Virus record (IMG/VR): IMGVR_UViG_3300036870_000006
Location: 1-45,994 of that record
Reading direction: 5' to 3' (one strand)
Source of the DNA: a virus
DNA length: 45,994 nucleotides
Shown: one piece after another, positions 1-45,994 of the stretch
How positions within the stretch are numbered: the stretch's first letter is position 1
How the letters are laid out: the number at the start of each line of letters is the position of its first letter
Notes under the pieces: generated by a model
What the model saw: the letters and a program-made list of their open reading frames with translations, nothing else
Told to the model about the DNA's origin: nothing
Database searches by the model: none
Made by a program: the position numbers and the translations under genes

Positions 1-157
1 ATTGCTTACTGAAATGCGTGAGGCATACCTACTCGTGCCATCAGTGCAATTCGTACCGGGGGAGTTGAAGTAAACTCCTGCTATAGCGCCCCCGCCTGAT
101 CCATCACCGCCAGAAGAAATGCCTGTGCCGATGATGTTTGAAGCCACCGAATCCCCG
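1..157. repeat. Terminal direct repeat, left copy (contig closes into a circle)
   Basis: This stretch is repeated at 45838-45994 in the same orientation. The only difference is position 127 (G) against 45964 (T), which changes GGC to GGA (both Gly) on the coding minus strand. The fibre gene on the minus strand is open through both copies and joins in frame, so the repeat is the overlap of a circular or circularly permuted genome of about 45,837 bp. Such overlaps are usual when a headful-packaged phage is assembled from short reads. It could also be a true short terminal repeat. Confidence 0.9.
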
Positions 158-1623
158 AAAGTACACCCGCTATACTGTAAAATGCTTGTCCCGACACTTT
201 GGCCTTGAATATCGCTGTAGGTGTTTCCTGTCGAATTGTAGTTATTCGTGTATCCATTACCTACGACCTTGACAGCATTTTTGAGTCCCGTACCTGCCGT
301 CTTTATGTGACTGATATGGTTCCAATTAGATACAGGATTTACTACAATTCCGTCTTGAATACCATTGAAAGTCAGGTTTTCGAACGTACCGGTTTGTGCG
401 CCTCTCAGGTCTATGCCTATTGTTGATGTTTTCGTCCCGCCTGTATTGCGGATGGTCATGTTTTTGATGGTGGTCCCATATATGGCATAGGTGGGGAAAG
501 ACCATGTATCTGTTGAGCCATAAGTATATGTTCCCACCTGGAAAGAAGTGTTATTTCCGGTCGAGTTTACAATAGTTGTTCCACCCTGTCCTGCACCTTC
601 AATATCCAGATAGTGTGTGCCGAGAGGGATAGTGATTGTGGTAGAACCTATATCGCAAAGTGTCCCATTCAGGATAATTCTAGTCTGCCCTGAAGAAGCG
701 TTAATGGCTGCTTGGATTGCCGTGGCATCTCCTGAACCGGTGCATTGGACGTAGACAGTATTTGTTGATGCTGTGACCTTCCCATTCGCCAAATCATAAG
801 CCGCCTTCACAGCCGCACTATTCGCGGCTGTCGTGGAAGAGGTGGAAGAGGTGGAAGAGGAAAGCTTTGTTTTTGTGATGACGTTGGAGGAATAATTACT
901 GAAGCCATCAGATGCGGGGGCTGCTCCAACCAGTGAAGGAGTTGGAGTCTCCCACCCTGTATTGTAATTCGTTCCATTTATTTTGTAGAGAAGTTGTCCT
1001 GTAGTGCCTCCTGATGCTACACCAGGGCCGGTATCTCCTGCATCGCCTTTATCGCCTTTAGCCCCTGCGGGACCCGTTGCCCCCGTTGCCCCCGTTGCCC
1101 CCGTTGCCCCTGTTGCGCCTGTATCGCCCTTATCTCCCTTTGGCCCGGTTGGTCCGGTTGGTCCGGGTGCCCCCCCTGCCGCAAGAATGGCCCATTTAGT
1201 GCCATCGGTTCCGGGGATTACATTGGAATTTGAAGCTAAAGCATAATATGAGGAAGTGCCATAGTTAACCCCATCATTTGCGGCATAATTGGAAACACTC
1301 GACCATGTACCACGCCAGTTGACGTTAGGCGCAGGTGGTCCCTGTATACCTTGTGGTCCTTGTGGTCCGGTTGCTCCTGCCGGTCCTGCCGGTCCTGTCG
1401 GCCCCTGTGGTCCTTGGAGTCCTGTCCCGATTGCCTGCCCTATCTGGTCTATGGTGACCGTGTAAGCCGTCCCCTGACCATCGGGCTTGTTGTCGGTTGG
1501 CCTGCCCATAGGGATACGGTCGGTAAGTAAAGGGACTCCAACCACAAGAGGGGTATGGGAAATATCTCTCGCAAGAACCACAACTGGAATCAGGATGAAT
1601 AGGGTTATCAGGAATTTCCGCAT
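1..1623 (-). CDS. Collagen-like / beta-helix fibre protein, N-terminal part (continues at right end of window)
   Basis: Residues 1-541 of a protein that runs off base 1 and resumes at 45837, ending at 44266. The joined length is 3195 bp, 1064 aa, in frame. It opens with a signal-peptide-like stretch ([18 protein letters not shown], then RD). Two blocks of Gly-X-Y collagen-like triplets follow, separated by a W-rich module ([20 protein letters not shown]) of the kind found in phage fibre carbohydrate-binding domains. The second block contains a GAT triplet run. After that the sequence looks like a right-handed beta-helix resembling pectate-lyase folds. ATG at 1623 has a good ribosome site (aggagac). 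It is most likely a tail fibre or adhesin. The signal peptide is unusual for a virion protein and could mean a secreted or surface protein. Confidence 0.8.
1076..1120. repeat. 9-bp tandem repeat encoding Gly-Ala-Thr collagen triplets
   Basis: Five consecutive 9-bp units close to GTTGCCCCC on the plus strand encode GAT GAT GAT... on the minus strand within the fibre gene. Near-perfect repetition at the DNA level implies recent expansion and a likely site of length variation. Confidence 0.9.
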
Positions 1624-1632
1624 TATTGTCTC

Positions 1633-3627
1633 CTATTGCGCCATGAACAGCGTGAACTCAATATAGTTGGCCCCGGTCAAAGTACTGAGGTCGAAGTTCG
1701 TCCCGTCGGCTTTGTTGAATGATACGGATGCCGAGTCACCGCCACCCTTTGAGACGGCAACACTGACGATGCCGAGGGAGCCGAGTTGATAGGATAGTGT
1801 CCCGCTCACCACCCTGCCGATACTTTTCGCTAAGGCAATGCTCAACGTCCCGGTGGTAAACCCGTAGGTAATCGCTGAAATCCCCGAACCGACCGAAGCA
1901 GTACCGCCACTGGCAATATCAGCCGACTGGGTGGTATCCAGAAAGTTGCCGCCGTAACTCTGCAAGGTACCGTCATTGAGAAACTTGACTTTGATTTTCC
2001 CTGCCGCTCCTGCCGTAATGCCAAAGCGTAAGACACGAAGTTGATTAAAAGAGGACTCGTCGCTGTAAATCGGGCTTATGACGTTATACGCCGCCGATTC
2101 AGGGTAAATCCCGGATATGGTAAACTGTCGAGAGTCGTTGGCTAGAGCATTGTAGGCCATATATTTTCCGGAATCAGCGGTACCCCTGACATCGGACATC
2201 ATTATATTGCCGGTTACATTTTCAATATATCTGTCAACCCCTGGGGGAGCATAAGCCCACACACCTTTAAAACTTACCAGACCATCCTGACTATCGTTTC
2301 TAACGGCCTGGTCATTCCATTCGAGCCGGACATTGGAACCGAGAACGGTAAGTTCTCCCGCCCCTCCTGACCGCTCATTATGCAGATCAAGACCGATGCC
2401 ACAATGATCTAGAAGCACGTTGCTCATGTGTAAGCTCAGACCATCTTTACATGAACCGATGACCTGGATTCCTTTACCTCCGCTACCCCATCCCATGTTA
2501 TTAATATTCACATCGGTGAAATATGTTGAAACGCCAGTCCCCAGAAAAGCAGTTCCGGAAAGGTCTGTTGCGGAATTCCCTTGGATAACTACACCGTTGG
2601 TATAGTTGTTCATCCGAACGTTTGTAAACGTGGTATTGAACGCCAGTTGCCCGATAAATACTGCTGTTCCGGAAGCAGAACCTGTATCATTAAGACCCGT
2701 CCCGTCCAATGTGGCGTTGACGAAATGAACATCAGCAACAAAGCCGTTATCTATGTACGGATTGTCTACATCATCGGTTCGGTGCAAGTCAAAATGACAC
2801 TGCTTAAACCATCCTGAGACGGTGCTATTATGAGTGTTCCCGATTCCAGGAGCAGTATATCCGAAATACACCGTACCGCTGTAAAGCCTGCCTCCCTCTG
2901 CAACGATATCCACACCCGTCGTGAGATTGAGAGTGGTAAACTTGCAATCGCCTTTTTGCAGGGAGATGGTCGCGCCGGGGGAGAGGGCATCGTTCAGCCG
3001 CTGAAGAGCTACCGTATCGTCCGTAGTGCCGTCGCAAACGCACCCTGTCCATTGAGGGTAGGCTTTACTTACTGCGTTGAGTGTCAAACTTCCCGTTCCA
3101 CTGAAAATCTGGTAGGCCCCTGCTGTAATTTCACTATCGACAATCAGGGCGTCAGTACCTTGGGCGATACTGCCGGGAGGCAAAAAGGAGAGCCGCAAAG
3201 TCGAGGGGACCGTAACCGGCGCACCGATAGGGTAATTAGCGGTTTTAATGGTCAATGTGGTCGGGGTGCTTCCGATTGCTGTTACTGCGGCACTCAGCGA
3301 AGCGTAATCACCATCAACAGCCTGATATCCTCCGGCTGTCAGGTAATCAATAACGGTGATGTTGTCCCAATCCTCTACCGTTACCCCTGATGCGTCTTTG
3401 ACCACGATACGATAGTTACCATCACCGTAAATTTGTGCCTTGCCATTAGCGTCAAGCTGATAAGGGTTGGAAGCAAGAGTATTCTTGTCCCGGTCAAGCC
3501 ATACGTCTTTAAGACTCGGATACCCCGCACCGGCTTCATAAAAATAAGCCCAACCACCCGCGACGGCATTGATAGCCGTTCTTTGCTGATTCAGGAGAAA
3601 CTCGAAAACTGCCGCTTTCTGTGCCAT
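1633..3627 (-). CDS. Tailspike / tail fibre with beta-helix domain
   Basis: This 664-aa protein is the first fibre gene of the late block. The N-terminal ~100 residues (FEFLLNQQRTAINAVAGGWA... YPSLKDVWLD... DGNYRIVVKD) match the short adaptor domains seen in many podophage tailspikes. Residues ~185-230 (AYPQWTGCVCDGTTDDTVAL) match the start of pectate-lyase-type right-handed beta-helix tailspikes, and the following Ser/Thr/Gly/Asn-rich repeats are consistent with that fold. The role is host surface binding and possibly polysaccharide cleavage. No catalytic residues can be assigned by eye. Its ATG at 3627 overlaps the stop of the upstream membrane protein gene, and the second fibre gene starts 9 bp downstream. 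Confidence 0.8.
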   Translation of the reverse strand: MAQKAAVFEFLLNQQRTAINAVAGGWAYFYEAGAGYPSLKDVWLDRDKNTLASNPYQLDANGKAQIYGDGNYRIVVKDASGVTVEDWDNITVIDYLTAGGYQAVDGDYASLSAAVTAIGSTPTTLTIKTANYPIGAPVTVPSTLRLSFLPPGSIAQGTDALIVDSEITAGAYQIFSGTGSLTLNAVSKAYPQWTGCVCDGTTDDTVALQRLNDALSPGATISLQKGDCKFTTLNLTTGVDIVAEGGRLYSGTVYFGYTAPGIGNTHNSTVSGWFKQCHFDLHRTDDVDNPYIDNGFVADVHFVNATLDGTGLNDTGSASGTAVFIGQLAFNTTFTNVRMNNYTNGVVIQGNSATDLSGTAFLGTGVSTYFTDVNINNMGWGSGGKGIQVIGSCKDGLSLHMSNVLLDHCGIGLDLHNERSGGAGELTVLGSNVRLEWNDQAVRNDSQDGLVSFKGVWAYAPPGVDRYIENVTGNIMMSDVRGTADSGKYMAYNALANDSRQFTISGIYPESAAYNVISPIYSDESSFNQLRVLRFGITAGAAGKIKVKFLNDGTLQSYGGNFLDTTQSADIASGGTASVGSGISAITYGFTTGTLSIALAKSIGRVVSGTLSYQLGSLGIVSVAVSKGGGDSASVSFNKADGTNFDLSTLTGANYIEFTLFMAQ

Positions 3628-3938
3628 TACCGCACTCCTTTAGGGTTATAGCTGTAAACAATCCGTTCAACTTCTGATACCCTAATTTCAAGCTTTTCCT
3701 GTGCTTTCATCACAGAACTAATATCACTCCTCAGCCCGACAAGGTTTTCTTTTATATCGGCAGAGGTAACAAATTTATCCCACGACAGTAAGCCGACATT
3801 GATCATAATGCCGACAATGATGATATATTGTGTGGTCTTGATGCCACTATGCTCATTACAAATATCGTCGGGGCAACGGTCTGACGCCCTACGCTTGGTT
3901 TTCCTCTGCTGTGGGTAGATAGGCTCCTGATCTTCCAT
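3627..3938 (-). CDS. Small single-pass membrane protein with C-terminal coiled coil (inner-spanin-like topology)
   Basis: A 103-aa protein. The first ~36 residues are charged (RKTKRRASDR) with two Cys, followed by one hydrophobic segment (YIIIVGIMINVGLLSW, about 37-53). A heptad-like tail follows (LVGLRSDISSVMKAQEKLEI). N-in topology with an extracytoplasmic coiled coil is that of inner-membrane spanins or of XhlA-like proteins. It lies close to a lipoprotein gene (4265-4429), which could be the outer partner. This is inference from topology only; no family was recognised with confidence. Ribosome site aggaggtacgtc precedes ATG. Confidence 0.6.
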   Translation of the reverse strand: MEDQEPIYPQQRKTKRRASDRCPDDICNEHSGIKTTQYIIIVGIMINVGLLSWDKFVTSADIKENLVGLRSDISSVMKAQEKLEIRVSEVERIVYSYNPKGVR

Positions 3939-4064
3939 GACGTACCTCCTAGGCGTACTGAGAATACTCCGGCATACTCCTTGGCGGCTTCGGAGATGGT
4001 TTAGGTTTAGTTTTCTTTACGGGATTGCTTACTGGCTTTTTAACTGGCTTCTTGATAGTCTTGC

Positions 4065-4268
4065 TTATTTCTTCTTCCCGGCCATCTTGTTGAATTTGGT
4101 TTGACCGGCCTTATCCATTTTTTTGTCCCGCTTGTCATTTTCCTTGATGCCGAGTTTCTTGTCCATCTTCTTGTCTTCTGCCGAGCCTTCCCACTTCTTT
4201 GCGCCTTTTGCTTTCTTCATGGGTTTGCCTCCTGAAAGTGCTTTCGGTACGTTTCCGGTCATTATCAT
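4065..4268 (-). CDS. Small lysine-rich protein
   Basis: 67 aa starting MIMTGN, or 65 aa from the internal ATG at 4262. It is very basic, with repeated KKMDKK/DKRDKKMDK segments. ATG overlaps the TGA of the lipoprotein gene, indicating translational coupling. The function is unknown. A nucleic-acid-binding or packaged internal protein would fit the composition, but nothing diagnostic is present. Confidence 0.6.
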   Translation of the reverse strand: MIMTGNVPKALSGGKPMKKAKGAKKWEGSAEDKKMDKKLGIKENDKRDKKMDKAGQTKFNKMAGKKK

Positions 4269-4429
4269 TTCTTGACCTCATAGTGAAGCGTTACCCCGCC
4301 ATTATAGACGGGTCTGGATACTGTGCCATACGGCATTTGCCCTAGCTGAGTGCCTGCATTGGCATTCAAGTCGTAGCCGGTGAAGGTGCCGCAACCGGAC
4401 AAAAGCAGTAACAATGGCAGGTATTTCAT
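4265..4429 (-). CDS. Small lipoprotein with lipobox
   Basis: 54 aa. A short hydrophobic signal (MKYLPLLLLL) is followed directly by the lipobox LLSGC, so the predicted mature protein begins at Cys13 and would be lipid-anchored. The mature part is about 42 residues with no recognised domain. ATG overlaps the TGA of the upstream gene (4426-4617), and its own TGA overlaps the next ATG. The size and lipobox fit an outer-membrane spanin, and the membrane protein at 3627-3938 could be its partner. A moron lipoprotein is the alternative. It is too short for the default ORF length filters, so it is easily missed. Confidence 0.65.
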   Translation of the reverse strand: MKYLPLLLLLSGCGTFTGYDLNANAGTQLGQMPYGTVSRPVYNGGVTLHYEVKK

Positions 4430-4617
4430 TTCTTTGCCTTTTTGACTCTCTTCGGTAGTTCCTTGGTCTTGGTATGCGTGAAATCTTCAAGCTGATTGAC
4501 GCTCATACTCTTAGCCATCTTTGCCGAGGGGCTTCCAGGCTTGGCCTTGGCTTTACCTTTCTTGACGGCTTCGGCTATCCGCATCGCGGTGGCTTGGTTC
4601 TTACTGACGGCAGGCAT
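4426..4617 (-). CDS. DUF3008-like small basic protein
   Basis: 63 aa. The pattern MPAVSKNQATAMRIAEAVKK... AKMAKSMSVNQLEDFTHTK... ELPKRV matches the small phage/bacterial family that begins MPAKSKAQQ and ends with an FAxTKxKGLPxxV segment (DUF3008). Function is unknown. The stop overlaps the start of the lipoprotein gene, placing it in a tightly coupled four-gene run. Confidence 0.65.
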   Translation of the reverse strand: MPAVSKNQATAMRIAEAVKKGKAKAKPGSPSAKMAKSMSVNQLEDFTHTKTKELPKRVKKAKK

Positions 4618-4619
4618 GG

Positions 4620-4784
4620 TTATTTACCTCTCACTTTCTTGAGGTTAGGATTGGCTTTCTTCGCCTTGGTAGATGCCTTGCGAGTAGCATTGGCGAGGAT
4701 TGCACCGGCTGATTCCTTGCTGTAGCCCTCGCCTTCTATTTTCTTCTGTACTGCGGCAAAGCCGGGATGTTTATTTGTTTTCAT
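4620..4784 (-). CDS. Small basic protein, likely virion-associated
   Basis: 54 aa beginning MKTNKHPGFAAVQKKIEGEG and continuing YSKESAGAILANATRKASTK before a Lys-rich tail. This resembles the small phage proteins with the pattern HPGFxAVQxxIAxxxGxxxxxAxAILAxxxRxAS, often found beside internal virion proteins. ATG at 4784 overlaps the last 14 bp of the upstream internal protein gene. The exact role is unknown. Confidence 0.65.
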   Translation of the reverse strand: MKTNKHPGFAAVQKKIEGEGYSKESAGAILANATRKASTKAKKANPNLKKVRGK

Positions 4785-6345
4785 TGTTGGCCCCTTTAAG
4801 TTGTATGCCTAACTGAACTGCTAATCCTCTGGCAACATCTGGCGGAAGTTTTCCAGATTCTGCGAGGGCTTGACCGAACAGTCTCAAGAATTCCCCTTGC
4901 ACCCTTGGGGAACTGGCAACGAATAACGGCCACAACTTCGGATTCAGGAATTTAGCCGCCGCCGCTTCACCTACCGCCAATGTCCCGGCAAATCCTTTAG
5001 GAATTGCGGGGCTAAGACTATAACCTGCGACTTGACCGGCTACATCAACACCCCCATTGGTGCTGAGTGTATTAACAAGATCATTGCGTAAAGGGAAGTT
5101 GTCTCTCATGGCAGAAGTCAACCGACGCAAGGTCTGATCGGCTACAATGCGTCCCGATATGCCTTGTTTACGCATCATAAGACCGCTTTCAATGTCTTTA
5201 ATCATGCTCGTTGCTTCGGCATATCCTTTTGTCATTTCCGCATATTCGGGGACATTTTCAACGATGGTATCCTTAACCTTATTCCGCATGGAGGCTACAA
5301 ATTGCCGAGCCTGTGAGGAGTCGGAATAGAAGTCATCAAGCTGACGTTTTAGAACATCAAGCCCAAGAGGTGTATTGTCACCTTCTTTCGTCCCCCAATT
5401 CGACACGGTTTCAATAACATCCTTAATGTCTCCGCGCCCGGATTTACCCATTGCTATGCGGGAAAGGTCAAGATTGCCATCTTCTCCAACTTTCACATTA
5501 TATTTGTCCATCAATTCGGAGAGATCGGTTTTCAGCGGTCTAAGGTCTATCGGTTCTGTATTCTGCGCCACCTGTGCCAATTGAGTACGATAAGCGTCTG
5601 CACGTTGGTCTTTCAAGGTACTGAGTGCCGTCCTTGCGTTATCGACTACTTCTTCTCCGCTAATTTCGCCGCGCAACGCCTTATCGAAATCCGTGGAACT
5701 GGCAAGAGGATTTTTAGTAATTCCGGTACTCTTGCCACTTTCAATAGCTTCATTGATTGCCGCTTCACCTGTCCCCGACATTCTACCGAGCATGGGCTTT
5801 ACAACCGATCCTACGCCTTTACCTAACATTTGCACCGCAGGTACTACAGACTGACCGCCCATGTCGAGCATTGCCCCTGTACCTACATCCTGCGCTGATT
5901 GAGTCATGGCGTTGCCAAGCGTTCTTTGTTTTCCTTCTATCAGATCAGCGGCCCTCGCCCCCATTGCATAACCCAATCCTGAACCCGCTACACCTCCGGC
6001 AATCGCTCCGTAAGGGACTGTAGCGGGAGCCGCAGGACCGCCACCTAGACCTAAAGCCGCCCCGCCTGCTGTGCCAACCAAACCACCAATAACAGCCCCG
6101 CCCCCTTCAAGTGCAGGGCGAATCATTTGCTTTGCGCTGTCAAGTTTGGAGGCAATTGCCCCCTTCAGCATCTCCGGCGTCCATTTACCTTGAGCTTGAT
6201 TCATCTCCTCTGCAACTGACGTATCGTTGCCGGGAGTCACTACCTTATAGCCGGCGGGAGTAGAAGTATCAGGGACAAAGCCAGCCGGATATGCAGATTG
6301 AGTCTGAGATGATTCAGGTACAAAACCTGCGGGATATGCGCCCAT
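4771..6345 (-). CDS. Internal virion / DNA ejection protein (P22 gp16-type position)
   Basis: 524 aa. The N-terminus carries a duplicated AYPAGFVP motif (residues 3-10 and 18-25), common in podophage internal proteins. Residues ~80-130 are a Gly/Ala-rich hydrophobic stretch that could insert in membranes. The middle is helical and charged. Its ATG overlaps the stop of the 611-aa gene upstream, and the three consecutive genes 8891-4771 correspond in size and order to P22-like ejection proteins. Such proteins leave the virion ahead of DNA and help build a conduit through the envelope. Sequence similarity to P22 itself is not visible; the assignment rests on context and composition. Confidence 0.65.
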   Translation of the reverse strand: MGAYPAGFVPESSQTQSAYPAGFVPDTSTPAGYKVVTPGNDTSVAEEMNQAQGKWTPEMLKGAIASKLDSAKQMIRPALEGGGAVIGGLVGTAGGAALGLGGGPAAPATVPYGAIAGGVAGSGLGYAMGARAADLIEGKQRTLGNAMTQSAQDVGTGAMLDMGGQSVVPAVQMLGKGVGSVVKPMLGRMSGTGEAAINEAIESGKSTGITKNPLASSTDFDKALRGEISGEEVVDNARTALSTLKDQRADAYRTQLAQVAQNTEPIDLRPLKTDLSELMDKYNVKVGEDGNLDLSRIAMGKSGRGDIKDVIETVSNWGTKEGDNTPLGLDVLKRQLDDFYSDSSQARQFVASMRNKVKDTIVENVPEYAEMTKGYAEATSMIKDIESGLMMRKQGISGRIVADQTLRRLTSAMRDNFPLRNDLVNTLSTNGGVDVAGQVAGYSLSPAIPKGFAGTLAVGEAAAAKFLNPKLWPLFVASSPRVQGEFLRLFGQALAESGKLPPDVARGLAVQLGIQLKGANNENK

Positions 6346-8180
6346 TAGTTTAACCTCTTACCTGCCATGTCATAGACTACACCATTGACAGTATATGCGT
6401 CTGTGCCGTGAAATTTTCCCTTTACTGCGCCTTGGGGGAGTTCTGGCCCATTGGGAGTATAGGTCTGACCGTTCACTACTGCCTTAGTCGGTTTAAGCCT
6501 GCCTCCAACAAGGTCGTTCATGGATCTGATACGCGGGTCGAAAGATGTCAACTGACCTTCAAGCCACCCTTTAAGAGCGCGTGGAGATTGAGTCGGGTGT
6601 TGCGCTTCCATTTCTACCTGATGGGCAAGGTCAGTCATTCCGTTGCCACGCATTACCCCTGCTATAGTCATCAAGGAATCATTACGAAGGGCCATATACT
6701 TAGCTAAGTTGGGGTCATTCAATTGCCCTTGGGTCCATTTCTGAGCAATACCGGCGAACTTGGCATCAGGGAAATTCATCTTTATCCCGGCTTCTACAGT
6801 CTTGCCGAGAATTTCAGGGACGACCGAAAGTGTCGCGCCCTTCTGCATAATGACAGGATTTTTCATCATAGCCGCTGTCGAATTAGCTTTCATTACGTCA
6901 AAATCAGGATTCTGCCGCAAAACTTCACCCACTATTCTGTTATATACTCCCCCCCTTTTCGGAAGGTCGGATGGTGCCATTTGACCGTTGAGTATAGCGG
7001 TCGCCATTGAATTTACATCCTCTTGGCTACCATTGGAATTTTTGAGCCGTTCAAGGGCAAGAGCGTACATCCTATCGCTATTCGCTTGCATCCTTTCGGT
7101 GTTTTTAGCAATACGCTCCTGACTGGCATTGAACCGTTCCTCACGTTTTGAATCTTCATCCGACTTCCTTGCACTCTCAAGCAATTGCGGGATACCTTTA
7201 GATGTAACGCTGATTCCGTTCTTCCCGATGAAGCTAGCCAAATCCTGATAACTGAAGTCCGGATTATCGGCCATAAATTGACTTATCTGTTTCCCGACTG
7301 GCCCTGATCCCATGTTAATAGGAGTAGAGTTGTTGGTTATGGCTTGGGACATCGACATGCCTTTAGCTATATCTATTTCCACTCCGTTCTTGTTTATTGC
7401 TGACACGATATTTCCATCACCGTCTTTCAGAAGGTCGAGGCTCGGTAGTTTGGTATAGGAATAATTGGTGCCAAAAGCAGAGTTCATTAATTTCAATCCG
7501 TCTGCCATATTGCCGGTAGCATCAACAATATTTTTTGATTCGGCAAATACTTGCTGTTTGAGAGCATTTGCCGCATCCATATTGCCCACGCTATGGTAAT
7601 AGTCAATTTGCGCCTTGATACGGTCGGGAGGCATTGCCGGAGTCGTAGTGCTTTGCACCCTGCCTTCCTTGTAAGCCTGCACAATGGGGCTTGTCTCGGT
7701 AGCCGGAGCCGGAAAGCCGGAAGCGTCAACCGGCGCATTCTGGTCAACAGGGGGTGCTTCCGCTTTCATCTCCTGAAGCCGTTGGGTAGCGCCCAACTGA
7801 TTAGCAAGTTGCGGATACTTGTCAACATTGGCTTGCAAACCTTGCACATCGCTTTGCGGTGAACTTCCCGTAGCAGGATTAGCGCCTAACGCAGTCTGGA
7901 CGCCAAAAGCGTCGGAAAGGGCAGGCGGTTGGGTCTGTCCCGGCTGTACCGTAGTTGTAGTCTGTGCGGGAGTGCCTTGGGCATTCTGTGCCGCTGATCT
8001 GGCTCCGAGAAGGTCCTGATAGGCCATCTGCTGTTTTTGGAGATTCAAGGCACCTAAAGCGTTCTGCTGCCGTTGTGCCTGAACTTGCTCTATGGCCGCT
8101 TGTCGCTGTATCGGGTCAATGTTATTCCAGACCTGTTGCCCGACATGCGCCCCTACTCCTAAACCTTCCGCGTATCCCAT
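6345..8180 (-). CDS. Large internal virion / DNA ejection protein
   Basis: 611 aa. The first ~190 residues are Gln/Ala/Pro-rich (QAAIEQVQAQRQQNALGALN). Residues ~340-400 are strongly helical (ESARKSDEDSKREERFNASQ), and the C-terminus is globular and Gly-rich. Gln-rich N-termini of this kind are typical of phage internal core and ejection proteins. It lies between a gp7-like 233-aa gene and a 524-aa gene. No enzymatic motif is seen. Confidence 0.65.
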   Translation of the reverse strand: MGYAEGLGVGAHVGQQVWNNIDPIQRQAAIEQVQAQRQQNALGALNLQKQQMAYQDLLGARSAAQNAQGTPAQTTTTVQPGQTQPPALSDAFGVQTALGANPATGSSPQSDVQGLQANVDKYPQLANQLGATQRLQEMKAEAPPVDQNAPVDASGFPAPATETSPIVQAYKEGRVQSTTTPAMPPDRIKAQIDYYHSVGNMDAANALKQQVFAESKNIVDATGNMADGLKLMNSAFGTNYSYTKLPSLDLLKDGDGNIVSAINKNGVEIDIAKGMSMSQAITNNSTPINMGSGPVGKQISQFMADNPDFSYQDLASFIGKNGISVTSKGIPQLLESARKSDEDSKREERFNASQERIAKNTERMQANSDRMYALALERLKNSNGSQEDVNSMATAILNGQMAPSDLPKRGGVYNRIVGEVLRQNPDFDVMKANSTAAMMKNPVIMQKGATLSVVPEILGKTVEAGIKMNFPDAKFAGIAQKWTQGQLNDPNLAKYMALRNDSLMTIAGVMRGNGMTDLAHQVEMEAQHPTQSPRALKGWLEGQLTSFDPRIRSMNDLVGGRLKPTKAVVNGQTYTPNGPELPQGAVKGKFHGTDAYTVNGVVYDMAGKRLN

Positions 8181-8189
8181 GATGTACTC

Positions 8190-8891
8190 CTATGTCAGTG
8201 ACGGATTCCAACCGCTATAACCCTGGTCGCTCTGCAATACCCCAAAGGAACTATCAGGGGATGAACCGGTTGAACCGGTTGAACCGCGAGAACTATTCTG
8301 GTAATTCCCAAGCAAACCGGAGGTGATACTGGCAAGACCCCCCGCCGCGGCACCAATACCAGTTGCCTGCTGATTGCCATTAGCCATGTTGATATTGCCA
8401 AGATTCCCCGCCCCGGCCTGAAGGTTGTTATTGAGGTTGTTCACTCCTGAACCGGTCATAGCTACGGCATTAGACCCGATATTGGTTGCGGAAAGCAACT
8501 GGTTAAATCTATTCTGGTAATCATTAGCGGCAGTCTGCGAGGATAATTGCCCCAACTGCTGAACTGCGGTGCCTTCCAAGCCTCTTGCGCCTAAAGCTGA
8601 GTTGATAGAGCGTGTCCCTTGCGTCATGGCATACTGCGCCGAGGGGGAGGCTTTCATGTCGTAGCCACCGGAAAGCATCTTCTGTAATTCGGGAATATTC
8701 TGTTCGCCTAATTGTCGGTAAGGAGCTTCCTGCCCTTGAACTAGATTGAAATTGGCCTGTTGCTGTTGCTGTGCTGATAATTGAGCGTCGGTAGCCTTAT
8801 TAGCCGCTTTCGCATTGGCATTACTACTGATAAGATTGCCACCCGTAATTATCCCTGCACCTACTACTGCCGCCGTTATAGCTGCTGACAT
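8190..8891 (-). CDS. P22 gp7-like DNA transfer / ejection protein
   Basis: 233 aa. A short hydrophobic N-terminus (SAAITAAVVGAGIITGGNLI) is followed by Ala/Gln-rich sequence. A segment with the pattern APYRQLGEQNIPELQKMLSG and RSINSALGARGLEGTAVQQL follows, which I recognise as shared among podophage gp7-type ejection proteins. The C-terminus is Gly/Asn/Ser-rich. ATG overlaps the stop of the cupin-SET gene by 16 bp. Confidence 0.7.
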   Translation of the reverse strand: MSAAITAAVVGAGIITGGNLISSNANAKAANKATDAQLSAQQQQQANFNLVQGQEAPYRQLGEQNIPELQKMLSGGYDMKASPSAQYAMTQGTRSINSALGARGLEGTAVQQLGQLSSQTAANDYQNRFNQLLSATNIGSNAVAMTGSGVNNLNNNLQAGAGNLGNINMANGNQQATGIGAAAGGLASITSGLLGNYQNSSRGSTGSTGSSPDSSFGVLQSDQGYSGWNPSLT

Positions 8892-9715
8892 GGTGCTCTC
8901 CCTGTAATCATCAGGTTGCGTCGGTAATTGGTTGTTATCTCCTCGCCGTCATTACCACCTTGACAACCGTTGATATCCGTTAGGGCTACAAGATAAATAT
9001 CTTCCCCGAATAGCTTGAATTCGGCATTAGGGTTTTTGGAATGATTACAATATCTGCCTAGTGGGGTTCTTTTGCCTTGGAACTTGACGGGGCCGATTAG
9101 CTCACCCTTTTTTATATTACCTGTAGCAAAAACCCCTTTACCGTGAAGAAGGGAATCAGAAACTTTAGCCTTGTATATCCCGTAAGGCATCGCCATTTGA
9201 TTGTCGGGGTCTGCAACTTCTGCCTCAATCTCTCCGAGGTCTAAACCCATATCATCAACCAGAAGGTTGTAATCGTCCATGTCAATAGCTTTTCTGTCGG
9301 AGGAAATTACCTTAATCCTTTGCGGGGCCTTGGATAGATCATAAAGACTTGCTTCCATAGTCTCAACATCAGTACAGTCGCAGTAATGGACGTTTATCCA
9401 GATGGTTTCTTCGTGGACGTATCCACACTTTTGGCCGGGATGCCCGATAAACGTCATGGGGGCCGTCAAATCGGTCGTAGAGCCGTCATCGTTTACAACC
9501 GTTACTCTGCCCTTAACCAGAATGTTTATATGGTCGTATTTGTGAAATTGGCCTACTGCCGCCGTCCCTGCCGGGAAAGTTATTTCCCTCATGTAAATCC
9601 CCGGCATAAAAGTGTGTTTGACTGGGCAATCTGCTTGCGGCATCTTCAATAACTCTTCCATGAGCATATTGACTTTATCTGGTAATTCTATTTGCTTTTC
9701 TAGTGATTTTGTCAT
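8876..9715 (-). CDS. Cupin-SET domain fusion protein
   Basis: 279 aa. Residues ~34-112 look like a cupin: a Gly-rich beta pattern with candidate metal ligands His58 and His62 (FHKYDHINILVKG) and His101/His110. Residues ~185-268 carry SET-domain signatures: HGKGVFATGNIKKGELI, RYCNHSKNPNAEF (compare RFINHSCxPN in lysine methyltransferases) and GEEITTNYR (compare GEELTxxY). SET domains transfer methyl groups from S-adenosylmethionine to lysines. Here the gene is embedded between a beta-sandwich virion protein and the ejection proteins, with ATG overlapping the upstream stop. It may therefore modify or join a virion component. Whether it is catalytically active is not known. Confidence 0.75.
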   Translation of the reverse strand: MTKSLEKQIELPDKVNMLMEELLKMPQADCPVKHTFMPGIYMREITFPAGTAAVGQFHKYDHINILVKGRVTVVNDDGSTTDLTAPMTFIGHPGQKCGYVHEETIWINVHYCDCTDVETMEASLYDLSKAPQRIKVISSDRKAIDMDDYNLLVDDMGLDLGEIEAEVADPDNQMAMPYGIYKAKVSDSLLHGKGVFATGNIKKGELIGPVKFQGKRTPLGRYCNHSKNPNAEFKLFGEDIYLVALTDINGCQGGNDGEEITTNYRRNLMITGRAPCQQL

Positions 9716-10326
9716 TTAGTAATGATTTCCCTTGAACCGGCTGTATCTAATTCGTAATGATAATGGCAACCAATTATAAGCGGGTCAGAAGCAGGATTAG
9801 TGCCTCCTGCTGATTTAGCTATCCTTGTTATCCTGCAAAACATCTGTGAGGCAATATTCAATGTAGTAAATGTCCCGATATTGAAAATCACATGATACGG
9901 TGCAGTAGGTGAACCTGATACAGTATATTCGGCTGATATTGTGGTCGAGGCCGGAAACGTTGTGTTTATATTTGACTGTGAATATTCAATTTGCCAGTTT
10001 ATCTTATCGCCATTAGTAGCTGATAAAAGTACGAAATGGATGTGAAAAGTTCCGGTTGAACCTTCTTTGCCATCGTGAGGGAACTCTTGTGGGTCGAAAT
10101 CATTTGCATCACCAACAGCATAAGCGTACCCCCTAAGATTACCATTCCACGTTACAAGTGAAGGGTTCCCTGCCCCAACTGTTTTAGGTACACCCTGTGG
10201 GAAAAACACGTCTTTCCAAACCGTAGCGTTGCCTTTAAATGCTACAGTACCATCAGGCTCGGCAACGGTCTTATTCGCAGAAATATTGCTTTCTAAGCCG
10301 TACAATGTCGAGTGAACAGTGCCCAT
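9712..10326 (-). CDS. Predicted beta-rich virion protein
   Basis: 204 aa with many alternating beta-type segments and a His-rich motif near each end of the domain (GTFHIHFVLL and IIGCHYHYEL). The upstream gene stop and this ATG overlap at 10326, and its stop overlaps the cupin-SET start. Its position after the gp10-like hub protein suggests a tail or head-fibre structural role. No family recognised with certainty. Confidence 0.6.
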   Translation of the reverse strand: MGTVHSTLYGLESNISANKTVAEPDGTVAFKGNATVWKDVFFPQGVPKTVGAGNPSLVTWNGNLRGYAYAVGDANDFDPQEFPHDGKEGSTGTFHIHFVLLSATNGDKINWQIEYSQSNINTTFPASTTISAEYTVSGSPTAPYHVIFNIGTFTTLNIASQMFCRITRIAKSAGGTNPASDPLIIGCHYHYELDTAGSREIITK

Positions 10327-10661
10327 TAGGTATACTCCACTCCTGATACCCTGAAACTGACAACGGCCCCCGCATCGGCTTTTGCCTGAATAAATCCACC
10401 CGGAAGCATGACCGTAGACCGGCTGAAATTCTTGGTTTCATTCGGTTGAATAGTCACCGAATTGTAAACCGTGTTCGCCACAGAAGCTGAACCGGCAGAA
10501 GGTATGATATTCAATGTAATCAACCGTGGGACTGTATCGGTGTTGCAAAACTCTACTTCTTTTACTATGGTCTGTTTGGTAGTGGCAGGTACGGTGTAAT
10601 ATGTGGCAAGGGCATTAGTTAATGCACTTCCTGGAACGATCTTAGTCGGTGTAATTGCCAT
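10326..10661 (-). CDS. Small beta-sandwich virion protein
   Basis: 111 aa. The pattern (TTKQTIVKEVEFCNTD..., VTIQPNETKNFS, LPGGFIQAKADAGAVVSFRV) is that of small immunoglobulin-like or beta-sandwich proteins found next to podophage tail genes. It starts one base after the stop of the 146-aa gene. Structural role inferred from fold and context. Confidence 0.6.
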   Translation of the reverse strand: MAITPTKIVPGSALTNALATYYTVPATTKQTIVKEVEFCNTDTVPRLITLNIIPSAGSASVANTVYNSVTIQPNETKNFSRSTVMLPGGFIQAKADAGAVVSFRVSGVEYT

Positions 10662-11102
10662 TTATGCCTCCATCCAATATAGAGTTTGATTGTCTTGAAA
10701 AGCCTGCTCCAAGTCGCTTAAACGTTGCTCGTTGCCGCCAGTGAAATGTAGTAGAGATAAAGTATCGTCAATTTTGTTTGATAAATCGGCTACATCTTGC
10801 CCGTTGTTCGTAACAAACCCGATTGAGGCCAGAATATCATTCAGGCTGTTCCGCAAGTCCTCTATTGCCTGCTGATTGTTGGTTGTAAACATCAATTCTG
10901 TTTCTATATCGGTCGCGCGGTCATTCGATAGCAATATCTGATCTGGGATATTGTAGATAATGCTGTTTACGGGAGCACCGAGTAGATTGTAAATCTTCAT
11001 TAGCCATCGGTACAATTCCCGTTGATTTGGTTCGTTACCATCCAAAAGGTACTTTGGCGGTCTGCCGACAAGCTGTTGTATTATTTCGGGGGTCAAGGTC
11101 AA
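10662..11102 (-). CDS. Predicted coiled-coil tail-associated protein
   Basis: 146 aa. The N-terminal half is mixed. The C-terminal half has three similar imperfect repeats, each ending in a short FTTNNQ/FVTNNG/FTGGNE turn followed by a helix with D-L-x-x-x-L spacing. Such internal repeats suggest an elongated trimeric helical protein. It is coupled to the gp10-like gene by a 4-bp overlap. Function unknown; a tail needle or fibre connector would fit but is not shown. Confidence 0.55.
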   Translation of the reverse strand: MTLTPEIIQQLVGRPPKYLLDGNEPNQRELYRWLMKIYNLLGAPVNSIIYNIPDQILLSNDRATDIETELMFTTNNQQAIEDLRNSLNDILASIGFVTNNGQDVADLSNKIDDTLSLLHFTGGNEQRLSDLEQAFQDNQTLYWMEA

Positions 11103-12553
11103 TTTTTTAGCTCCATGAATGTCCCTGCTGCGGAAACAAGCACAGTATCCAGACCTTCGGGTATTCTGAACTCGTATTGTCTTGTTCTGAATGTCCCTTG
11201 TCTATTACGATATTCGATCATGTCGTCTTGAAAGTTGAACTCTACCCACCGCGACCATTCTTCTCTGCCATTATCACGATAGCGCATCATGAGGCGGGGA
11301 TGGTCTATTATTCCTTTCTTGGCTTTAACGTAAAACTGGTCACAGCGTTTTCTATGATCTGAAGGAGTAGCCATGCCAAAGCAGATAGGGCTTATCCATC
11401 CCGTTTGTCGATAAGGAAGGACAGTCTCAACCGATTTATCGTAAACAGTTCGGGATAATTCGTAAATCTTGCCATCCTTGCGAGACATGATTAAGTGCTT
11501 GTTCCATGCTTTGCAAAAACAGGAATGTTGGCCTATAAATCTGTCGCGACTGTCTGCTTCTCCGGTATAATGTCCCCATCGGCACCAAGTATCGTTCTTG
11601 TGGTCATACGCCCAAGTCTGGTTAGCCGAAGGGAAGGAAAGCAAGTAGATTGCGATCCCGCCCACGCTTATCAAGTCTCCAATGGCATCCGAAACTTTAT
11701 CCATTTGGCTCAACAGGTTTGCGATAGGCTCTGAGACTATAACCGGCAATCGACCTTGCATCCTGACCACTACTCGCTTGCCATCCAATACACAGAGAGC
11801 AAAGAGAGTGTTTTCGGTCCTGCACACCGAATACGGAGCTTCTAGCCCTACTTCCGACATGGCCCCCGGTATTGGAGTGAACGGAGTAACGAAATCGTTT
11901 AACCATACTTCTAGGCATCCACTCCCCCATGCGTAGACCTCTTCCCAACATGTAAGCAATGCTTTAAGGTTGTCCCCTCTGGCTGTATTCCGGAAGGGAT
12001 TGACTGTTGAACTCCAGAAATCGTTTTCCATGTTTCCGGTATCAGGGTTAGTGTCGGTAGTCAACCATCGGGGAGAATCGGGTTGTGAGGCAATGAACCT
12101 GCCGTCGATATAGGCAACATGGGTCGCTTTTGGTGTATTGCCATCAGTAGGTTTCTGAGTTGCTCCACCATCAACGGTATAAACGAGTCCACCAGATGCC
12201 ATGTAAAGCCATGGGTCAGTGTTCAAATTTTGACCATCAGCAAAAACCACCGGCACTCCGGGGGTGCAAGTTGACCCTGTGATATCAGTGTAAGTGCCAT
12301 CCTCTCTCACATCGAAGATTTGACCGCCTGAAACAGCAATGCACCGGTTCGCCGCATCCCACCAGAAAATCCCATCGCCTTGGCAACCTGTCTGCAAATC
12401 CGTGAAAGAAAGAAGCCATGGACGCGGACGAGTAACAAAACCCACTCCCGGCACCGGCTCAAGATAGCAGTCAAACATCGCGTCTGCCGCTATCTCATTG
12501 GCGATAGGGTCGGCATTGTAATACGGCTTTTCATTAATGGGGAGGGCAAACAC
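11099..12553 (-). CDS. P22 gp10-like tail hub (packaged DNA stabilisation) protein
   Basis: 484 aa, close to the 472 aa of P22 gp10. The start MFALPINEKPYYNADPIANE and repeated beta-propeller-like strands (YIDGRFIASQPDSPRW, YAWGSGCLEVW, TWCRWGHYTG) match the podophage family that closes the tail after packaging. It is flanked upstream by the gp4-like gene with adjacent stop and start, as in P22-type tail modules. Confident at family level. Confidence 0.8.
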   Translation of the reverse strand: MFALPINEKPYYNADPIANEIAADAMFDCYLEPVPGVGFVTRPRPWLLSFTDLQTGCQGDGIFWWDAANRCIAVSGGQIFDVREDGTYTDITGSTCTPGVPVVFADGQNLNTDPWLYMASGGLVYTVDGGATQKPTDGNTPKATHVAYIDGRFIASQPDSPRWLTTDTNPDTGNMENDFWSSTVNPFRNTARGDNLKALLTCWEEVYAWGSGCLEVWLNDFVTPFTPIPGAMSEVGLEAPYSVCRTENTLFALCVLDGKRVVVRMQGRLPVIVSEPIANLLSQMDKVSDAIGDLISVGGIAIYLLSFPSANQTWAYDHKNDTWCRWGHYTGEADSRDRFIGQHSCFCKAWNKHLIMSRKDGKIYELSRTVYDKSVETVLPYRQTGWISPICFGMATPSDHRKRCDQFYVKAKKGIIDHPRLMMRYRDNGREEWSRWVEFNFQDDMIEYRNRQGTFRTRQYEFRIPEGLDTVLVSAAGTFMELKN

Positions 12554-13288
12554 TTAATAGCCTCCGGTTTGCGGCCCGAATTGCGTTGAAGCGGTTTCCC
12601 TGTCGAAGCTACTTAAATTATCCTTGGAAGTAGATGCCCTCATTGCCAAAAGCTGATACTCGGCACCGTTGCCGGGATATTCCCACCAGAGAATCTCCGC
12701 AAGGCAGAATGTAATTGTGTTTATCCATTCCATCGGCAAATCTACGGTATCAGTATCAACAGTTGGCACCAGAATAGGTCTGTCCACCGTCATAAGGATT
12801 TTATCAGTAACATTTACATCAGGAGTCGGCCAAACCCAAAGAATGCCATTAACTAATTGCGGATCGTAGTAGGCTTGGACTACTGTTCCGGTAGTGGCTT
12901 TATTTGGCAACATTTCCCATTCAGAACGGGAAACAGGAGTGCCGTTATCCCATCCTAAAGGAACCTCCTGCCCTGTAGACATTAAGCGTCTCAACCCTGA
13001 TATTCTGGTAGGACGGTCGATGGTCACTGTGTCGGCAGGATAATACTGTGCCGTCCCTCCCGGCCCGAGAAGATAGCTGTTTTGACCGGCAACTAGGGTA
13101 AGAGAAGCGAATGTCTTGAGCCACATGAATTGTTCAATCTGCCACGATTTGAGCATGGAGTTGAGCGCGTCCGAGGCTTGGCTTATCTGTTCAGGTCCTG
13201 GGTCTTGGTTGGCGTCGTAAGCCCCAACAATCCGCAGGGCGCGATAAACGATAGACAGCCAGACGGGATTGTAAATGGTATCAGCCAC
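12554..13288 (-). CDS. P22 gp4-like head-tail adaptor (tail accessory factor)
   Basis: 244 aa. The N-terminus (VYRALRIVGAYDANQDPGPE, followed by ISQASDALNSMLKSWQ) is the characteristic pattern of gp4-like head-completion proteins. A conserved central segment reads TRISGLRRL... PVSRSEWE. The gp4 family binds the portal ring after packaging. Located directly upstream of the gp10-like gene. Confidence 0.75.
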   Translation of the reverse strand: MADTIYNPVWLSIVYRALRIVGAYDANQDPGPEQISQASDALNSMLKSWQIEQFMWLKTFASLTLVAGQNSYLLGPGGTAQYYPADTVTIDRPTRISGLRRLMSTGQEVPLGWDNGTPVSRSEWEMLPNKATTGTVVQAYYDPQLVNGILWVWPTPDVNVTDKILMTVDRPILVPTVDTDTVDLPMEWINTITFCLAEILWWEYPGNGAEYQLLAMRASTSKDNLSSFDRETASTQFGPQTGGY

Positions 13289-13586
13289 TTGTCACCTCTG
13301 TTCCGTCATCATATGTCATGGTTGAACCATCGTCATACGTTAAAGCGTCCTCGCTCGGATAGGTGACGAATTGCGGGGTTTGCTCTGGACGGTAGTAAGG
13401 GCGCGGTCTTTGGTCTGGTTTAGACCTGATAAGGTCTTGCGGGTGTCGAGGCTCCCAACAAGTTCCACAAACCATAAGCCCTTGCCATTCGCGCTTTAAT
13501 TGAAAATCCCAATAGCGAAAACCGCAACGGTCGCATATGACCGCGCTTGCACCTCTCTTTAGCGTACTATTAGGGAAGTTAGGCAT
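13281..13586 (-). CDS. Zinc-ribbon phage protein
   Basis: 101 aa. CDRCG at residues ~18-22 and CGTCW at ~40-44 form a four-Cys zinc ribbon, followed by EPRHPQDLIR. This motif pairing recurs in small podophage proteins between head and tail genes. The C-terminus ends in a duplicated TYDDGS/TYDDGT segment. The start overlaps the upstream gene by 1 bp and the end overlaps the gp4-like gene by 8 bp. Role unknown. Confidence 0.65.
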   Translation of the reverse strand: MPNFPNSTLKRGASAVICDRCGFRYWDFQLKREWQGLMVCGTCWEPRHPQDLIRSKPDQRPRPYYRPEQTPQFVTYPSEDALTYDDGSTMTYDDGTEVTSG

Positions 13587-13969
13587 TACTGCCTCTCAAG
13601 TATCGCTGACGTACAGTTAAAAAAGATGGTGAATGCAGATGTATGATTGCCAAATGAAGAGCCATGTTTTCTGTGATTGACTACCCTGCCATCAGTGGTT
13701 CCCGAAATAAGCGACTTGTAAAAGCCGACATTAGTGGTGGTACTGGTGTTTTTGTAAGAACAGCCGGAAGGAACTGATGGAACCTGCCATGCAATGTCAT
13801 CGGACATGTCCACGACTTTAGCCCCTGCGGTCAGTTTTATATCCTTGCCCACTGCAGGAGCGAATCCCTGTATCGGTTGATAGGCTCCGTCTTTCTGAAC
13901 TATGGATAGTGCCGCCGCACAAGGTATGGCAATTATCAGGAATATTCCTATAATGATAAAGTCTCTCAT
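13586..13969 (-). CDS. Signal-peptide-bearing protein in the head gene cluster
   Basis: 127 aa. It begins MRDFIIIGIFLIIAIPCAAA, a good Sec signal or membrane anchor (charged start, about 15 hydrophobic residues, AAA cleavage-like end). Two Cys in the mature part (SGCSYKN and FNCTSA) could form a disulphide. Exported proteins are unusual inside a head-gene operon. The start overlaps the stop of the 128-aa gene. No family recognised. Confidence 0.6.
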   Translation of the reverse strand: MRDFIIIGIFLIIAIPCAAALSIVQKDGAYQPIQGFAPAVGKDIKLTAGAKVVDMSDDIAWQVPSVPSGCSYKNTSTTTNVGFYKSLISGTTDGRVVNHRKHGSSFGNHTSAFTIFFNCTSAILERQ

Positions 13970-14352
13970 CGGTGATACCCCTTTATGACGATGGTTCCGG
14001 CCGAACCTGCAACAAGCCCATGCGTATCGATGGTCAGTTTGCCCGTTATCCCCGCCCCTGCATTATTATGAAGGGCTTGGCCTGCCTGTTTGAAGTTGAC
14101 AAAGCCGTCATAATTAGGCAGGGCACAGGCAAGTACCGGGGCTGTAGCGGCCCAAAACAGGTTGGCGGTAAAGCCGTTAAGTTCAAAGTCGATAGTTTCA
14201 ATGCTGAATTTTGACGGAGTACCGGTGAGGTCGGCGGGATCAATAACGACCCCGCCTGTGATTTCGCCGGAACCATCGCCAACAACCGTTATCCTGGCAA
14301 TGAACAGGTAAGATTCATTGATGGGATATGTCGTGCTGAGTGTGTTAGCCAC
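13966..14352 (-). CDS. Predicted beta-rich head protein
   Basis: 128 aa, mostly short hydrophobic and Gly/Thr-rich beta-type segments, with a Gly-rich C-terminal region (HGLVAGSAGTIVIKG). It lies in the head operon between the 262-aa protein and the signal-peptide protein. A decoration or head-fibre component is plausible; no specific family was recognised. Confidence 0.55.
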   Translation of the reverse strand: MANTLSTTYPINESYLFIARITVVGDGSGEITGGVVIDPADLTGTPSKFSIETIDFELNGFTANLFWAATAPVLACALPNYDGFVNFKQAGQALHNNAGAGITGKLTIDTHGLVAGSAGTIVIKGYHR

Positions 14353-14364
14353 GGTAGACCTCCT

Positions 14365-15153
14365 TTATCGCTCTTGGGCTACCATAATGTAGTCGATGGT
14401 CATTACCTTGGCTACTGCCTCCCCATTTTTGATTCCGAAGCTGAGATTCAGAACCGTATCGGGAAGATAAGCAGAAGGAGTAGTGGTAAGGTCGGCAGTG
14501 ATGGATTTGACCCCATTTACGAAAACCTCAATGTACCGGTCGCCATCGAAGTAGAAAGCAAATTCGGTCTGAGTATTTACGGTCAGCGTATCGGCCATTT
14601 TGGTAGCTAGTTGGCCGGTTGTGGTGTTTTTCTGGCAGTACAGGTAAATGTCCTGAGTGCCGTCTTCCTTCATAAAGAAGATACCATCAGTAACACCATC
14701 GCCACCCGTTGAACTGAGAGGGTCGGTATCACGGACCATCAGGCCGCAATACCATTCAGTCTGCTTGATGGATTCTGCTACCGCATTGGCATCAGTAATG
14801 CCGAATTTCATCTTGAAAAAGGATTTCTTCCCGGCGGTAGGGGTAAAGCAAGCATTTTTGTGCTGCACGAAAATCAGGTCATTATCTGCGGCATCGGTAG
14901 TCAGAGTAATTCCGCCGCCATTTATGTCTGCCACTGCGGAACTTGCGTCACCGGCACCCGCTTCTGTTACCGTGATGGTCCATGTTCCGTTTGAAGCGGC
15001 GGCAAGGCCGGAAGCGGCAAGCGGAAAGCTCATATTACCGGAGAAGTCCTCGCACATTCCAAAAAGGCGAGTAGGGTCAAGCATCCCAAGATTACGCAAG
15101 GGGCCGGATTTGTCGGAATTGTTAATACCATTGGGGAATCTTGTTGGTCTCAT
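14365..15153 (-). CDS. Predicted jelly-roll (LamG-like) head-surface protein
   Basis: 262 aa. After an N-terminal arm, the pattern of strands (WYCGLMVRDTD... DGIFFMKEDGTQDIYLYCQK... TEFAFYFDGDRYIEVFVNGV... LNLSFGIKNGEA) looks like a concanavalin/LamG-type jelly roll. This fold is used by several podophage capsid-surface proteins encoded after the major capsid gene. Separated from the capsid gene by the homing endonuclease gene. Carbohydrate binding is possible. Confidence 0.55.
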   Translation of the reverse strand: MRPTRFPNGINNSDKSGPLRNLGMLDPTRLFGMCEDFSGNMSFPLAASGLAAASNGTWTITVTEAGAGDASSAVADINGGGITLTTDAADNDLIFVQHKNACFTPTAGKKSFFKMKFGITDANAVAESIKQTEWYCGLMVRDTDPLSSTGGDGVTDGIFFMKEDGTQDIYLYCQKNTTTGQLATKMADTLTVNTQTEFAFYFDGDRYIEVFVNGVKSITADLTTTPSAYLPDTVLNLSFGIKNGEAVAKVMTIDYIMVAQER

Positions 15154-15179
15154 TTGGTTACTCCTTTGCGCGGGTTATC

Positions 15180-15203
15180 GCGCCCCCACCGTAGCAGGGG
15201 CGC
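15180..15203 (-). promoter_or_regulatory. GC hairpin between homing endonuclease and head-surface gene
   Basis: GCGCCCC and GGGGCGC pair over a ~10-nt loop, about 27 bp before the ATG at 15153 on the minus strand. No T-run follows, so it is not a standard intrinsic terminator. It may insulate or process the mRNA downstream of the inserted endonuclease gene. Confidence 0.5.
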
Positions 15204-15216
15204 AAAGGGTTGGATG

Positions 15217-15858
15217 TTACTTCCATATGTCTAGGCGTTTGACGCTTTCGACATTGTGAACGTCAATTTTTAAAGCTCTTGCGATTTCAATGTTCTGTAG
15301 TCCAATTCCAATCATCTGTCGGATACGATCTGCTATTTCTTGGGTTAAAACTGTGCTTCGCCGGTTTCGCGCCTGTTCTGCAGGTGTTGCCCATTTGCAG
15401 TTGCTTGGTTCATAATTTCCGTTGGTGTCGATTCTTTCTATCGAATGCTTGGGAGTCGGTTTATCTCCCATATCTTCAACAAACTTCCAAAAATCATTCC
15501 ACCTATCACAAACCTTAACCCCCCTACCTCCATAATAATGATAGTTAGGAGAATTCGGATCCATGCACCTCTTTCTTACTCCGCACCATGTCCTATAAAG
15601 GGGATGTTTTTCAGATTGCCCCCAAGTTTCAGGTCTGGTGCTTTCAGTGTGTCCGTGGAGTCTATATCTGCTGTAATGGGTTGAACAAAGTTGTAAGACT
15701 TTTGAATTCGCAATTCGTCCGCAAATCTTACATTTAACTTGGTGTTTAACTTTTGTTCTTTCGACTGAACCTGTTTTCCACCATCTTTGGTAACAAGCAT
15801 CACACCAACAACCTTTCCTTGGTTTTGCTACTTCCTTGCCGCAATACTCGCAGTTCAT
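15217..15858 (-). CDS. Free-standing HNH-type homing endonuclease
   Basis: 213 aa. The N-terminal ~65 residues carry two zinc-ribbon-like Cys modules (CEYCG... CDAC and CKICG... C). A central block follows: LYRTWCGVRKRCMDP, YHYYGGRGVKVCDRW, SIERIDTNGNYEPSNCKWAT, then EQARNRR. This is the signature of a widespread phage HNH-family endonuclease. The C-terminal ~45 residues look like a helix-turn-helix DNA-binding tail (RIRQMIGIGLQNIEIARALK). Such genes insert between essential phage genes and spread by cutting genomes that lack them. It interrupts the major capsid/head-surface gene pair. Its start codon is buried in a hairpin (15857-15902). Confidence 0.75.
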   Translation of the reverse strand: MNCEYCGKEVAKPRKGCWCDACYQRWWKTGSVERTKVKHQVKCKICGRIANSKVLQLCSTHYSRYRLHGHTESTRPETWGQSEKHPLYRTWCGVRKRCMDPNSPNYHYYGGRGVKVCDRWNDFWKFVEDMGDKPTPKHSIERIDTNGNYEPSNCKWATPAEQARNRRSTVLTQEIADRIRQMIGIGLQNIEIARALKIDVHNVESVKRLDIWK

Positions 15859-15902
15859 GGTATACCCCCTAAGAGTTTTTAGCTACAAAGGGAGTATACC
15901 AT
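15857..15902 (-). promoter_or_regulatory. Hairpin sequestering ribosome site and start codon of the homing endonuclease
   Basis: Arms 15857-15870 and 15889-15902 are complementary over 14 bp with one G-U wobble (ATGGTATAC against GTATACCAT, then CCCs against the AGGGGG ribosome site), with an 18-nt loop. On the minus-strand mRNA the 3' arm contains both the Shine-Dalgarno and the AUG of the 213-aa endonuclease. Late read-through transcripts from the capsid gene should therefore not be translated at this start. The same logic is known for T4 intron and free-standing endonuclease genes. Confidence 0.7.
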
Positions 15903-15929
15903 AGTTGTGTCGTTTGTCAATGGTGTAAT

Positions 15930-16862
15930 CTACGGGCCTTGCACACCAAACAGGCTTCGCGGGTCTCCATTCGTAAAGGAAATCCTAAATCTGCATTTAA
16001 ACTTAGCGTTGCCAGTGTCAAAGTCATTGTCGGGCTTGATTTCCGGCTTGATGCGCTCGAAGCAGGTCATACCCTTGCCGCTCATCACCGAAGTCCGGAT
16101 GAACCAGGTCTTTGCATCGGTCAGGAAGGGGTTGATAACAATCCCTTTCGGATAGGCACCGGAAGCTTTCAGGGCGTTCAAAGCGTTGTTGGCGGTGTCA
16201 TTCTGGAGCACCGAATTCAGGACGCGGTTTGCTTCGTATTCCAGTTCGGGCGGAAGAATGAGCCGGTCAGGGGTCAGGTTGATAAGCAGACCGGCATCAT
16301 TCTTATACCGCTTGATCTGGATGTTGGCGGTTTCAAGAGCTACTTCCGAGAAGTCGGCGGCAGTCGTGAGGGTGTTCGAGAAAGAAAGTCCTTTGGTGCC
16401 GGGGTGCGCCGTGTCAATAAGGGTTTTGCCGTCCCCATAAGTCGGCCCACCGGAAAAGGCGTTATTGTAGACATTGGCCGCAAGGGTTTCGATGGTCTGT
16501 GTAGCCGACTGAATCAGCGTCCGTCCGGCATCCTTGCCGAGTGCGTTCAACTGGTCGGGATACTGATTGTCCTCTATCGCTTCCTCGGTAATCATGTAGC
16601 CGAGGGCGTAAGTGAGGTTGTAGGCGCGGGTTACGGCCCCCTGTTTCATATCGTCGTACTTGATGCCCTGCCCTTCCGGTTTCTGCTGCATAAAGCCAAG
16701 GCCGGCGAAAGCTACCAGTTCTTCGTAGTTCTTCTTGGACGGCTCCACGTCAAACATCTTGTCGTAAAGCTTCTGCCATTGCTCATAGCCAAGCCCCCAC
16801 CAGGTATTGACTCCCGGCCAAAGACTTTTTGGTGCTGATCCTGTGGTAATTAATCCGCTCAT
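15930..16862 (-). CDS. Major capsid protein
   Basis: 310 aa. It opens with MSGLITTGSAPKSLWPGVNT, followed by LGYEQWQKLYDKMF. Conserved features of Mu gpT-like/HK97-fold capsid proteins follow: AYNLTYALGYMITEEAIEDN, a helix with ATQTIETLAANVYNNAF, DGKTLIDTAHP, and LTPDRLILPPELEYEANRVL. Size and position between the scaffold/decoration genes and the head completion genes agree. Strong ribosome site (aggagg then 6 nt to ATG). Confidence 0.85.
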   Translation of the reverse strand: MSGLITTGSAPKSLWPGVNTWWGLGYEQWQKLYDKMFDVEPSKKNYEELVAFAGLGFMQQKPEGQGIKYDDMKQGAVTRAYNLTYALGYMITEEAIEDNQYPDQLNALGKDAGRTLIQSATQTIETLAANVYNNAFSGGPTYGDGKTLIDTAHPGTKGLSFSNTLTTAADFSEVALETANIQIKRYKNDAGLLINLTPDRLILPPELEYEANRVLNSVLQNDTANNALNALKASGAYPKGIVINPFLTDAKTWFIRTSVMSGKGMTCFERIKPEIKPDNDFDTGNAKFKCRFRISFTNGDPRSLFGVQGP

Positions 16863-16875
16863 TGTCTATCCTCCC

Positions 16876-17451
16876 TTATACGCCTGCCACGGCATTGGCG
16901 TAGGAATGGTTGTTGATTTTCACCAACAGCCGGTTATACGTGGCGTTGGGAGTATTGCCGACAGTCTGGGAGAATCCAAGGGCTTTGAAGGCAAAAGTCG
17001 AGGTATTGGTTGCCAGAGTGGAGGCGTCAATCTGCATACCGGAAAGACCGGTTGCCGCCGTACCGCCATTAGTGGAGACGAGGGAGCAGGTTTTGGCGGC
17101 ATCCGCGAGAGCGACAGCGGCATTGGCCTGCACTTCATAAATAGTGTTAGGGTCCACGGTTGCGTAAATGTAGGTTGCCGTGGAAGCCTTGCGGTATTGA
17201 AGGCTCAGATCGGTGCCATCGGGAACAACGCCAGACATTACCCCGACAATGGGAACATCACCCGCTGCGGCTCTGGCGACGATTGCAAAACCGTAAGCGT
17301 CCACGCCACCGGTCAACTTGATCGCATCGCCGGGATACAGGGCTACGGAATCGCCCGTAGCAGTGGCAAACTTGGCCTGCTGAAGGTTGAGCGGTGCGCC
17401 ATTAAGCGTCCCGACTGCCTTGAAGCCATTAAGAATGTTGTTATTCGACAT
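16876..17451 (-). CDS. Capsid-associated (decoration/cement-like) protein
   Basis: 191 aa, Ala/Gly/Thr-rich with beta-type segments (GDSVALYPGDAIKLTGGVDA, GDVPIVGVMSGVVPDGTDLS, NTIYEVQANAAVALADAAKT). The pattern of a short beta-sandwich with VxGVxxGV and IxEVQ elements is recurrent in proteins encoded just before podophage capsid genes and thought to bind the capsid. It lies 13 bp upstream of the capsid gene. Confidence 0.6.
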   Translation of the reverse strand: MSNNNILNGFKAVGTLNGAPLNLQQAKFATATGDSVALYPGDAIKLTGGVDAYGFAIVARAAAGDVPIVGVMSGVVPDGTDLSLQYRKASTATYIYATVDPNTIYEVQANAAVALADAAKTCSLVSTNGGTAATGLSGMQIDASTLATNTSTFAFKALGFSQTVGNTPNATYNRLLVKINNHSYANAVAGV

Positions 17452-17460
17452 GGTAACTCC

Positions 17461-17871
17461 TTATACGGCTTCTTCCGTCACACCCAAAATTTCATCCTTG
17501 GGCTGATAAATATTCGGGCTATTCGGAATGCCGATTGATTTGGTGATTTCTGCATTACGCTTGCGCTTGTGCGCCTGAATTTCCTTGTGACGCTGTGCCG
17601 TTGTTTCCATAAGGTAGTAGGTAAACCCACCACCTGCCGGACGGCTGATCCTGCTATCCATTGCCGAGGACTCGGAACTGTCTCTGTTGGCGGTGAAATC
17701 ATCGGCGGCGAAGGTGTACCCATAGGATTGATACGTCTGGATATTTCCCGGCTTGTCGATTACCCACCTTCGCACATAGCCCTTTCTTTGTGGGGCATCT
17801 AGTTTGTTCTCGTCTCCCGGCATTACAAATTCTGTTCTTGCATCGGTGCGCTCTTTGCGTGGCATTGCCAT
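17461..17871 (-). CDS. Hypothetical head protein
   Basis: 136 aa, hydrophilic and basic near both ends (MAMPRKERTDAR, HKRKRNAEITKS). The centre includes RRWVIDKPGNIQTYQSYGYT, a segment seen in uncharacterised proteins between scaffold and capsid genes of other podophages. Not assigned. It lies 2 bp after the scaffold stop and 9 bp before the decoration gene. Confidence 0.6.
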   Translation of the reverse strand: MAMPRKERTDARTEFVMPGDENKLDAPQRKGYVRRWVIDKPGNIQTYQSYGYTFAADDFTANRDSSESSAMDSRISRPAGGGFTYYLMETTAQRHKEIQAHKRKRNAEITKSIGIPNSPNIYQPKDEILGVTEEAV

Positions 17872-17873
17872 TG

Positions 17874-18668
17874 TTATTTTCTCCCTTCAAAGGCTCCTAC
17901 GGCCATTAGTGATTCGATAAATGCTTTCTCCGTGGTAATCGGCTTCCCATTGTGGGTTTGCTTCAGCATGTCGGACAACTGTTCCTTTTCAAAGGAAGTC
18001 ATCAGCGGTTTGAACTTCTGCCACGGTTCCGACTTGCCACCCGATTGAGTGGGGCTTTCTACCCCGCTAGGGGGTTTCGGGTCTTCCTTGGTCTCAACCT
18101 TGAAATAATCCGGAAAAGCGGCCTTCATCTTCCTTTCCACATGATCCAAGATTTCTGAATCATCGGCGGTCGGGTGTTTCGACAGATACCCTTTGTTAAA
18201 GGCTACTGCCGCTTCGGTCATTTCAGGGTCTTTCTCGAACCATGCCGAGTTACGGTTTACGAAATCCTGAACTGCAGGGCGTTCGATTTCGGCTCCCGGT
18301 ATTTCAGTTTTCTTGGCTTTTTCTATAGCCTTGTCGATCTCTTTGACCGCATTGACATCGCCGGCAACAATTGCCTTGTCTCGCTCCGAGTCAAGTTGCG
18401 CCAGTTTTTCGTTAACCTGAATTTCTACGGTTTTGGCAAAGTGACGAGTCATGCCTTCGACCATTTTTTTCATCTGTTTGGTCGATTGGGAGTTTTCGTG
18501 GAAACGGTCCCCCATCCCGGCAATGAACGTCTTGGCATCGAGCGGACCATCCTCTTTCCACCCGGCCTTCTTTGCCATCTGCTTGAATTCTTCCATTGAG
18601 ATGACTTCTGCTGTACCCTCTTGGGTAGTTTTTTCAGTGCCTACTTCGGCGGTTCCTTCTTCGATCAT
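17874..18668 (-). CDS. Capsid scaffolding protein
   Basis: 264 aa, acidic N-terminus rich in Glu/Thr with a duplicated EEGTAEV/QEGTAEV segment. A long charged helical centre (QMKKMVEGMTRHFAKTVEIQ, then LDSERDKAIVAGDVNAVKEI) and a Gly/Ser/Pro linker are typical of phage scaffolding proteins. Such proteins organise procapsid assembly and exit before or during packaging. Order portal - scaffold - capsid supports the call. Confidence 0.7.
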   Translation of the reverse strand: MIEEGTAEVGTEKTTQEGTAEVISMEEFKQMAKKAGWKEDGPLDAKTFIAGMGDRFHENSQSTKQMKKMVEGMTRHFAKTVEIQVNEKLAQLDSERDKAIVAGDVNAVKEIDKAIEKAKKTEIPGAEIERPAVQDFVNRNSAWFEKDPEMTEAAVAFNKGYLSKHPTADDSEILDHVERKMKAAFPDYFKVETKEDPKPPSGVESPTQSGGKSEPWQKFKPLMTSFEKEQLSDMLKQTHNGKPITTEKAFIESLMAVGAFEGRK

Positions 18669-18697
18669 GATTCCTTCCTTTCTGCCACTTATGGCGG

Positions 18698-18814
18698 TTA
18701 TTTACTGATATTTGTGCTTTCTTTGACAGGTTTAAGAGGATTGCCACCGTAAGCCTCACATTTGGCTTTACCGGTCTTGACTTCCTGCAATTCTTTTTTG
18801 GTAGGTTCTGCCAT
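18698..18814 (-). CDS. Very small conserved-looking protein
   Basis: 38 aa: MAEPTKKELQEVKTGKAKCE, then AYGGNPLKPV and a short tail. It has a strong ribosome site (ccggaggtcat ATG) and sits directly below an intrinsic terminator. Function unknown. It is below common ORF length cut-offs. Confidence 0.55.
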   Translation of the reverse strand: MAEPTKKELQEVKTGKAKCEAYGGNPLKPVKESTNISK

Positions 18815-18830
18815 ATGACCTCCGGTTAAT

Positions 18831-18870
18831 AAAAAAGGGCAACGGTTTCTTGAATCTGAAACTATTGCCC
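18831..18870 (-). terminator. Intrinsic terminator between GroES-like gene and scaffold operon
   Basis: On the minus strand GGGCAA-TA-GTTTC ... GAAAC-CG-TTGCCC forms an 11-bp stem with one 2x2 internal loop (arms 18870-18858 and 18849-18837). TTTTTT at 18836-18831 follows. This is a textbook rho-independent terminator. It lies downstream of a possible promoter (18903-18930), so it may act as an attenuator rather than just ending the portal/GroES transcript. Confidence 0.8.
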
Positions 18871-18898
18871 TCTTAGGGATAATTTAATGATACTTTTT

Positions 18899-18921
18899 CC
18901 ACACTGTATAACTTTTGCACA
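18899..18921 (+). repeat. 23-bp motif, copy 1 (inverted partner at 21991-22013)
   Basis: CCACACTGTATAA, three variable bases, then a T-rich end TTGCACA. It matches 20 of 23 positions with the minus-strand sequence at 22013-21991. Both copies lie in the two longest non-coding gaps of the TerL-capsid region, just upstream of late genes. Possible regulator binding site. Confidence 0.55.
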
Positions 18922-18930
18922 GAATGTCAA
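18903..18930 (-). promoter_or_regulatory. Candidate sigma70 promoter upstream of scaffold/capsid operon
   Basis: Minus strand TTGACA (18930-18925), 16-nt spacer, TACAGT (18908-18903). The start would fall near 18897, giving only ~60 nt before the intrinsic terminator. The -10 overlaps a 23-bp motif that recurs in opposite orientation at 21991-22013. Confidence 0.45.
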
Positions 18931-18935
18931 GAGGT

Positions 18936-19250
18936 TTATTGTAGAACGCAGATAATGTCACGGTCATTCAATATCCGGTACTTGATACCTGTATCCTCGT
19001 CAGTCCAGTGGCGGCCCGAATGCTCTGCGAATAGAACCCTATCGCCCACTTTGTACCACGGCGCGGGGAATCCCGGCTTGCCATCATCGGTGCAGAAACA
19101 GAATTCCCCCATATCGGCTACAGTCCCTTCGGTTGTGCAGATTTCATCGGTTTCCTTGCGCTGTTTAGTAATGATAATCCCCCCTGCGGTTTTCTCTTCC
19201 ACTGGGTCAAGCTGAATTACTACACGGTATCCAATAGCTACTGGCTTCAT
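18936..19250 (-). CDS. GroES-like (Cpn10) co-chaperonin
   Basis: 104 aa. GYRVVIQLDPVEEKTAGGII at residues ~7-26 is the GroES mobile-loop region (bacterial consensus DRVLVxxxxxEExTAGGIxLP). YKVGDRVLFAEHSG at ~66-79 is the conserved beta-barrel motif (xVGDxVLFxxYxG). A Cys-containing insertion separates the two. Phage co-chaperonins (T4 gp31 and relatives) retarget host GroEL to fold capsid protein, and this gene sits between portal and scaffold/capsid genes. Assigned with good confidence at family level. Confidence 0.75.
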   Translation of the reverse strand: MKPVAIGYRVVIQLDPVEEKTAGGIIITKQRKETDEICTTEGTVADMGEFCFCTDDGKPGFPAPWYKVGDRVLFAEHSGRHWTDEDTGIKYRILNDRDIICVLQ

Positions 19251-19278
19251 TTACTCCCCTTTCTGGCCCTTTGGCCTA

Positions 19279-21573
19279 TCACATCATTGAATTTGATCCT
19301 TCTGCGGCAGCGAGTTTCGCAATTGTAGCATGAGGTTGAGTAGTCGAAACCTCTCCTCCGCCACCAGGAGCCATACCCCCACTTCCTGTAGCGTCTGGTC
19401 CGGTACCCTGTAGGCTCCCGTCAGCAGGTCCTCCACCGTTTCCTCCTTCAGGGCTTCCAGAAACGCCATTACCTTCTTGGTCGTCCTGTTCTTGAGCCAA
19501 CCCGCTAGTTCCTCCGCTTCCACTCCCTTCAGTTCCACCATCTCCGCCATTTTCGGCTTCTCCTTTCTCTATCATCAGCCTTACTGCGTCAAGTTGATTC
19601 TGGTATTGTTGATTCAGGTGGTCTATTTGAGTCTGGAAAGCGTCAATGTGCATCTGAACCTGTACTGCGTCGGAGTTGGCAAGGGCAAGTTCCGCATTGG
19701 CTTTGCTTTGAACAGCTTGAGCCTCCAGAAGCATCATCCGGTAAGACGTTTCAAGTTCTTGTACCGCCATCTTAACCGATTCATTTTTGAGTTTCTGTAG
19801 TTCAATTTCATGCTTTGCGCCCATTTCGGTGATTTTGGCCTGAACCATAATCATTTTCGGGTCAGGAGCGGCTTGAGCGGGGACAAATTCATTAATCAAT
19901 TTGTCGGGGACGCCAAGAACACCATAAAAATACTTTTTAACTGCCGGATTCTGTGGGTCAGCCTGATAGATTGCCTGCGCTCTGGCTAACCGGATTGCTT
20001 CGCTTGCCGCTGAAGGGTCCATAACCGGCTGAATGTCGCAATCGTCAAGGCTGAAGTCCATCTTGACGAGTTTGCGAAGACCTTTTTTGACGTTTATTTT
20101 TCCGGTTTGTGGGTCAACATATTCCTGTAAGCCAAGTTTTATCAATTCTTCGGCGGTGCAGTCGATGATTTTCAGGTATTCGTCATCATCCATGTACAGG
20201 AAGTTCAACCGGTAGAGTTTCCGGTATTCCTTTTCAAAGGCATGATATAGTCTCATTAGAATCGAGGAAAAGACCTTCAATCCTTGATCCAGAATAGCAA
20301 GGGTTGTTGTCGCCGGAACATTTGCTTGCGGTTCATCCCCCATCATTGTTTCCGAAACGGAGGCGAGTTTCATACCTTTATCATCAAGGCGGGTCAGGAA
20401 GTTAAACAAAGTGGCGGACGGTCCGGCCATTGGAGGAATAAAAATATTGTCCTTCAGAGCTTGCCCGGTAGACTCGACAGGGGTGAATTTGCCCGGAGCG
20501 GTACGGAAGTTGCCACCGGGAAGCTTGGCACCCTTCCCGACAAATACCGGAGGGGAGTTCTGAATAGTCCCGGCGTCAATTAACTGATTGGAAACAGTGT
20601 TGATTTGCTCGTTAATCGCACCGAGGAGTTTAAAGAACCCCATCTTGTGAAACTTGCCATCAGGGGAGGGAAGGAAGGGGAATTCCGTAATGCAGTGAAC
20701 CGGTTCTATCTGCGCCACTTTCCCATCTATGACCTTGATACTATCGGCATCGTACCTGGCGAATATCCTCGCCACCGAACAAGACTCAACGTGAACCGTG
20801 ACAATGTAGGGTTCCTTGTAACCGTCGCCGTCAAGGTCATACCACGTATAGCACTCATAAAAACGTTCAAGTTCAACATCATCATCCTCGGAGAGCTTGT
20901 CTTTAATATCGAGCCATTGCTTGGACCGGATGCGCTCAATTATGGTGTTGCGGGACATGCCGTCAAGTTCATGAGTGACCCTTTCGGCACTTTCCAGGTC
21001 TGTTACTTCGTTATGAACGATGACTTTGCGCGGGGAAATGGCAGGAGAGGCGTTACGGTTTTTCAGGGTGTCACGGTAGGTCTTTTTGTAGTACATCCCA
21101 TAACCAGACATGGAGGAAAGAAGCTGATCGGTTCCCGGCACCCATTCCGGCATTTCGGTTAAGCATTGATAGGACATTGCCATAGAAACGCGCTTGGCTC
21201 GTTCTTCCTTCAGCCCTAAAGGGTCTTCTCCGGTAACATGGCACTTAACTACATCCCGGCCCCGGATAACTTCGGCCCCGGCTCTGGCGGCAAACTGCAT
21301 CATGGCAACCGGCATTAAGGGGTCTTTGATATTGGCGGCATTCGGCCACGGAAAAGACTTCTCTTCCCGCTCCTGCATGGCGATCTTTTCACCCTTGTCG
21401 CAGTCCTCTAGCCACTGCGAACGGGATGAACGGTCAATATCTACCAGATTGACAATATCCGAACCTATCGCGGAAAGGGTTGTATCCTCAAACTGGTCGG
21501 CAATGTTCAATTTCTGAACATTTGCCTTTAACCATGCAATGTCTCTTGGTTCTATATCGGGAAGGATTGCCAT
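19279..21573 (-). CDS. Portal protein
   Basis: 764 aa, slightly longer than P22 gp1 (725 aa). N-terminal features include a DRSSRSQWLEDCDKGEKIAM motif, FPWPNAANIKDPLMPVAMMQ and FAARAGAEVI, typical of P22-like portals. Residues ~325-345 include GFFKLLGAINEQINTVSNQL, another hallmark. The C-terminus has a long Gln/Ala helical barrel region, then a Gly/Ser-rich tail after ~690. Portals form the 12-mer ring for DNA entry and exit. It follows TerL in the packaging order. Confidence 0.85.
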   Translation of the reverse strand: MAILPDIEPRDIAWLKANVQKLNIADQFEDTTLSAIGSDIVNLVDIDRSSRSQWLEDCDKGEKIAMQEREEKSFPWPNAANIKDPLMPVAMMQFAARAGAEVIRGRDVVKCHVTGEDPLGLKEERAKRVSMAMSYQCLTEMPEWVPGTDQLLSSMSGYGMYYKKTYRDTLKNRNASPAISPRKVIVHNEVTDLESAERVTHELDGMSRNTIIERIRSKQWLDIKDKLSEDDDVELERFYECYTWYDLDGDGYKEPYIVTVHVESCSVARIFARYDADSIKVIDGKVAQIEPVHCITEFPFLPSPDGKFHKMGFFKLLGAINEQINTVSNQLIDAGTIQNSPPVFVGKGAKLPGGNFRTAPGKFTPVESTGQALKDNIFIPPMAGPSATLFNFLTRLDDKGMKLASVSETMMGDEPQANVPATTTLAILDQGLKVFSSILMRLYHAFEKEYRKLYRLNFLYMDDDEYLKIIDCTAEELIKLGLQEYVDPQTGKINVKKGLRKLVKMDFSLDDCDIQPVMDPSAASEAIRLARAQAIYQADPQNPAVKKYFYGVLGVPDKLINEFVPAQAAPDPKMIMVQAKITEMGAKHEIELQKLKNESVKMAVQELETSYRMMLLEAQAVQSKANAELALANSDAVQVQMHIDAFQTQIDHLNQQYQNQLDAVRLMIEKGEAENGGDGGTEGSGSGGTSGLAQEQDDQEGNGVSGSPEGGNGGGPADGSLQGTGPDATGSGGMAPGGGGEVSTTQPHATIAKLAAAEGSNSMM

Positions 21574-21574
21574 A

Positions 21575-21979
21575 TTACCCCGCTAGCTCGTCTATTCGGT
21601 CGGAAATCAACAGCATCCGGTATTCCCGTTCGGCTCTGGCGGCAACAATAGCCTCCTGCCGGTTTTGGGCAATCATGATTAAAGGCAGTAAGACCAGTTG
21701 GAGAAAAGCAGAAGATATATATTGAACAATAGTGTTGATTTGCGGGAAAGCAAGAGGAGAGACAGCCAATAGACAGCAGATATAGAAAAACGGCATGGTG
21801 CCGACTTTATTGACGATGGAATCAGCAAATCTGCCGGACCATGATTCGTTGTTCTTGTACTTGAATTTGGATAAATCGAGTCTTACGGACTTCAATATGG
21901 AAACGTCCGTCTCTGCGGTCACTATCGCCTCAAACTCAAGACAGGTCAGGCAAAGATGATTGCATTTATCGCAAAGCAT
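21575..21979 (-). CDS. DUF1003-like membrane protein with N-terminal Cys cluster
   Basis: 134 aa from ATG 21979 (site AAGGA 6 nt upstream); an in-frame TTG at 21997 would add 6 residues. An N-terminal CDKCNHLCLTC cluster is followed by a two-helix membrane region. FADSIVNKVGTMPFFYICCL and LQLVLLPLIMIAQNRQ match the DUF1003 pattern (ADxxAxxxGSxxF... LxPxIxMSQNR). The tail is helical (AARAEREYRMLLISDRIDEL). Function of the family is unknown. Position between TerL and portal is atypical for a holin, but cannot rule it out. Confidence 0.65.
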   Translation of the reverse strand: MLCDKCNHLCLTCLEFEAIVTAETDVSILKSVRLDLSKFKYKNNESWSGRFADSIVNKVGTMPFFYICCLLAVSPLAFPQINTIVQYISSAFLQLVLLPLIMIAQNRQEAIVAARAEREYRMLLISDRIDELAG

Positions 21980-21990
21980 GGCGTTCCTTG

Positions 21991-22013
21991 TGTGCAAGTT
22001 TTATACAGTGTGG
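21991..22013 (-). repeat. 23-bp motif, copy 2
   Basis: Minus-strand copy of the motif described at 18899-18921, ending 12 bp upstream of the ATG of the DUF1003-like gene. Opposite orientation relative to copy 1. The role is unknown. Confidence 0.55.
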
Positions 22014-22128
22014 ATAGAATCATAACTCAATGAAAAAGTCAAGAATAATTTAGCGTGTTTTAACGGATGCGCTACCCCCGCTACATCATTTTTGGACCCA
22101 TTTCGGGATACACTCCACATCACCTCCT

Positions 22129-24810
22129 CTAATACCCCGTAACATCACTGCGCCCTGTCGCCATATCTTCTTCTTCCCAATCGTCCTCATCCTCTTCCAT
22201 GCCGAAGTTATAAGCACAGGTCGGGTCGGCTAGAATGTCATAGACATATGCCAGGGCATCAAGCATATCTACGTGGAAATAGGGGAATTTGTTACACTCT
22301 TCCTTGAGTCTTGCCACAATATCAATATCAAGATCATCAGTATAATGGAGTTTTGAGTTATTGAGCGGCCATGCCAAAGCGGTTTCAATGCGGTAATTTT
22401 TCGACCTTCCGGAAGGAGATAGCAACATCAAATTCCCGCCATATTTCCCGCCCTTCTTCAGCTCCAGATATCTACCACGGGCAGTAAGGGCATTCTGGAT
22501 ATGCCGATATGTAGTGTCGTTGGCTACTTTCTCAATGCCAAGTATACCAATCCGACCATTGCGGATATAGAGATTGCAACCAGCATCAATAGCAGCCGAC
22601 AGGCCCAACTCCGAAACGATACCATCCTCGATATAAACGTCAGAGTTACCAAGTTCATCAATGTAAGGCCGTACAGAACAACAAAGCATAGCCCAAGAAT
22701 CATTACCACTTCCACTTTGGACCTCCTTATCCCCGGCGGGGTCGATAATTACAAATTTAATCCGGTCTTTCGGGAGGTCCTTTCTTTCGATCATGTTGAA
22801 TCTTGAAAAGTCAAGTTTTATTTCACTTTGGGGGGTGGGATTGCAGAGAATCTGCGTGTTAAACGTCCGCATATCTACTTTTTTGGAATCCAAATATTTC
22901 TGCGAAAAGAAAACCGGTTTACCTGTCACGGTGCCATCATCGGTGCCGGGTTTCAGTCTCAAAAGGTAAAGCGGTTCCCCATAAATGTCTTTAACCTCCT
23001 TCAGCTTCACAATCGTTCCGAAGTGAGAATAGTACGTTCCGATAACCTGTTCTGTGCCGCCATCCCGTCCCAAATATCGAGACATCATCAGCTTATCAAA
23101 GCAAAGCTGCATCTGGTCCGGAGAAGAGGCCATATCCTCGGTTTCGATATCGTCATAAATCCGATGGTCGTAATGTCCCCCGGTAGGCATACCCTCTATC
23201 AAGCCGAAAGCCTCAACCGTATGCTCCTTCATGGCCTGATTGACACGCTTCACCCTGATACCGTTCTGAACCGACCACTGAGTCTGATTCGTGTTCTCAT
23301 AGCATATATCAGGGAACAGCCACTTCATGAAATCGGATTCCAACATGTGCTTAATCGACTCAAGGAACTTCTCGGCGGAAGATTTACGAAAGGAAAAGAT
23401 AGCCGTTGTGCACTCAGGATTGTTCAAAATCCGCTGAAGAGTCCCGGCAATAGTGATGCAGGCAGAATTATGGGTAGTAATAAGGCTCTTCCCAACAAGG
23501 TATAAACCGCCTTCAACTTGGATACATGATGTTGCTCTAGATTTTACCGGGATAACGTCGACGATTTGTCGACGGGGTAGCGGAGAACCATCTTTGCATC
23601 TCTCGAGTTTCCTTGCCATCCTAAACGGGGGCATTGATTTGTAGGCTTGGAAGGTAACCTGATAAACAGGGTATGGGGCACCATTGACAATCTTGTTCCT
23701 GATTTGGAATGATGGTCTCATGCCTAAACTAGCCGCAAGGTCGAATACAGCCCGGGATATTCTTTCGTTAATGTTGACAAAGTATGCTGTCCCTCGAGGG
23801 TTGACATACCCATCTGTATCCATAAGCCCTTGCAATAAAAGCAAGCGTTGCTCGAGAGAGGCAATAAGATAGTTACTCGGGACATGCTTGTTTTTGTAAA
23901 CTCCAAGCGTTTTTAAATCAGCGGCAAGGTTGTTACCCGGGCGGTTCTTGACACCATTTCCCAAACTCAATGTTACAGCGTTAGAATGATATGTTTTTTT
24001 GACGCTATAGCCTCTATCTCGGAGATTGGAGGCCGCTTCATCGGCATCATCAATACCGCAAGTTACCCGAGGGCTTTGACTAGAGCCGTCACCTAACCAC
24101 ACACCAAGGACGTAAGGGTCGACAAGTAAATTCCGGTAAGGCATATCCAAAGGTTTATTTACGGATACCGACCACCTGTTATCCGGCTTATGGTGATGCT
24201 CGAACAATTCCCGGGTGCTGACAAGTTTGCTTTCGTGGCTGAGGCGTTTATGTGTACCCGAGACGGTGCGCCCTGATTTATACCATACCTCCCATTGATG
24301 GTTTTCATTCACAACTACTGAGTCCGTCTCAAGTATTACTTGGTAACAGGGGTCGTCTTCCCATACATGAGACAATGCCTGCACCATAACAGGTTTTCCC
24401 CCGGGAGAATAAACATAATCCCCCACCTCGAGACTACCATGGGCTTTCCATCCACGGGTAGTAAGAACGGGTTCGTGAAGGTCGATCGCCTTCCCATGCT
24501 CTCTGGCGTGAACGTCAATAGTCCCGTCTTGCGGTCCCTCTTCCAACTCCCGGCACAGAGAAACGATATATGGCTTGTTCCCTGACACCTTATCGCTTTC
24601 CCAATTCGCCACAAAATAGGCAAGGAAGAATCTGTCAGTCTTGCACAGGCTCCGCAGTATCCCTTGGGCCTCTTTCGGGTTCTTGGCGATGTGGGTGAAT
24701 ATCTCAGGGTAGTTATAGCGGTAGATTGCCTTGTGGACAGCAGGGTCGAACTCGGCGGGAGAGCAGGCTACTTCTGGATTCGGTTGGAAACTTTGGAAGA
24801 GGGGGAGCAT
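22129..24810 (-). CDS. Terminase large subunit (TerL) interrupted by an intein
   Basis: 893 aa precursor; 552 aa after removal of residues 108-448. The rejoined extein reads HAREHGK-S at residues 101-107/449, which is the Walker A of the ATPase. Walker B is IYDDIE at 551-556 after GGHYDHR. A nuclease acidic motif FVIIDPAGD lies at 686-694 and FHVDMLDALAYV near the C-terminus. TerL pumps DNA into proheads and cuts the concatemer. The gene overlaps the upstream 49-aa gene by 1 bp (TAATG). Without splicing the ATP site is split, so packaging should depend on intein removal. Confidence 0.9.
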   Translation of the reverse strand: MLPLFQSFQPNPEVACSPAEFDPAVHKAIYRYNYPEIFTHIAKNPKEAQGILRSLCKTDRFFLAYFVANWESDKVSGNKPYIVSLCRELEEGPQDGTIDVHAREHGKAIDLHEPVLTTRGWKAHGSLEVGDYVYSPGGKPVMVQALSHVWEDDPCYQVILETDSVVVNENHQWEVWYKSGRTVSGTHKRLSHESKLVSTRELFEHHHKPDNRWSVSVNKPLDMPYRNLLVDPYVLGVWLGDGSSQSPRVTCGIDDADEAASNLRDRGYSVKKTYHSNAVTLSLGNGVKNRPGNNLAADLKTLGVYKNKHVPSNYLIASLEQRLLLLQGLMDTDGYVNPRGTAYFVNINERISRAVFDLAASLGMRPSFQIRNKIVNGAPYPVYQVTFQAYKSMPPFRMARKLERCKDGSPLPRRQIVDVIPVKSRATSCIQVEGGLYLVGKSLITTHNSACITIAGTLQRILNNPECTTAIFSFRKSSAEKFLESIKHMLESDFMKWLFPDICYENTNQTQWSVQNGIRVKRVNQAMKEHTVEAFGLIEGMPTGGHYDHRIYDDIETEDMASSPDQMQLCFDKLMMSRYLGRDGGTEQVIGTYYSHFGTIVKLKEVKDIYGEPLYLLRLKPGTDDGTVTGKPVFFSQKYLDSKKVDMRTFNTQILCNPTPQSEIKLDFSRFNMIERKDLPKDRIKFVIIDPAGDKEVQSGSGNDSWAMLCCSVRPYIDELGNSDVYIEDGIVSELGLSAAIDAGCNLYIRNGRIGILGIEKVANDTTYRHIQNALTARGRYLELKKGGKYGGNLMLLSPSGRSKNYRIETALAWPLNNSKLHYTDDLDIDIVARLKEECNKFPYFHVDMLDALAYVYDILADPTCAYNFGMEEDEDDWEEEDMATGRSDVTGY
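23467..24489 (-). mobile_element. Class 3 intein with LAGLIDADG homing endonuclease, in TerL Walker A
   Basis: 341 residues (108-448 of the precursor). It begins AIDLHEPVLTTRGWKAHGSL and ends LITTHN, followed by Ser+1. The first residue is Ala, not Cys/Ser. The three marker residues of class 3 inteins are present: Trp173 two residues after the block B His171 (NHQW), Cys429 in block F (ATSCIQVEG), and Thr446 just before the penultimate His447 and terminal Asn448. A LAGLIDADG domain lies between, with motifs LGVWLGDG (235-242) and LQGLMDTDG (326-334). Class 3 inteins splice using the block F Cys as first nucleophile. The element spreads by cutting intein-less terL genes at the most conserved codons. 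Confidence 0.88.
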
Positions 24811-24959
24811 TAAATGTTCTCCGGACTTCTACCGATTACCTTTGCGAATATACCTGCTAGTTCGCCATAGTCATTTATACTGTTGGCGATATCAGATTCA
24901 TGGTCTGCTAGAAATGAATACAGTTCAGACCATTCCTTTTTGCTTAGGACTCTTGGCAT
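24810..24959 (-). CDS. Small protein upstream of TerL
   Basis: 49 aa from ATG 24959 (site aaggagg): MPRVLSKKEWSELYSFLADH, then ESDIANSINDYGELAGIFAK. Helical and acidic. Longer in-frame starts lie in the tRNA-like sequence and lack a ribosome site. Function unknown. The stop overlaps the TerL start, so the two are translationally coupled. Confidence 0.6.
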   Translation of the reverse strand: MPRVLSKKEWSELYSFLADHESDIANSINDYGELAGIFAKVIGRSPENI

Positions 24960-24983
24960 GATTTCCTCCTTGGGAAAATGTTT

Positions 24984-25062
24984 TGGATTCCCTGACAGGC
25001 ATCGAACCTGTGTTCTGAGATTCAAAGTGCTAGCAAGGACTATCAACCGAATGTTTGGGGAA
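24984..25062 (-). other. tRNA-like relic
   Basis: On the minus strand the 3' end looks like a tRNA: a perfect T arm (ACAGG-TTCGATG-CCTGT), then CAGGGAA, a discriminator base and CCA. A 5' TTCCC pairs with GGGAA for 5 of 7 acceptor positions. A CTTTGAA loop at the expected place would read anticodon TTG (Gln), but its stem has only 2 Watson-Crick pairs plus one wobble, and the D stem does not pair. It is best read as a decayed tRNA gene or a tRNA mimic between two mobile genes. Confidence 0.4.
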
Positions 25063-25077
25063 AATCTGCATCGTATG

Positions 25078-25608
25078 TTAAGCCATCCTTCGCTTGCCAC
25101 GCTGTTGGTGGTGGAACATCATGTGGGCCGACTGGCTGGGAAATATCTGCAGATTGTCAAGGACGAAGTTGTTACGGTTGCCGTCCTTGTGATGGACAAC
25201 TTCCCCCGGTTTCAGCACAATTCCAGATGCCTTAATTGCCTTAACTGCCAATCGTCCCAACTGCCTATCTACTGCCTTGTTCACCGAATCATACAATCTT
25301 GTGAGCTTGCCACCTACTTTGGAATACTCGCCAGACAGCGATCTGTCAGCATGGAAGCAAGCAGGGGAGCAGTACCCACCATTATCACCCTTCACATGAG
25401 AACGAGGTTTATCATAAGCCTCTTCGCAGAAACGACAGACCAGTGTCAGCACTTCCCGCCGATATGTTTCCACCCCCGCTGATTTCAGGACGTTGTACAC
25501 AGCAGGACGGCTGATGCCTGCCGCTTCCTGGATGCTCTTGATACTGGCCCCATCGTCATACATGGCTATAATCTCAGGAATGGTCAACTTGCATTTACGT
25601 AGTATCAT
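25078..25608 (-). CDS. HNH endonuclease with N-terminal helix-turn-helix
   Basis: 176 aa. Residues ~8-40 form a recombinase-like HTH (IIAMYDDGASIKSIQEAAGI then SRPAVYNVLKSAG). CRFCEEAYDKPRSH with a later CSPAC is a zinc knuckle. The C-terminus holds the HNH core VVHHKDGNRNNFVLDNLQIF and a trailing MMFHH. This architecture is that of free-standing phage homing endonucleases. A packaging-associated HNH is the alternative, because it sits between TerS and TerL. Good ribosome site (gggaggcgtacc ATG). Confidence 0.75.
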   Translation of the reverse strand: MILRKCKLTIPEIIAMYDDGASIKSIQEAAGISRPAVYNVLKSAGVETYRREVLTLVCRFCEEAYDKPRSHVKGDNGGYCSPACFHADRSLSGEYSKVGGKLTRLYDSVNKAVDRQLGRLAVKAIKASGIVLKPGEVVHHKDGNRNNFVLDNLQIFPSQSAHMMFHHQQRGKRRMA

Positions 25609-25732
25609 GGTACGCCTCCCTTATGGGAAAGTGTACATTGTTACGGTGAGGATGTAAAGTAGAATGTTTGAGGGAAAATATCATATTCCCATGGAGGGGA
25701 AGTAGTGGTAGTGCTGTGGCATGGTGACTTTG

Positions 25733-25765
25733 CCCCCCCGGTACCCTATACCCCCGCCCCCCCCC
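25733..25765 (-). promoter_or_regulatory. G-quadruplex-capable tract upstream of HNH gene
   Basis: On the minus strand four G-runs of 9, 5, 3 and 7 are separated by 1, 4 and 4 nt. This meets the usual G3+N1-7 rule for an intramolecular G-quadruplex. In the HNH mRNA leader it would lie about 125 nt before the start codon. Structure formation is a prediction. Confidence 0.6.
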
Positions 25766-25909
25766 GGCGTCCCTGCATCCCTCACTATTACTTAACATCG
25801 TAGACTCACCATAATATATCTTATGTTGCGCTGTGAGTATTATACTAGTGTTTACAAGGGGTTAGATATCTGAATGGGGGATTGATATATAGCACATTCT
25901 GCATATGGT

Positions 25910-25929
25910 TGTTGATAACCTGTGTATAA
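25910..25929 (-). promoter_or_regulatory. Pair of DnaA-box-like sites
   Basis: Minus strand TTATACACA (25929-25921) fits the DnaA box consensus TTATNCACA. TTATCAACA (25918-25910) is one base off. They are 2 bp apart in an AT-rich setting. It could be an origin element, or chance. Confidence 0.3.
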
Positions 25930-25935
25930 CTCCCG

Positions 25936-26454
25936 TCACCGGTTGAACCACTTGCTGACATCGGCATCGCTGACATTGGCGTTGAGGTTAACGTTGACCT
26001 GCTTATCGCCCCAAGTACCAGGATCACGCCGCTTTGCGATCTCCAAGTCAAAGCGTTGGAGTTGTTCCTGTTTGCGCAGATATGCCATTTGTTCTTTAGG
26101 ATCAATGGTTTGTAGGTCCATCGCCTCAGCTATGTGCTGATGCTTGTACAGTCTAGCAGTGCCTTGCATCTTGTGCGCTCGTGCCATAGCCTCTTGAAAA
26201 CCGGGGATGACTGACATCCATCGGTAATATGTAGCCTCAGATACTCCCGCTTTTTCTGCGGCTTGCCTGACTGTATCGCCTTCGGAAATGTACTGTTCTA
26301 GGTCTGCTATGATTTCAGGTGAGCATTTGGATATTGCGCCTTGGTTGCGCTTTTCGATGATTTCGGCGGCTTTGGCGAGGATGTTTACGGCGTCGATGTT
26401 GTTACCGTTCGAGCCGTCTGGATATGGCGTGATTGTCTTATCGTCACCGGCCAT
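25936..26454 (-). CDS. Terminase small subunit (TerS)
   Basis: 172 aa. A helix-turn-helix at ~60-80 (TVRQAAEKAGVSEATYYRWM) is followed by a helical oligomerisation region and a charged C-terminus (KRRDPGTWGDKQVNVNLNAN). The order HTH, helical core, KRRxPxxWG segment is typical of TerS proteins that recognise packaging sites. The TerL gene lies downstream, separated by the inserted HNH gene. Ribosome site AAGG about 9 nt before ATG. Confidence 0.75.
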   Translation of the reverse strand: MAGDDKTITPYPDGSNGNNIDAVNILAKAAEIIEKRNQGAISKCSPEIIADLEQYISEGDTVRQAAEKAGVSEATYYRWMSVIPGFQEAMARAHKMQGTARLYKHQHIAEAMDLQTIDPKEQMAYLRKQEQLQRFDLEIAKRRDPGTWGDKQVNVNLNANVSDADVSKWFNR

Positions 26455-26521
26455 AATGTGTGCCTTTCTGGGGGAGAGATTTTGAAGCTTGGTTATAGTT
26501 ATTTATCTTAATCTATATATT

Positions 26522-26545
26522 GCATTGCTCTAAGCATTGCTCTAA
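26522..26545. repeat. 12-bp tandem direct repeat
   Basis: Two exact head-to-tail copies of GCATTGCTCTAA, continuing with GCA. It overlaps the last codon and stop of the DUF1376-like gene and lies 68 bp before the TerS start on the minus strand. Possibly a slippage duplication or a TerS-type binding repeat. Confidence 0.6.
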
Positions 26546-26931
26546 GCACTTTGCCCCTTGATTTTGCGTTGTTTTTCTGCTTTTGCCTTACCACCTAGCG
26601 ATGCATTATAGGCACGCTTGGCGCAGATATCAGCTACCCTTTCCCATTCCAATCTTAACAGCGGGTTGTGAATCATTTTACCTGCCTGGATAACGAAAAT
26701 CAATTCTGCTCCGATAAGGTCACGCTTGGCAGATAACCATTGCTCTGGGAGCTTCCGGAGGTTGTAGGCTATCTCTTTATCGTCATTCCGGACCATTCCG
26801 GCGTTTCGCCACAAATAACACAGAAGGTCATAAAAGATCAAGCGCGTTGAATCCGGTAAAGACCTGATGCTGTAGCATTCGCCCCATTGGTCGAGGTGAA
26901 AGGGGAAATATGGCAGATTATATTCGCTCAT
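26542..26931 (-). CDS. DUF1376-like protein
   Basis: 129 aa from ATG 26931 (site GGGAG); an upstream in-frame start at 27018 lies beyond the -10 region and lacks a site. MSEYNLPYFPFHLDQW, IFYDLLCYLWRNAGMVRNDD and a C-terminal NASLGGKAKAEKQRK match the DUF1376/YdaU pattern (YxPxxxxDY... YxxLLxxxW... LPxDD... RSxAGxxGG). This is usually a phage replication-associated protein. It is the first gene of the leftward block, which is unusual for this family. Confidence 0.6.
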   Translation of the reverse strand: MSEYNLPYFPFHLDQWGECYSIRSLPDSTRLIFYDLLCYLWRNAGMVRNDDKEIAYNLRKLPEQWLSAKRDLIGAELIFVIQAGKMIHNPLLRLEWERVADICAKRAYNASLGGKAKAEKQRKIKGQSA

Positions 26932-27029
26932 GGATGTAGGCTCCCATGTCGGCGGAATGTATTGCACCCAGGGAGCGCCTAATTCTCCTCTTCGCCTGGC
27001 CGGGCTAGGGTGCAACAAACAACGGCCAC

Positions 27030-27045
27030 ATTATAGCCCTATAAT
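27030..27045. promoter_or_regulatory. 16-bp palindromic operator candidate over the late promoter -10
   Basis: ATTATAG-CC-CTATAAT is an inverted repeat with 7-bp perfect arms. It covers the -10 hexamer of the leftward promoter. A dimeric repressor bound here would block RNA polymerase. The XRE protein at 38470 and the Arc-like protein at 31715 are candidate binders. Confidence 0.55.
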
Positions 27046-27058
27046 CCCCCCATGTAAA
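27030..27058 (-). promoter_or_regulatory. Leftward sigma70 promoter for the late block
   Basis: Minus strand TTTACA (27058-27053), 17-nt spacer, perfect TATAAT (27035-27030). It is the only strong leftward promoter seen upstream of the DUF1376-TerS-TerL genes. It is divergent from the rightward promoter at 27131-27158. Confidence 0.7.
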
Positions 27059-27130
27059 CAGGATTGTTGTGCAGGGACTGGACAGAATAATTAAAATTGA
27101 AAATAATTGCATTTTTCTTCATTTTGTTGC

Positions 27131-27158
27131 TTGACAATAGATAAATCTGTGGTATATT
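27131..27158 (+). promoter_or_regulatory. Rightward early promoter
   Basis: Perfect TTGACA (27131-27136), 16-nt spacer, TATATT (27153-27158) in AT-rich DNA, about 38 bp before the first early gene. Very likely recognised by host sigma70 polymerase on entry. Confidence 0.75.
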
Positions 27159-27196
27159 TATATCAAAGGATGGAACAACGAACAAAGGGGGATGAA

Positions 27197-27421
27197 ATGA
27201 ACGCTCAGAGATTGCAGGCACAAAAAGAATACGATTCAGCTCTCAAAGCAGTTAGGTTGGCTGAATCTCGCAATGATGAATCGGCTTGGTTAGCGGCTGA
27301 TGGTAGACTTACCATTGCACGTTCGGCACTTGTAGCCGCTGAGATAGCAAATCCGCTCCCTGCTGAAATTAGGCGCGAGAATAATCTTCTCAGACTTCGC
27401 AACAGGGGGTGGGATATATGA
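27197..27421 (+). CDS. First early protein, unknown function
   Basis: 74 aa from the second ATG of ATGAAATGA (27197); the first ATG would give only two codons. MNAQRLQAQKEYDSALKAVR and SAWLAADGRLTIARSALVAA predict a small helical, probably coiled-coil protein. The aaaggggg ribosome site lies 6-8 nt upstream. No family recognised. Its stop overlaps the next start (ATGA). Confidence 0.7.
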   Translation: MNAQRLQAQKEYDSALKAVRLAESRNDESAWLAADGRLTIARSALVAAEIANPLPAEIRRENNLLRLRNRGWDI

Positions 27422-27612
27422 AAAAACATTGGTATAAGGGGAGCGTCACTGTGCGCTCTCCTCATTGGATGGGTAATAAATATTGGATTTATGATAAAAC
27501 ACTTTGCGGGTTAATGCGTGATCGAGATGATTTTCACCAAGATAGAGCAGAATCTTTGGCAGATATTACTTGCGTTAAATGTAAAACTATAAAGGAGGTG
27601 GAAGATGATTAA
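27418..27612 (+). CDS. Small protein with CxxC
   Basis: 64 aa from ATG 27418, which overlaps the upstream TGA. Aromatic-rich N-terminus (MKKHWYKGSVTVRSPHWMGN) and a C-terminal CVKC. Unknown function. Coupled to both neighbours by overlaps. Confidence 0.65.
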   Translation: MKKHWYKGSVTVRSPHWMGNKYWIYDKTLCGLMRDRDDFHQDRAESLADITCVKCKTIKEVEDD

Positions 27613-27778
27613 GCCATGTGAATGCGGTAACAATTGCTCAGTATGGTCGTCTCTATGCTCTAGCAGGGGGCATGGATACGCTGTTAACTGTAGTAATTGT
27701 CATCCAGGATGTGGACCGTGGGCTAAAACTAAAAAAGGTGCTATTCGTCTGTGGAATGCAGAGAGGAGAAAACCATGA
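27605..27778 (+). CDS. Lar-like restriction-alleviation family zinc protein
   Basis: 57 aa with eight Cys: CECG near the start, CSNC plus CGPWA in the middle, then AIRLWNAERR. The order PCxCG...V.C..C..GP.A.t..eAi..WN.R is the signature of the small Lar/restriction-alleviation zinc-ribbon family found on phages and prophages. By analogy it may modulate host type I restriction. It overlaps the upstream gene by 8 bp and the next start by 4 bp. Confidence 0.65.
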   Translation: MIKPCECGNNCSVWSSLCSSRGHGYAVNCSNCHPGCGPWAKTKKGAIRLWNAERRKP

Positions 27779-27960
27779 GAGGCGGAGTAAGAACGGGTGC
27801 CGGTCGCAAGGCCGGCATTCCCAACAAAGTGCAGAAAGAGAAGTCAGTCACCTATCAGATACGTGTTGACGCCAAAATGAAAGCGGCATTAATCGCCATA
27901 GGTCCGAAAGCTGTCAAGGCATGTTTGGCGGAATTGATCAAGACAACGCGCAGGGATTGA
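27775..27960 (+). CDS. Small basic DNA-binding-like protein
   Basis: 61 aa from ATG 27775. The N-terminus RGGVRTGAGRKAGIPNK is the basic arm common to small phage HTH/terminase-like proteins. SVTYQIRVDAKMKAALIAIG resembles a ribbon-helix-helix start. A DNA-binding role is inferred. Good overlap with the Lar-like gene. Confidence 0.6.
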   Translation: MRGGVRTGAGRKAGIPNKVQKEKSVTYQIRVDAKMKAALIAIGPKAVKACLAELIKTTRRD

Positions 27961-27999
27961 GGGGGTGGAAATTATTTTGCATGAGGTGAAAATAAATGC

Positions 28000-28028
28000 T
28001 TGACTATACCGTTAATGGGTAGTATAAC
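28000..28028 (+). promoter_or_regulatory. Rightward promoter before the ParB-like gene
   Basis: TTGACT (28000-28005), 17-nt spacer, TATAAC (28023-28028). About 40 bp upstream of ATG 28068, in the first non-coding gap of the early block. Confidence 0.65.
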
Positions 28029-28067
28029 TATAACTGTAGCGACAATGAAAATAAAAAGGGGGTTGTC

Positions 28068-28403
28068 ATGGCATACACTTATCAGGCACCGCATCAAGTA
28101 CGAGACAAAGCGAAACTGGCCGAAATGATTAAAACCCTGAAAAACGGTGGCACGCTCCCCCCTGTTGTTGTCTGCGGTGAAATTGCTTACACTGGCTCTC
28201 ATAGGCTTGCAGCTTGGGCCGCATGTGGCATAGATGCAGATGCGGTTGAAATCGAAGATGCCGACTATGTAGCCGCAATGGAGCTTTTAGACCTTGATCC
28301 TATGTATGACGATCCCCGAGACTACAACGAGCTTTGTGATGCTCTTTACCGAGTAGTTACTGACGATGCGGTTAAAACAGCTTTAGCTGACCAGAGAAAC
28401 TAA
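28068..28403 (+). CDS. ParB/sulfiredoxin-like fold protein
   Basis: 111 aa. LAEMIKTLKNGGTLPPVVVC then YTGSHRLAAWAACG matches the ParB-like nuclease/Srx core (LxPVxVxxGxxxxGxHRxxAA). The phage versions act in DNA binding or as nucleases; activity here is unknown. Its stop TAA lies within TAACCGCC, the left arm of a short hairpin that leads to the next gene. Confidence 0.65.
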   Translation: MAYTYQAPHQVRDKAKLAEMIKTLKNGGTLPPVVVCGEIAYTGSHRLAAWAACGIDADAVEIEDADYVAAMELLDLDPMYDDPRDYNELCDALYRVVTDDAVKTALADQRN

Positions 28404-28439
28404 CCGCCAGCCGGGGCGTTATCCGGCATTGGAGCCATT

Positions 28440-28622
28440 ATGAGTGCAAAAGAACTGATGGAGAAAGTAGGCACTATCGCAGTTATCAGCATGGAGAAAA
28501 TCAGGATCGAAGTCCGTATTACCGACGCCCGTTACAATTTCGGGCGGACTGAGTACCTCGTTAAACCTCTTGCCGGTGCCGGTGAGCAGTGGATTAATTC
28601 GGATAGGCTTTGTCACCCCTAA
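28440..28622 (+). CDS. Hypothetical small protein
   Basis: 60 aa, beta-rich (GTIAVISMEKIRIEVRITDA), no family recognised. The stop TAA again starts a TAAC...hairpin (28617-28650). Ribosome site is weak (ggagccatt). Confidence 0.6.
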   Translation: MSAKELMEKVGTIAVISMEKIRIEVRITDARYNFGRTEYLVKPLAGAGEQWINSDRLCHP

Positions 28623-28658
28623 CGCGCCGCCGGTCGCTTACCGGCTAAGGAGGAGGGG

Positions 28659-28790
28659 ATGACCGCCCTAGTTGAGCATATCGAATACGCCATTGAGCGC
28701 GCCGAACTCGCCCTCATCTGCCTGCTGGAGGATTTAAATCAGGTGTTCTGCAGAGTGGCGGGGATAACTTTAATCTTGCTGTTAATTTGA
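28659..28790 (+). CDS. Small amphipathic protein with hydrophobic C-terminus
   Basis: 43 aa: MTALVEHIEYAIERAELALI, then a CLLEDLN segment and a hydrophobic end (VAGITLILLLI). Strong ribosome site aaggaggagggg. Possibly membrane-associated. Too short for standard cut-offs. Confidence 0.5.
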   Translation: MTALVEHIEYAIERAELALICLLEDLNQVFCRVAGITLILLLI

Positions 28791-28805
28791 CCGCTACGGC
28801 GGGAG

Positions 28806-28866
28806 AGGTAACGGTTTTAGCACAGCAGACGGGCCTTTTCGGCCTGCTGCACAGCGCTTGTTATGC
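28806..28866 (+). other. attC-like recombination site A
   Basis: Left end AGGTAAC, right end GTTATGC. The inner CAGCAG...GGCC-TTTTC-GGCC...CTGCTG stem has a bulge of extrahelical bases (ACG). The 72-aa cassette gene begins 18 nt after the right end. Shape and polarity fit integron attC sites, but function is untested. Confidence 0.55.
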
Positions 28867-28883
28867 GTTGGGAGGTGATCGAA

Positions 28884-29102
28884 GTGGTAGAGCCTGTAAG
28901 CGAATTTGCATTCAAATACAACGGAAAATTAATTGATCTCATAATGATGAAATATGAGATCCGAAATTGTGGCGGTCGAAAAATCCACGAAAAAGGGCAG
29001 GCACTCTGTACACTCGCGTGTATCGTCGCTGATATTAACGAGGGCTTTGAGGTTGATGAAAGTCGAATTGACTGGGCGCTGGCTAAGTACGCCAACGCAT
29101 AA
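28884..29102 (+). CDS. Cassette-borne small protein
   Basis: 72 aa from GTG 28884, chosen because a perfect Shine-Dalgarno GGAGGTGATC lies just before it. The sequence is EFAFKYNGKLIDLIMMKYEI then ALCTLACIVADINEGFEVDE. No family recognised. It is framed by attC-like sites A and B, and its stop TAA is inside the left core of site B. The 16-bp leader GGAGGTGATCGAAGTG is identical to that of the gene at 41840. Confidence 0.65.
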   Translation: MVEPVSEFAFKYNGKLIDLIMMKYEIRNCGGRKIHEKGQALCTLACIVADINEGFEVDESRIDWALAKYANA

Positions 29103-29147
29103 CAGCCCTGCATTTGACCGGCCCGTCCGGTCGGAACGCGGTTAGCA
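29097..29147 (+). other. attC-like recombination site B
   Basis: Left end GCATAAC, right end GTTAGCA. Stem GACCGG-CCCGT-CCGGTC with unpaired GGAA on one side. The same central stem (ACCGG...CCGGT) occurs in sites D and I. The stop of the 72-aa gene overlaps the left core. Confidence 0.65.
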
Positions 29148-29180
29148 TCCCCTGTCATCAGGGGCGAGAGGGAGGGGAGA

Positions 29181-29327
29181 ATGAAGATTAATAGAGTTGC
29201 TAGACGCAAGATATTCTGCGTTAAATGCAGGAAAGATATCACCGGAAAAGTCCGCGTTGAAGGCCAAAATGGAGAAAATCCTAGGTGCCTGAAATGTGGT
29301 TTAGGTGTTACCGAAAATATAAGTTAG
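29181..29327 (+). CDS. Small zinc-ribbon protein
   Basis: 48 aa: MKINRVARRKIFCVKCRKDI, then NPRCLKCGLGVTENIS. CVKC and CLKC, 20 residues apart, form a zinc ribbon. Ribosome site ggaggggaga. Probable nucleic-acid or protein-binding module. Confidence 0.6.
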   Translation: MKINRVARRKIFCVKCRKDITGKVRVEGQNGENPRCLKCGLGVTENIS

Positions 29328-29357
29328 CCTCCCCTCGGGGAGATTGGAGGATGAGAG

Positions 29358-29552
29358 ATGAAACTGACAAATGTGAAAACTATCAACAAGAGGGTATCGT
29401 CCATGAGCTATGAAAATGGGTATGAGGATGGGCTGAATAAGGCTTGCGAGATAGCGGAAGGGTGCAAGTCACTCAACCCACACCCTGAACTTGGTGACGA
29501 TATTTGGGATGATGCTTGTCAACAAATAATAAAAACTATTAAGGCACTTTAG
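29358..29552 (+). CDS. Hypothetical small acidic protein
   Basis: 64 aa: SYENGYEDGLNKACEIAEGC then DIWDDACQQIIKTIKAL. A short helical protein with the common phage motif YxxGxxDGxxxAxEIA. Function unknown. Ribosome site ggaggatgag. Confidence 0.6.
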   Translation: MKLTNVKTINKRVSSMSYENGYEDGLNKACEIAEGCKSLNPHPELGDDIWDDACQQIIKTIKAL

Positions 29553-29582
29553 CCCCCTCCCCGGAGGGAAAGGAGATGGAAA

Positions 29583-29762
29583 ATGAGACAACCGATAGTT
29601 TATTCTGCTGAAGCAATTAAAAACTGGGATTGCGCCAAATACGAAAACCACCGATGGAGTCCGTCGCGTCCCGAAGGTCATAATCTTTCAAAGTGGTGGA
29701 AGAGATGGACTACCGCATGGGGAGTGCTGACAGGCAAATACGATGCCTTAACTTGGCAGTAG
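29583..29762 (+). CDS. Trp-rich small protein
   Basis: 59 aa from ATG 29583: MRQPIVYSAEAIKNWDCAKY then LSKWWKRWTTAWGVLTGKYD. Seven Trp in 59 residues. An upstream ATG at 29576 gives only 11 codons. The alternation of Trp and basic residues fits DNA or protein binding, but no family was recognised. Confidence 0.55.
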   Translation: MRQPIVYSAEAIKNWDCAKYENHRWSPSRPEGHNLSKWWKRWTTAWGVLTGKYDALTWQ

Positions 29763-29792
29763 CCCCGGCATGACCGGGGGAGGGGGAGAGAC

Positions 29793-30347
29793 GTGGAAGT
29801 CGCTGTTCTTTTTGTCAGAGCAGATTCGGAATACAAAAAAATGCCACAATGTGACTGTTACGATTTTGACCGTGATGCTCATTCGTTCTCTGGAGGTATG
29901 CCAGTAATTGCACATCCACCATGTAGAGCGTGGGGAGTGCTGGCACACATGGCAAAACCAAGACCGGGAGAACGCGACCTTGCGTTGTGGGCTGTAGATC
30001 AAGTGCGGACAAACGGTGGCTGCTTAGAGCATCCAGCTGGCAGCCGACTATGGAAAGAAGCGAATCTACCGGAAGAGGGCATGTTTCCTGATGAGTTCGG
30101 CGGATATACAGTAGAAATAGACCAATACGCATTCGGTCATGTGGCGAACAAGCCGACCAAAATTTACATTGTTGGCTGCCCTTTGCAAAAATTGCCGCCG
30201 ATACCGGTAAAACACGGGCGAGCTACAAAGTCGATCACAGGACAGGTGTCAGGCACTAAACGTTGTACGCAATTAGAAAGGGAGTATACACCCGAAGCAT
30301 TAAGACAATGGCTGTTGAATGTAGCTATCCAGTGCTCTAAAGTTTAG
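29793..30347 (+). CDS. HPPCR-motif phage protein of unknown function
   Basis: 184 aa from GTG 29793. VIAHPPCRAWGVLAHMAKPR at ~38-57, then LEHPAGSRLW and EIDQYAFGHVANKPTKIYIV. The PPC segment resembles the catalytic PPCQ of cytosine C5 methyltransferases, and this family is found on many phages without assigned role. No S-adenosylmethionine motif is evident, so enzymatic function is uncertain. Confidence 0.6.
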   Translation: MEVAVLFVRADSEYKKMPQCDCYDFDRDAHSFSGGMPVIAHPPCRAWGVLAHMAKPRPGERDLALWAVDQVRTNGGCLEHPAGSRLWKEANLPEEGMFPDEFGGYTVEIDQYAFGHVANKPTKIYIVGCPLQKLPPIPVKHGRATKSITGQVSGTKRCTQLEREYTPEALRQWLLNVAIQCSKV

Positions 30348-30371
30348 CCCCTCTCAGGGGAAGGAGGGAAA

Positions 30372-30509
30372 GTGACCGAATACATCTTTAAACCCGCCCG
30401 AAGTTTGACACCGGAGGAAATAGCCGACCTGATAGCAAAAGGCGAAATCACTCCGGTGGAGCGGATCAGGGACGGGCTGTTAAGGGAATCCAAGACCTGG
30501 ATTGATTAG
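30372..30509 (+). CDS. Small helical protein
   Basis: 45 aa from GTG 30372: VTEYIFKPARSLTPEEIADL then GEITPVERIRDGLLRES. Good site aaggagggaaa. Function unknown. Confidence 0.5.
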   Translation: MTEYIFKPARSLTPEEIADLIAKGEITPVERIRDGLLRESKTWID

Positions 30510-30534
30510 TCATTAACCATCACGGAGGGACAAC

Positions 30535-30783
30535 ATGGGAACAATTCACGCCGCCAGATTCGACGCTAGCCCCCGACTTCAAAGGGTATTCGCTCTACTC
30601 TCCGATGGTGACGAGTACACCACGCGCCGGATAGTCAGGGAAGCCGATGTATGCGCTGTCAATTCAATCATGGCAGAGCTTCGCCAGAACAGTATCCCCG
30701 TAACCTGTCGCATCCTTCGCAGAGGGGTTTATACTTATCAGCTAACGGAATTAGCCGGAGCGGTTTGGGTAATCAAGGAGTAA
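30535..30783 (+). CDS. Winged-helix-like regulator
   Basis: 82 aa. RLQRVFALLSDGDEYTTRRI then VNSIMAELRQNSIPVTCRIL and GVYTYQLT. The pattern (xxxVLxLLxDGxxxTTxxIVxxxxVxAVxSxIxELRxxG) is a small winged-helix domain common on phages and prophages. May control early gene expression. Confidence 0.65.
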   Translation: MGTIHAARFDASPRLQRVFALLSDGDEYTTRRIVREADVCAVNSIMAELRQNSIPVTCRILRRGVYTYQLTELAGAVWVIKE

Positions 30784-30804
30784 TCAAACGACACGGAGGG
30801 CACT

Positions 30805-31020
30805 TTGAAATACTTCACCATCAACAACTTCGACGTTTACATGTTCTCGCCCCATATCTCCCATGAGAGGCACCTTGCGGCTATCGGGCATACTGTCGGC
30901 CAAGTATCGGGCGCGGGGTTCTGGACTCCTGACAGGGGCTGTCACGGCTTTTCGGACTCTCTCAATATAGGGCCGGGGGTACTGGATAACGAACTCATAC
31001 GGATTGCACATGGAGGGTAA
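30805..31020 (+). CDS. Hypothetical early protein
   Basis: 71 aa from TTG 30805 (site ggaggg, 5 nt upstream). MKYFTINNFDVYMFSPHISH and RHLAAIGHTVGQVSGAGFWT. The pattern FxxSxxxSHxxxA suggests a recurring phage protein of unknown role. Its stop lies 1 bp before the next ATG (GGTAACATGG). Confidence 0.6.
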   Translation: MKYFTINNFDVYMFSPHISHERHLAAIGHTVGQVSGAGFWTPDRGCHGFSDSLNIGPGVLDNELIRIAHGG

Positions 31021-31021
31021 C

Positions 31022-31357
31022 ATGGCTAGAGAAATTAGGTTCAGGGCTTGGGATGGCGGAAAAATGTTAACGCCTGATTACATCGCCGATGACGGTGTAG
31101 CTTGCTATTGGTCGGATTGTAGGGTTGGACATCGCAAAGCCCATATCGTCATGCAGTTTACCGGACTCCTCGACAAGAACGGCAAAGAGATTTATGAGGG
31201 GGATATAATCCAATGGGATACATCTGATTATTCTGACTTGCGGTGCGCCGTGAGTTTTTGCCCTCCATCTTTTACCTTGCCGGGAGATGATGGTGGGAAC
31301 TTGGAAATCATTGGCAATATCTACGAAAACCCTGAATTGCTCGGAGGGCCAAAATGA
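31022..31357 (+). CDS. YopX-family protein
   Basis: 111 aa. REIRFRAWDGGKMLTPDYIA, VMQFTGLLDKNGKEIYEGDI and EIIGNIYENPELL are the hallmarks of the YopX family (IKFRAWDxxxxxM, QxTGLxDKxGKxIYEGDI, VIGNIxENPELL). Function of the family is unknown; very common in phages of many hosts. ATG chosen at 31022 by the family N-terminus. Confidence 0.85.
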   Translation: MAREIRFRAWDGGKMLTPDYIADDGVACYWSDCRVGHRKAHIVMQFTGLLDKNGKEIYEGDIIQWDTSDYSDLRCAVSFCPPSFTLPGDDGGNLEIIGNIYENPELLGGPK

Positions 31358-31506
31358 CCAACAAACTAATTCAAACCATCTTATGGGAGGAATCCAGATT
31401 CTCCCACCGAAAGCGGCGTATTCCCATGTGGGTGAAAGGTCTTCTCTACGGAGCGGCCTTTATTACCGCCGCTATCCTTGTGAGTAGCATTATTATCGGG
31501 AAATAA
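31354..31506 (+). CDS. Small single-pass membrane protein
   Basis: 50 aa with a basic N-terminal half (WEESRFSHRKRRIPMWVKG) and a hydrophobic C-terminal segment (LLYGAAFITAAILVSSIIIG). ATG overlaps the YopX stop (ATGA). Function unknown. Confidence 0.6.
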   Translation: MTNKLIQTILWEESRFSHRKRRIPMWVKGLLYGAAFITAAILVSSIIIGK

Positions 31507-31521
31507 GGAGGACTGGAAACC

Positions 31522-31647
31522 ATGACCGACTACTTGATATGGTACCTTGAGGTTCTGGGTCTCGCTATTATTGGCGCGGCGGCGGGGATATTGTTGGAGA
31601 AGGTAGCGTCAAGATTTATCGCCTCGCTGAAATGGCGAGAGCGGTAG
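31522..31647 (+). CDS. Small membrane protein
   Basis: 41 aa: MTDYLIWYLEVLGLAIIGAA, then AGILLEKVASRF and a basic tail. One short membrane segment. It follows another tiny membrane protein by 15 bp, suggesting a paired function. Unknown. Confidence 0.5.
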   Translation: MTDYLIWYLEVLGLAIIGAAAGILLEKVASRFIASLKWRER

Positions 31648-31654
31648 TTTTCGC

Positions 31655-31683
31655 TTGACTTTCCTTGTAACAATGAGTAGAGT
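31655..31683 (+). promoter_or_regulatory. Candidate promoter before Arc-like gene
   Basis: TTGACT (31655-31660), 17-nt spacer, TAGAGT (31678-31683). The -10 is weak. It is followed 31 bp later by ATG 31715. Confidence 0.4.
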
Positions 31684-31714
31684 TATGACAGCAATTCAAC
31701 AGAAAGGAGGCCAC

Positions 31715-31852
31715 ATGGAAAAGGAAACGAAGGGGTTTAACATCCGCAAACTTCCCGCCAGTTTGCACTTGCTGATTAAACGGAGGGCGGTTGACTCAGG
31801 GATCAGCATGGAGAAGTACATCATCGAAGCACTCAAGAAGGTAATCAAATAA
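31715..31852 (+). CDS. Arc-like ribbon-helix-helix protein
   Basis: 45 aa: GFNIRKLPASLHLLIKRRAV then SGISMEKYIIEALKKVI. A beta-strand with NIRKLP and two helices is the minimal Arc/MetJ ribbon-helix-helix dimer fold. Probably a DNA-binding repressor, possibly autoregulating via the promoter just upstream. Site aaggaggccac. Confidence 0.7.
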   Translation: MEKETKGFNIRKLPASLHLLIKRRAVDSGISMEKYIIEALKKVIK

Positions 31853-31876
31853 CTCAAGGGAACAGGGGGAAGAAAG

Positions 31877-32476
31877 ATGGACCTGAACAGTTTTTGCTGC
31901 AAAGATGAAACCCACCGGCACTACAATATCGACGCTCCATATTCTCAGGGTGAATGGACGTATGCAACAGACGGTAAGATTTTAATCAGAGTACCACGCT
32001 TACCTGAAATCACTAACGAAAAAGGCCCAAAATCGGAACCGCTGTTCAATGAAGCGATGTTGCGGCCTGTCACCGTCTGGCAATCATTGCCGCCGTTTGA
32101 ATTGGGAGTCGAGAATTGCGAATGGTGCTCAGGGACTGGCTACATGGTGGAATGTCCGAAAGTCTTAAATGCTCCAAAGTGCGCCAACGGAGAAAGCAAA
32201 GAATGCCAGATATACAACGATGATTGCCTTAAATCCTGTTTGCCCACTAACAAGTGCGCGATTCCTTGCGAAGATTGCAACGGAACCGGTAAAGTCAAAG
32301 ACCCCGGCAACATCATTATGGCGGGAAGCGTTGACGAGGAAGTAAGGGTTTCGGCAATATATCTGGACATGATAAAAGACCTGCCGAATGTCATGATTGC
32401 GCCTTACGATTGGCATTCTGCTATCAGGTTCAAATTCGACGGCGGTGAAGGACTTATCATGCCCATGAAAAGATAG
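31877..32476 (+). CDS. Protein with DnaJ-type zinc motifs
   Basis: 199 aa. Residues ~82-141 carry paired CxxCxGxG-like motifs (CEWCSGTG and CEDCNGTG) with further Cys pairs between, as in the DnaJ zinc finger. The flanking N- and C-terminal parts (YSQGEWTYATDGKILIRVPR; NVMIAPYDWHSAIRFKFDGG) look like a beta-clamp-related phage domain. Function unknown; protein or nucleic-acid binding is likely. Confidence 0.6.
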   Translation: MDLNSFCCKDETHRHYNIDAPYSQGEWTYATDGKILIRVPRLPEITNEKGPKSEPLFNEAMLRPVTVWQSLPPFELGVENCEWCSGTGYMVECPKVLNAPKCANGESKECQIYNDDCLKSCLPTNKCAIPCEDCNGTGKVKDPGNIIMAGSVDEEVRVSAIYLDMIKDLPNVMIAPYDWHSAIRFKFDGGEGLIMPMKR

Positions 32477-32508
32477 TTTAGCCCCGGCACAGCCGGAAGG
32501 GGGAAGAA

Positions 32509-32556
32509 ATGAAATGCGACTGCCACCGCCATTACGCCGACGAAAAGGAGGAATAA
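32509..32556 (+). CDS. Possible 15-aa leader peptide
   Basis: MKCDCHRHYADEKEE from ATG 32509 with a clear site (gggggaagaa). Its last codons contain the ribosome site (aaggaggaataaa) of the 108-aa gene, so it may serve to couple translation. May be fortuitous. Confidence 0.3.
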   Translation: MKCDCHRHYADEKEE

Positions 32557-32557
32557 A

Positions 32558-32884
32558 ATGACCATTAAGGAACAAATAACAGACCTGCAAGGCAAGACCC
32601 GTCAATTGAGGGCAGAAAACCCGATGATAACTGGGATATGGTGGGAAATCAACGATTTGCCTCTTGCTGAATTACAGCAGTTGGCAGACGAAAAGAAGGA
32701 TGATTGTACCTGCCTGGCAGATATTGTCGAGAGGGGAGGTGTGACTAAGTTTCAACTCCTGCTGAGCGGCGTCAATGGCGATACTATTTTCTGCTACTCT
32801 GTGCCGGTTGTGCGCGTATTCCCCAAACTGACTGAATATGTGCCGGTCAATACGCCTGAATCACCCGCAGGAGATGCGCTGTGA
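32558..32884 (+). CDS. Hypothetical early protein
   Basis: 108 aa. A helical N-terminus (MTIKEQITDLQGKTRQLRAE) and a beta-rich C-terminus (LLLSGVNGDTIFCYSVPVVR). No family recognised. The stop overlaps the next GTG. Confidence 0.6.
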   Translation: MTIKEQITDLQGKTRQLRAENPMITGIWWEINDLPLAELQQLADEKKDDCTCLADIVERGGVTKFQLLLSGVNGDTIFCYSVPVVRVFPKLTEYVPVNTPESPAGDAL

Positions 32885-32997
32885 ACTGTGACCCTGCATA
32901 CGAACACGGCCATAAATGGGACTATATTGGAATGGGTCCGAATGGCGGCAATCTTTACCGGTGCCGATGGTGCCATAATGAAGCCGAGGGGGATTGA
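32881..32997 (+). CDS. Tiny CxxC protein
   Basis: 38 aa from GTG 32881 (GTGA overlap): VNCDPAYEHGHKWDYIGMGP then NLYRCRWCHNEAEGD. HxxH...CxxC spacing suggests a zinc knuckle, a recurrent small phage format (HxW...xxYxCxxCG). Its TGA overlaps the nuclease ATG. Confidence 0.55.
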   Translation: MNCDPAYEHGHKWDYIGMGPNGGNLYRCRWCHNEAEGD

Positions 32998-33866
32998 TGA
33001 AAGCGGGAATCCACAAAATAAGCAATGAAGAGTATCACGCTGATCCTTGCCCGGTGCCGTCCCTGTCTCGCGGCACGATTGCCGACCTGATAGACTGCAC
33101 CCCAGCTCATGCTTGGTTCTTTCATCCGCGCTTGAATCCGGGAGGAGTTGAGGAGTCGGAAAGCAAATTCGATATTGGAACAGCGGCGCATTCGCTCTTT
33201 TTGGAGGGAATTGATTGCTGTGTCGTGATTGACGCCCCATCATGGCAGACTAAGGCCGCAAAAGAAGCCAGAGAAGAAGCAAGGATGGCCGGTAAAACGC
33301 CTTTACTCCGAAGTCAATATGATGATGTGCTTTTGATGGTCGAAGCGGCTCACAGGCAATTATCGGCCTCTGAACTTGGCATAAAAAACTTGTATACGGA
33401 AGGCGATTCTGAACTGACGTATATCTGGGAGGAAAACGGGACATGGTTCAGGGTTCGTCCTGACTGGATATCGCATAAGAAAATCGGCGGCAAGAAACTG
33501 GTGATAGATTTTAAGACCACCGGCATGAGTGCCGACCCTTCCCGTTTTAAAGCGGCAGATCACGGCAAAGACATTCAGTATGCCCTTTATCGGCGCGGCA
33601 TCAAGGCTATCGAAGGTGAATCCCCGCGCTTTATTTTCATGACGCAGGAAACCTATGCACCTTATCTCTGTTCATTTGTCGGACTTGACCCGGCAACGGC
33701 TGATATTGCCAAGCAAAAGGTTGAATACGGGAAATTCATGTGGGAACAGTGTATGGCTTCCGGAGAATGGCCGGGGTATCCGCAACGGGTATGTTATGTC
33801 GAGCCGAAACCGTGGGAACTTGCCGCATGGGAAGCAAAAGCGGCAACAATAGGACAGGGGGAATAA
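32997..33866 (+). CDS. PD-(D/E)XK exonuclease, RecE/DUF3799-like
   Basis: 289 aa. GIHKISNEEYHADPCPVPSL then SRGTIADLIDCTPAHAW, DIGTAAHSLFLEG, and the catalytic core KKLVIDFKTTG. This matches the phage RecE-type nuclease family (ISxxxYH... SxSxxxxLLxxSPxHxW; GxAxHxxxLE; DxKT). It probably resects DNA for recombination or replication restart together with the adjacent ATPase. ATG 32997 overlaps the upstream TGA. Confidence 0.75.
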   Translation: MKAGIHKISNEEYHADPCPVPSLSRGTIADLIDCTPAHAWFFHPRLNPGGVEESESKFDIGTAAHSLFLEGIDCCVVIDAPSWQTKAAKEAREEARMAGKTPLLRSQYDDVLLMVEAAHRQLSASELGIKNLYTEGDSELTYIWEENGTWFRVRPDWISHKKIGGKKLVIDFKTTGMSADPSRFKAADHGKDIQYALYRRGIKAIEGESPRFIFMTQETYAPYLCSFVGLDPATADIAKQKVEYGKFMWEQCMASGEWPGYPQRVCYVEPKPWELAAWEAKAATIGQGE

Positions 33867-33869
33867 ATC

Positions 33870-34805
33870 ATGACTGAATATAGCTTTAGACCGGCAATTA
33901 GGGAACAGGTAGGGCTTTTAATCGGGTTAGGCGGTGCATCGGGAAGCGGCAAGACCTTCTCGGCAATGCGCCTTGCATCCGGCATTGTTGGCCCGGATGA
34001 AAAGTTTGCGGTAATCGACACGGAGTCGCGTAGGTCGCTCCATTACGCCGATACGTTCAAATTTGACATTTGTGATCTTCACCCACCGTTCAGGCCGTCA
34101 AACTATGCGGATGCCATAGTTGCCGCTGACAAAGCCGGATACAAGGTTATAGTGGTTGATTCCATGTCTCATGAATGGGCGGGAGAGGGCGGAGTCCTCG
34201 ACTGGCAAGAAGAGGAACTCAACCGCATGGCCGGTGATAATTACGGCAAGCGTGAGGCGTGCAAAATGGCGGCTTGGATCAAGCCAAAGATGGACCATAA
34301 GAAAATGGTGCAACGTCTTTTACAGGTTAAGGCAACCATAATCCTATGCTTCCGCGCAGAAGAAAAGGTGAAGATGGAAAAGGATGCTCAAAACAAAACC
34401 GTCATTGTTCCTATCGGATGGCAACCTATCTGCGAAAAGAATCTTCCGTTTGAGTTGACAGTCTCTTTTCTTTTGACCCCTGATAAACCGGGGATGCCGC
34501 AACCGCTGAAACTTCAGGAGCAGCATAAAGCCCTTTTCCCTCTAAACAAACCAATTAACGAAGAATCCGGCAAACTGGTTGCTGAATGGGCGGCAGGAGG
34601 TGAGACCCCGCGACCGTCTATCATTTCCGAGCAACAGCAAAAAGACTTATGGAAATCGGCACAATCGGTGGGGATAACCCCTGAACAGTTTAAGGATAAA
34701 TTCGGCTCGCTCAAGACCTTTCCTATCGGCAAACTGTTTGAGGCTGAAGCATGGATAGAAGATATGAGGCTAGCTAGGAATCGTGAACCGGGGACGGAGG
34801 TCTAG
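33870..34805 (+). CDS. RecA-like AAA ATPase (recombination/replication accessory)
   Basis: 311 aa. Walker A GGASGSGKT at 21-29, Walker B VIVVD at 93-97 followed by SMSHEW, and a sensor-like ATIILCFRAEEK. The C-terminal ~70 residues are a charged extension. Phage proteins of this type (sometimes called AAA_24 or Sak4-like) accompany exonucleases in recombination modules, as here. Exact subclass is not certain. Confidence 0.7.
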   Translation: MTEYSFRPAIREQVGLLIGLGGASGSGKTFSAMRLASGIVGPDEKFAVIDTESRRSLHYADTFKFDICDLHPPFRPSNYADAIVAADKAGYKVIVVDSMSHEWAGEGGVLDWQEEELNRMAGDNYGKREACKMAAWIKPKMDHKKMVQRLLQVKATIILCFRAEEKVKMEKDAQNKTVIVPIGWQPICEKNLPFELTVSFLLTPDKPGMPQPLKLQEQHKALFPLNKPINEESGKLVAEWAAGGETPRPSIISEQQQKDLWKSAQSVGITPEQFKDKFGSLKTFPIGKLFEAEAWIEDMRLARNREPGTEV

Positions 34806-34807
34806 CC

Positions 34808-35146
34808 ATGAACTGCCCAAAGTGCCGCGCAAGACTGATATTCTATCCCCTTCCCGGCGATGTTTTGGCTTGGCGATGCATGATTTGCGGCTATTACAGG
34901 GAGGATGTCCCCGCCGATATTCCCCCCGCCAAGACCCGCAAGCCATACGGCAAGCGTTATCCCTGCACCCTAGTTGGATGCGAGGGAACGCACCGAGGGA
35001 ACGAAAGGGAGCTTTGCCATACTCATTCGGAGATGATGCGGAAATATGAAGATCACATGGCGAAGAGGCCGCACAGTAACGCCCTGCCGCCCTTTGTCAG
35101 ATCGGGCGCAGGGTGGGTAGTTAATTCGAGAAAGGGGGCAATATGA
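34808..35146 (+). CDS. Zinc-finger protein
   Basis: 112 aa. MNCPKCRARLIFYPLPGDVL then CMICGYY make one four-Cys ribbon (CxxC...CxxC); a later C...C...C-x-H arrangement (YPCTLVGCEGTHRGNERELC) may make a second site. Starts 2 bp after the ATPase stop. Function unknown. Confidence 0.6.
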   Translation: MNCPKCRARLIFYPLPGDVLAWRCMICGYYREDVPADIPPAKTRKPYGKRYPCTLVGCEGTHRGNERELCHTHSEMMRKYEDHMAKRPHSNALPPFVRSGAGWVVNSRKGAI

Positions 35147-35427
35147 GTGGGGGCCATTTCAACTACGATCAATTCAGGATCGGAGAGATAGCAAACGAAA
35201 TTGAGGAGATGATTCAGAACAACAACATTGACGCAAAGGACAGCTACGGAGATCCGGTCGGCTACCATTTTACGCCGGAAACTATGGCCAAATTCCAGGA
35301 AGCAGTCGCCACATTGCGGAAAGCTCATATCATGGCACAAAGAGTGGATTGGTTAGTTTCGGGTGACGATGGGGAAGATTCCTTCCATCGGAGATGGGAT
35401 GAAGAACTTAGCAAATTAGCCCCTTGA
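35143..35427 (+). CDS. Conserved small phage protein (SGGHFNY)
   Basis: 94 aa: MSGGHFNYDQFRIGEIANEI then FTPETMAKFQEAVATLRKAH and RVDWLVSGDDGEDSFHRRWD. The SGGHFNY opening and VDxxLSGDxGExxxxxR(W/L)xxE(L) end are a recognisable, widely distributed phage family without known function. ATG overlaps the upstream TGA. Confidence 0.75.
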   Translation: MSGGHFNYDQFRIGEIANEIEEMIQNNNIDAKDSYGDPVGYHFTPETMAKFQEAVATLRKAHIMAQRVDWLVSGDDGEDSFHRRWDEELSKLAP

Positions 35428-35453
35428 CATTTCGGGAGAGCTTGTGCGATAAT
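35424..35453 (+). promoter_or_regulatory. Promoter for structured leader and replication genes
   Basis: Perfect TTGACA (35424-35429), 18-nt spacer, GATAAT (35448-35453). It overlaps the stop of the previous gene. The start near 35460 would open a ~145-nt leader containing the structured element. Confidence 0.65.
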
Positions 35454-35473
35454 GGCGGCAACAATTAAATAGC

Positions 35474-35575
35474 AACAAGATGTGGACGAGACATCCTTGT
35501 TAAAGTTGGTAATGGGGAGCAATCCCCCTGACCCCTGAAAGCCCCAATGGTACTCGTCCTACCTGCGGGGCTTTC
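35474..35575 (+). ncRNA. Structured leader / small RNA with predicted kissing-loop pseudoknot
   Basis: Three stems can be drawn. P1: AACAAGATGT (35474-35483) with ACATC-C-TTGTT (35491-35501), 10 bp with one bulged C, 7-nt loop GGACGAG. P2: GGGGA-GCAA-TCCCC (35514-35527), a GNRA tetraloop. P3: GAAAGCCCC (35537-35545) with GGGGCTTTC (35567-35575), 9 bp, followed by a T-rich stretch (TTGTATTC). The P1 loop is perfectly complementary over 7 nt to CTCGTCC (35553-35559) in the P3 loop. The arrangement lies between a consensus promoter and the replication genes. It could be a cis-regulatory leader with a conditional terminator or a stand-alone small RNA. No known RNA family was recognised. Confidence 0.65.
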
Positions 35576-35606
35576 TTGTATTCAGCCAATGGCATAGGTG
35601 GGCATA

Positions 35607-36338
35607 ATGAACAGTGATATACGCCTAAAGATTACCTTTCCCAACCATTACAAGACAAAAAAACTGCTCCGGAGATTAGGACCACAAGGTCCGTTGAGCT
35701 TGATTTATCTATGGCTTTATGCCGCCGAGAATAGGCCGGAAGGTTTGCTTTACGGTATGGATCAGGAAGATATTGCGATTGCTTGCCAGTGGGAAGGGGA
35801 TCCGGCAATTCTGCTACAAGCATTGCTTGATTTATGCTTGTTGCAGAAACAAGCAGATGCTTATGAAATTCACGATTGGAAAGAAAACAATCCTTATGCC
35901 TTTCATTCCAAAATAAGGAGCGAAAGAGCGAGGAAAGGTGCTATTGCTAAATGGGAAAAATACAATAAAAATCAAGAGTATTCTGCTACAAGCATAGCAC
36001 AAGCAGAATTAAGCAATGCTCCTTCTCCTTCTCCTTCTCCTTCTCCTTCTCCTTCTCCTTCTCCAAAGAAAAGAAAGAAAGAAGATCCTCCAGATCCTTC
36101 AAAAATTGTTTTTGCTGAATGGGTAACTATGACACCGGCAGAACATGACAAGCTTGTGGATAAATACGGAAGTGAATTTACCACGGCTTGCATAGCCAAG
36201 CTGAATAACTCCAAAGGATCCACCGGAAAGAAATATAAGAGCGATTATCTCGCAATACTGAACTGGGTGGTTGATGATGTAAGTAAAAAATTTCCGCCAC
36301 AAAACCTATCTGGGGCAGTGCGTGAGGTGTGCTTATGA
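35607..36338 (+). CDS. Replication initiator-like protein with Pro-Ser repeat linker
   Basis: 243 aa from ATG 35607 (site aggtggg). The N-terminal ~100 residues (LRRLGPQGPLSLIYLWLYAA, LYGMDQEDIAIACQWEGDPA) are a winged-helix-like domain as in phage replication organisers. A seven-fold PS repeat then a KKRKK basic patch links to a C-terminal module (MTPAEHDKLVDKYGSEFTTA) typical of DnaT/replisome-organiser proteins. It directly precedes, and overlaps, the primase-helicase gene. Probably loads or stimulates that helicase. Confidence 0.7.
   Translation: MNSDIRLKITFPNHYKTKKLLRRLGPQGPLSLIYLWLYAAENRPEGLLYGMDQEDIAIACQWEGDPAILLQALLDLCLLQKQADAYEIHDWKENNPYAFHSKIRSERARKGAIAKWEKYNKNQEYSATSIAQAELSNAPSPSPSPSPSPSPSPKKRKKEDPPDPSKIVFAEWVTMTPAEHDKLVDKYGSEFTTACIAKLNNSKGSTGKKYKSDYLAILNWVVDDVSKKFPPQNLSGAVREVCL
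36021..36064. repeat. 6-bp microsatellite (CCTTCT)n encoding Pro-Ser
   Basis: 7.3 perfect units of CCTTCT within the replication protein gene. DNA-level identity suggests slippage-driven length variation. Length changes by whole units would keep the frame. Confidence 0.9.
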
Positions 36339-38026
36339 AAACATGGGCGGAATTAGGAATAGAGATTAGACCCGGGGCAACAGGCAATCATGCAACAAAT
36401 TGTCCGCAATGCTCACCCCACAGAAAGAACTCCAAGGCTAAGTGCCTGAGTGCAAACATTGAGGAAGGTTTATGGTTATGTCACCATTGTGGCTATTCCG
36501 GATCCCTGAAACAAGGGGTTGATCGCAAAAGCAATCCTTACGAGTGGGTGCCGAAGGTGTGGAAAAAACCTCAGTATCAGGTATCAGACCCCCGGGATAA
36601 GACGCTTGATTGGTTTTTGGTAAGAGGCATCCCGGGATCCGTTGTACTCCGGAACAAGATCACAACAGGCAAGGTCTGGATGCCGCAGGTTGAGGCGGAG
36701 GTTGATTGTATCCGCTTCCCCTTCATCCGGAACGGTGAAGTGGTTAACATTAAGTCCCGGGATGCAAAAAAGAATTTCCGACAAGAATCGGGAGCCGAGC
36801 GTATTTTTTATGGCATGGACGATGTAACCGGATCCACCATGATTATTGTCGAAGGTGAGATAGACAAGCTATCACTTGAGGTTGCCGGATTTTTAAATAC
36901 CGTATCGGTTCCGGATGGCGCACCGTCACCGAAAGCGAAGGATTATACAAGCAAGTTTGACTTTCTGGAAAACTGCGAGGAGTGGCTTGAGAAGATAGAA
37001 ACCATCATTTTAGCGGTGGACGCTGATGATCCCGGGCAGGTATTACAGGAAGAACTGGCCCGGAGATTAGGCAAGGATAGATGTAAACTGGTGCAATGGC
37101 CGGAAGGCTGCAAGGATGCCAACGAAGTATTGGTGACTCATGGCTCCGAGATGCTGAGGGATAAGATAAGCCAAGCGCGGCATTATCCGGTTGAAGGAAT
37201 CTTTGAAATAACAGACCTGCAAAAGCAGATACTAAACCTTTACAGGGACGGATCTGAGGGTGGCTTGTCTCCCGGTTGGCCTTCTGTCAAAGAACTCTAC
37301 ACCGTCCGCCCGGGGGAATGGACATTGATAACCGGGATCCCGGGACATGGTAAGTCAGAGTTTTTAGATGCCATACTTGTGAATCTTATGTGGTCAAACT
37401 GGCGGTTTGCAATCTTCAGCCCTGAGAATCAGCCGCTACAGCTCCATGTTGCCAAGCTGATGGAGAAGGTGGCTGGACTACCTTTTCACAGAGGCGTTAC
37501 AAAGCGTATGGATGAAAATTCAGTCAAGGAAGGAATGGGGCTTTTGAATAATGTTTTCACCTTCATTCTTCCGCCTGAAGATGAAATCACCATAGACGGT
37601 ATTTTGTCCCGGGCTAAGACGTTGGTATTAAGGAAAGGGATTAAAGGGCTCGTAATTGATCCATGGAACGAATTAGACCACAAACGCTCCGGATTCTTAA
37701 CCGAAACCGAGTACATTTCGCAAGCTCTGTCAAAGGTGAGGCGATTCGCCCGGGCTTATGGGATACATATCTGGCTTGTAGTCCATCCAACAAAGCTACA
37801 GAAAAATGCAGAAGGTGATTACCCTGTGCCGACTCCTTACGATTGCCAAGGTTCCGCACACTGGCGGAATAAAGCTGATAACTGCATCGCAGTCTATCGG
37901 AACATGAAAAACGATGATGTTGAAATCCATGTACAAAAGATCAGGTTCAAGGAAGTGGGCAAAGTGGGCATGGTGCCGCTGAAATATGACAAAGTAACCG
38001 GGAGGTATAGCGATGGCAAGAGTTGA
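36335..38026 (+). CDS. T7 gp4-like primase-helicase
   Basis: 563 aa from ATG 36335, overlapping the upstream TGA. An N-terminal CHC2-like zinc finger uses Cys23, Cys26, Cys49 and Cys52 (NCPQC... LCHHCGYSG). The TOPRIM core is VEGEID (172-177) with AVDADDPG (227-234). The RecA-like helicase has Walker A GIPGHGKS (334-341), Walker B-like KGLVIDPWNE, and a QGSAHWRNKADN motif near the end. It unwinds DNA and makes RNA primers at the phage fork. The phage encodes no recognisable DNA polymerase, so host polymerase is probably used. Confidence 0.88.
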   Translation: MKTWAELGIEIRPGATGNHATNCPQCSPHRKNSKAKCLSANIEEGLWLCHHCGYSGSLKQGVDRKSNPYEWVPKVWKKPQYQVSDPRDKTLDWFLVRGIPGSVVLRNKITTGKVWMPQVEAEVDCIRFPFIRNGEVVNIKSRDAKKNFRQESGAERIFYGMDDVTGSTMIIVEGEIDKLSLEVAGFLNTVSVPDGAPSPKAKDYTSKFDFLENCEEWLEKIETIILAVDADDPGQVLQEELARRLGKDRCKLVQWPEGCKDANEVLVTHGSEMLRDKISQARHYPVEGIFEITDLQKQILNLYRDGSEGGLSPGWPSVKELYTVRPGEWTLITGIPGHGKSEFLDAILVNLMWSNWRFAIFSPENQPLQLHVAKLMEKVAGLPFHRGVTKRMDENSVKEGMGLLNNVFTFILPPEDEITIDGILSRAKTLVLRKGIKGLVIDPWNELDHKRSGFLTETEYISQALSKVRRFARAYGIHIWLVVHPTKLQKNAEGDYPVPTPYDCQGSAHWRNKADNCIAVYRNMKNDDVEIHVQKIRFKEVGKVGMVPLKYDKVTGRYSDGKS

Positions 38027-38150
38027 GAGCATACAGGAAATTTTGCCCCGAGTGTTAATCGGAATCCGTGAGAAGATTCTGGATGAAGAATTTACTCCAG
38101 AAAGAAGTCTGCAAGTCGACCAGATAGACGAGCTTCTGGATAAATGGTAA
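38013..38150 (+). CDS. Small helical protein after primase-helicase
   Basis: 45 aa from ATG 38013: MARVESIQEILPRVLIGIRE then DQIDELLDKW. Overlaps the helicase end by 14 bp. Site gggaggtatagcg. Unknown function. Confidence 0.55.
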   Translation: MARVESIQEILPRVLIGIREKILDEEFTPERSLQVDQIDELLDKW

Positions 38151-38193
38151 TCAACCCCCGGCCACGTACCGGGGGTAAAAAAGGAGGAACAAC

Positions 38194-38406
38194 ATGGGAC
38201 CATACCTACCATCAAACGGAACAGAGATGATGCAGTTTTACGACAACTGGTGCGACAAGTGCCAGAATCCGGCAGAACTGGCATGGGTAAACGAGGATAT
38301 ACCCCCCGGTTGCCCATACATCGTCCAAGCGACGGCCATGAATGAACAGCCGGAAGTGTGGGTGATTAAGGACGGGGAAGCGTGTTGCACGGCGTTTGAA
38401 GAATAA
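38194..38406 (+). CDS. Small Cys-containing protein
   Basis: 70 aa. MMQFYDNWCDKCQNPAELAW gives a CxxC, with two further Cys near GCPYIV and an EACCTAFE end. Likely zinc-binding; this short format (WCDxCxxxxxxxx...CxAF) recurs in phages. Function unknown. Confidence 0.6.
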   Translation: MGPYLPSNGTEMMQFYDNWCDKCQNPAELAWVNEDIPPGCPYIVQATAMNEQPEVWVIKDGEACCTAFEE

Positions 38407-38409
38407 TCA

Positions 38410-38438
38410 TTGACAACCCCGCTTAAATGGTTTATATT
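38410..38438 (+). promoter_or_regulatory. Strong promoter for XRE regulator and cassette array
   Basis: Perfect TTGACA (38410-38415), 17-nt spacer, TATATT (38433-38438), 31 bp before ATG 38470. This is the best consensus promoter in the early block. It would transcribe the attC-like cassette array downstream. Confidence 0.75.
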
Positions 38439-38469
38439 TCATTTATCAATCAATTTCGACGGGGGGTAT

Positions 38470-38682
38470 ATGAAGATAGATGGAAGCAAATTCAAGGAAG
38501 CAAGAGCTAAGTCCGGCGCATCAGCTTTTGAACTGGCGAAAGCGGCGAAGTACAAGAACAACAACGTCACCCGTATTTACCAGATCGAGGCAAACGGCGT
38601 CCACGAGGTCCCCGATATCCGCCTTGCCGCCATGTGCCGCAGGATGGGTGTTGGTATGAGGTCCTTGAGGGCGGAGGTCTAA
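38470..38682 (+). CDS. XRE-type helix-turn-helix regulator
   Basis: 70 aa from ATG 38470 (site gacggggggtat). MKIDGSKFKEARAKSGASAF then ELAKAAKYKNNNVTRIYQIE and IRLAAMCRRMGVGMRSL follow the Cro/XRE pattern (LKxxRxxxGxSxxxLAxxxxxxxxxIxxIExG...P...LxxxAxxLxV). Probably a transcription regulator, possibly of its own promoter. Its stop TAA lies inside the left core of attC-like site C. Confidence 0.75.
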   Translation: MKIDGSKFKEARAKSGASAFELAKAAKYKNNNVTRIYQIEANGVHEVPDIRLAAMCRRMGVGMRSLRAEV

Positions 38683-38729
38683 CGGCCATGCGTTTGACCT
38701 GCTTTGGCAGGTCGTAACGCTGGTTATCT
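38677..38729 (+). other. attC-like recombination site C
   Basis: Left end GTCTAAC fits RYYYAAC perfectly; right end GTTATCT. The stem GCGTT-t-GACCTGC / GCAGGTC-gt-AACGC has a TTTG loop and unpaired bases exactly between the two helical blocks, as in attC sites. The upstream stop codon is inside the left core. Confidence 0.7.
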
Positions 38730-38746
38730 ATTTTTGAGAGGTGAGT

Positions 38747-39034
38747 ATGCTACTACGAAGATTTATGAAGCGCAGAGATACCGATACATACGAAGGGTAC
38801 TTCTGGGTTATCTGGCAAAGCAAGCGGATAGCGTGGAAGTGGCTGATGGTCGACTGGCAGAAGCGTCCAATGTTTAAAATGTGGGTGTTTAAAGTATGGC
38901 CGACTGGCAACAATAAATTCATGTGGTGGCCTAGATTCCACGCTGTAATTCATCTTGGCCCGATAGGTTTCGACAGATGCAATTCAAGTCATTCCTTTTG
39001 GATAGGTAATTACAGGCTGATACACCACTATTAG
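38747..39034 (+). CDS. Cassette-borne Trp-rich protein
   Basis: 95 aa from ATG 38747 (site gagagg). Twelve Trp, with many Arg/Lys (SKRIAWKWLMVDWQKRPMFK, FKVWPTGNNKFMWWPRFHAV). No family recognised. It starts 18 nt after the right core of site C and is followed by site D. Composition differs from neighbours. Confidence 0.6.
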   Translation: MLLRRFMKRRDTDTYEGYFWVIWQSKRIAWKWLMVDWQKRPMFKMWVFKVWPTGNNKFMWWPRFHAVIHLGPIGFDRCNSSHSFWIGNYRLIHHY

Positions 39035-39040
39035 GTGTTT

Positions 39041-39088
39041 GGATAACACAAGCATCACCGGCCCGTCCGGTCCATGCGGGAGTTGGAA
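39041..39088 (+). other. attC-like recombination site D
   Basis: Left end GGATAAC, right end GTTGGAA. Stem GCAT-c-ACCGG-CCCGT-CCGGT-cc-ATGC, with unpaired C/CC between the two blocks. Nearly identical core to site I. Confidence 0.65.
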
Positions 39089-39097
39089 AGGAATAAT

Positions 39098-39331
39098 ATG
39101 CACCTATCACCACTAATCACCATATTGGAAGCGGTACTCACTCGCCCCACGCCCCGCAAGCGTCCTGCCGCCATGAAATTTGCCTGTGACGTCTGCGGGG
39201 AAGATAAGCCGGTGAAGGGTCAACGCGCTATATTTATCCGACACAAGATAGTGGGGAGGGCGTGTGAGGGGTGCAGACGGAAAATGTCGGTTGAGGAAAT
39301 GCGGTCAATTATTACAGGAGGGGTTCAATAA
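39098..39331 (+). CDS. Cassette-borne zinc-ribbon protein
   Basis: 77 aa from ATG 39098. CDVCGEDKPVKGQRAIFIRH and RACEGCRRKMSVEEMRS form a four-Cys ribbon. Starts 9 nt after site D. Its stop overlaps the next ATG. Function unknown. Confidence 0.6.
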   Translation: MHLSPLITILEAVLTRPTPRKRPAAMKFACDVCGEDKPVKGQRAIFIRHKIVGRACEGCRRKMSVEEMRSIITGGVQ

Positions 39332-39579
39332 TGACACTCATCACTTTCATGAAGGAAGTTGAAAAGGAAGCCATCAGGGGCTTTGAAAAATACGGCCCTT
39401 GGGAAGAACTCAGCAACAAAAAACAGAGGGATGCTGTGAAGTCCGAATGTCTGGAATGGGAGGCCGCGAGTCTCAAGACCGGCAAAGAGGGTGTCATGCG
39501 GGAGATGCAGGAGTTGACTCATTTGGCGAATTGTTGCGCTAAACGGTGGATTGAGTTGCACCATAAACTATCGCTGTAG
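39331..39579 (+). CDS. Small helical protein (phage family of unknown function)
   Basis: 82 aa. FMKEVEKEAIRGFEKYGPWE then AVKSECLEWEAASLKTGKEG and REMQELTHLANCCAKRWIEL. The helix content, with an E-x-x-E pattern and a D/E...H... element, resembles small MazG-like or nucleotide-binding phage proteins, but this is not certain. Ends at the left core of site E (TAG in TGTAGC). Confidence 0.55.
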   Translation: MTLITFMKEVEKEAIRGFEKYGPWEELSNKKQRDAVKSECLEWEAASLKTGKEGVMREMQELTHLANCCAKRWIELHHKLSL

Positions 39580-39628
39580 CGTGACCAGCGGCGGGTTTTT
39601 GCCGACTGGTCCACAGCGTTGGTTATAT
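39574..39628 (+). other. attC-like recombination site E
   Basis: Right end GTTATAT is good; the left end CTGTAGC has AGC in place of AAC. The stem GACCAG-CGGC ... GCCG-a-CTGGTC has one extrahelical A. The left core appears degenerate, so this site may be inactive. Confidence 0.5.
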
Positions 39629-39652
39629 TTGCGATCCACTAAAGGAGGAACC

Positions 39653-39757
39653 ATGTACATCTGCACGAAATGCGGGAAACACTTTACTCCGAAGATTGAG
39701 AAGCCTTGGAGGGGTATGTTGTTCTTGTCCTGTCCGGAATGCGAGGAAAAGAAATGA
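39653..39757 (+). CDS. Tiny zinc-ribbon protein
   Basis: 34 aa: MYICTKCGKHFTPKIEKPWR then LSCPECEEKK. CxxC...CxxC zinc ribbon. Site aaggaggaacc. Stop overlaps the next start. Confidence 0.6.
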   Translation: MYICTKCGKHFTPKIEKPWRGMLFLSCPECEEKK

Positions 39758-40044
39758 GCTATCTGCATTGTCACAATTGCGATTGGGAACAGGATGATTT
39801 TTACAGCATTGATGGTTACAACCCGGCGAAATCGCTGGCCGATTGGAACGAAATTCTTTGCGGGGAACGACTCTCAGAAAGGATGAACGGGGACGGGAAA
39901 ACTTTTCGTGAAGCTATTGCCCAGGACTATGAAAAATTTGCACGAAGAATCCGCAATATGAAGTGGGTCACTTGGGAACAGTGGAAAGCGGAACCGATCA
40001 AGGTTTGTCCGAAATGCGGTTCGCGCAACCTCGATATTGATTGA
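39754..40044 (+). CDS. Phage zinc protein of unknown function
   Basis: 96 aa. MSYLHCHNCDWEQDDFYSID at the start and CPKCGSRNLDID at the end give two distant CxxC pairs. The centre is helical (FREAIAQDYEKFARRIRNMK) with aromatic pairs (WEQW). The format resembles a widespread phage protein with HC.NC.W.QDDF, function unknown. Confidence 0.65.
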   Translation: MSYLHCHNCDWEQDDFYSIDGYNPAKSLADWNEILCGERLSERMNGDGKTFREAIAQDYEKFARRIRNMKWVTWEQWKAEPIKVCPKCGSRNLDID

Positions 40045-40093
40045 GCAAATATAACTAAGGGGTAGCCTGCGGGCGGGGAAAGGAGGGGGAGGG

Positions 40094-40297
40094 ATGCCAA
40101 AATGGAGAGGTTTTTGGCTATGTGTTCATACATGGTCGGTTTGGAGTCTGCCAATAATGACGAATGATGGTCATGTTCAGCAGTGGCGCAGGTGTTCATA
40201 TTGTGGTAAAGCGTCTTTTCGCACTTTACGATGGCACAGACAGTCAACTCTTGCAGATATCCTTAAAGCCCTGCTTTCTCTGGATACGGAGGAATAG
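40094..40297 (+). CDS. Hypothetical small protein
   Basis: 67 aa: VHTWSVWSLPIMTNDGHVQQ, RRCSYCGKASFRTLRW. One CxxC. Unknown function. Site gggaggg. Confidence 0.55.
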   Translation: MPKWRGFWLCVHTWSVWSLPIMTNDGHVQQWRRCSYCGKASFRTLRWHRQSTLADILKALLSLDTEE

Positions 40298-40300
40298 TAC

Positions 40301-40492
40301 ATGACCGCCCGCACAAAAGACCGCCTCTGCTGTCTCATCCTCGCCGCCGTCATTATCTTCATCGGCGTGAAGGTGAAGGAGAGAGCACCGGAGCCGGTGA
40401 GGAAGGGATTGGTGACTATCGGGAGGGAAACAATGATGGAGCCGGTACGCTGTTCTGATTGCCATATTTCACTTTCAAGGATGAAACCGTGA
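40301..40492 (+). CDS. Small membrane-anchored protein
   Basis: 63 aa. A basic start and one hydrophobic segment (RLCCLILAAVIIFIGVKVKE), then a soluble tail with a CSDC pair. The stop overlaps the next GTG. Unknown function. Confidence 0.55.
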   Translation: MTARTKDRLCCLILAAVIIFIGVKVKERAPEPVRKGLVTIGRETMMEPVRCSDCHISLSRMKP

Positions 40493-40895
40493 GATTTACA
40501 GAGCAAGAATATGAAGACATGATGAAGCGCAAGGGAATGAAAGCCCCCGCTCCACCCACCCTTGCCGAAGTCGGAGAAAAGTACGGCCTTACAGCAAAGA
40601 AAGAAAGCATACGGTTGGTACTCCCGTTTAAACTCCCGACATGGAATAAACTTTTGGCGATGGATCACTGGCAAAGGGCAAAGGTACGCAATTGGATAAA
40701 AGAGCGAGTATTAGAGTGCATTCAAAGCGGTGTAGAATGGCAGACCCCGACGGGATTAGTGCGAAAGCTGTCATTGACGGACTTGTGCTTGGCGGAATAC
40801 TTGTCGATGATGGAGCCAAATTCGTCAAAGAAGTTACGTTTACACAAGAAACTTGCAAAACAGAAGAAACCATAATTGACATAACATGGGGCTAA
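40489..40895 (+). pseudogene. RusA-like Holliday-junction resolvase split by a frameshift
   Basis: The frame from GTG 40489 gives SIRLVLPFKLPTWNKLLAMD then HWQRAKVRNWIKERVLECI, which fits the RusA N-terminal half. The RusA C-terminal signature appears in the other frame: DPDGISAKAVIDGLVLGGIL, then VDDGAKFVKEVTF (compare DxDNxxKxxxDxLxxxGxxxDDxxV). The switch of -1 lies about 40710-40745. It is either a sequencing or assembly indel, a true pseudogene, or a programmed shift. If single frames are taken, the first ends at 40875 and the second runs to 40895. No canonical slippery heptamer was found. Confidence 0.6.
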
Positions 40896-40914
40896 TGCTA
40901 AATGGAGCAAAAAA

Positions 40915-41256
40915 GTGACAACATTTTTCAAGGATAGGACACCCAAAGACCCTAAGTACCTGAAATGGATTGACACCCAGCCCTGCCTTGTTTGCGGCGG
41001 TCAATCCACACATCACCACTGGCAGAAAAAAGGTCATGGGGCGAAAGGTATGCGCTGTTCGGACTTCAGAGCCGTACCTCTTTGCTCCGGACTTACCGGC
41101 CACCATGAAGAATTCCACCGAGTCGGCAGAGACACCTTTGCGGCTAATCATCGGATAGATATCGAAAAGGAAATATCGCGGCTTCTGGCAAAATGGCAAA
41201 ACGCCCGCCCACCCTCTGGCATAGCGACGGTATGCGATATATTGGAGAGTAGTTAA
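40915..41256 (+). CDS. HNH-like nuclease, Ref/DUF968-type
   Basis: 113 aa from GTG 40915. CLVCGGQSTHHHWQKKGHGA, then CSDFRAVPLCSGLTGHHEEF and HRVGRDTFAANH match the phage HNH family related to P1 Ref and NinX-region DUF968 (CxxCG...HHxxxxGxGxKxSDxxxVPLCxxHHxExHxxG). Such proteins cleave DNA in recombination-linked processes. Stop TAA is inside the left core of site F. Confidence 0.7.
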   Translation: MTTFFKDRTPKDPKYLKWIDTQPCLVCGGQSTHHHWQKKGHGAKGMRCSDFRAVPLCSGLTGHHEEFHRVGRDTFAANHRIDIEKEISRLLAKWQNARPPSGIATVCDILESS

Positions 41257-41310
41257 CGGGCCGGTGCTTGACCAGACGGTTTTTCGGTCTGGTCGGAGCA
41301 CTGGTTAGGG
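41251..41310 (+). other. attC-like recombination site F
   Basis: Left end AGTTAAC, right end GTTAGGG. Stem GTGC-tt-GACCAGAC ... GTCTGGTC-gga-GCAC with an ~8-nt loop and unpaired tt/gga between the blocks. This is the most canonical-looking site. The stop of the upstream gene is within TAAC and the next ATG is 10 nt after the right end. Confidence 0.72.
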
Positions 41311-41320
41311 CGGATTTTCG

Positions 41321-41734
41321 ATGCCATTCATGACGCAAGAGCAAATCAACTGGGCGTGCGACACCATCGGCGATCTCCTCCGGGAGTGGAAGCGCCTCCA
41401 CGATGAAAACGAATCCCTGAAAAGGGAAATTCAGCAGTACAAGGAGAAAGAAATGACTTGGGGAGCAAGGATTCTGAAAGCGGATGGAACGGCGAAGGAT
41501 GGGGATTATCAGGCCTGCCAGAGCTGCAAGCACGGGCAGTACGATTTTCAGACTGATGATCCGAACTGGAAGAAGATCCAGCCGTGCTACCTGCCGAAGG
41601 TCGCCGCGCAGATCGGTAGCATTTTGACCTGCGTTGACATCTCGGCTGCCGGACATATGGCGAGCGGCCAGGCGAATCTTCTGTGTAACGGCTATGAGCC
41701 CATCGCCGAACCGGAAACCGAACCGGACCACTAG
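41321..41734 (+). CDS. Cassette-borne coiled-coil/zinc protein
   Basis: 137 aa. The N-terminal ~40 residues are coiled-coil (LLREWKRLHDENESLKREIQ). From Met45 there is a second unit (MTWGARILKADGTAKDGDYQ, CQSCKHGQYDFQTDD) with its own ribosome site (aaggagaaagaa before ATG 41453). So it may be a fusion, or two nested products. Function unknown. Confidence 0.6.
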   Translation: MPFMTQEQINWACDTIGDLLREWKRLHDENESLKREIQQYKEKEMTWGARILKADGTAKDGDYQACQSCKHGQYDFQTDDPNWKKIQPCYLPKVAAQIGSILTCVDISAAGHMASGQANLLCNGYEPIAEPETEPDH

Positions 41735-41773
41735 GGCTGAAAACCGGGGCGGAGGGTGAACGCAAGCCCTTCG

Positions 41774-41823
41774 CCCTAACGGCTTGAACACAGCGGCTTG
41801 ACCGCTGCTGTGTTTGGTTATTT
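41774..41823 (+). other. attC-like recombination site G
   Basis: Left end CCCTAAC, right end GTTATTT. Stem AACACAGC...GG / CC...GCTGTGTT with a 3-nt bulge on one arm. It lies 39 bp after the upstream stop. The next start is 16 nt downstream and uses the same 16-bp leader as the gene after site A. Confidence 0.6.
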
Positions 41824-41839
41824 TTAGGAGGTGATCGAA

Positions 41840-42025
41840 GTGCTAAAAGTTTCTGACATCGAAATGATAGAGGACAATGGAACATTCCAATTAGCCATTG
41901 GTAAAAGTTGCGTAACTGGATTCAACTTCAAGACGAGAGATGCTTGCTATAAATCGTATATCGTCGAATTGATCCGAAGTATCGAAAAGGCAAAAGGCGC
42001 GTTAACGCACAACACAGGCTTTTAA
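41840..42025 (+). CDS. Cassette-borne small protein
   Basis: 61 aa from GTG 41840, chosen by the leader GGAGGTGATC just upstream. VSDIEMIEDNGTFQLAIGKS then YIVELIRSIEKAKGALTHNT. No family recognised; no similarity to the 28884 protein visible apart from the shared leader. Stop lies at the left core of site H. Confidence 0.6.
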   Translation: MLKVSDIEMIEDNGTFQLAIGKSCVTGFNFKTRDACYKSYIVELIRSIEKAKGALTHNTGF

Positions 42026-42080
42026 AATAACGGCTTGAATTGAAGCGCAAGCGCAGCCGCCTTCCAATGTTTTGTTATGG
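42025..42080 (+). other. attC-like recombination site H
   Basis: Left end AAATAAC, right end GTTATGG. Stem ATTG-AAG...CTT-cc-AAT with unpaired bases around a larger terminal loop. Less symmetrical than C, F or I. Confidence 0.5.
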
Positions 42081-42103
42081 TGCGCTGCTGATCGGAGACA
42101 AGA

Positions 42104-42268
42104 ATGGAATGTAAGCACGGCAGAGAAAATAAGTCATCATGTTGGGAATGCGCTTTTGAGAAAGAGGTTAAAAAACTGCCTAAATTTATGCGTGATATGG
42201 GGTCAACCGAAAGATATCTGTTGCCCTTCTGGAATGCAGCACAGTCGGTGGCTAGGAAGGCAAAATAA
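42104..42268 (+). CDS. Cassette-borne small protein with Cys pairs
   Basis: 54 aa: MECKHGRENKSSCWECAFEK then STERYLLPFWNAAQSVARKA. CxxH...CxxC suggests zinc binding. Its stop TAA is inside the left core of site I. Confidence 0.6.
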   Translation: MECKHGRENKSSCWECAFEKEVKKLPKFMRDMGSTERYLLPFWNAAQSVARKAK

Positions 42269-42310
42269 CGCAAGCATGACCGGCTTGTCCGGTCCATGCA
42301 ATAGTTAAGG
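42263..42310 (+). other. attC-like recombination site I
   Basis: Left end AAATAAC, right end GTTAAGG. Stem GCAT-g-ACCGG-CTTGT-CCGGT-cc-ATGC. Nearly the same as site D. The next ATG follows 8 nt after the right end, a spacing typical of integron cassettes. Confidence 0.7.
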
Positions 42311-42317
42311 AGTGCAA

Positions 42318-42479
42318 ATGCTCCACCTCATAGCCAAAGTATTATCAGAACTCCGGCAGTCGGGCCGGACCCGCTGTCGCCACTCTGACGGTCGCTATAC
42401 GGTCATAGCAACCGTAATGACTGACAGGGATGGAGTGACGAAGTATTACCGGATCGATGTGAGGAGTAAGCTTAATTAA
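42318..42479 (+). CDS. Last rightward gene, small protein
   Basis: 53 aa: MLHLIAKVLSELRQSGRTRC then GVTKYYRIDVRSKLN. Function unknown. It follows site I with ribosome site aaggag and is the last rightward gene before the convergent end of the late block. Confidence 0.55.
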   Translation: MLHLIAKVLSELRQSGRTRCRHSDGRYTVIATVMTDRDGVTKYYRIDVRSKLN

Positions 42480-42485
42480 GGGGGC

Positions 42486-42525
42486 AAAAATAAAGCCCAC
42501 TGAAAAGGAGGGGGATTCAGTGAGC
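42486..42525 (-). terminator. Terminator at the end of the leftward late block
   Basis: On the minus strand GCTCACTGAA (42525-42516) pairs with TTCAGTGGGC (42504-42495) over 10 bp with one G-U wobble. An 11-nt loop and then TTTATTTTT (42494-42486) follow. It is a classical intrinsic terminator 25 bp after the DUF1353-like stop. It separates the convergent early and late blocks. Confidence 0.85.
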
Positions 42526-42549
42526 TTGCCAACTGGCGATGAGCTAACT

Positions 42550-42921
42550 CTATTCTACCGGTCCTAAAAGATAAGTACTGTCCTTATGTCCACCGCCGAA
42601 TAATCGCACAGCGGCGTACATATCCTCTGCCAGAAGCCCATTCACTCCGCATACTCCCAATGCCTCACTAAGCACTTTATCTGCCGTCTCACGGTCAACA
42701 TCGGCGCAGGAATACAGGTAATCATGGACTACCGCTGCACGATGACCTACGTTCTTTAGCGGCTCGAAGGATACGAAATCGGTAATAAAGCCGGTTGGCA
42801 CTTCGATCACCCTTCCCATTACATCCGATTGATATTTTAGCGGGTCGATAACCATCCACCTGACGCAATCGGGATTCTCAGGAAGCAACTGGACACGCAA
42901 AGGCGAAAGAAAGTCAGCCAT
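42550..42921 (-). CDS. DUF1353-like phage protein
   Basis: 123 aa. TGFITDFVSF, AAVVHDYLYSCADVDRETAD and MYAAVRLFGG match the DUF1353 pattern (TDxASVP, AxxxHDxLYxxxxxxRxxADxxF, MxxAVxxxG). Function unknown; usually beside lysis or tail genes, as here. It overlaps the 83-aa gene by 8 bp. Confidence 0.7.
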   Translation of the reverse strand: MADFLSPLRVQLLPENPDCVRWMVIDPLKYQSDVMGRVIEVPTGFITDFVSFEPLKNVGHRAAVVHDYLYSCADVDRETADKVLSEALGVCGVNGLLAEDMYAAVRLFGGGHKDSTYLLGPVE

Positions 42922-43165
42922 TGGTCTGCGCCACCTGCGCCAGTTTAGCTTTTTTCACGTTGGCGATGATCTTATTGAGATTGCCGAGAGCTTCAATGGC
43001 TTTCGGAACGTCTGTGCCGCCGGATACCACCATCATCATGATTTCCCCGACGAGGAGGATAAGGGATTGACCGCCATTATCAAGGGCAATGGCATCCTCT
43101 ATCACTTGGTTGGCTTGAGTAATGGCATCAAAAATATCGTTCAGCTTGTCTCCTAGTGCGCTCAT
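42914..43165 (-). CDS. Small helical protein of the lysis cluster
   Basis: 83 aa. SLILLVGEIMMMVVSGGTDV is hydrophobic and the rest is amphipathic (IEALGNLNKIIANVKKAKLA). Could be a holin-like or antiholin protein, but the hydrophobic stretch is broken by charges. Overlaps the upstream gene by 4 bp. Confidence 0.5.
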   Translation of the reverse strand: MSALGDKLNDIFDAITQANQVIEDAIALDNGGQSLILLVGEIMMMVVSGGTDVPKAIEALGNLNKIIANVKKAKLAQVAQTNG

Positions 43166-43392
43166 TCTGTTGCTCCTTTCTCTGGTTCGTTTGGGTCATA
43201 GGCTTCCGTTGGCTTGTTGGTATTGTGCGCCACTATTGCCCCCGCAAGTGCTGATAAAGCATTGCTACCGATAATGATAAGGGCTGTGGAAGCGTTGGAA
43301 CTGGAGGCAGTACCGGAGATAATGGCACCTGCAATAATCCCCGTTACGCCGAGTATGATGATTCCGTATCCTGCTATCTGGTTGAAGTTCAT
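43162..43392 (-). CDS. Holin candidate with two membrane segments
   Basis: 76 aa. Two hydrophobic segments (IAGYGIIILGVTGIIAGAII and ALIIIGSNALSALAGAIVAH) are separated by a short SGTASSSNA turn, and a charged tail (YDPNEPEKGATE) follows. This is the arrangement of class II holins, and the endolysin gene is next but one upstream. Function inferred from topology and context. Confidence 0.6.
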   Translation of the reverse strand: MNFNQIAGYGIIILGVTGIIAGAIISGTASSSNASTALIIIGSNALSALAGAIVAHNTNKPTEAYDPNEPEKGATE

Positions 43393-43529
43393 TTGTTCGC
43401 CTCCTGTTTCATGTGGATGTTAAACCTGCAATCGTGGAACTTGCACTGACCGCAATAATGATCCTCATATTCTATATTGCGCTCGTAGCAGAAGAACTTA
43501 AACTGAGCCGTAGAAATCCCCCCTTTCAC
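43389..43529 (-). CDS. Small Cys-rich protein between endolysin and holin
   Basis: 46 aa from GTG 43529, which overlaps the endolysin TGA (GTGA); its own TGA overlaps the holin ATG. FKFFCYERNIEYEDHYCGQC then KFHDCRFNIHM has four Cys in a CxxC...C arrangement. Zinc-binding likely. The double overlap supports coding. The start lacks a Shine-Dalgarno and relies on coupling. Confidence 0.55.
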   Translation of the reverse strand: MKGGISTAQFKFFCYERNIEYEDHYCGQCKFHDCRFNIHMKQEANK

Positions 43530-44065
43530 GATAAAGCTGTTTTGAATACCTCGTAATACCCGGCGATCTTCTCTGCCTGGTCCATGCCATTAATGATTTT
43601 TCTCGCATGAAGCGGGGCGGAAAACGTATCATTGAAATAGTCGGCAAGCCTCCTGCCGGTAAATGAACCGTTCTTCATCCCGTAGCTCATTATCTTATAC
43701 GCTGTTTCAGGTTGCAATGCAAGTTCAGGATGGTCAAAAAGTCCCACGCCTATGTGTCCTTGCATGGACTTGTAATTATCCTCCCACGTAAGCTGAACGT
43801 ACCCCCTACCGAAGAAAATCTGCCCATTAGAGCCGGGTTCTCCGTAAGTGTGGCCCTTACCCTTGCCGTACTCCTCAATAGGCCTGTATGTGTCTGCTGT
43901 CTCGTGTTTTATTGTCGCCAGTTCGTAAGCCCTCCATCGGTTATCGGTAATAGACAGGTCCGATTCCATGAAGTTCAGGATAGCATCAAGCCCCTTGAAT
44001 TGCGAATCGCTGAGAGGTCCGAATGGTCCTTCAATAGCAAAATAAAAACGGTCGCGGTCTATCAC
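43526..44065 (-). CDS. GH19-type endolysin (muramidase/chitinase fold)
   Basis: 179 aa from GTG 44065, overlapping the upstream TGA. HETADTYRPIEEYG at 54-67 holds the catalytic Glu candidates, and FFGRGYVQLTWEDNY at 84-98 is the GH19 signature. GH19 phage endolysins cut peptidoglycan glycan strands at lysis. No signal peptide, so release should depend on the adjacent holin. Confidence 0.85.
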   Translation of the reverse strand: MIDRDRFYFAIEGPFGPLSDSQFKGLDAILNFMESDLSITDNRWRAYELATIKHETADTYRPIEEYGKGKGHTYGEPGSNGQIFFGRGYVQLTWEDNYKSMQGHIGVGLFDHPELALQPETAYKIMSYGMKNGSFTGRRLADYFNDTFSAPLHARKIINGMDQAEKIAGYYEVFKTALS

Positions 44066-44226
44066 TTGTTATCTCCCATGAGGTGCAGAATATGTTTCTT
44101 CGCCGTTGTGACATTCGACAGCACCGAGACCAACCTGACTTTGACCTCCGCCGGGGTATCGTCAGCTATCATTTCATTTCTCAGGTCGTGTTCGGCTTCC
44201 GTGAGTTCTGAGATAGCCAGTTTCAT
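44062..44226 (-). CDS. Small helical protein upstream of endolysin
   Basis: 54 aa: MKLAISELTEAEHDLRNEMI, then VKVRLVSVLSNVTTAKKHIL. An amphipathic helix protein coupled to the endolysin by stop-start overlap. Function unknown. Missed by length cut-offs. Confidence 0.55.
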   Translation of the reverse strand: MKLAISELTEAEHDLRNEMIADDTPAEVKVRLVSVLSNVTTAKKHILHLMGDNK

Positions 44227-44265
44227 TCCTCTATCCTCACTGGTGGGTTATTAGTGCGTAGGTTC

Positions 44266-45994
44266 TCAATGGAGAGTCCATGTCCCATGTTTATCTTCTT
44301 CTAGCCATACGGTACTACTTACCCCTGTAAAACACACCGAGTCCCCAAGTGCTCCACCAGAAACAACGTATCCTCCTGAAGCCGAAGCTGTACCGTTTTG
44401 GTCGATAAACTGCCCGGACGCTGACGTGTTAATCGTGATAGTCCCTGTTTTTGCCGTATAGTGCCTGTAGCATCTCCGCTTACCCGCCGCCGCAGTGGGT
44501 AACGTATAGGTGATCCCGCCGTTGTTCGTAACATAATTGTTCACGTTCAACACGTTAAGCATCTCCGGGGATTCCACCGCAGGAGATAGGCTTGTGGTTA
44601 CCACTACATTTTGCAGACCGTCTACTGTTCCGGCTGTAGATATGTTGCCAACGACTGTAAGGCTCTTGTCGGCACCTATCGTCATTGCTGTTGCCCTAGT
44701 TGCTGAACCAACAGGGGCCGTCTTAAATTGGATATTGGTGGGCACATTCGTAGAAGTAATTGTCCCCGCTCCTGAGTCTACATATGTCTCGATGCTTGCC
44801 GGAGTCCGAAACGCCCCGCCGCCTTCAGCCTGGAAGAAAAAAGAGCCTATACGGTCACCGGCAAGAACGTCGGAGGGAGACGCCATCGAACCGCGTGACA
44901 TTTGCATCAGGACGCTGTTACCTGCCGCCGCGCTATTTACATAATTTGTGAGGTAGAGACTATTCGCAGCAACGGGGCCGTCAAGAGTGAATTTCGCAGT
45001 AGCTCCTCCGTTTACAGTCCTAGAGTATACATCTAATGGTGCCGTAGGGGATCTTCCAGCACCTAATGATACGTTTGATACTATGTTGCCACTCTGTACT
45101 TCGGTTATGGAAACTGATGGAACATATCCGGTAAAACCTGCTGCCGACCCCCCTAGTACCAGTTGCCCCGTAGTTGTGGCTGTTATATCTTCGGTATAAG
45201 TCCCATTCCCGGTGTATGAAGAACTATTCACTCCGCCTAAACTGAACAATATTGCCCCTGAACCAGAATAATTGGTCACAGTTACCGAAATCCTGTATTT
45301 TACTCCAATGGTGGGGGTGAATGCCGTATAGGTAGACCCTGGAGAAGCCGGGGAAGAACTCGCTTGCAAATGATCTGTAACAAATGTCCAGTTTGTGCCA
45401 AGAGTCCAATTCCCACTTGTGGCAAAACCGGTTACTTTTTCAGAGCTTTGCTGAATAGCTGTTTCTACTGTACCGGGGAATTTGGCATTACTATCCAATT
45501 GCGGCAACTGAGAGGCATTCATTCCGGTGGACAGAGTTGTACCCCATGAAGAACTGCCACTATAGTACGGGATACCACTACCGCCAGATGGCCATACCAT
45601 TGAACCACCACTTGATTGAGCAACCCATGAGCGAGTCCCATCTGTAGTGGAAGAAAGCACATATCCGTTTGAAGCTGGATTCCCTAAAGCCGGTTCCCAT
45701 GAGGTATCCAAAGAGGTGATGTTACTACCGGTAACTTTTGCTGTGACGTTGCCACCCTGCGATAAACCCCCCACCGTTACGTTAGTCATAACATTTGAAC
45801 CTTTTACCACGGCATCGGCAGTACCGTCCATGTCAACATTGCTTACTGAAATGCGTGAGGCATACCTACTCGTGCCATCAGTGCAATTCGTACCGGGGGA
45901 GTTGAAGTAAACTCCTGCTATAGCGCCCCCGCCTGATCCATCACCGCCAGAAGAAATGCCTGTTCCGATGATGTTTGAAGCCACCGAATCCCCG
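44266..45994 (-). CDS. Collagen-like / beta-helix fibre protein, C-terminal part (continuation of the gene at 1-1623)
   Basis: The reading frame enters from the right window edge and ends at 44266. In the circle it is continuous with 1-1623. The 3195-bp gene encodes 1064 aa, and residues 542-1064 lie at 45837-44266. This part is Ser/Thr/Gly/Asn-rich with beta-helix and beta-prism-like repeats. The last ~100 residues (GGITYTLPTAAAGKRRCYRH, GQFIDQNGTASASGGYVVSG) look like a C-terminal trimeric receptor-binding knob. The only strand difference between the two end copies is a silent Gly codon. Confidence 0.8.
   Translation of the reverse strand, partial: GDSVASNIIGTGISSGGDGSGGGAIAGVYFNSPGTNCTDGTSRYASRISVSNVDMDGTADAVVKGSNVMTNVTVGGLSQGGNVTAKVTGSNITSLDTSWEPALGNPASNGYVLSSTTDGTRSWVAQSSGGSMVWPSGGSGIPYYSGSSSWGTTLSTGMNASQLPQLDSNAKFPGTVETAIQQSSEKVTGFATSGNWTLGTNWTFVTDHLQASSSPASPGSTYTAFTPTIGVKYRISVTVTNYSGSGAILFSLGGVNSSSYTGNGTYTEDITATTTGQLVLGGSAAGFTGYVPSVSITEVQSGNIVSNVSLGAGRSPTAPLDVYSRTVNGGATAKFTLDGPVAANSLYLTNYVNSAAAGNSVLMQMSRGSMASPSDVLAGDRIGSFFFQAEGGGAFRTPASIETYVDSGAGTITSTNVPTNIQFKTAPVGSATRATAMTIGADKSLTVVGNISTAGTVDGLQNVVVTTSLSPAVESPEMLNVLNVNNYVTNNGGITYTLPTAAAGKRRCYRHYTAKTGTITINTSASGQFIDQNGTASASGGYVVSGGALGDSVCFTGVSSTVWLEEDKHGTWTLH
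45838..45994. repeat. Terminal direct repeat, right copy
   Basis: Second copy of the 157-bp end repeat, 156 of 157 identical to bases 1-157. The single mismatch is synonymous in the fibre gene. See the left copy for interpretation. Confidence 0.9.

Follow-up and report, generated by a model that had tools for sequence, protein, structure and literature searches.

Reversed integron cassettes in the early region of a phage and their probable exchange between phages

CALINs, i.e. at least two neighbouring attC sites without intI, have been published for Tetrasphaera phage TJE1, Pseudoalteromonas phage PH101 (GenBank H101) and Polaribacter phage P12002L (Qi et al. 2023, PMC9892861). Five of the six phage attC sites tested there recombined in vivo with attI1 through IntI1, and these arrays overturn the statement of a first-pass annotation of the present DNA that no such phage array was known. 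Cassettes have also been described at secondary, non-attC sites, as aadB in RSF1010 (Recchia and Hall 1995, cited in PMC10127599), attG sites have been reported as secondary sites (Loot et al. 2024, cited in PMC11389934), and cleavage at G|AT in secondary sites has been described for IntI (PMC10127599).

The DNA analysed here, called the window, is a stretch of 45,994 nucleotides that makes up positions 1 to 45,994 of the IMG/VR virus record IMGVR_UViG_3300036870_000006. Its early region contains nine hairpins, A to I, each bounded by YAAC and GTT and located where the first-pass annotation had found them (Table 1). We think, with a probability of roughly 0.8, that this region is a CALIN of reversed cassettes that are exchanged between phages, with an IntI presumably acting in trans. 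The R'' and R' boxes read TAAC...GTTA/G at eight of the nine sites; the exception is E, which lacks YAAC because it occupies a secondary site. C to F and F to I each lie less than 4 kb apart, and, as had been noted, TAAC contains the stop codon of the upstream ORF in the case of B, C, F and I. An Rfam search gave no match, nor did megablast against the INPHARED phages, and no tRNA genes that could hint at a host were found in the window. The ORF of cassette A has no family above the cut-off, and no relative of the cassette C protein was found in IMG/VR.

Table 1. Positions of the hairpin sites, cassettes and associated genes in the window; bits are scores of covariance model R1.
Feature	Coordinates	Strand	Details
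Site A	28809..28865	-	left core TAAC 28809-28812, right GTTA at 28860; right arm 91% identical over 45 bp to L001 13089-13133
Cassette A	28812..29102	+	attC A + ORF (GTG 28884-29102, unknown); ORF TAA = core of B
Site B	29100..29146	-	attC, core TAA|C 29102|29103; 10.5 bits
Site C	38680..38728	-	attC, core 38682|38683; 13.3 bits
Cassette C	38683..39046	+	attC C + 95-aa ORF 38747-39034
Site D	39044..39087	-	attC, core 39046|39047; 15.2 bits
Cassette D up to E insertion	39047..39571	+	attC D, ORFs 39098-39331 and 39331-39579, the second terminating within the E insert
Site E	39565..39625 (R1 match)	-	9.0 bits
Cassette E	39572..40054	+	483 bp; first base C, then attC E; end AAATATAA
Cassette E ORFs			ATG in GGAACCATG, ending 39757; second ORF 39754-40044
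HNH endonuclease gene	40915..41256	+	phrog_96 HNH; TAA stop = core of F; common to L195
Site F	41254..41309	-	attC, core 41256|41257; 16.2 bits
Cassette F	41257..41779	+	attC F + ORF 41321-41734 (137 aa)
Site G	41777..41822	-	attC, core 41779|41780; 18.1 bits
Cassette G	41780..42030	+	attC G + ORF 41840-42025 (61 aa)
Site H	42028..42079	-	attC, core 42030|42031; 12.5 bits
Cassette H	42031..42268	+	attC H + ORF 42104-42268, ending in core of I
Site I	42266..42309	-	attC, core 42268|42269; 19.7 bits
Cassette I	42269..42479	+	attC I + ORF 42318-42479; common to L195

A simple stem-bulge descriptor was dropped, as it proved too strict for most genuine attC sites, and a covariance model, R1, was therefore trained on 26 attC sites, taken from class-1 plasmids, from integrons of Desulfobacterota and from phage TJE1, and on no sequence of the window. 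When R1 was run on the window, sites B to I made up eight of the nine top matches (strongest match elsewhere 9.6 bits), every one of them on the minus strand and antiparallel to the genes. Site A stayed unmatched, and the placement of the sites on the plus strand in the first-pass annotation turned out to be wrong. Indeed, on the plus strand the asymmetric bulge lies in the right arm, as the mirror image of the aadA and TJE1 sites. Site A owes its assignment solely to homology, namely to a site of 25 R1 bits in L001. Six of the nine sites have E<1 in R1 and none reaches 20 bits, a cut-off that Qi et al. applied with their own model (HattCI + Infernal), unlike R1; a bit-score-20 screen of that type would therefore probably miss the window array. 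The low scores (19.7 bits at most, A unmatched) count against an attC or CALIN explanation. In relatives of the window, attC sites score up to 39 bits, and the 16 top R1 matches in five relatives are all on the minus strand. A strict attC descriptor recovered C, F and I; at the 8.5 cut-off, its hits in six Markov-1 resamplings of the window numbered 0, 0, 0, 0, 0 and 2. Covariation is present among 13 attC sites of the clade, and site F folds with -15.3 kcal/mol (z -5.6). Another model, R2, derived from the clade alignment, was discarded, being sequence-only and with the bulge column mis-registered by MAFFT. The hairpins are imperfect, carry L boxes and have asymmetric extrahelical bases that set their polarity, as seen in the minus-only R1 matches of B to I, and in structure and polarity they are integron attC sites.

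Comparison with the close relative L195/L228 revealed six differing junctions, all at the predicted cut, which is TAA|C or the equivalent cut in a secondary site; together with the termini that cassette E has in L240, they place the cut at G|TT(A), equivalent to AA|C. Identity to L228 at site C is 41/45 left of TAA|C and 11/45 right of it, and to L195 at site F 40/45 left and 15/45 right; on the other side of the cut, D matches L228 at 38/45 right (15/45 left) and I matches L195 at 38/45 right (13/45 left). At the position of cassette C, L228 carries two different cassettes, while attC D with its downstream ORF is 89% identical to L228 9226-9500. The HNH protein is 88% identical in L195, where the homology ends at TAACGG; cassette F is replaced there, G and H are absent, and cassette I is 89% identical to L195 2392-2605, with the alignment starting at the core. 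Gain and loss of whole cassettes with breakpoints at the core, which the first-pass annotation had named as the check to make in relatives, are thus found.

Mosaicism in the early region extends to places that lack attC, and therefore a further type of recombination acts there. Conserved leader hairpins at 29325-29361, 29550-29582 and 29761-29788 are identical or nearly so in L228, with unrelated ORFs exchanged between them without attC, and phages encode recombination proteins of their own (exonuclease VIII-like and Sak4/AAA-like). One could thus imagine that homologous recombination between short conserved hairpins or leaders, not IntI, shuffled the genes, in which case the attC likeness would be a relic of an old capture and the sites would today be inert linkers. 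We consider this unlikely, as at C and F the homology ends at TAA|C, ahead of the hairpin, which disfavours a hairpin-to-hairpin crossover, and as cassette E entered a place whose left side shows homology neither to attC nor to a leader, while its ends C...TAA recur in L240 amid unrelated flanks.

Cassette E is absent from L195 and in the window lies within a G|AT secondary site, ACTAT|C (39571|39572). A second copy is present at 1458-1979 of L240, an unrelated phage of 38% GC, about 70% identical and with matching ends, and there the core is intact (GATAA|C); the degenerate core TAGC previously assigned to E was hence a misreading. These alignments show gain, loss and replacement of cassettes between relatives, and one cassette common to an unrelated phage. 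The cassette E protein was not found in INPHARED. It was also not found in 395 genomes from bacteria of the candidate host phylum, and an exchange with bacterial integrons is therefore unsupported.

The window hairpins sit directly 5' of ribosome-binding sites and fold on both strands, and in L195, L199, L003 and L240 a start codon falls within an attC loop, all of which would suit RNA leaders that couple a stop, a ribosome-binding site and the next start and that resemble attC by convergence. The start codons in these loops count in favour of the reversed cassettes as well. That they are mainly such elements is nevertheless improbable in our view, more so than homologous recombination, since R boxes, an attC-type bulge asymmetry and a signal in an attC-trained covariance model would be unexpected, and since breakpoints at the core and a cassette that two unrelated phages share, its ends matching, speak for movement. 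The earlier suggestion that the hairpins serve RNA structure only is disfavoured by this shared cassette; an RNA role can coexist with the attC role.

The gain of cassette E, its matching ends in L240 and the L195/L228 junctions point to a cassette composed of an attC site and the ORF downstream of it, antiparallel to the attC, with a TAA stop often supplied by the R' core. This reverses both the canonical arrangement, with the ORF upstream of and co-oriented with attC, and the first-pass annotation, which had joined each ORF to the attC following it. Ordinary cassettes of that kind, both parts on the plus strand and captured from host integrons, would fit the ORF stops that touch the left box, and yet they are the least probable of the explanations considered: the polarity is minus at every match, cassette E begins with its own attC, D and I are conserved jointly with the ORF that follows them, the preceding ORF being a different one in relatives, and for C and F a conserved preceding ORF adjoins a changed hairpin. 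The reversed arrangement recurs elsewhere, as ORF and attC are antiparallel at 45 of 56 sites from 25 other phage contigs vs 0 of 30 in bacterial integrons, with automatic calls of ORF orientation being noisy; L056 is mostly called co-oriented, yet both its recognisable methyltransferase genes run opposite to attC. The stop codon coincides with the core in 38 of 55 phage and 4 of 21 bacterial ORFs, and in the tight array of L001 the ORF stops fall in TAAC. The pattern TAACGGCTTGA-N(18-48)-GGTTAT occurs in 102 stretches in viral contigs and once in 297 Desulfobacterota genomes, for which reversed-pattern controls gave counts of the same order; as an enrichment in phages cannot be claimed, that claim was dropped and only R1-supported matches were counted.

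No match to a tyrosine recombinase (PF00589) was found in the window record, which may be a fragment, or in the L195 record, and the array is thus not a complete integron with intI and attI beside it; the tyrosine recombinase ORF of L001, with 203 aa, is too short for a full IntI. In the candidate host phylum, IntI is present in 87 of 247 genomes, and three copies occur in the genome that contains the closest cellular helicase relative. We infer that a host IntI acting in trans moves the cassettes, so that of the originally proposed exchange through host IntI the exchange by a recombinase in trans is supported and the identity of the enzyme is presumed. On the transcribed strand each cassette reads 5'-C, attC hairpin, GTT(A/G), ribosome-binding site, ORF, TAA-3'; the attC is thereby part of the leader of the gene it belongs to, against which it points, and the R' core (GTTA on the minus, TAAC on the plus strand) is often the stop codon of the ORF. 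If the infected cell expresses an integron integrase, this enzyme would act on the plus strand, which folds as the bottom strand of attC, and would cut it at AA|C. Cassettes could then excise, integrate beside another attC or jump into G|AT secondary sites. Small early genes would thereby be swapped among phages and carried by phage transcription; the timing of IntI action and the adaptive role are likewise presumptive. The cargo in the window consists of unknown proteins; in other phages it includes DNA methyltransferases and a protein of the PAPS reductase family that resembles SspD.

Phage genomes are mosaic, but few precise mechanisms carry one small gene from a phage to an unrelated one. 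In the present case the cuts are located to the base, a cassette is shared by two phages that are unrelated, and the enzyme, probably encoded by the host, can be assayed. The reversed orientation predicts the strand used by IntI and, with the above counts for phages and bacteria, suggests a separate phage cassette pool. We lean slightly towards a pool of reversed cassettes that is common to several phage lineages, moved by host integrases, separate from the bacterial pool and serving as an exchange system for early or counter-defence genes. Standard score cut-offs probably overlook reversed arrays, and their frequency is therefore likely underestimated.

Like the CALINs of TJE1, PH101 and P12002L, the window combines attC clusters with small genes and no integrase in a phage genome (PMC9892861). 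It differs from them in having nine weaker sites in two stretches that flank replication genes, reversed and with the core as stop; with R1, the attC sites of PH101 are likewise antiparallel to the annotated genes, whereas those of TJE1 are co-oriented. With bacterial integron cassettes (class 1 and Desulfobacterota chromosomal) it shares the attC boxes, the bulge asymmetry, the G|TT cut and promoterless small ORFs, but in 30 of 30 sampled bacterial sites the ORF is co-oriented and attC lies downstream, whereas in the window it is antiparallel and upstream. Cassette E resembles the aadB/RSF1010 and attG cases in being inserted outside any attC, here at G|AT, and differs from them in its target, a phage early region, and in being reversed. 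The portions of PMC9892861 used here do not describe natural gain, loss or exchange between phages, for which the window provides comparative evidence. What is known already is thus the phage CALIN, and what is new is the natural gain and exchange of cassettes between phages and their reversed design.

All nine hairpins (sites A-I) that the first-pass annotation had described are present in the window, an IMG/VR virus record of 45,994 bases. Their identity as attC sites was assessed with R1, a covariance model built from 26 attC sites of class-1 integron plasmids, Desulfobacterota integrons and phage TJE1, with the window sequence excluded, and the window was searched with filters off and on both strands (92-kb search space). 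Sites I, G, F, D, C, H, B and E are eight of the nine best matches, with 19.7 down to 9.0 bits, and the best match away from them has 9.6 bits. Eight of the 12 matches at E 10 fall within about 0.5 kb of the 92-kb search space, and this clustering on sites B-I is not chance. Site A had no R1 match in this search and is the weakest of the nine; its right arm matches a 25-bit R1 site of the relative L001 at 91% identity. In the close relatives L228, L003, L199, L001 and L195, the top 16 matches reach up to 39 bits and are all on the minus strand. For 13 aligned sites, 89% of the pair cells are paired, slid structures fail, and 41 cells are changed on both sides compared with 14.7 in shuffles, figures that are supportive only, as this alignment was fitted to the model.

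The sites had been assigned to the plus strand, but the eight R1 matches at B-I are all on the minus strand. The attC sites of aadA and TJE1 carry the extra unpaired bases in the arm adjoining the upstream stop codon, whereas the window sites carry them in the opposite arm; read on the minus strand, the latter look like ordinary attC sites. All nine lie within the plus-strand early region, where they flank a recombination and replication block at about 33-38 kb (exonuclease VIII-like, Sak4/AAA-like, replisome organizer and primase-helicase genes), while the minus strand encodes the portal, terminase, head-closure and DNA-ejection proteins. The large terminase gene has a 341-aa insertion that is missing from the close relative L235 and is probably an intein.

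This reversed orientation was surveyed at R1-supported sites in 25 IMG/VR contigs, retrieved by a DNA pattern that set the core sequence and not the ORF direction; L313 and L316 among them come from the contigs that also yielded L003 and L001. Several of the 25 encode terminases or replication proteins from different families. With sites that are not fully independent and a crude ORF calling, 45 of 56 phage sites are antiparallel to the local genes versus 0 of 30 in bacterial integrons (Fisher P 2e-14), and the core serves as the TAA of an antiparallel ORF of 35 or more codons at 38/55 phage versus 4/21 bacterial sites (Fisher P 2e-4). At the contig level, the figures are 19/25 versus 0/7 (P 5e-4). 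In a separate count of the longest ORF per cassette, bacteria had 19 co-oriented and 3 antiparallel, and the window clade 16 antiparallel and 2 co-oriented. Exceptions are TJE1, which is co-oriented, and L238 with at least one co-oriented cassette. In Pseudoalteromonas phage H101/PH101 (L007 25918-27988), the published and IntI1-tested CALIN, i.e. a cluster of attC sites lacking an integrase, is likewise antiparallel to the annotated genes by R1; no mention of this orientation was found in the accessible part of Qi et al. 2023 (PMC9892861). L056 (235-4727) has about nine attC sites on the plus strand, and its recognisable genes there (C5 and N6/N4 DNA methyltransferases) are on the minus strand.

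A single relative of 45,314 bases, with a gene common to both ends, includes both L195 and L228; those of its structural-gene blocks that are homologous to the window are mostly 83-97% identical. Identity was compared over 45 bases on each side of the junctions (Table). Gain or loss of whole cassettes at the core, proposed as a check on relatives, was borne out: junctions C, D, F and I split at the predicted cut, and cassette E is a clean insertion. The C-D interval holds one cassette in the window versus two different ones in L228, and the F-I interval three versus three others in L195. At D and I the attC is conserved along with the following ORF, and at C and F the preceding ORF is conserved and the hairpin changed; the cassette is therefore an attC plus its downstream ORF, and not, as annotated, an ORF with an attC at its end.

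Cassette E is a 483-bp insertion (39572-40054) with C as first base and TAA as last bases. Its target is ACTAT|CTAAGG, which reads G|ATAG on the minus strand; cleavage at G|AT has been described for IntI secondary sites (PMC10127599). The entire cassette, from hairpin through TAA, is also found in an unrelated phage (L240/L241, GC 0.38), whose genes resemble, as judged by eye, dUTPase and HNH endonuclease, and where the 96-aa protein has a 64% identical relative. There it adjoins a second cassette, forming an island with a GC of about 0.45 between flanks near 0.31. At the right end, window and L240 agree at 41/45 positions up to TAA| and 9/45 beyond. The left core in L240 is a normal GATAA|C, which accounts for the degenerate TAGC noted at site E: this TAGC is not the core that belongs to E.

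Some cassettes of L195, L199, L003 and L240 start their ORF within the attC loop, and the right half of their own recombination site is read as part of the ORF. Nearly identical attC sites in two phages (L228 9021-9072 and L231 2864-2915) precede different ORFs, which means that an attC can change its partner ORF. L231 3292-3353 also resembles L199 20758-20819, and cassettes A and G (28863-28900 and 41820-41850) have the leader GGAGGTGATCGAAGTG in common, although the ORFs that follow it are unrelated. G+C-rich TAGCC...GGAGG leader hairpins, which involve no attC, are 89-100% identical between window and relative, with at least one unrelated intervening ORF; they look like a second kind of module, in a separate linker-based gene-swapping arrangement.

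Table. Features and junctions in the window and related phages
Feature	Sequence	Position	Strand	Detail
Large terminase gene with 341-aa insertion	window	22129-24810	minus	insertion about aa 108-448; weak Hom_end (homing-endonuclease domain) match
Junction C	window vs L195/L228			left 41/45, right 11/45; split at TAA|C
Junction D	window vs L195/L228			left 15/45, right 38/45; split at TAA|C
Junction F	window vs L195/L228			left 40/45, right 15/45; split at TAA|C
Junction I	window vs L195/L228			left 13/45, right 38/45; split at TAA|C
Cassette E, left end	window vs L195/L228			40/45 then 11/45
Cassette E, right end	window vs L195/L228			13/45 then 39/45
attC with ribosome-binding site and/or start codon in loop	L195	1746-1858
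attC with ribosome-binding site and/or start codon in loop	L199	11941-12072
attC with ribosome-binding site and/or start codon in loop	L003	13103-13225
attC with ribosome-binding site and/or start codon in loop	L240	1141-1233
TAGCC...GGAGG leader hairpins	window	29325-29361, 29550-29582, 29761-29788, 40052-40096
TAGCC...GGAGG leader hairpins	L228	742-778, 1033-1065, 1295-1322
TAGCC...GGAGG leader hairpins	L195	139-183, 335-374

No tyrosine recombinase match was found in the window record, and no PF00589 match in those of L195, L003 and L199. Among cellular sequences, the closest relative of the window's primase-helicase (57%) comes from a Desulfuromonadaceae genome in which three IntI genes exceed the curated cut-off; within that phylum, 87 of 247 genomes encode an IntI above it. 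It is thus plausible that IntI is supplied in trans; the helicase relative points to a candidate phylum and does not itself identify the host.

The annotation knew of no such phage array, but phage CALINs are a known kind: the accessible part of Qi et al. 2023 (PMC9892861) reports 17 CALINs among 10,705 phage genomes screened, and recombination with IntI1 for five of six phage attC sites tested. In that part, and in searches of the literature that covered mainly open-access journal papers, no report was found that phages naturally gain cassettes or exchange them with one another, or that the orientation is reversed across phages. The window cassettes encode small proteins mostly without known family, and those of related or other phages encode DNA methyltransferases and an SspD-like protein of the PAPS-reductase family. 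A counter-defence role of this cargo is a reasonable guess, and its DNA methyltransferases agree with those reported in the accessible part of Qi et al. (PMC9892861).
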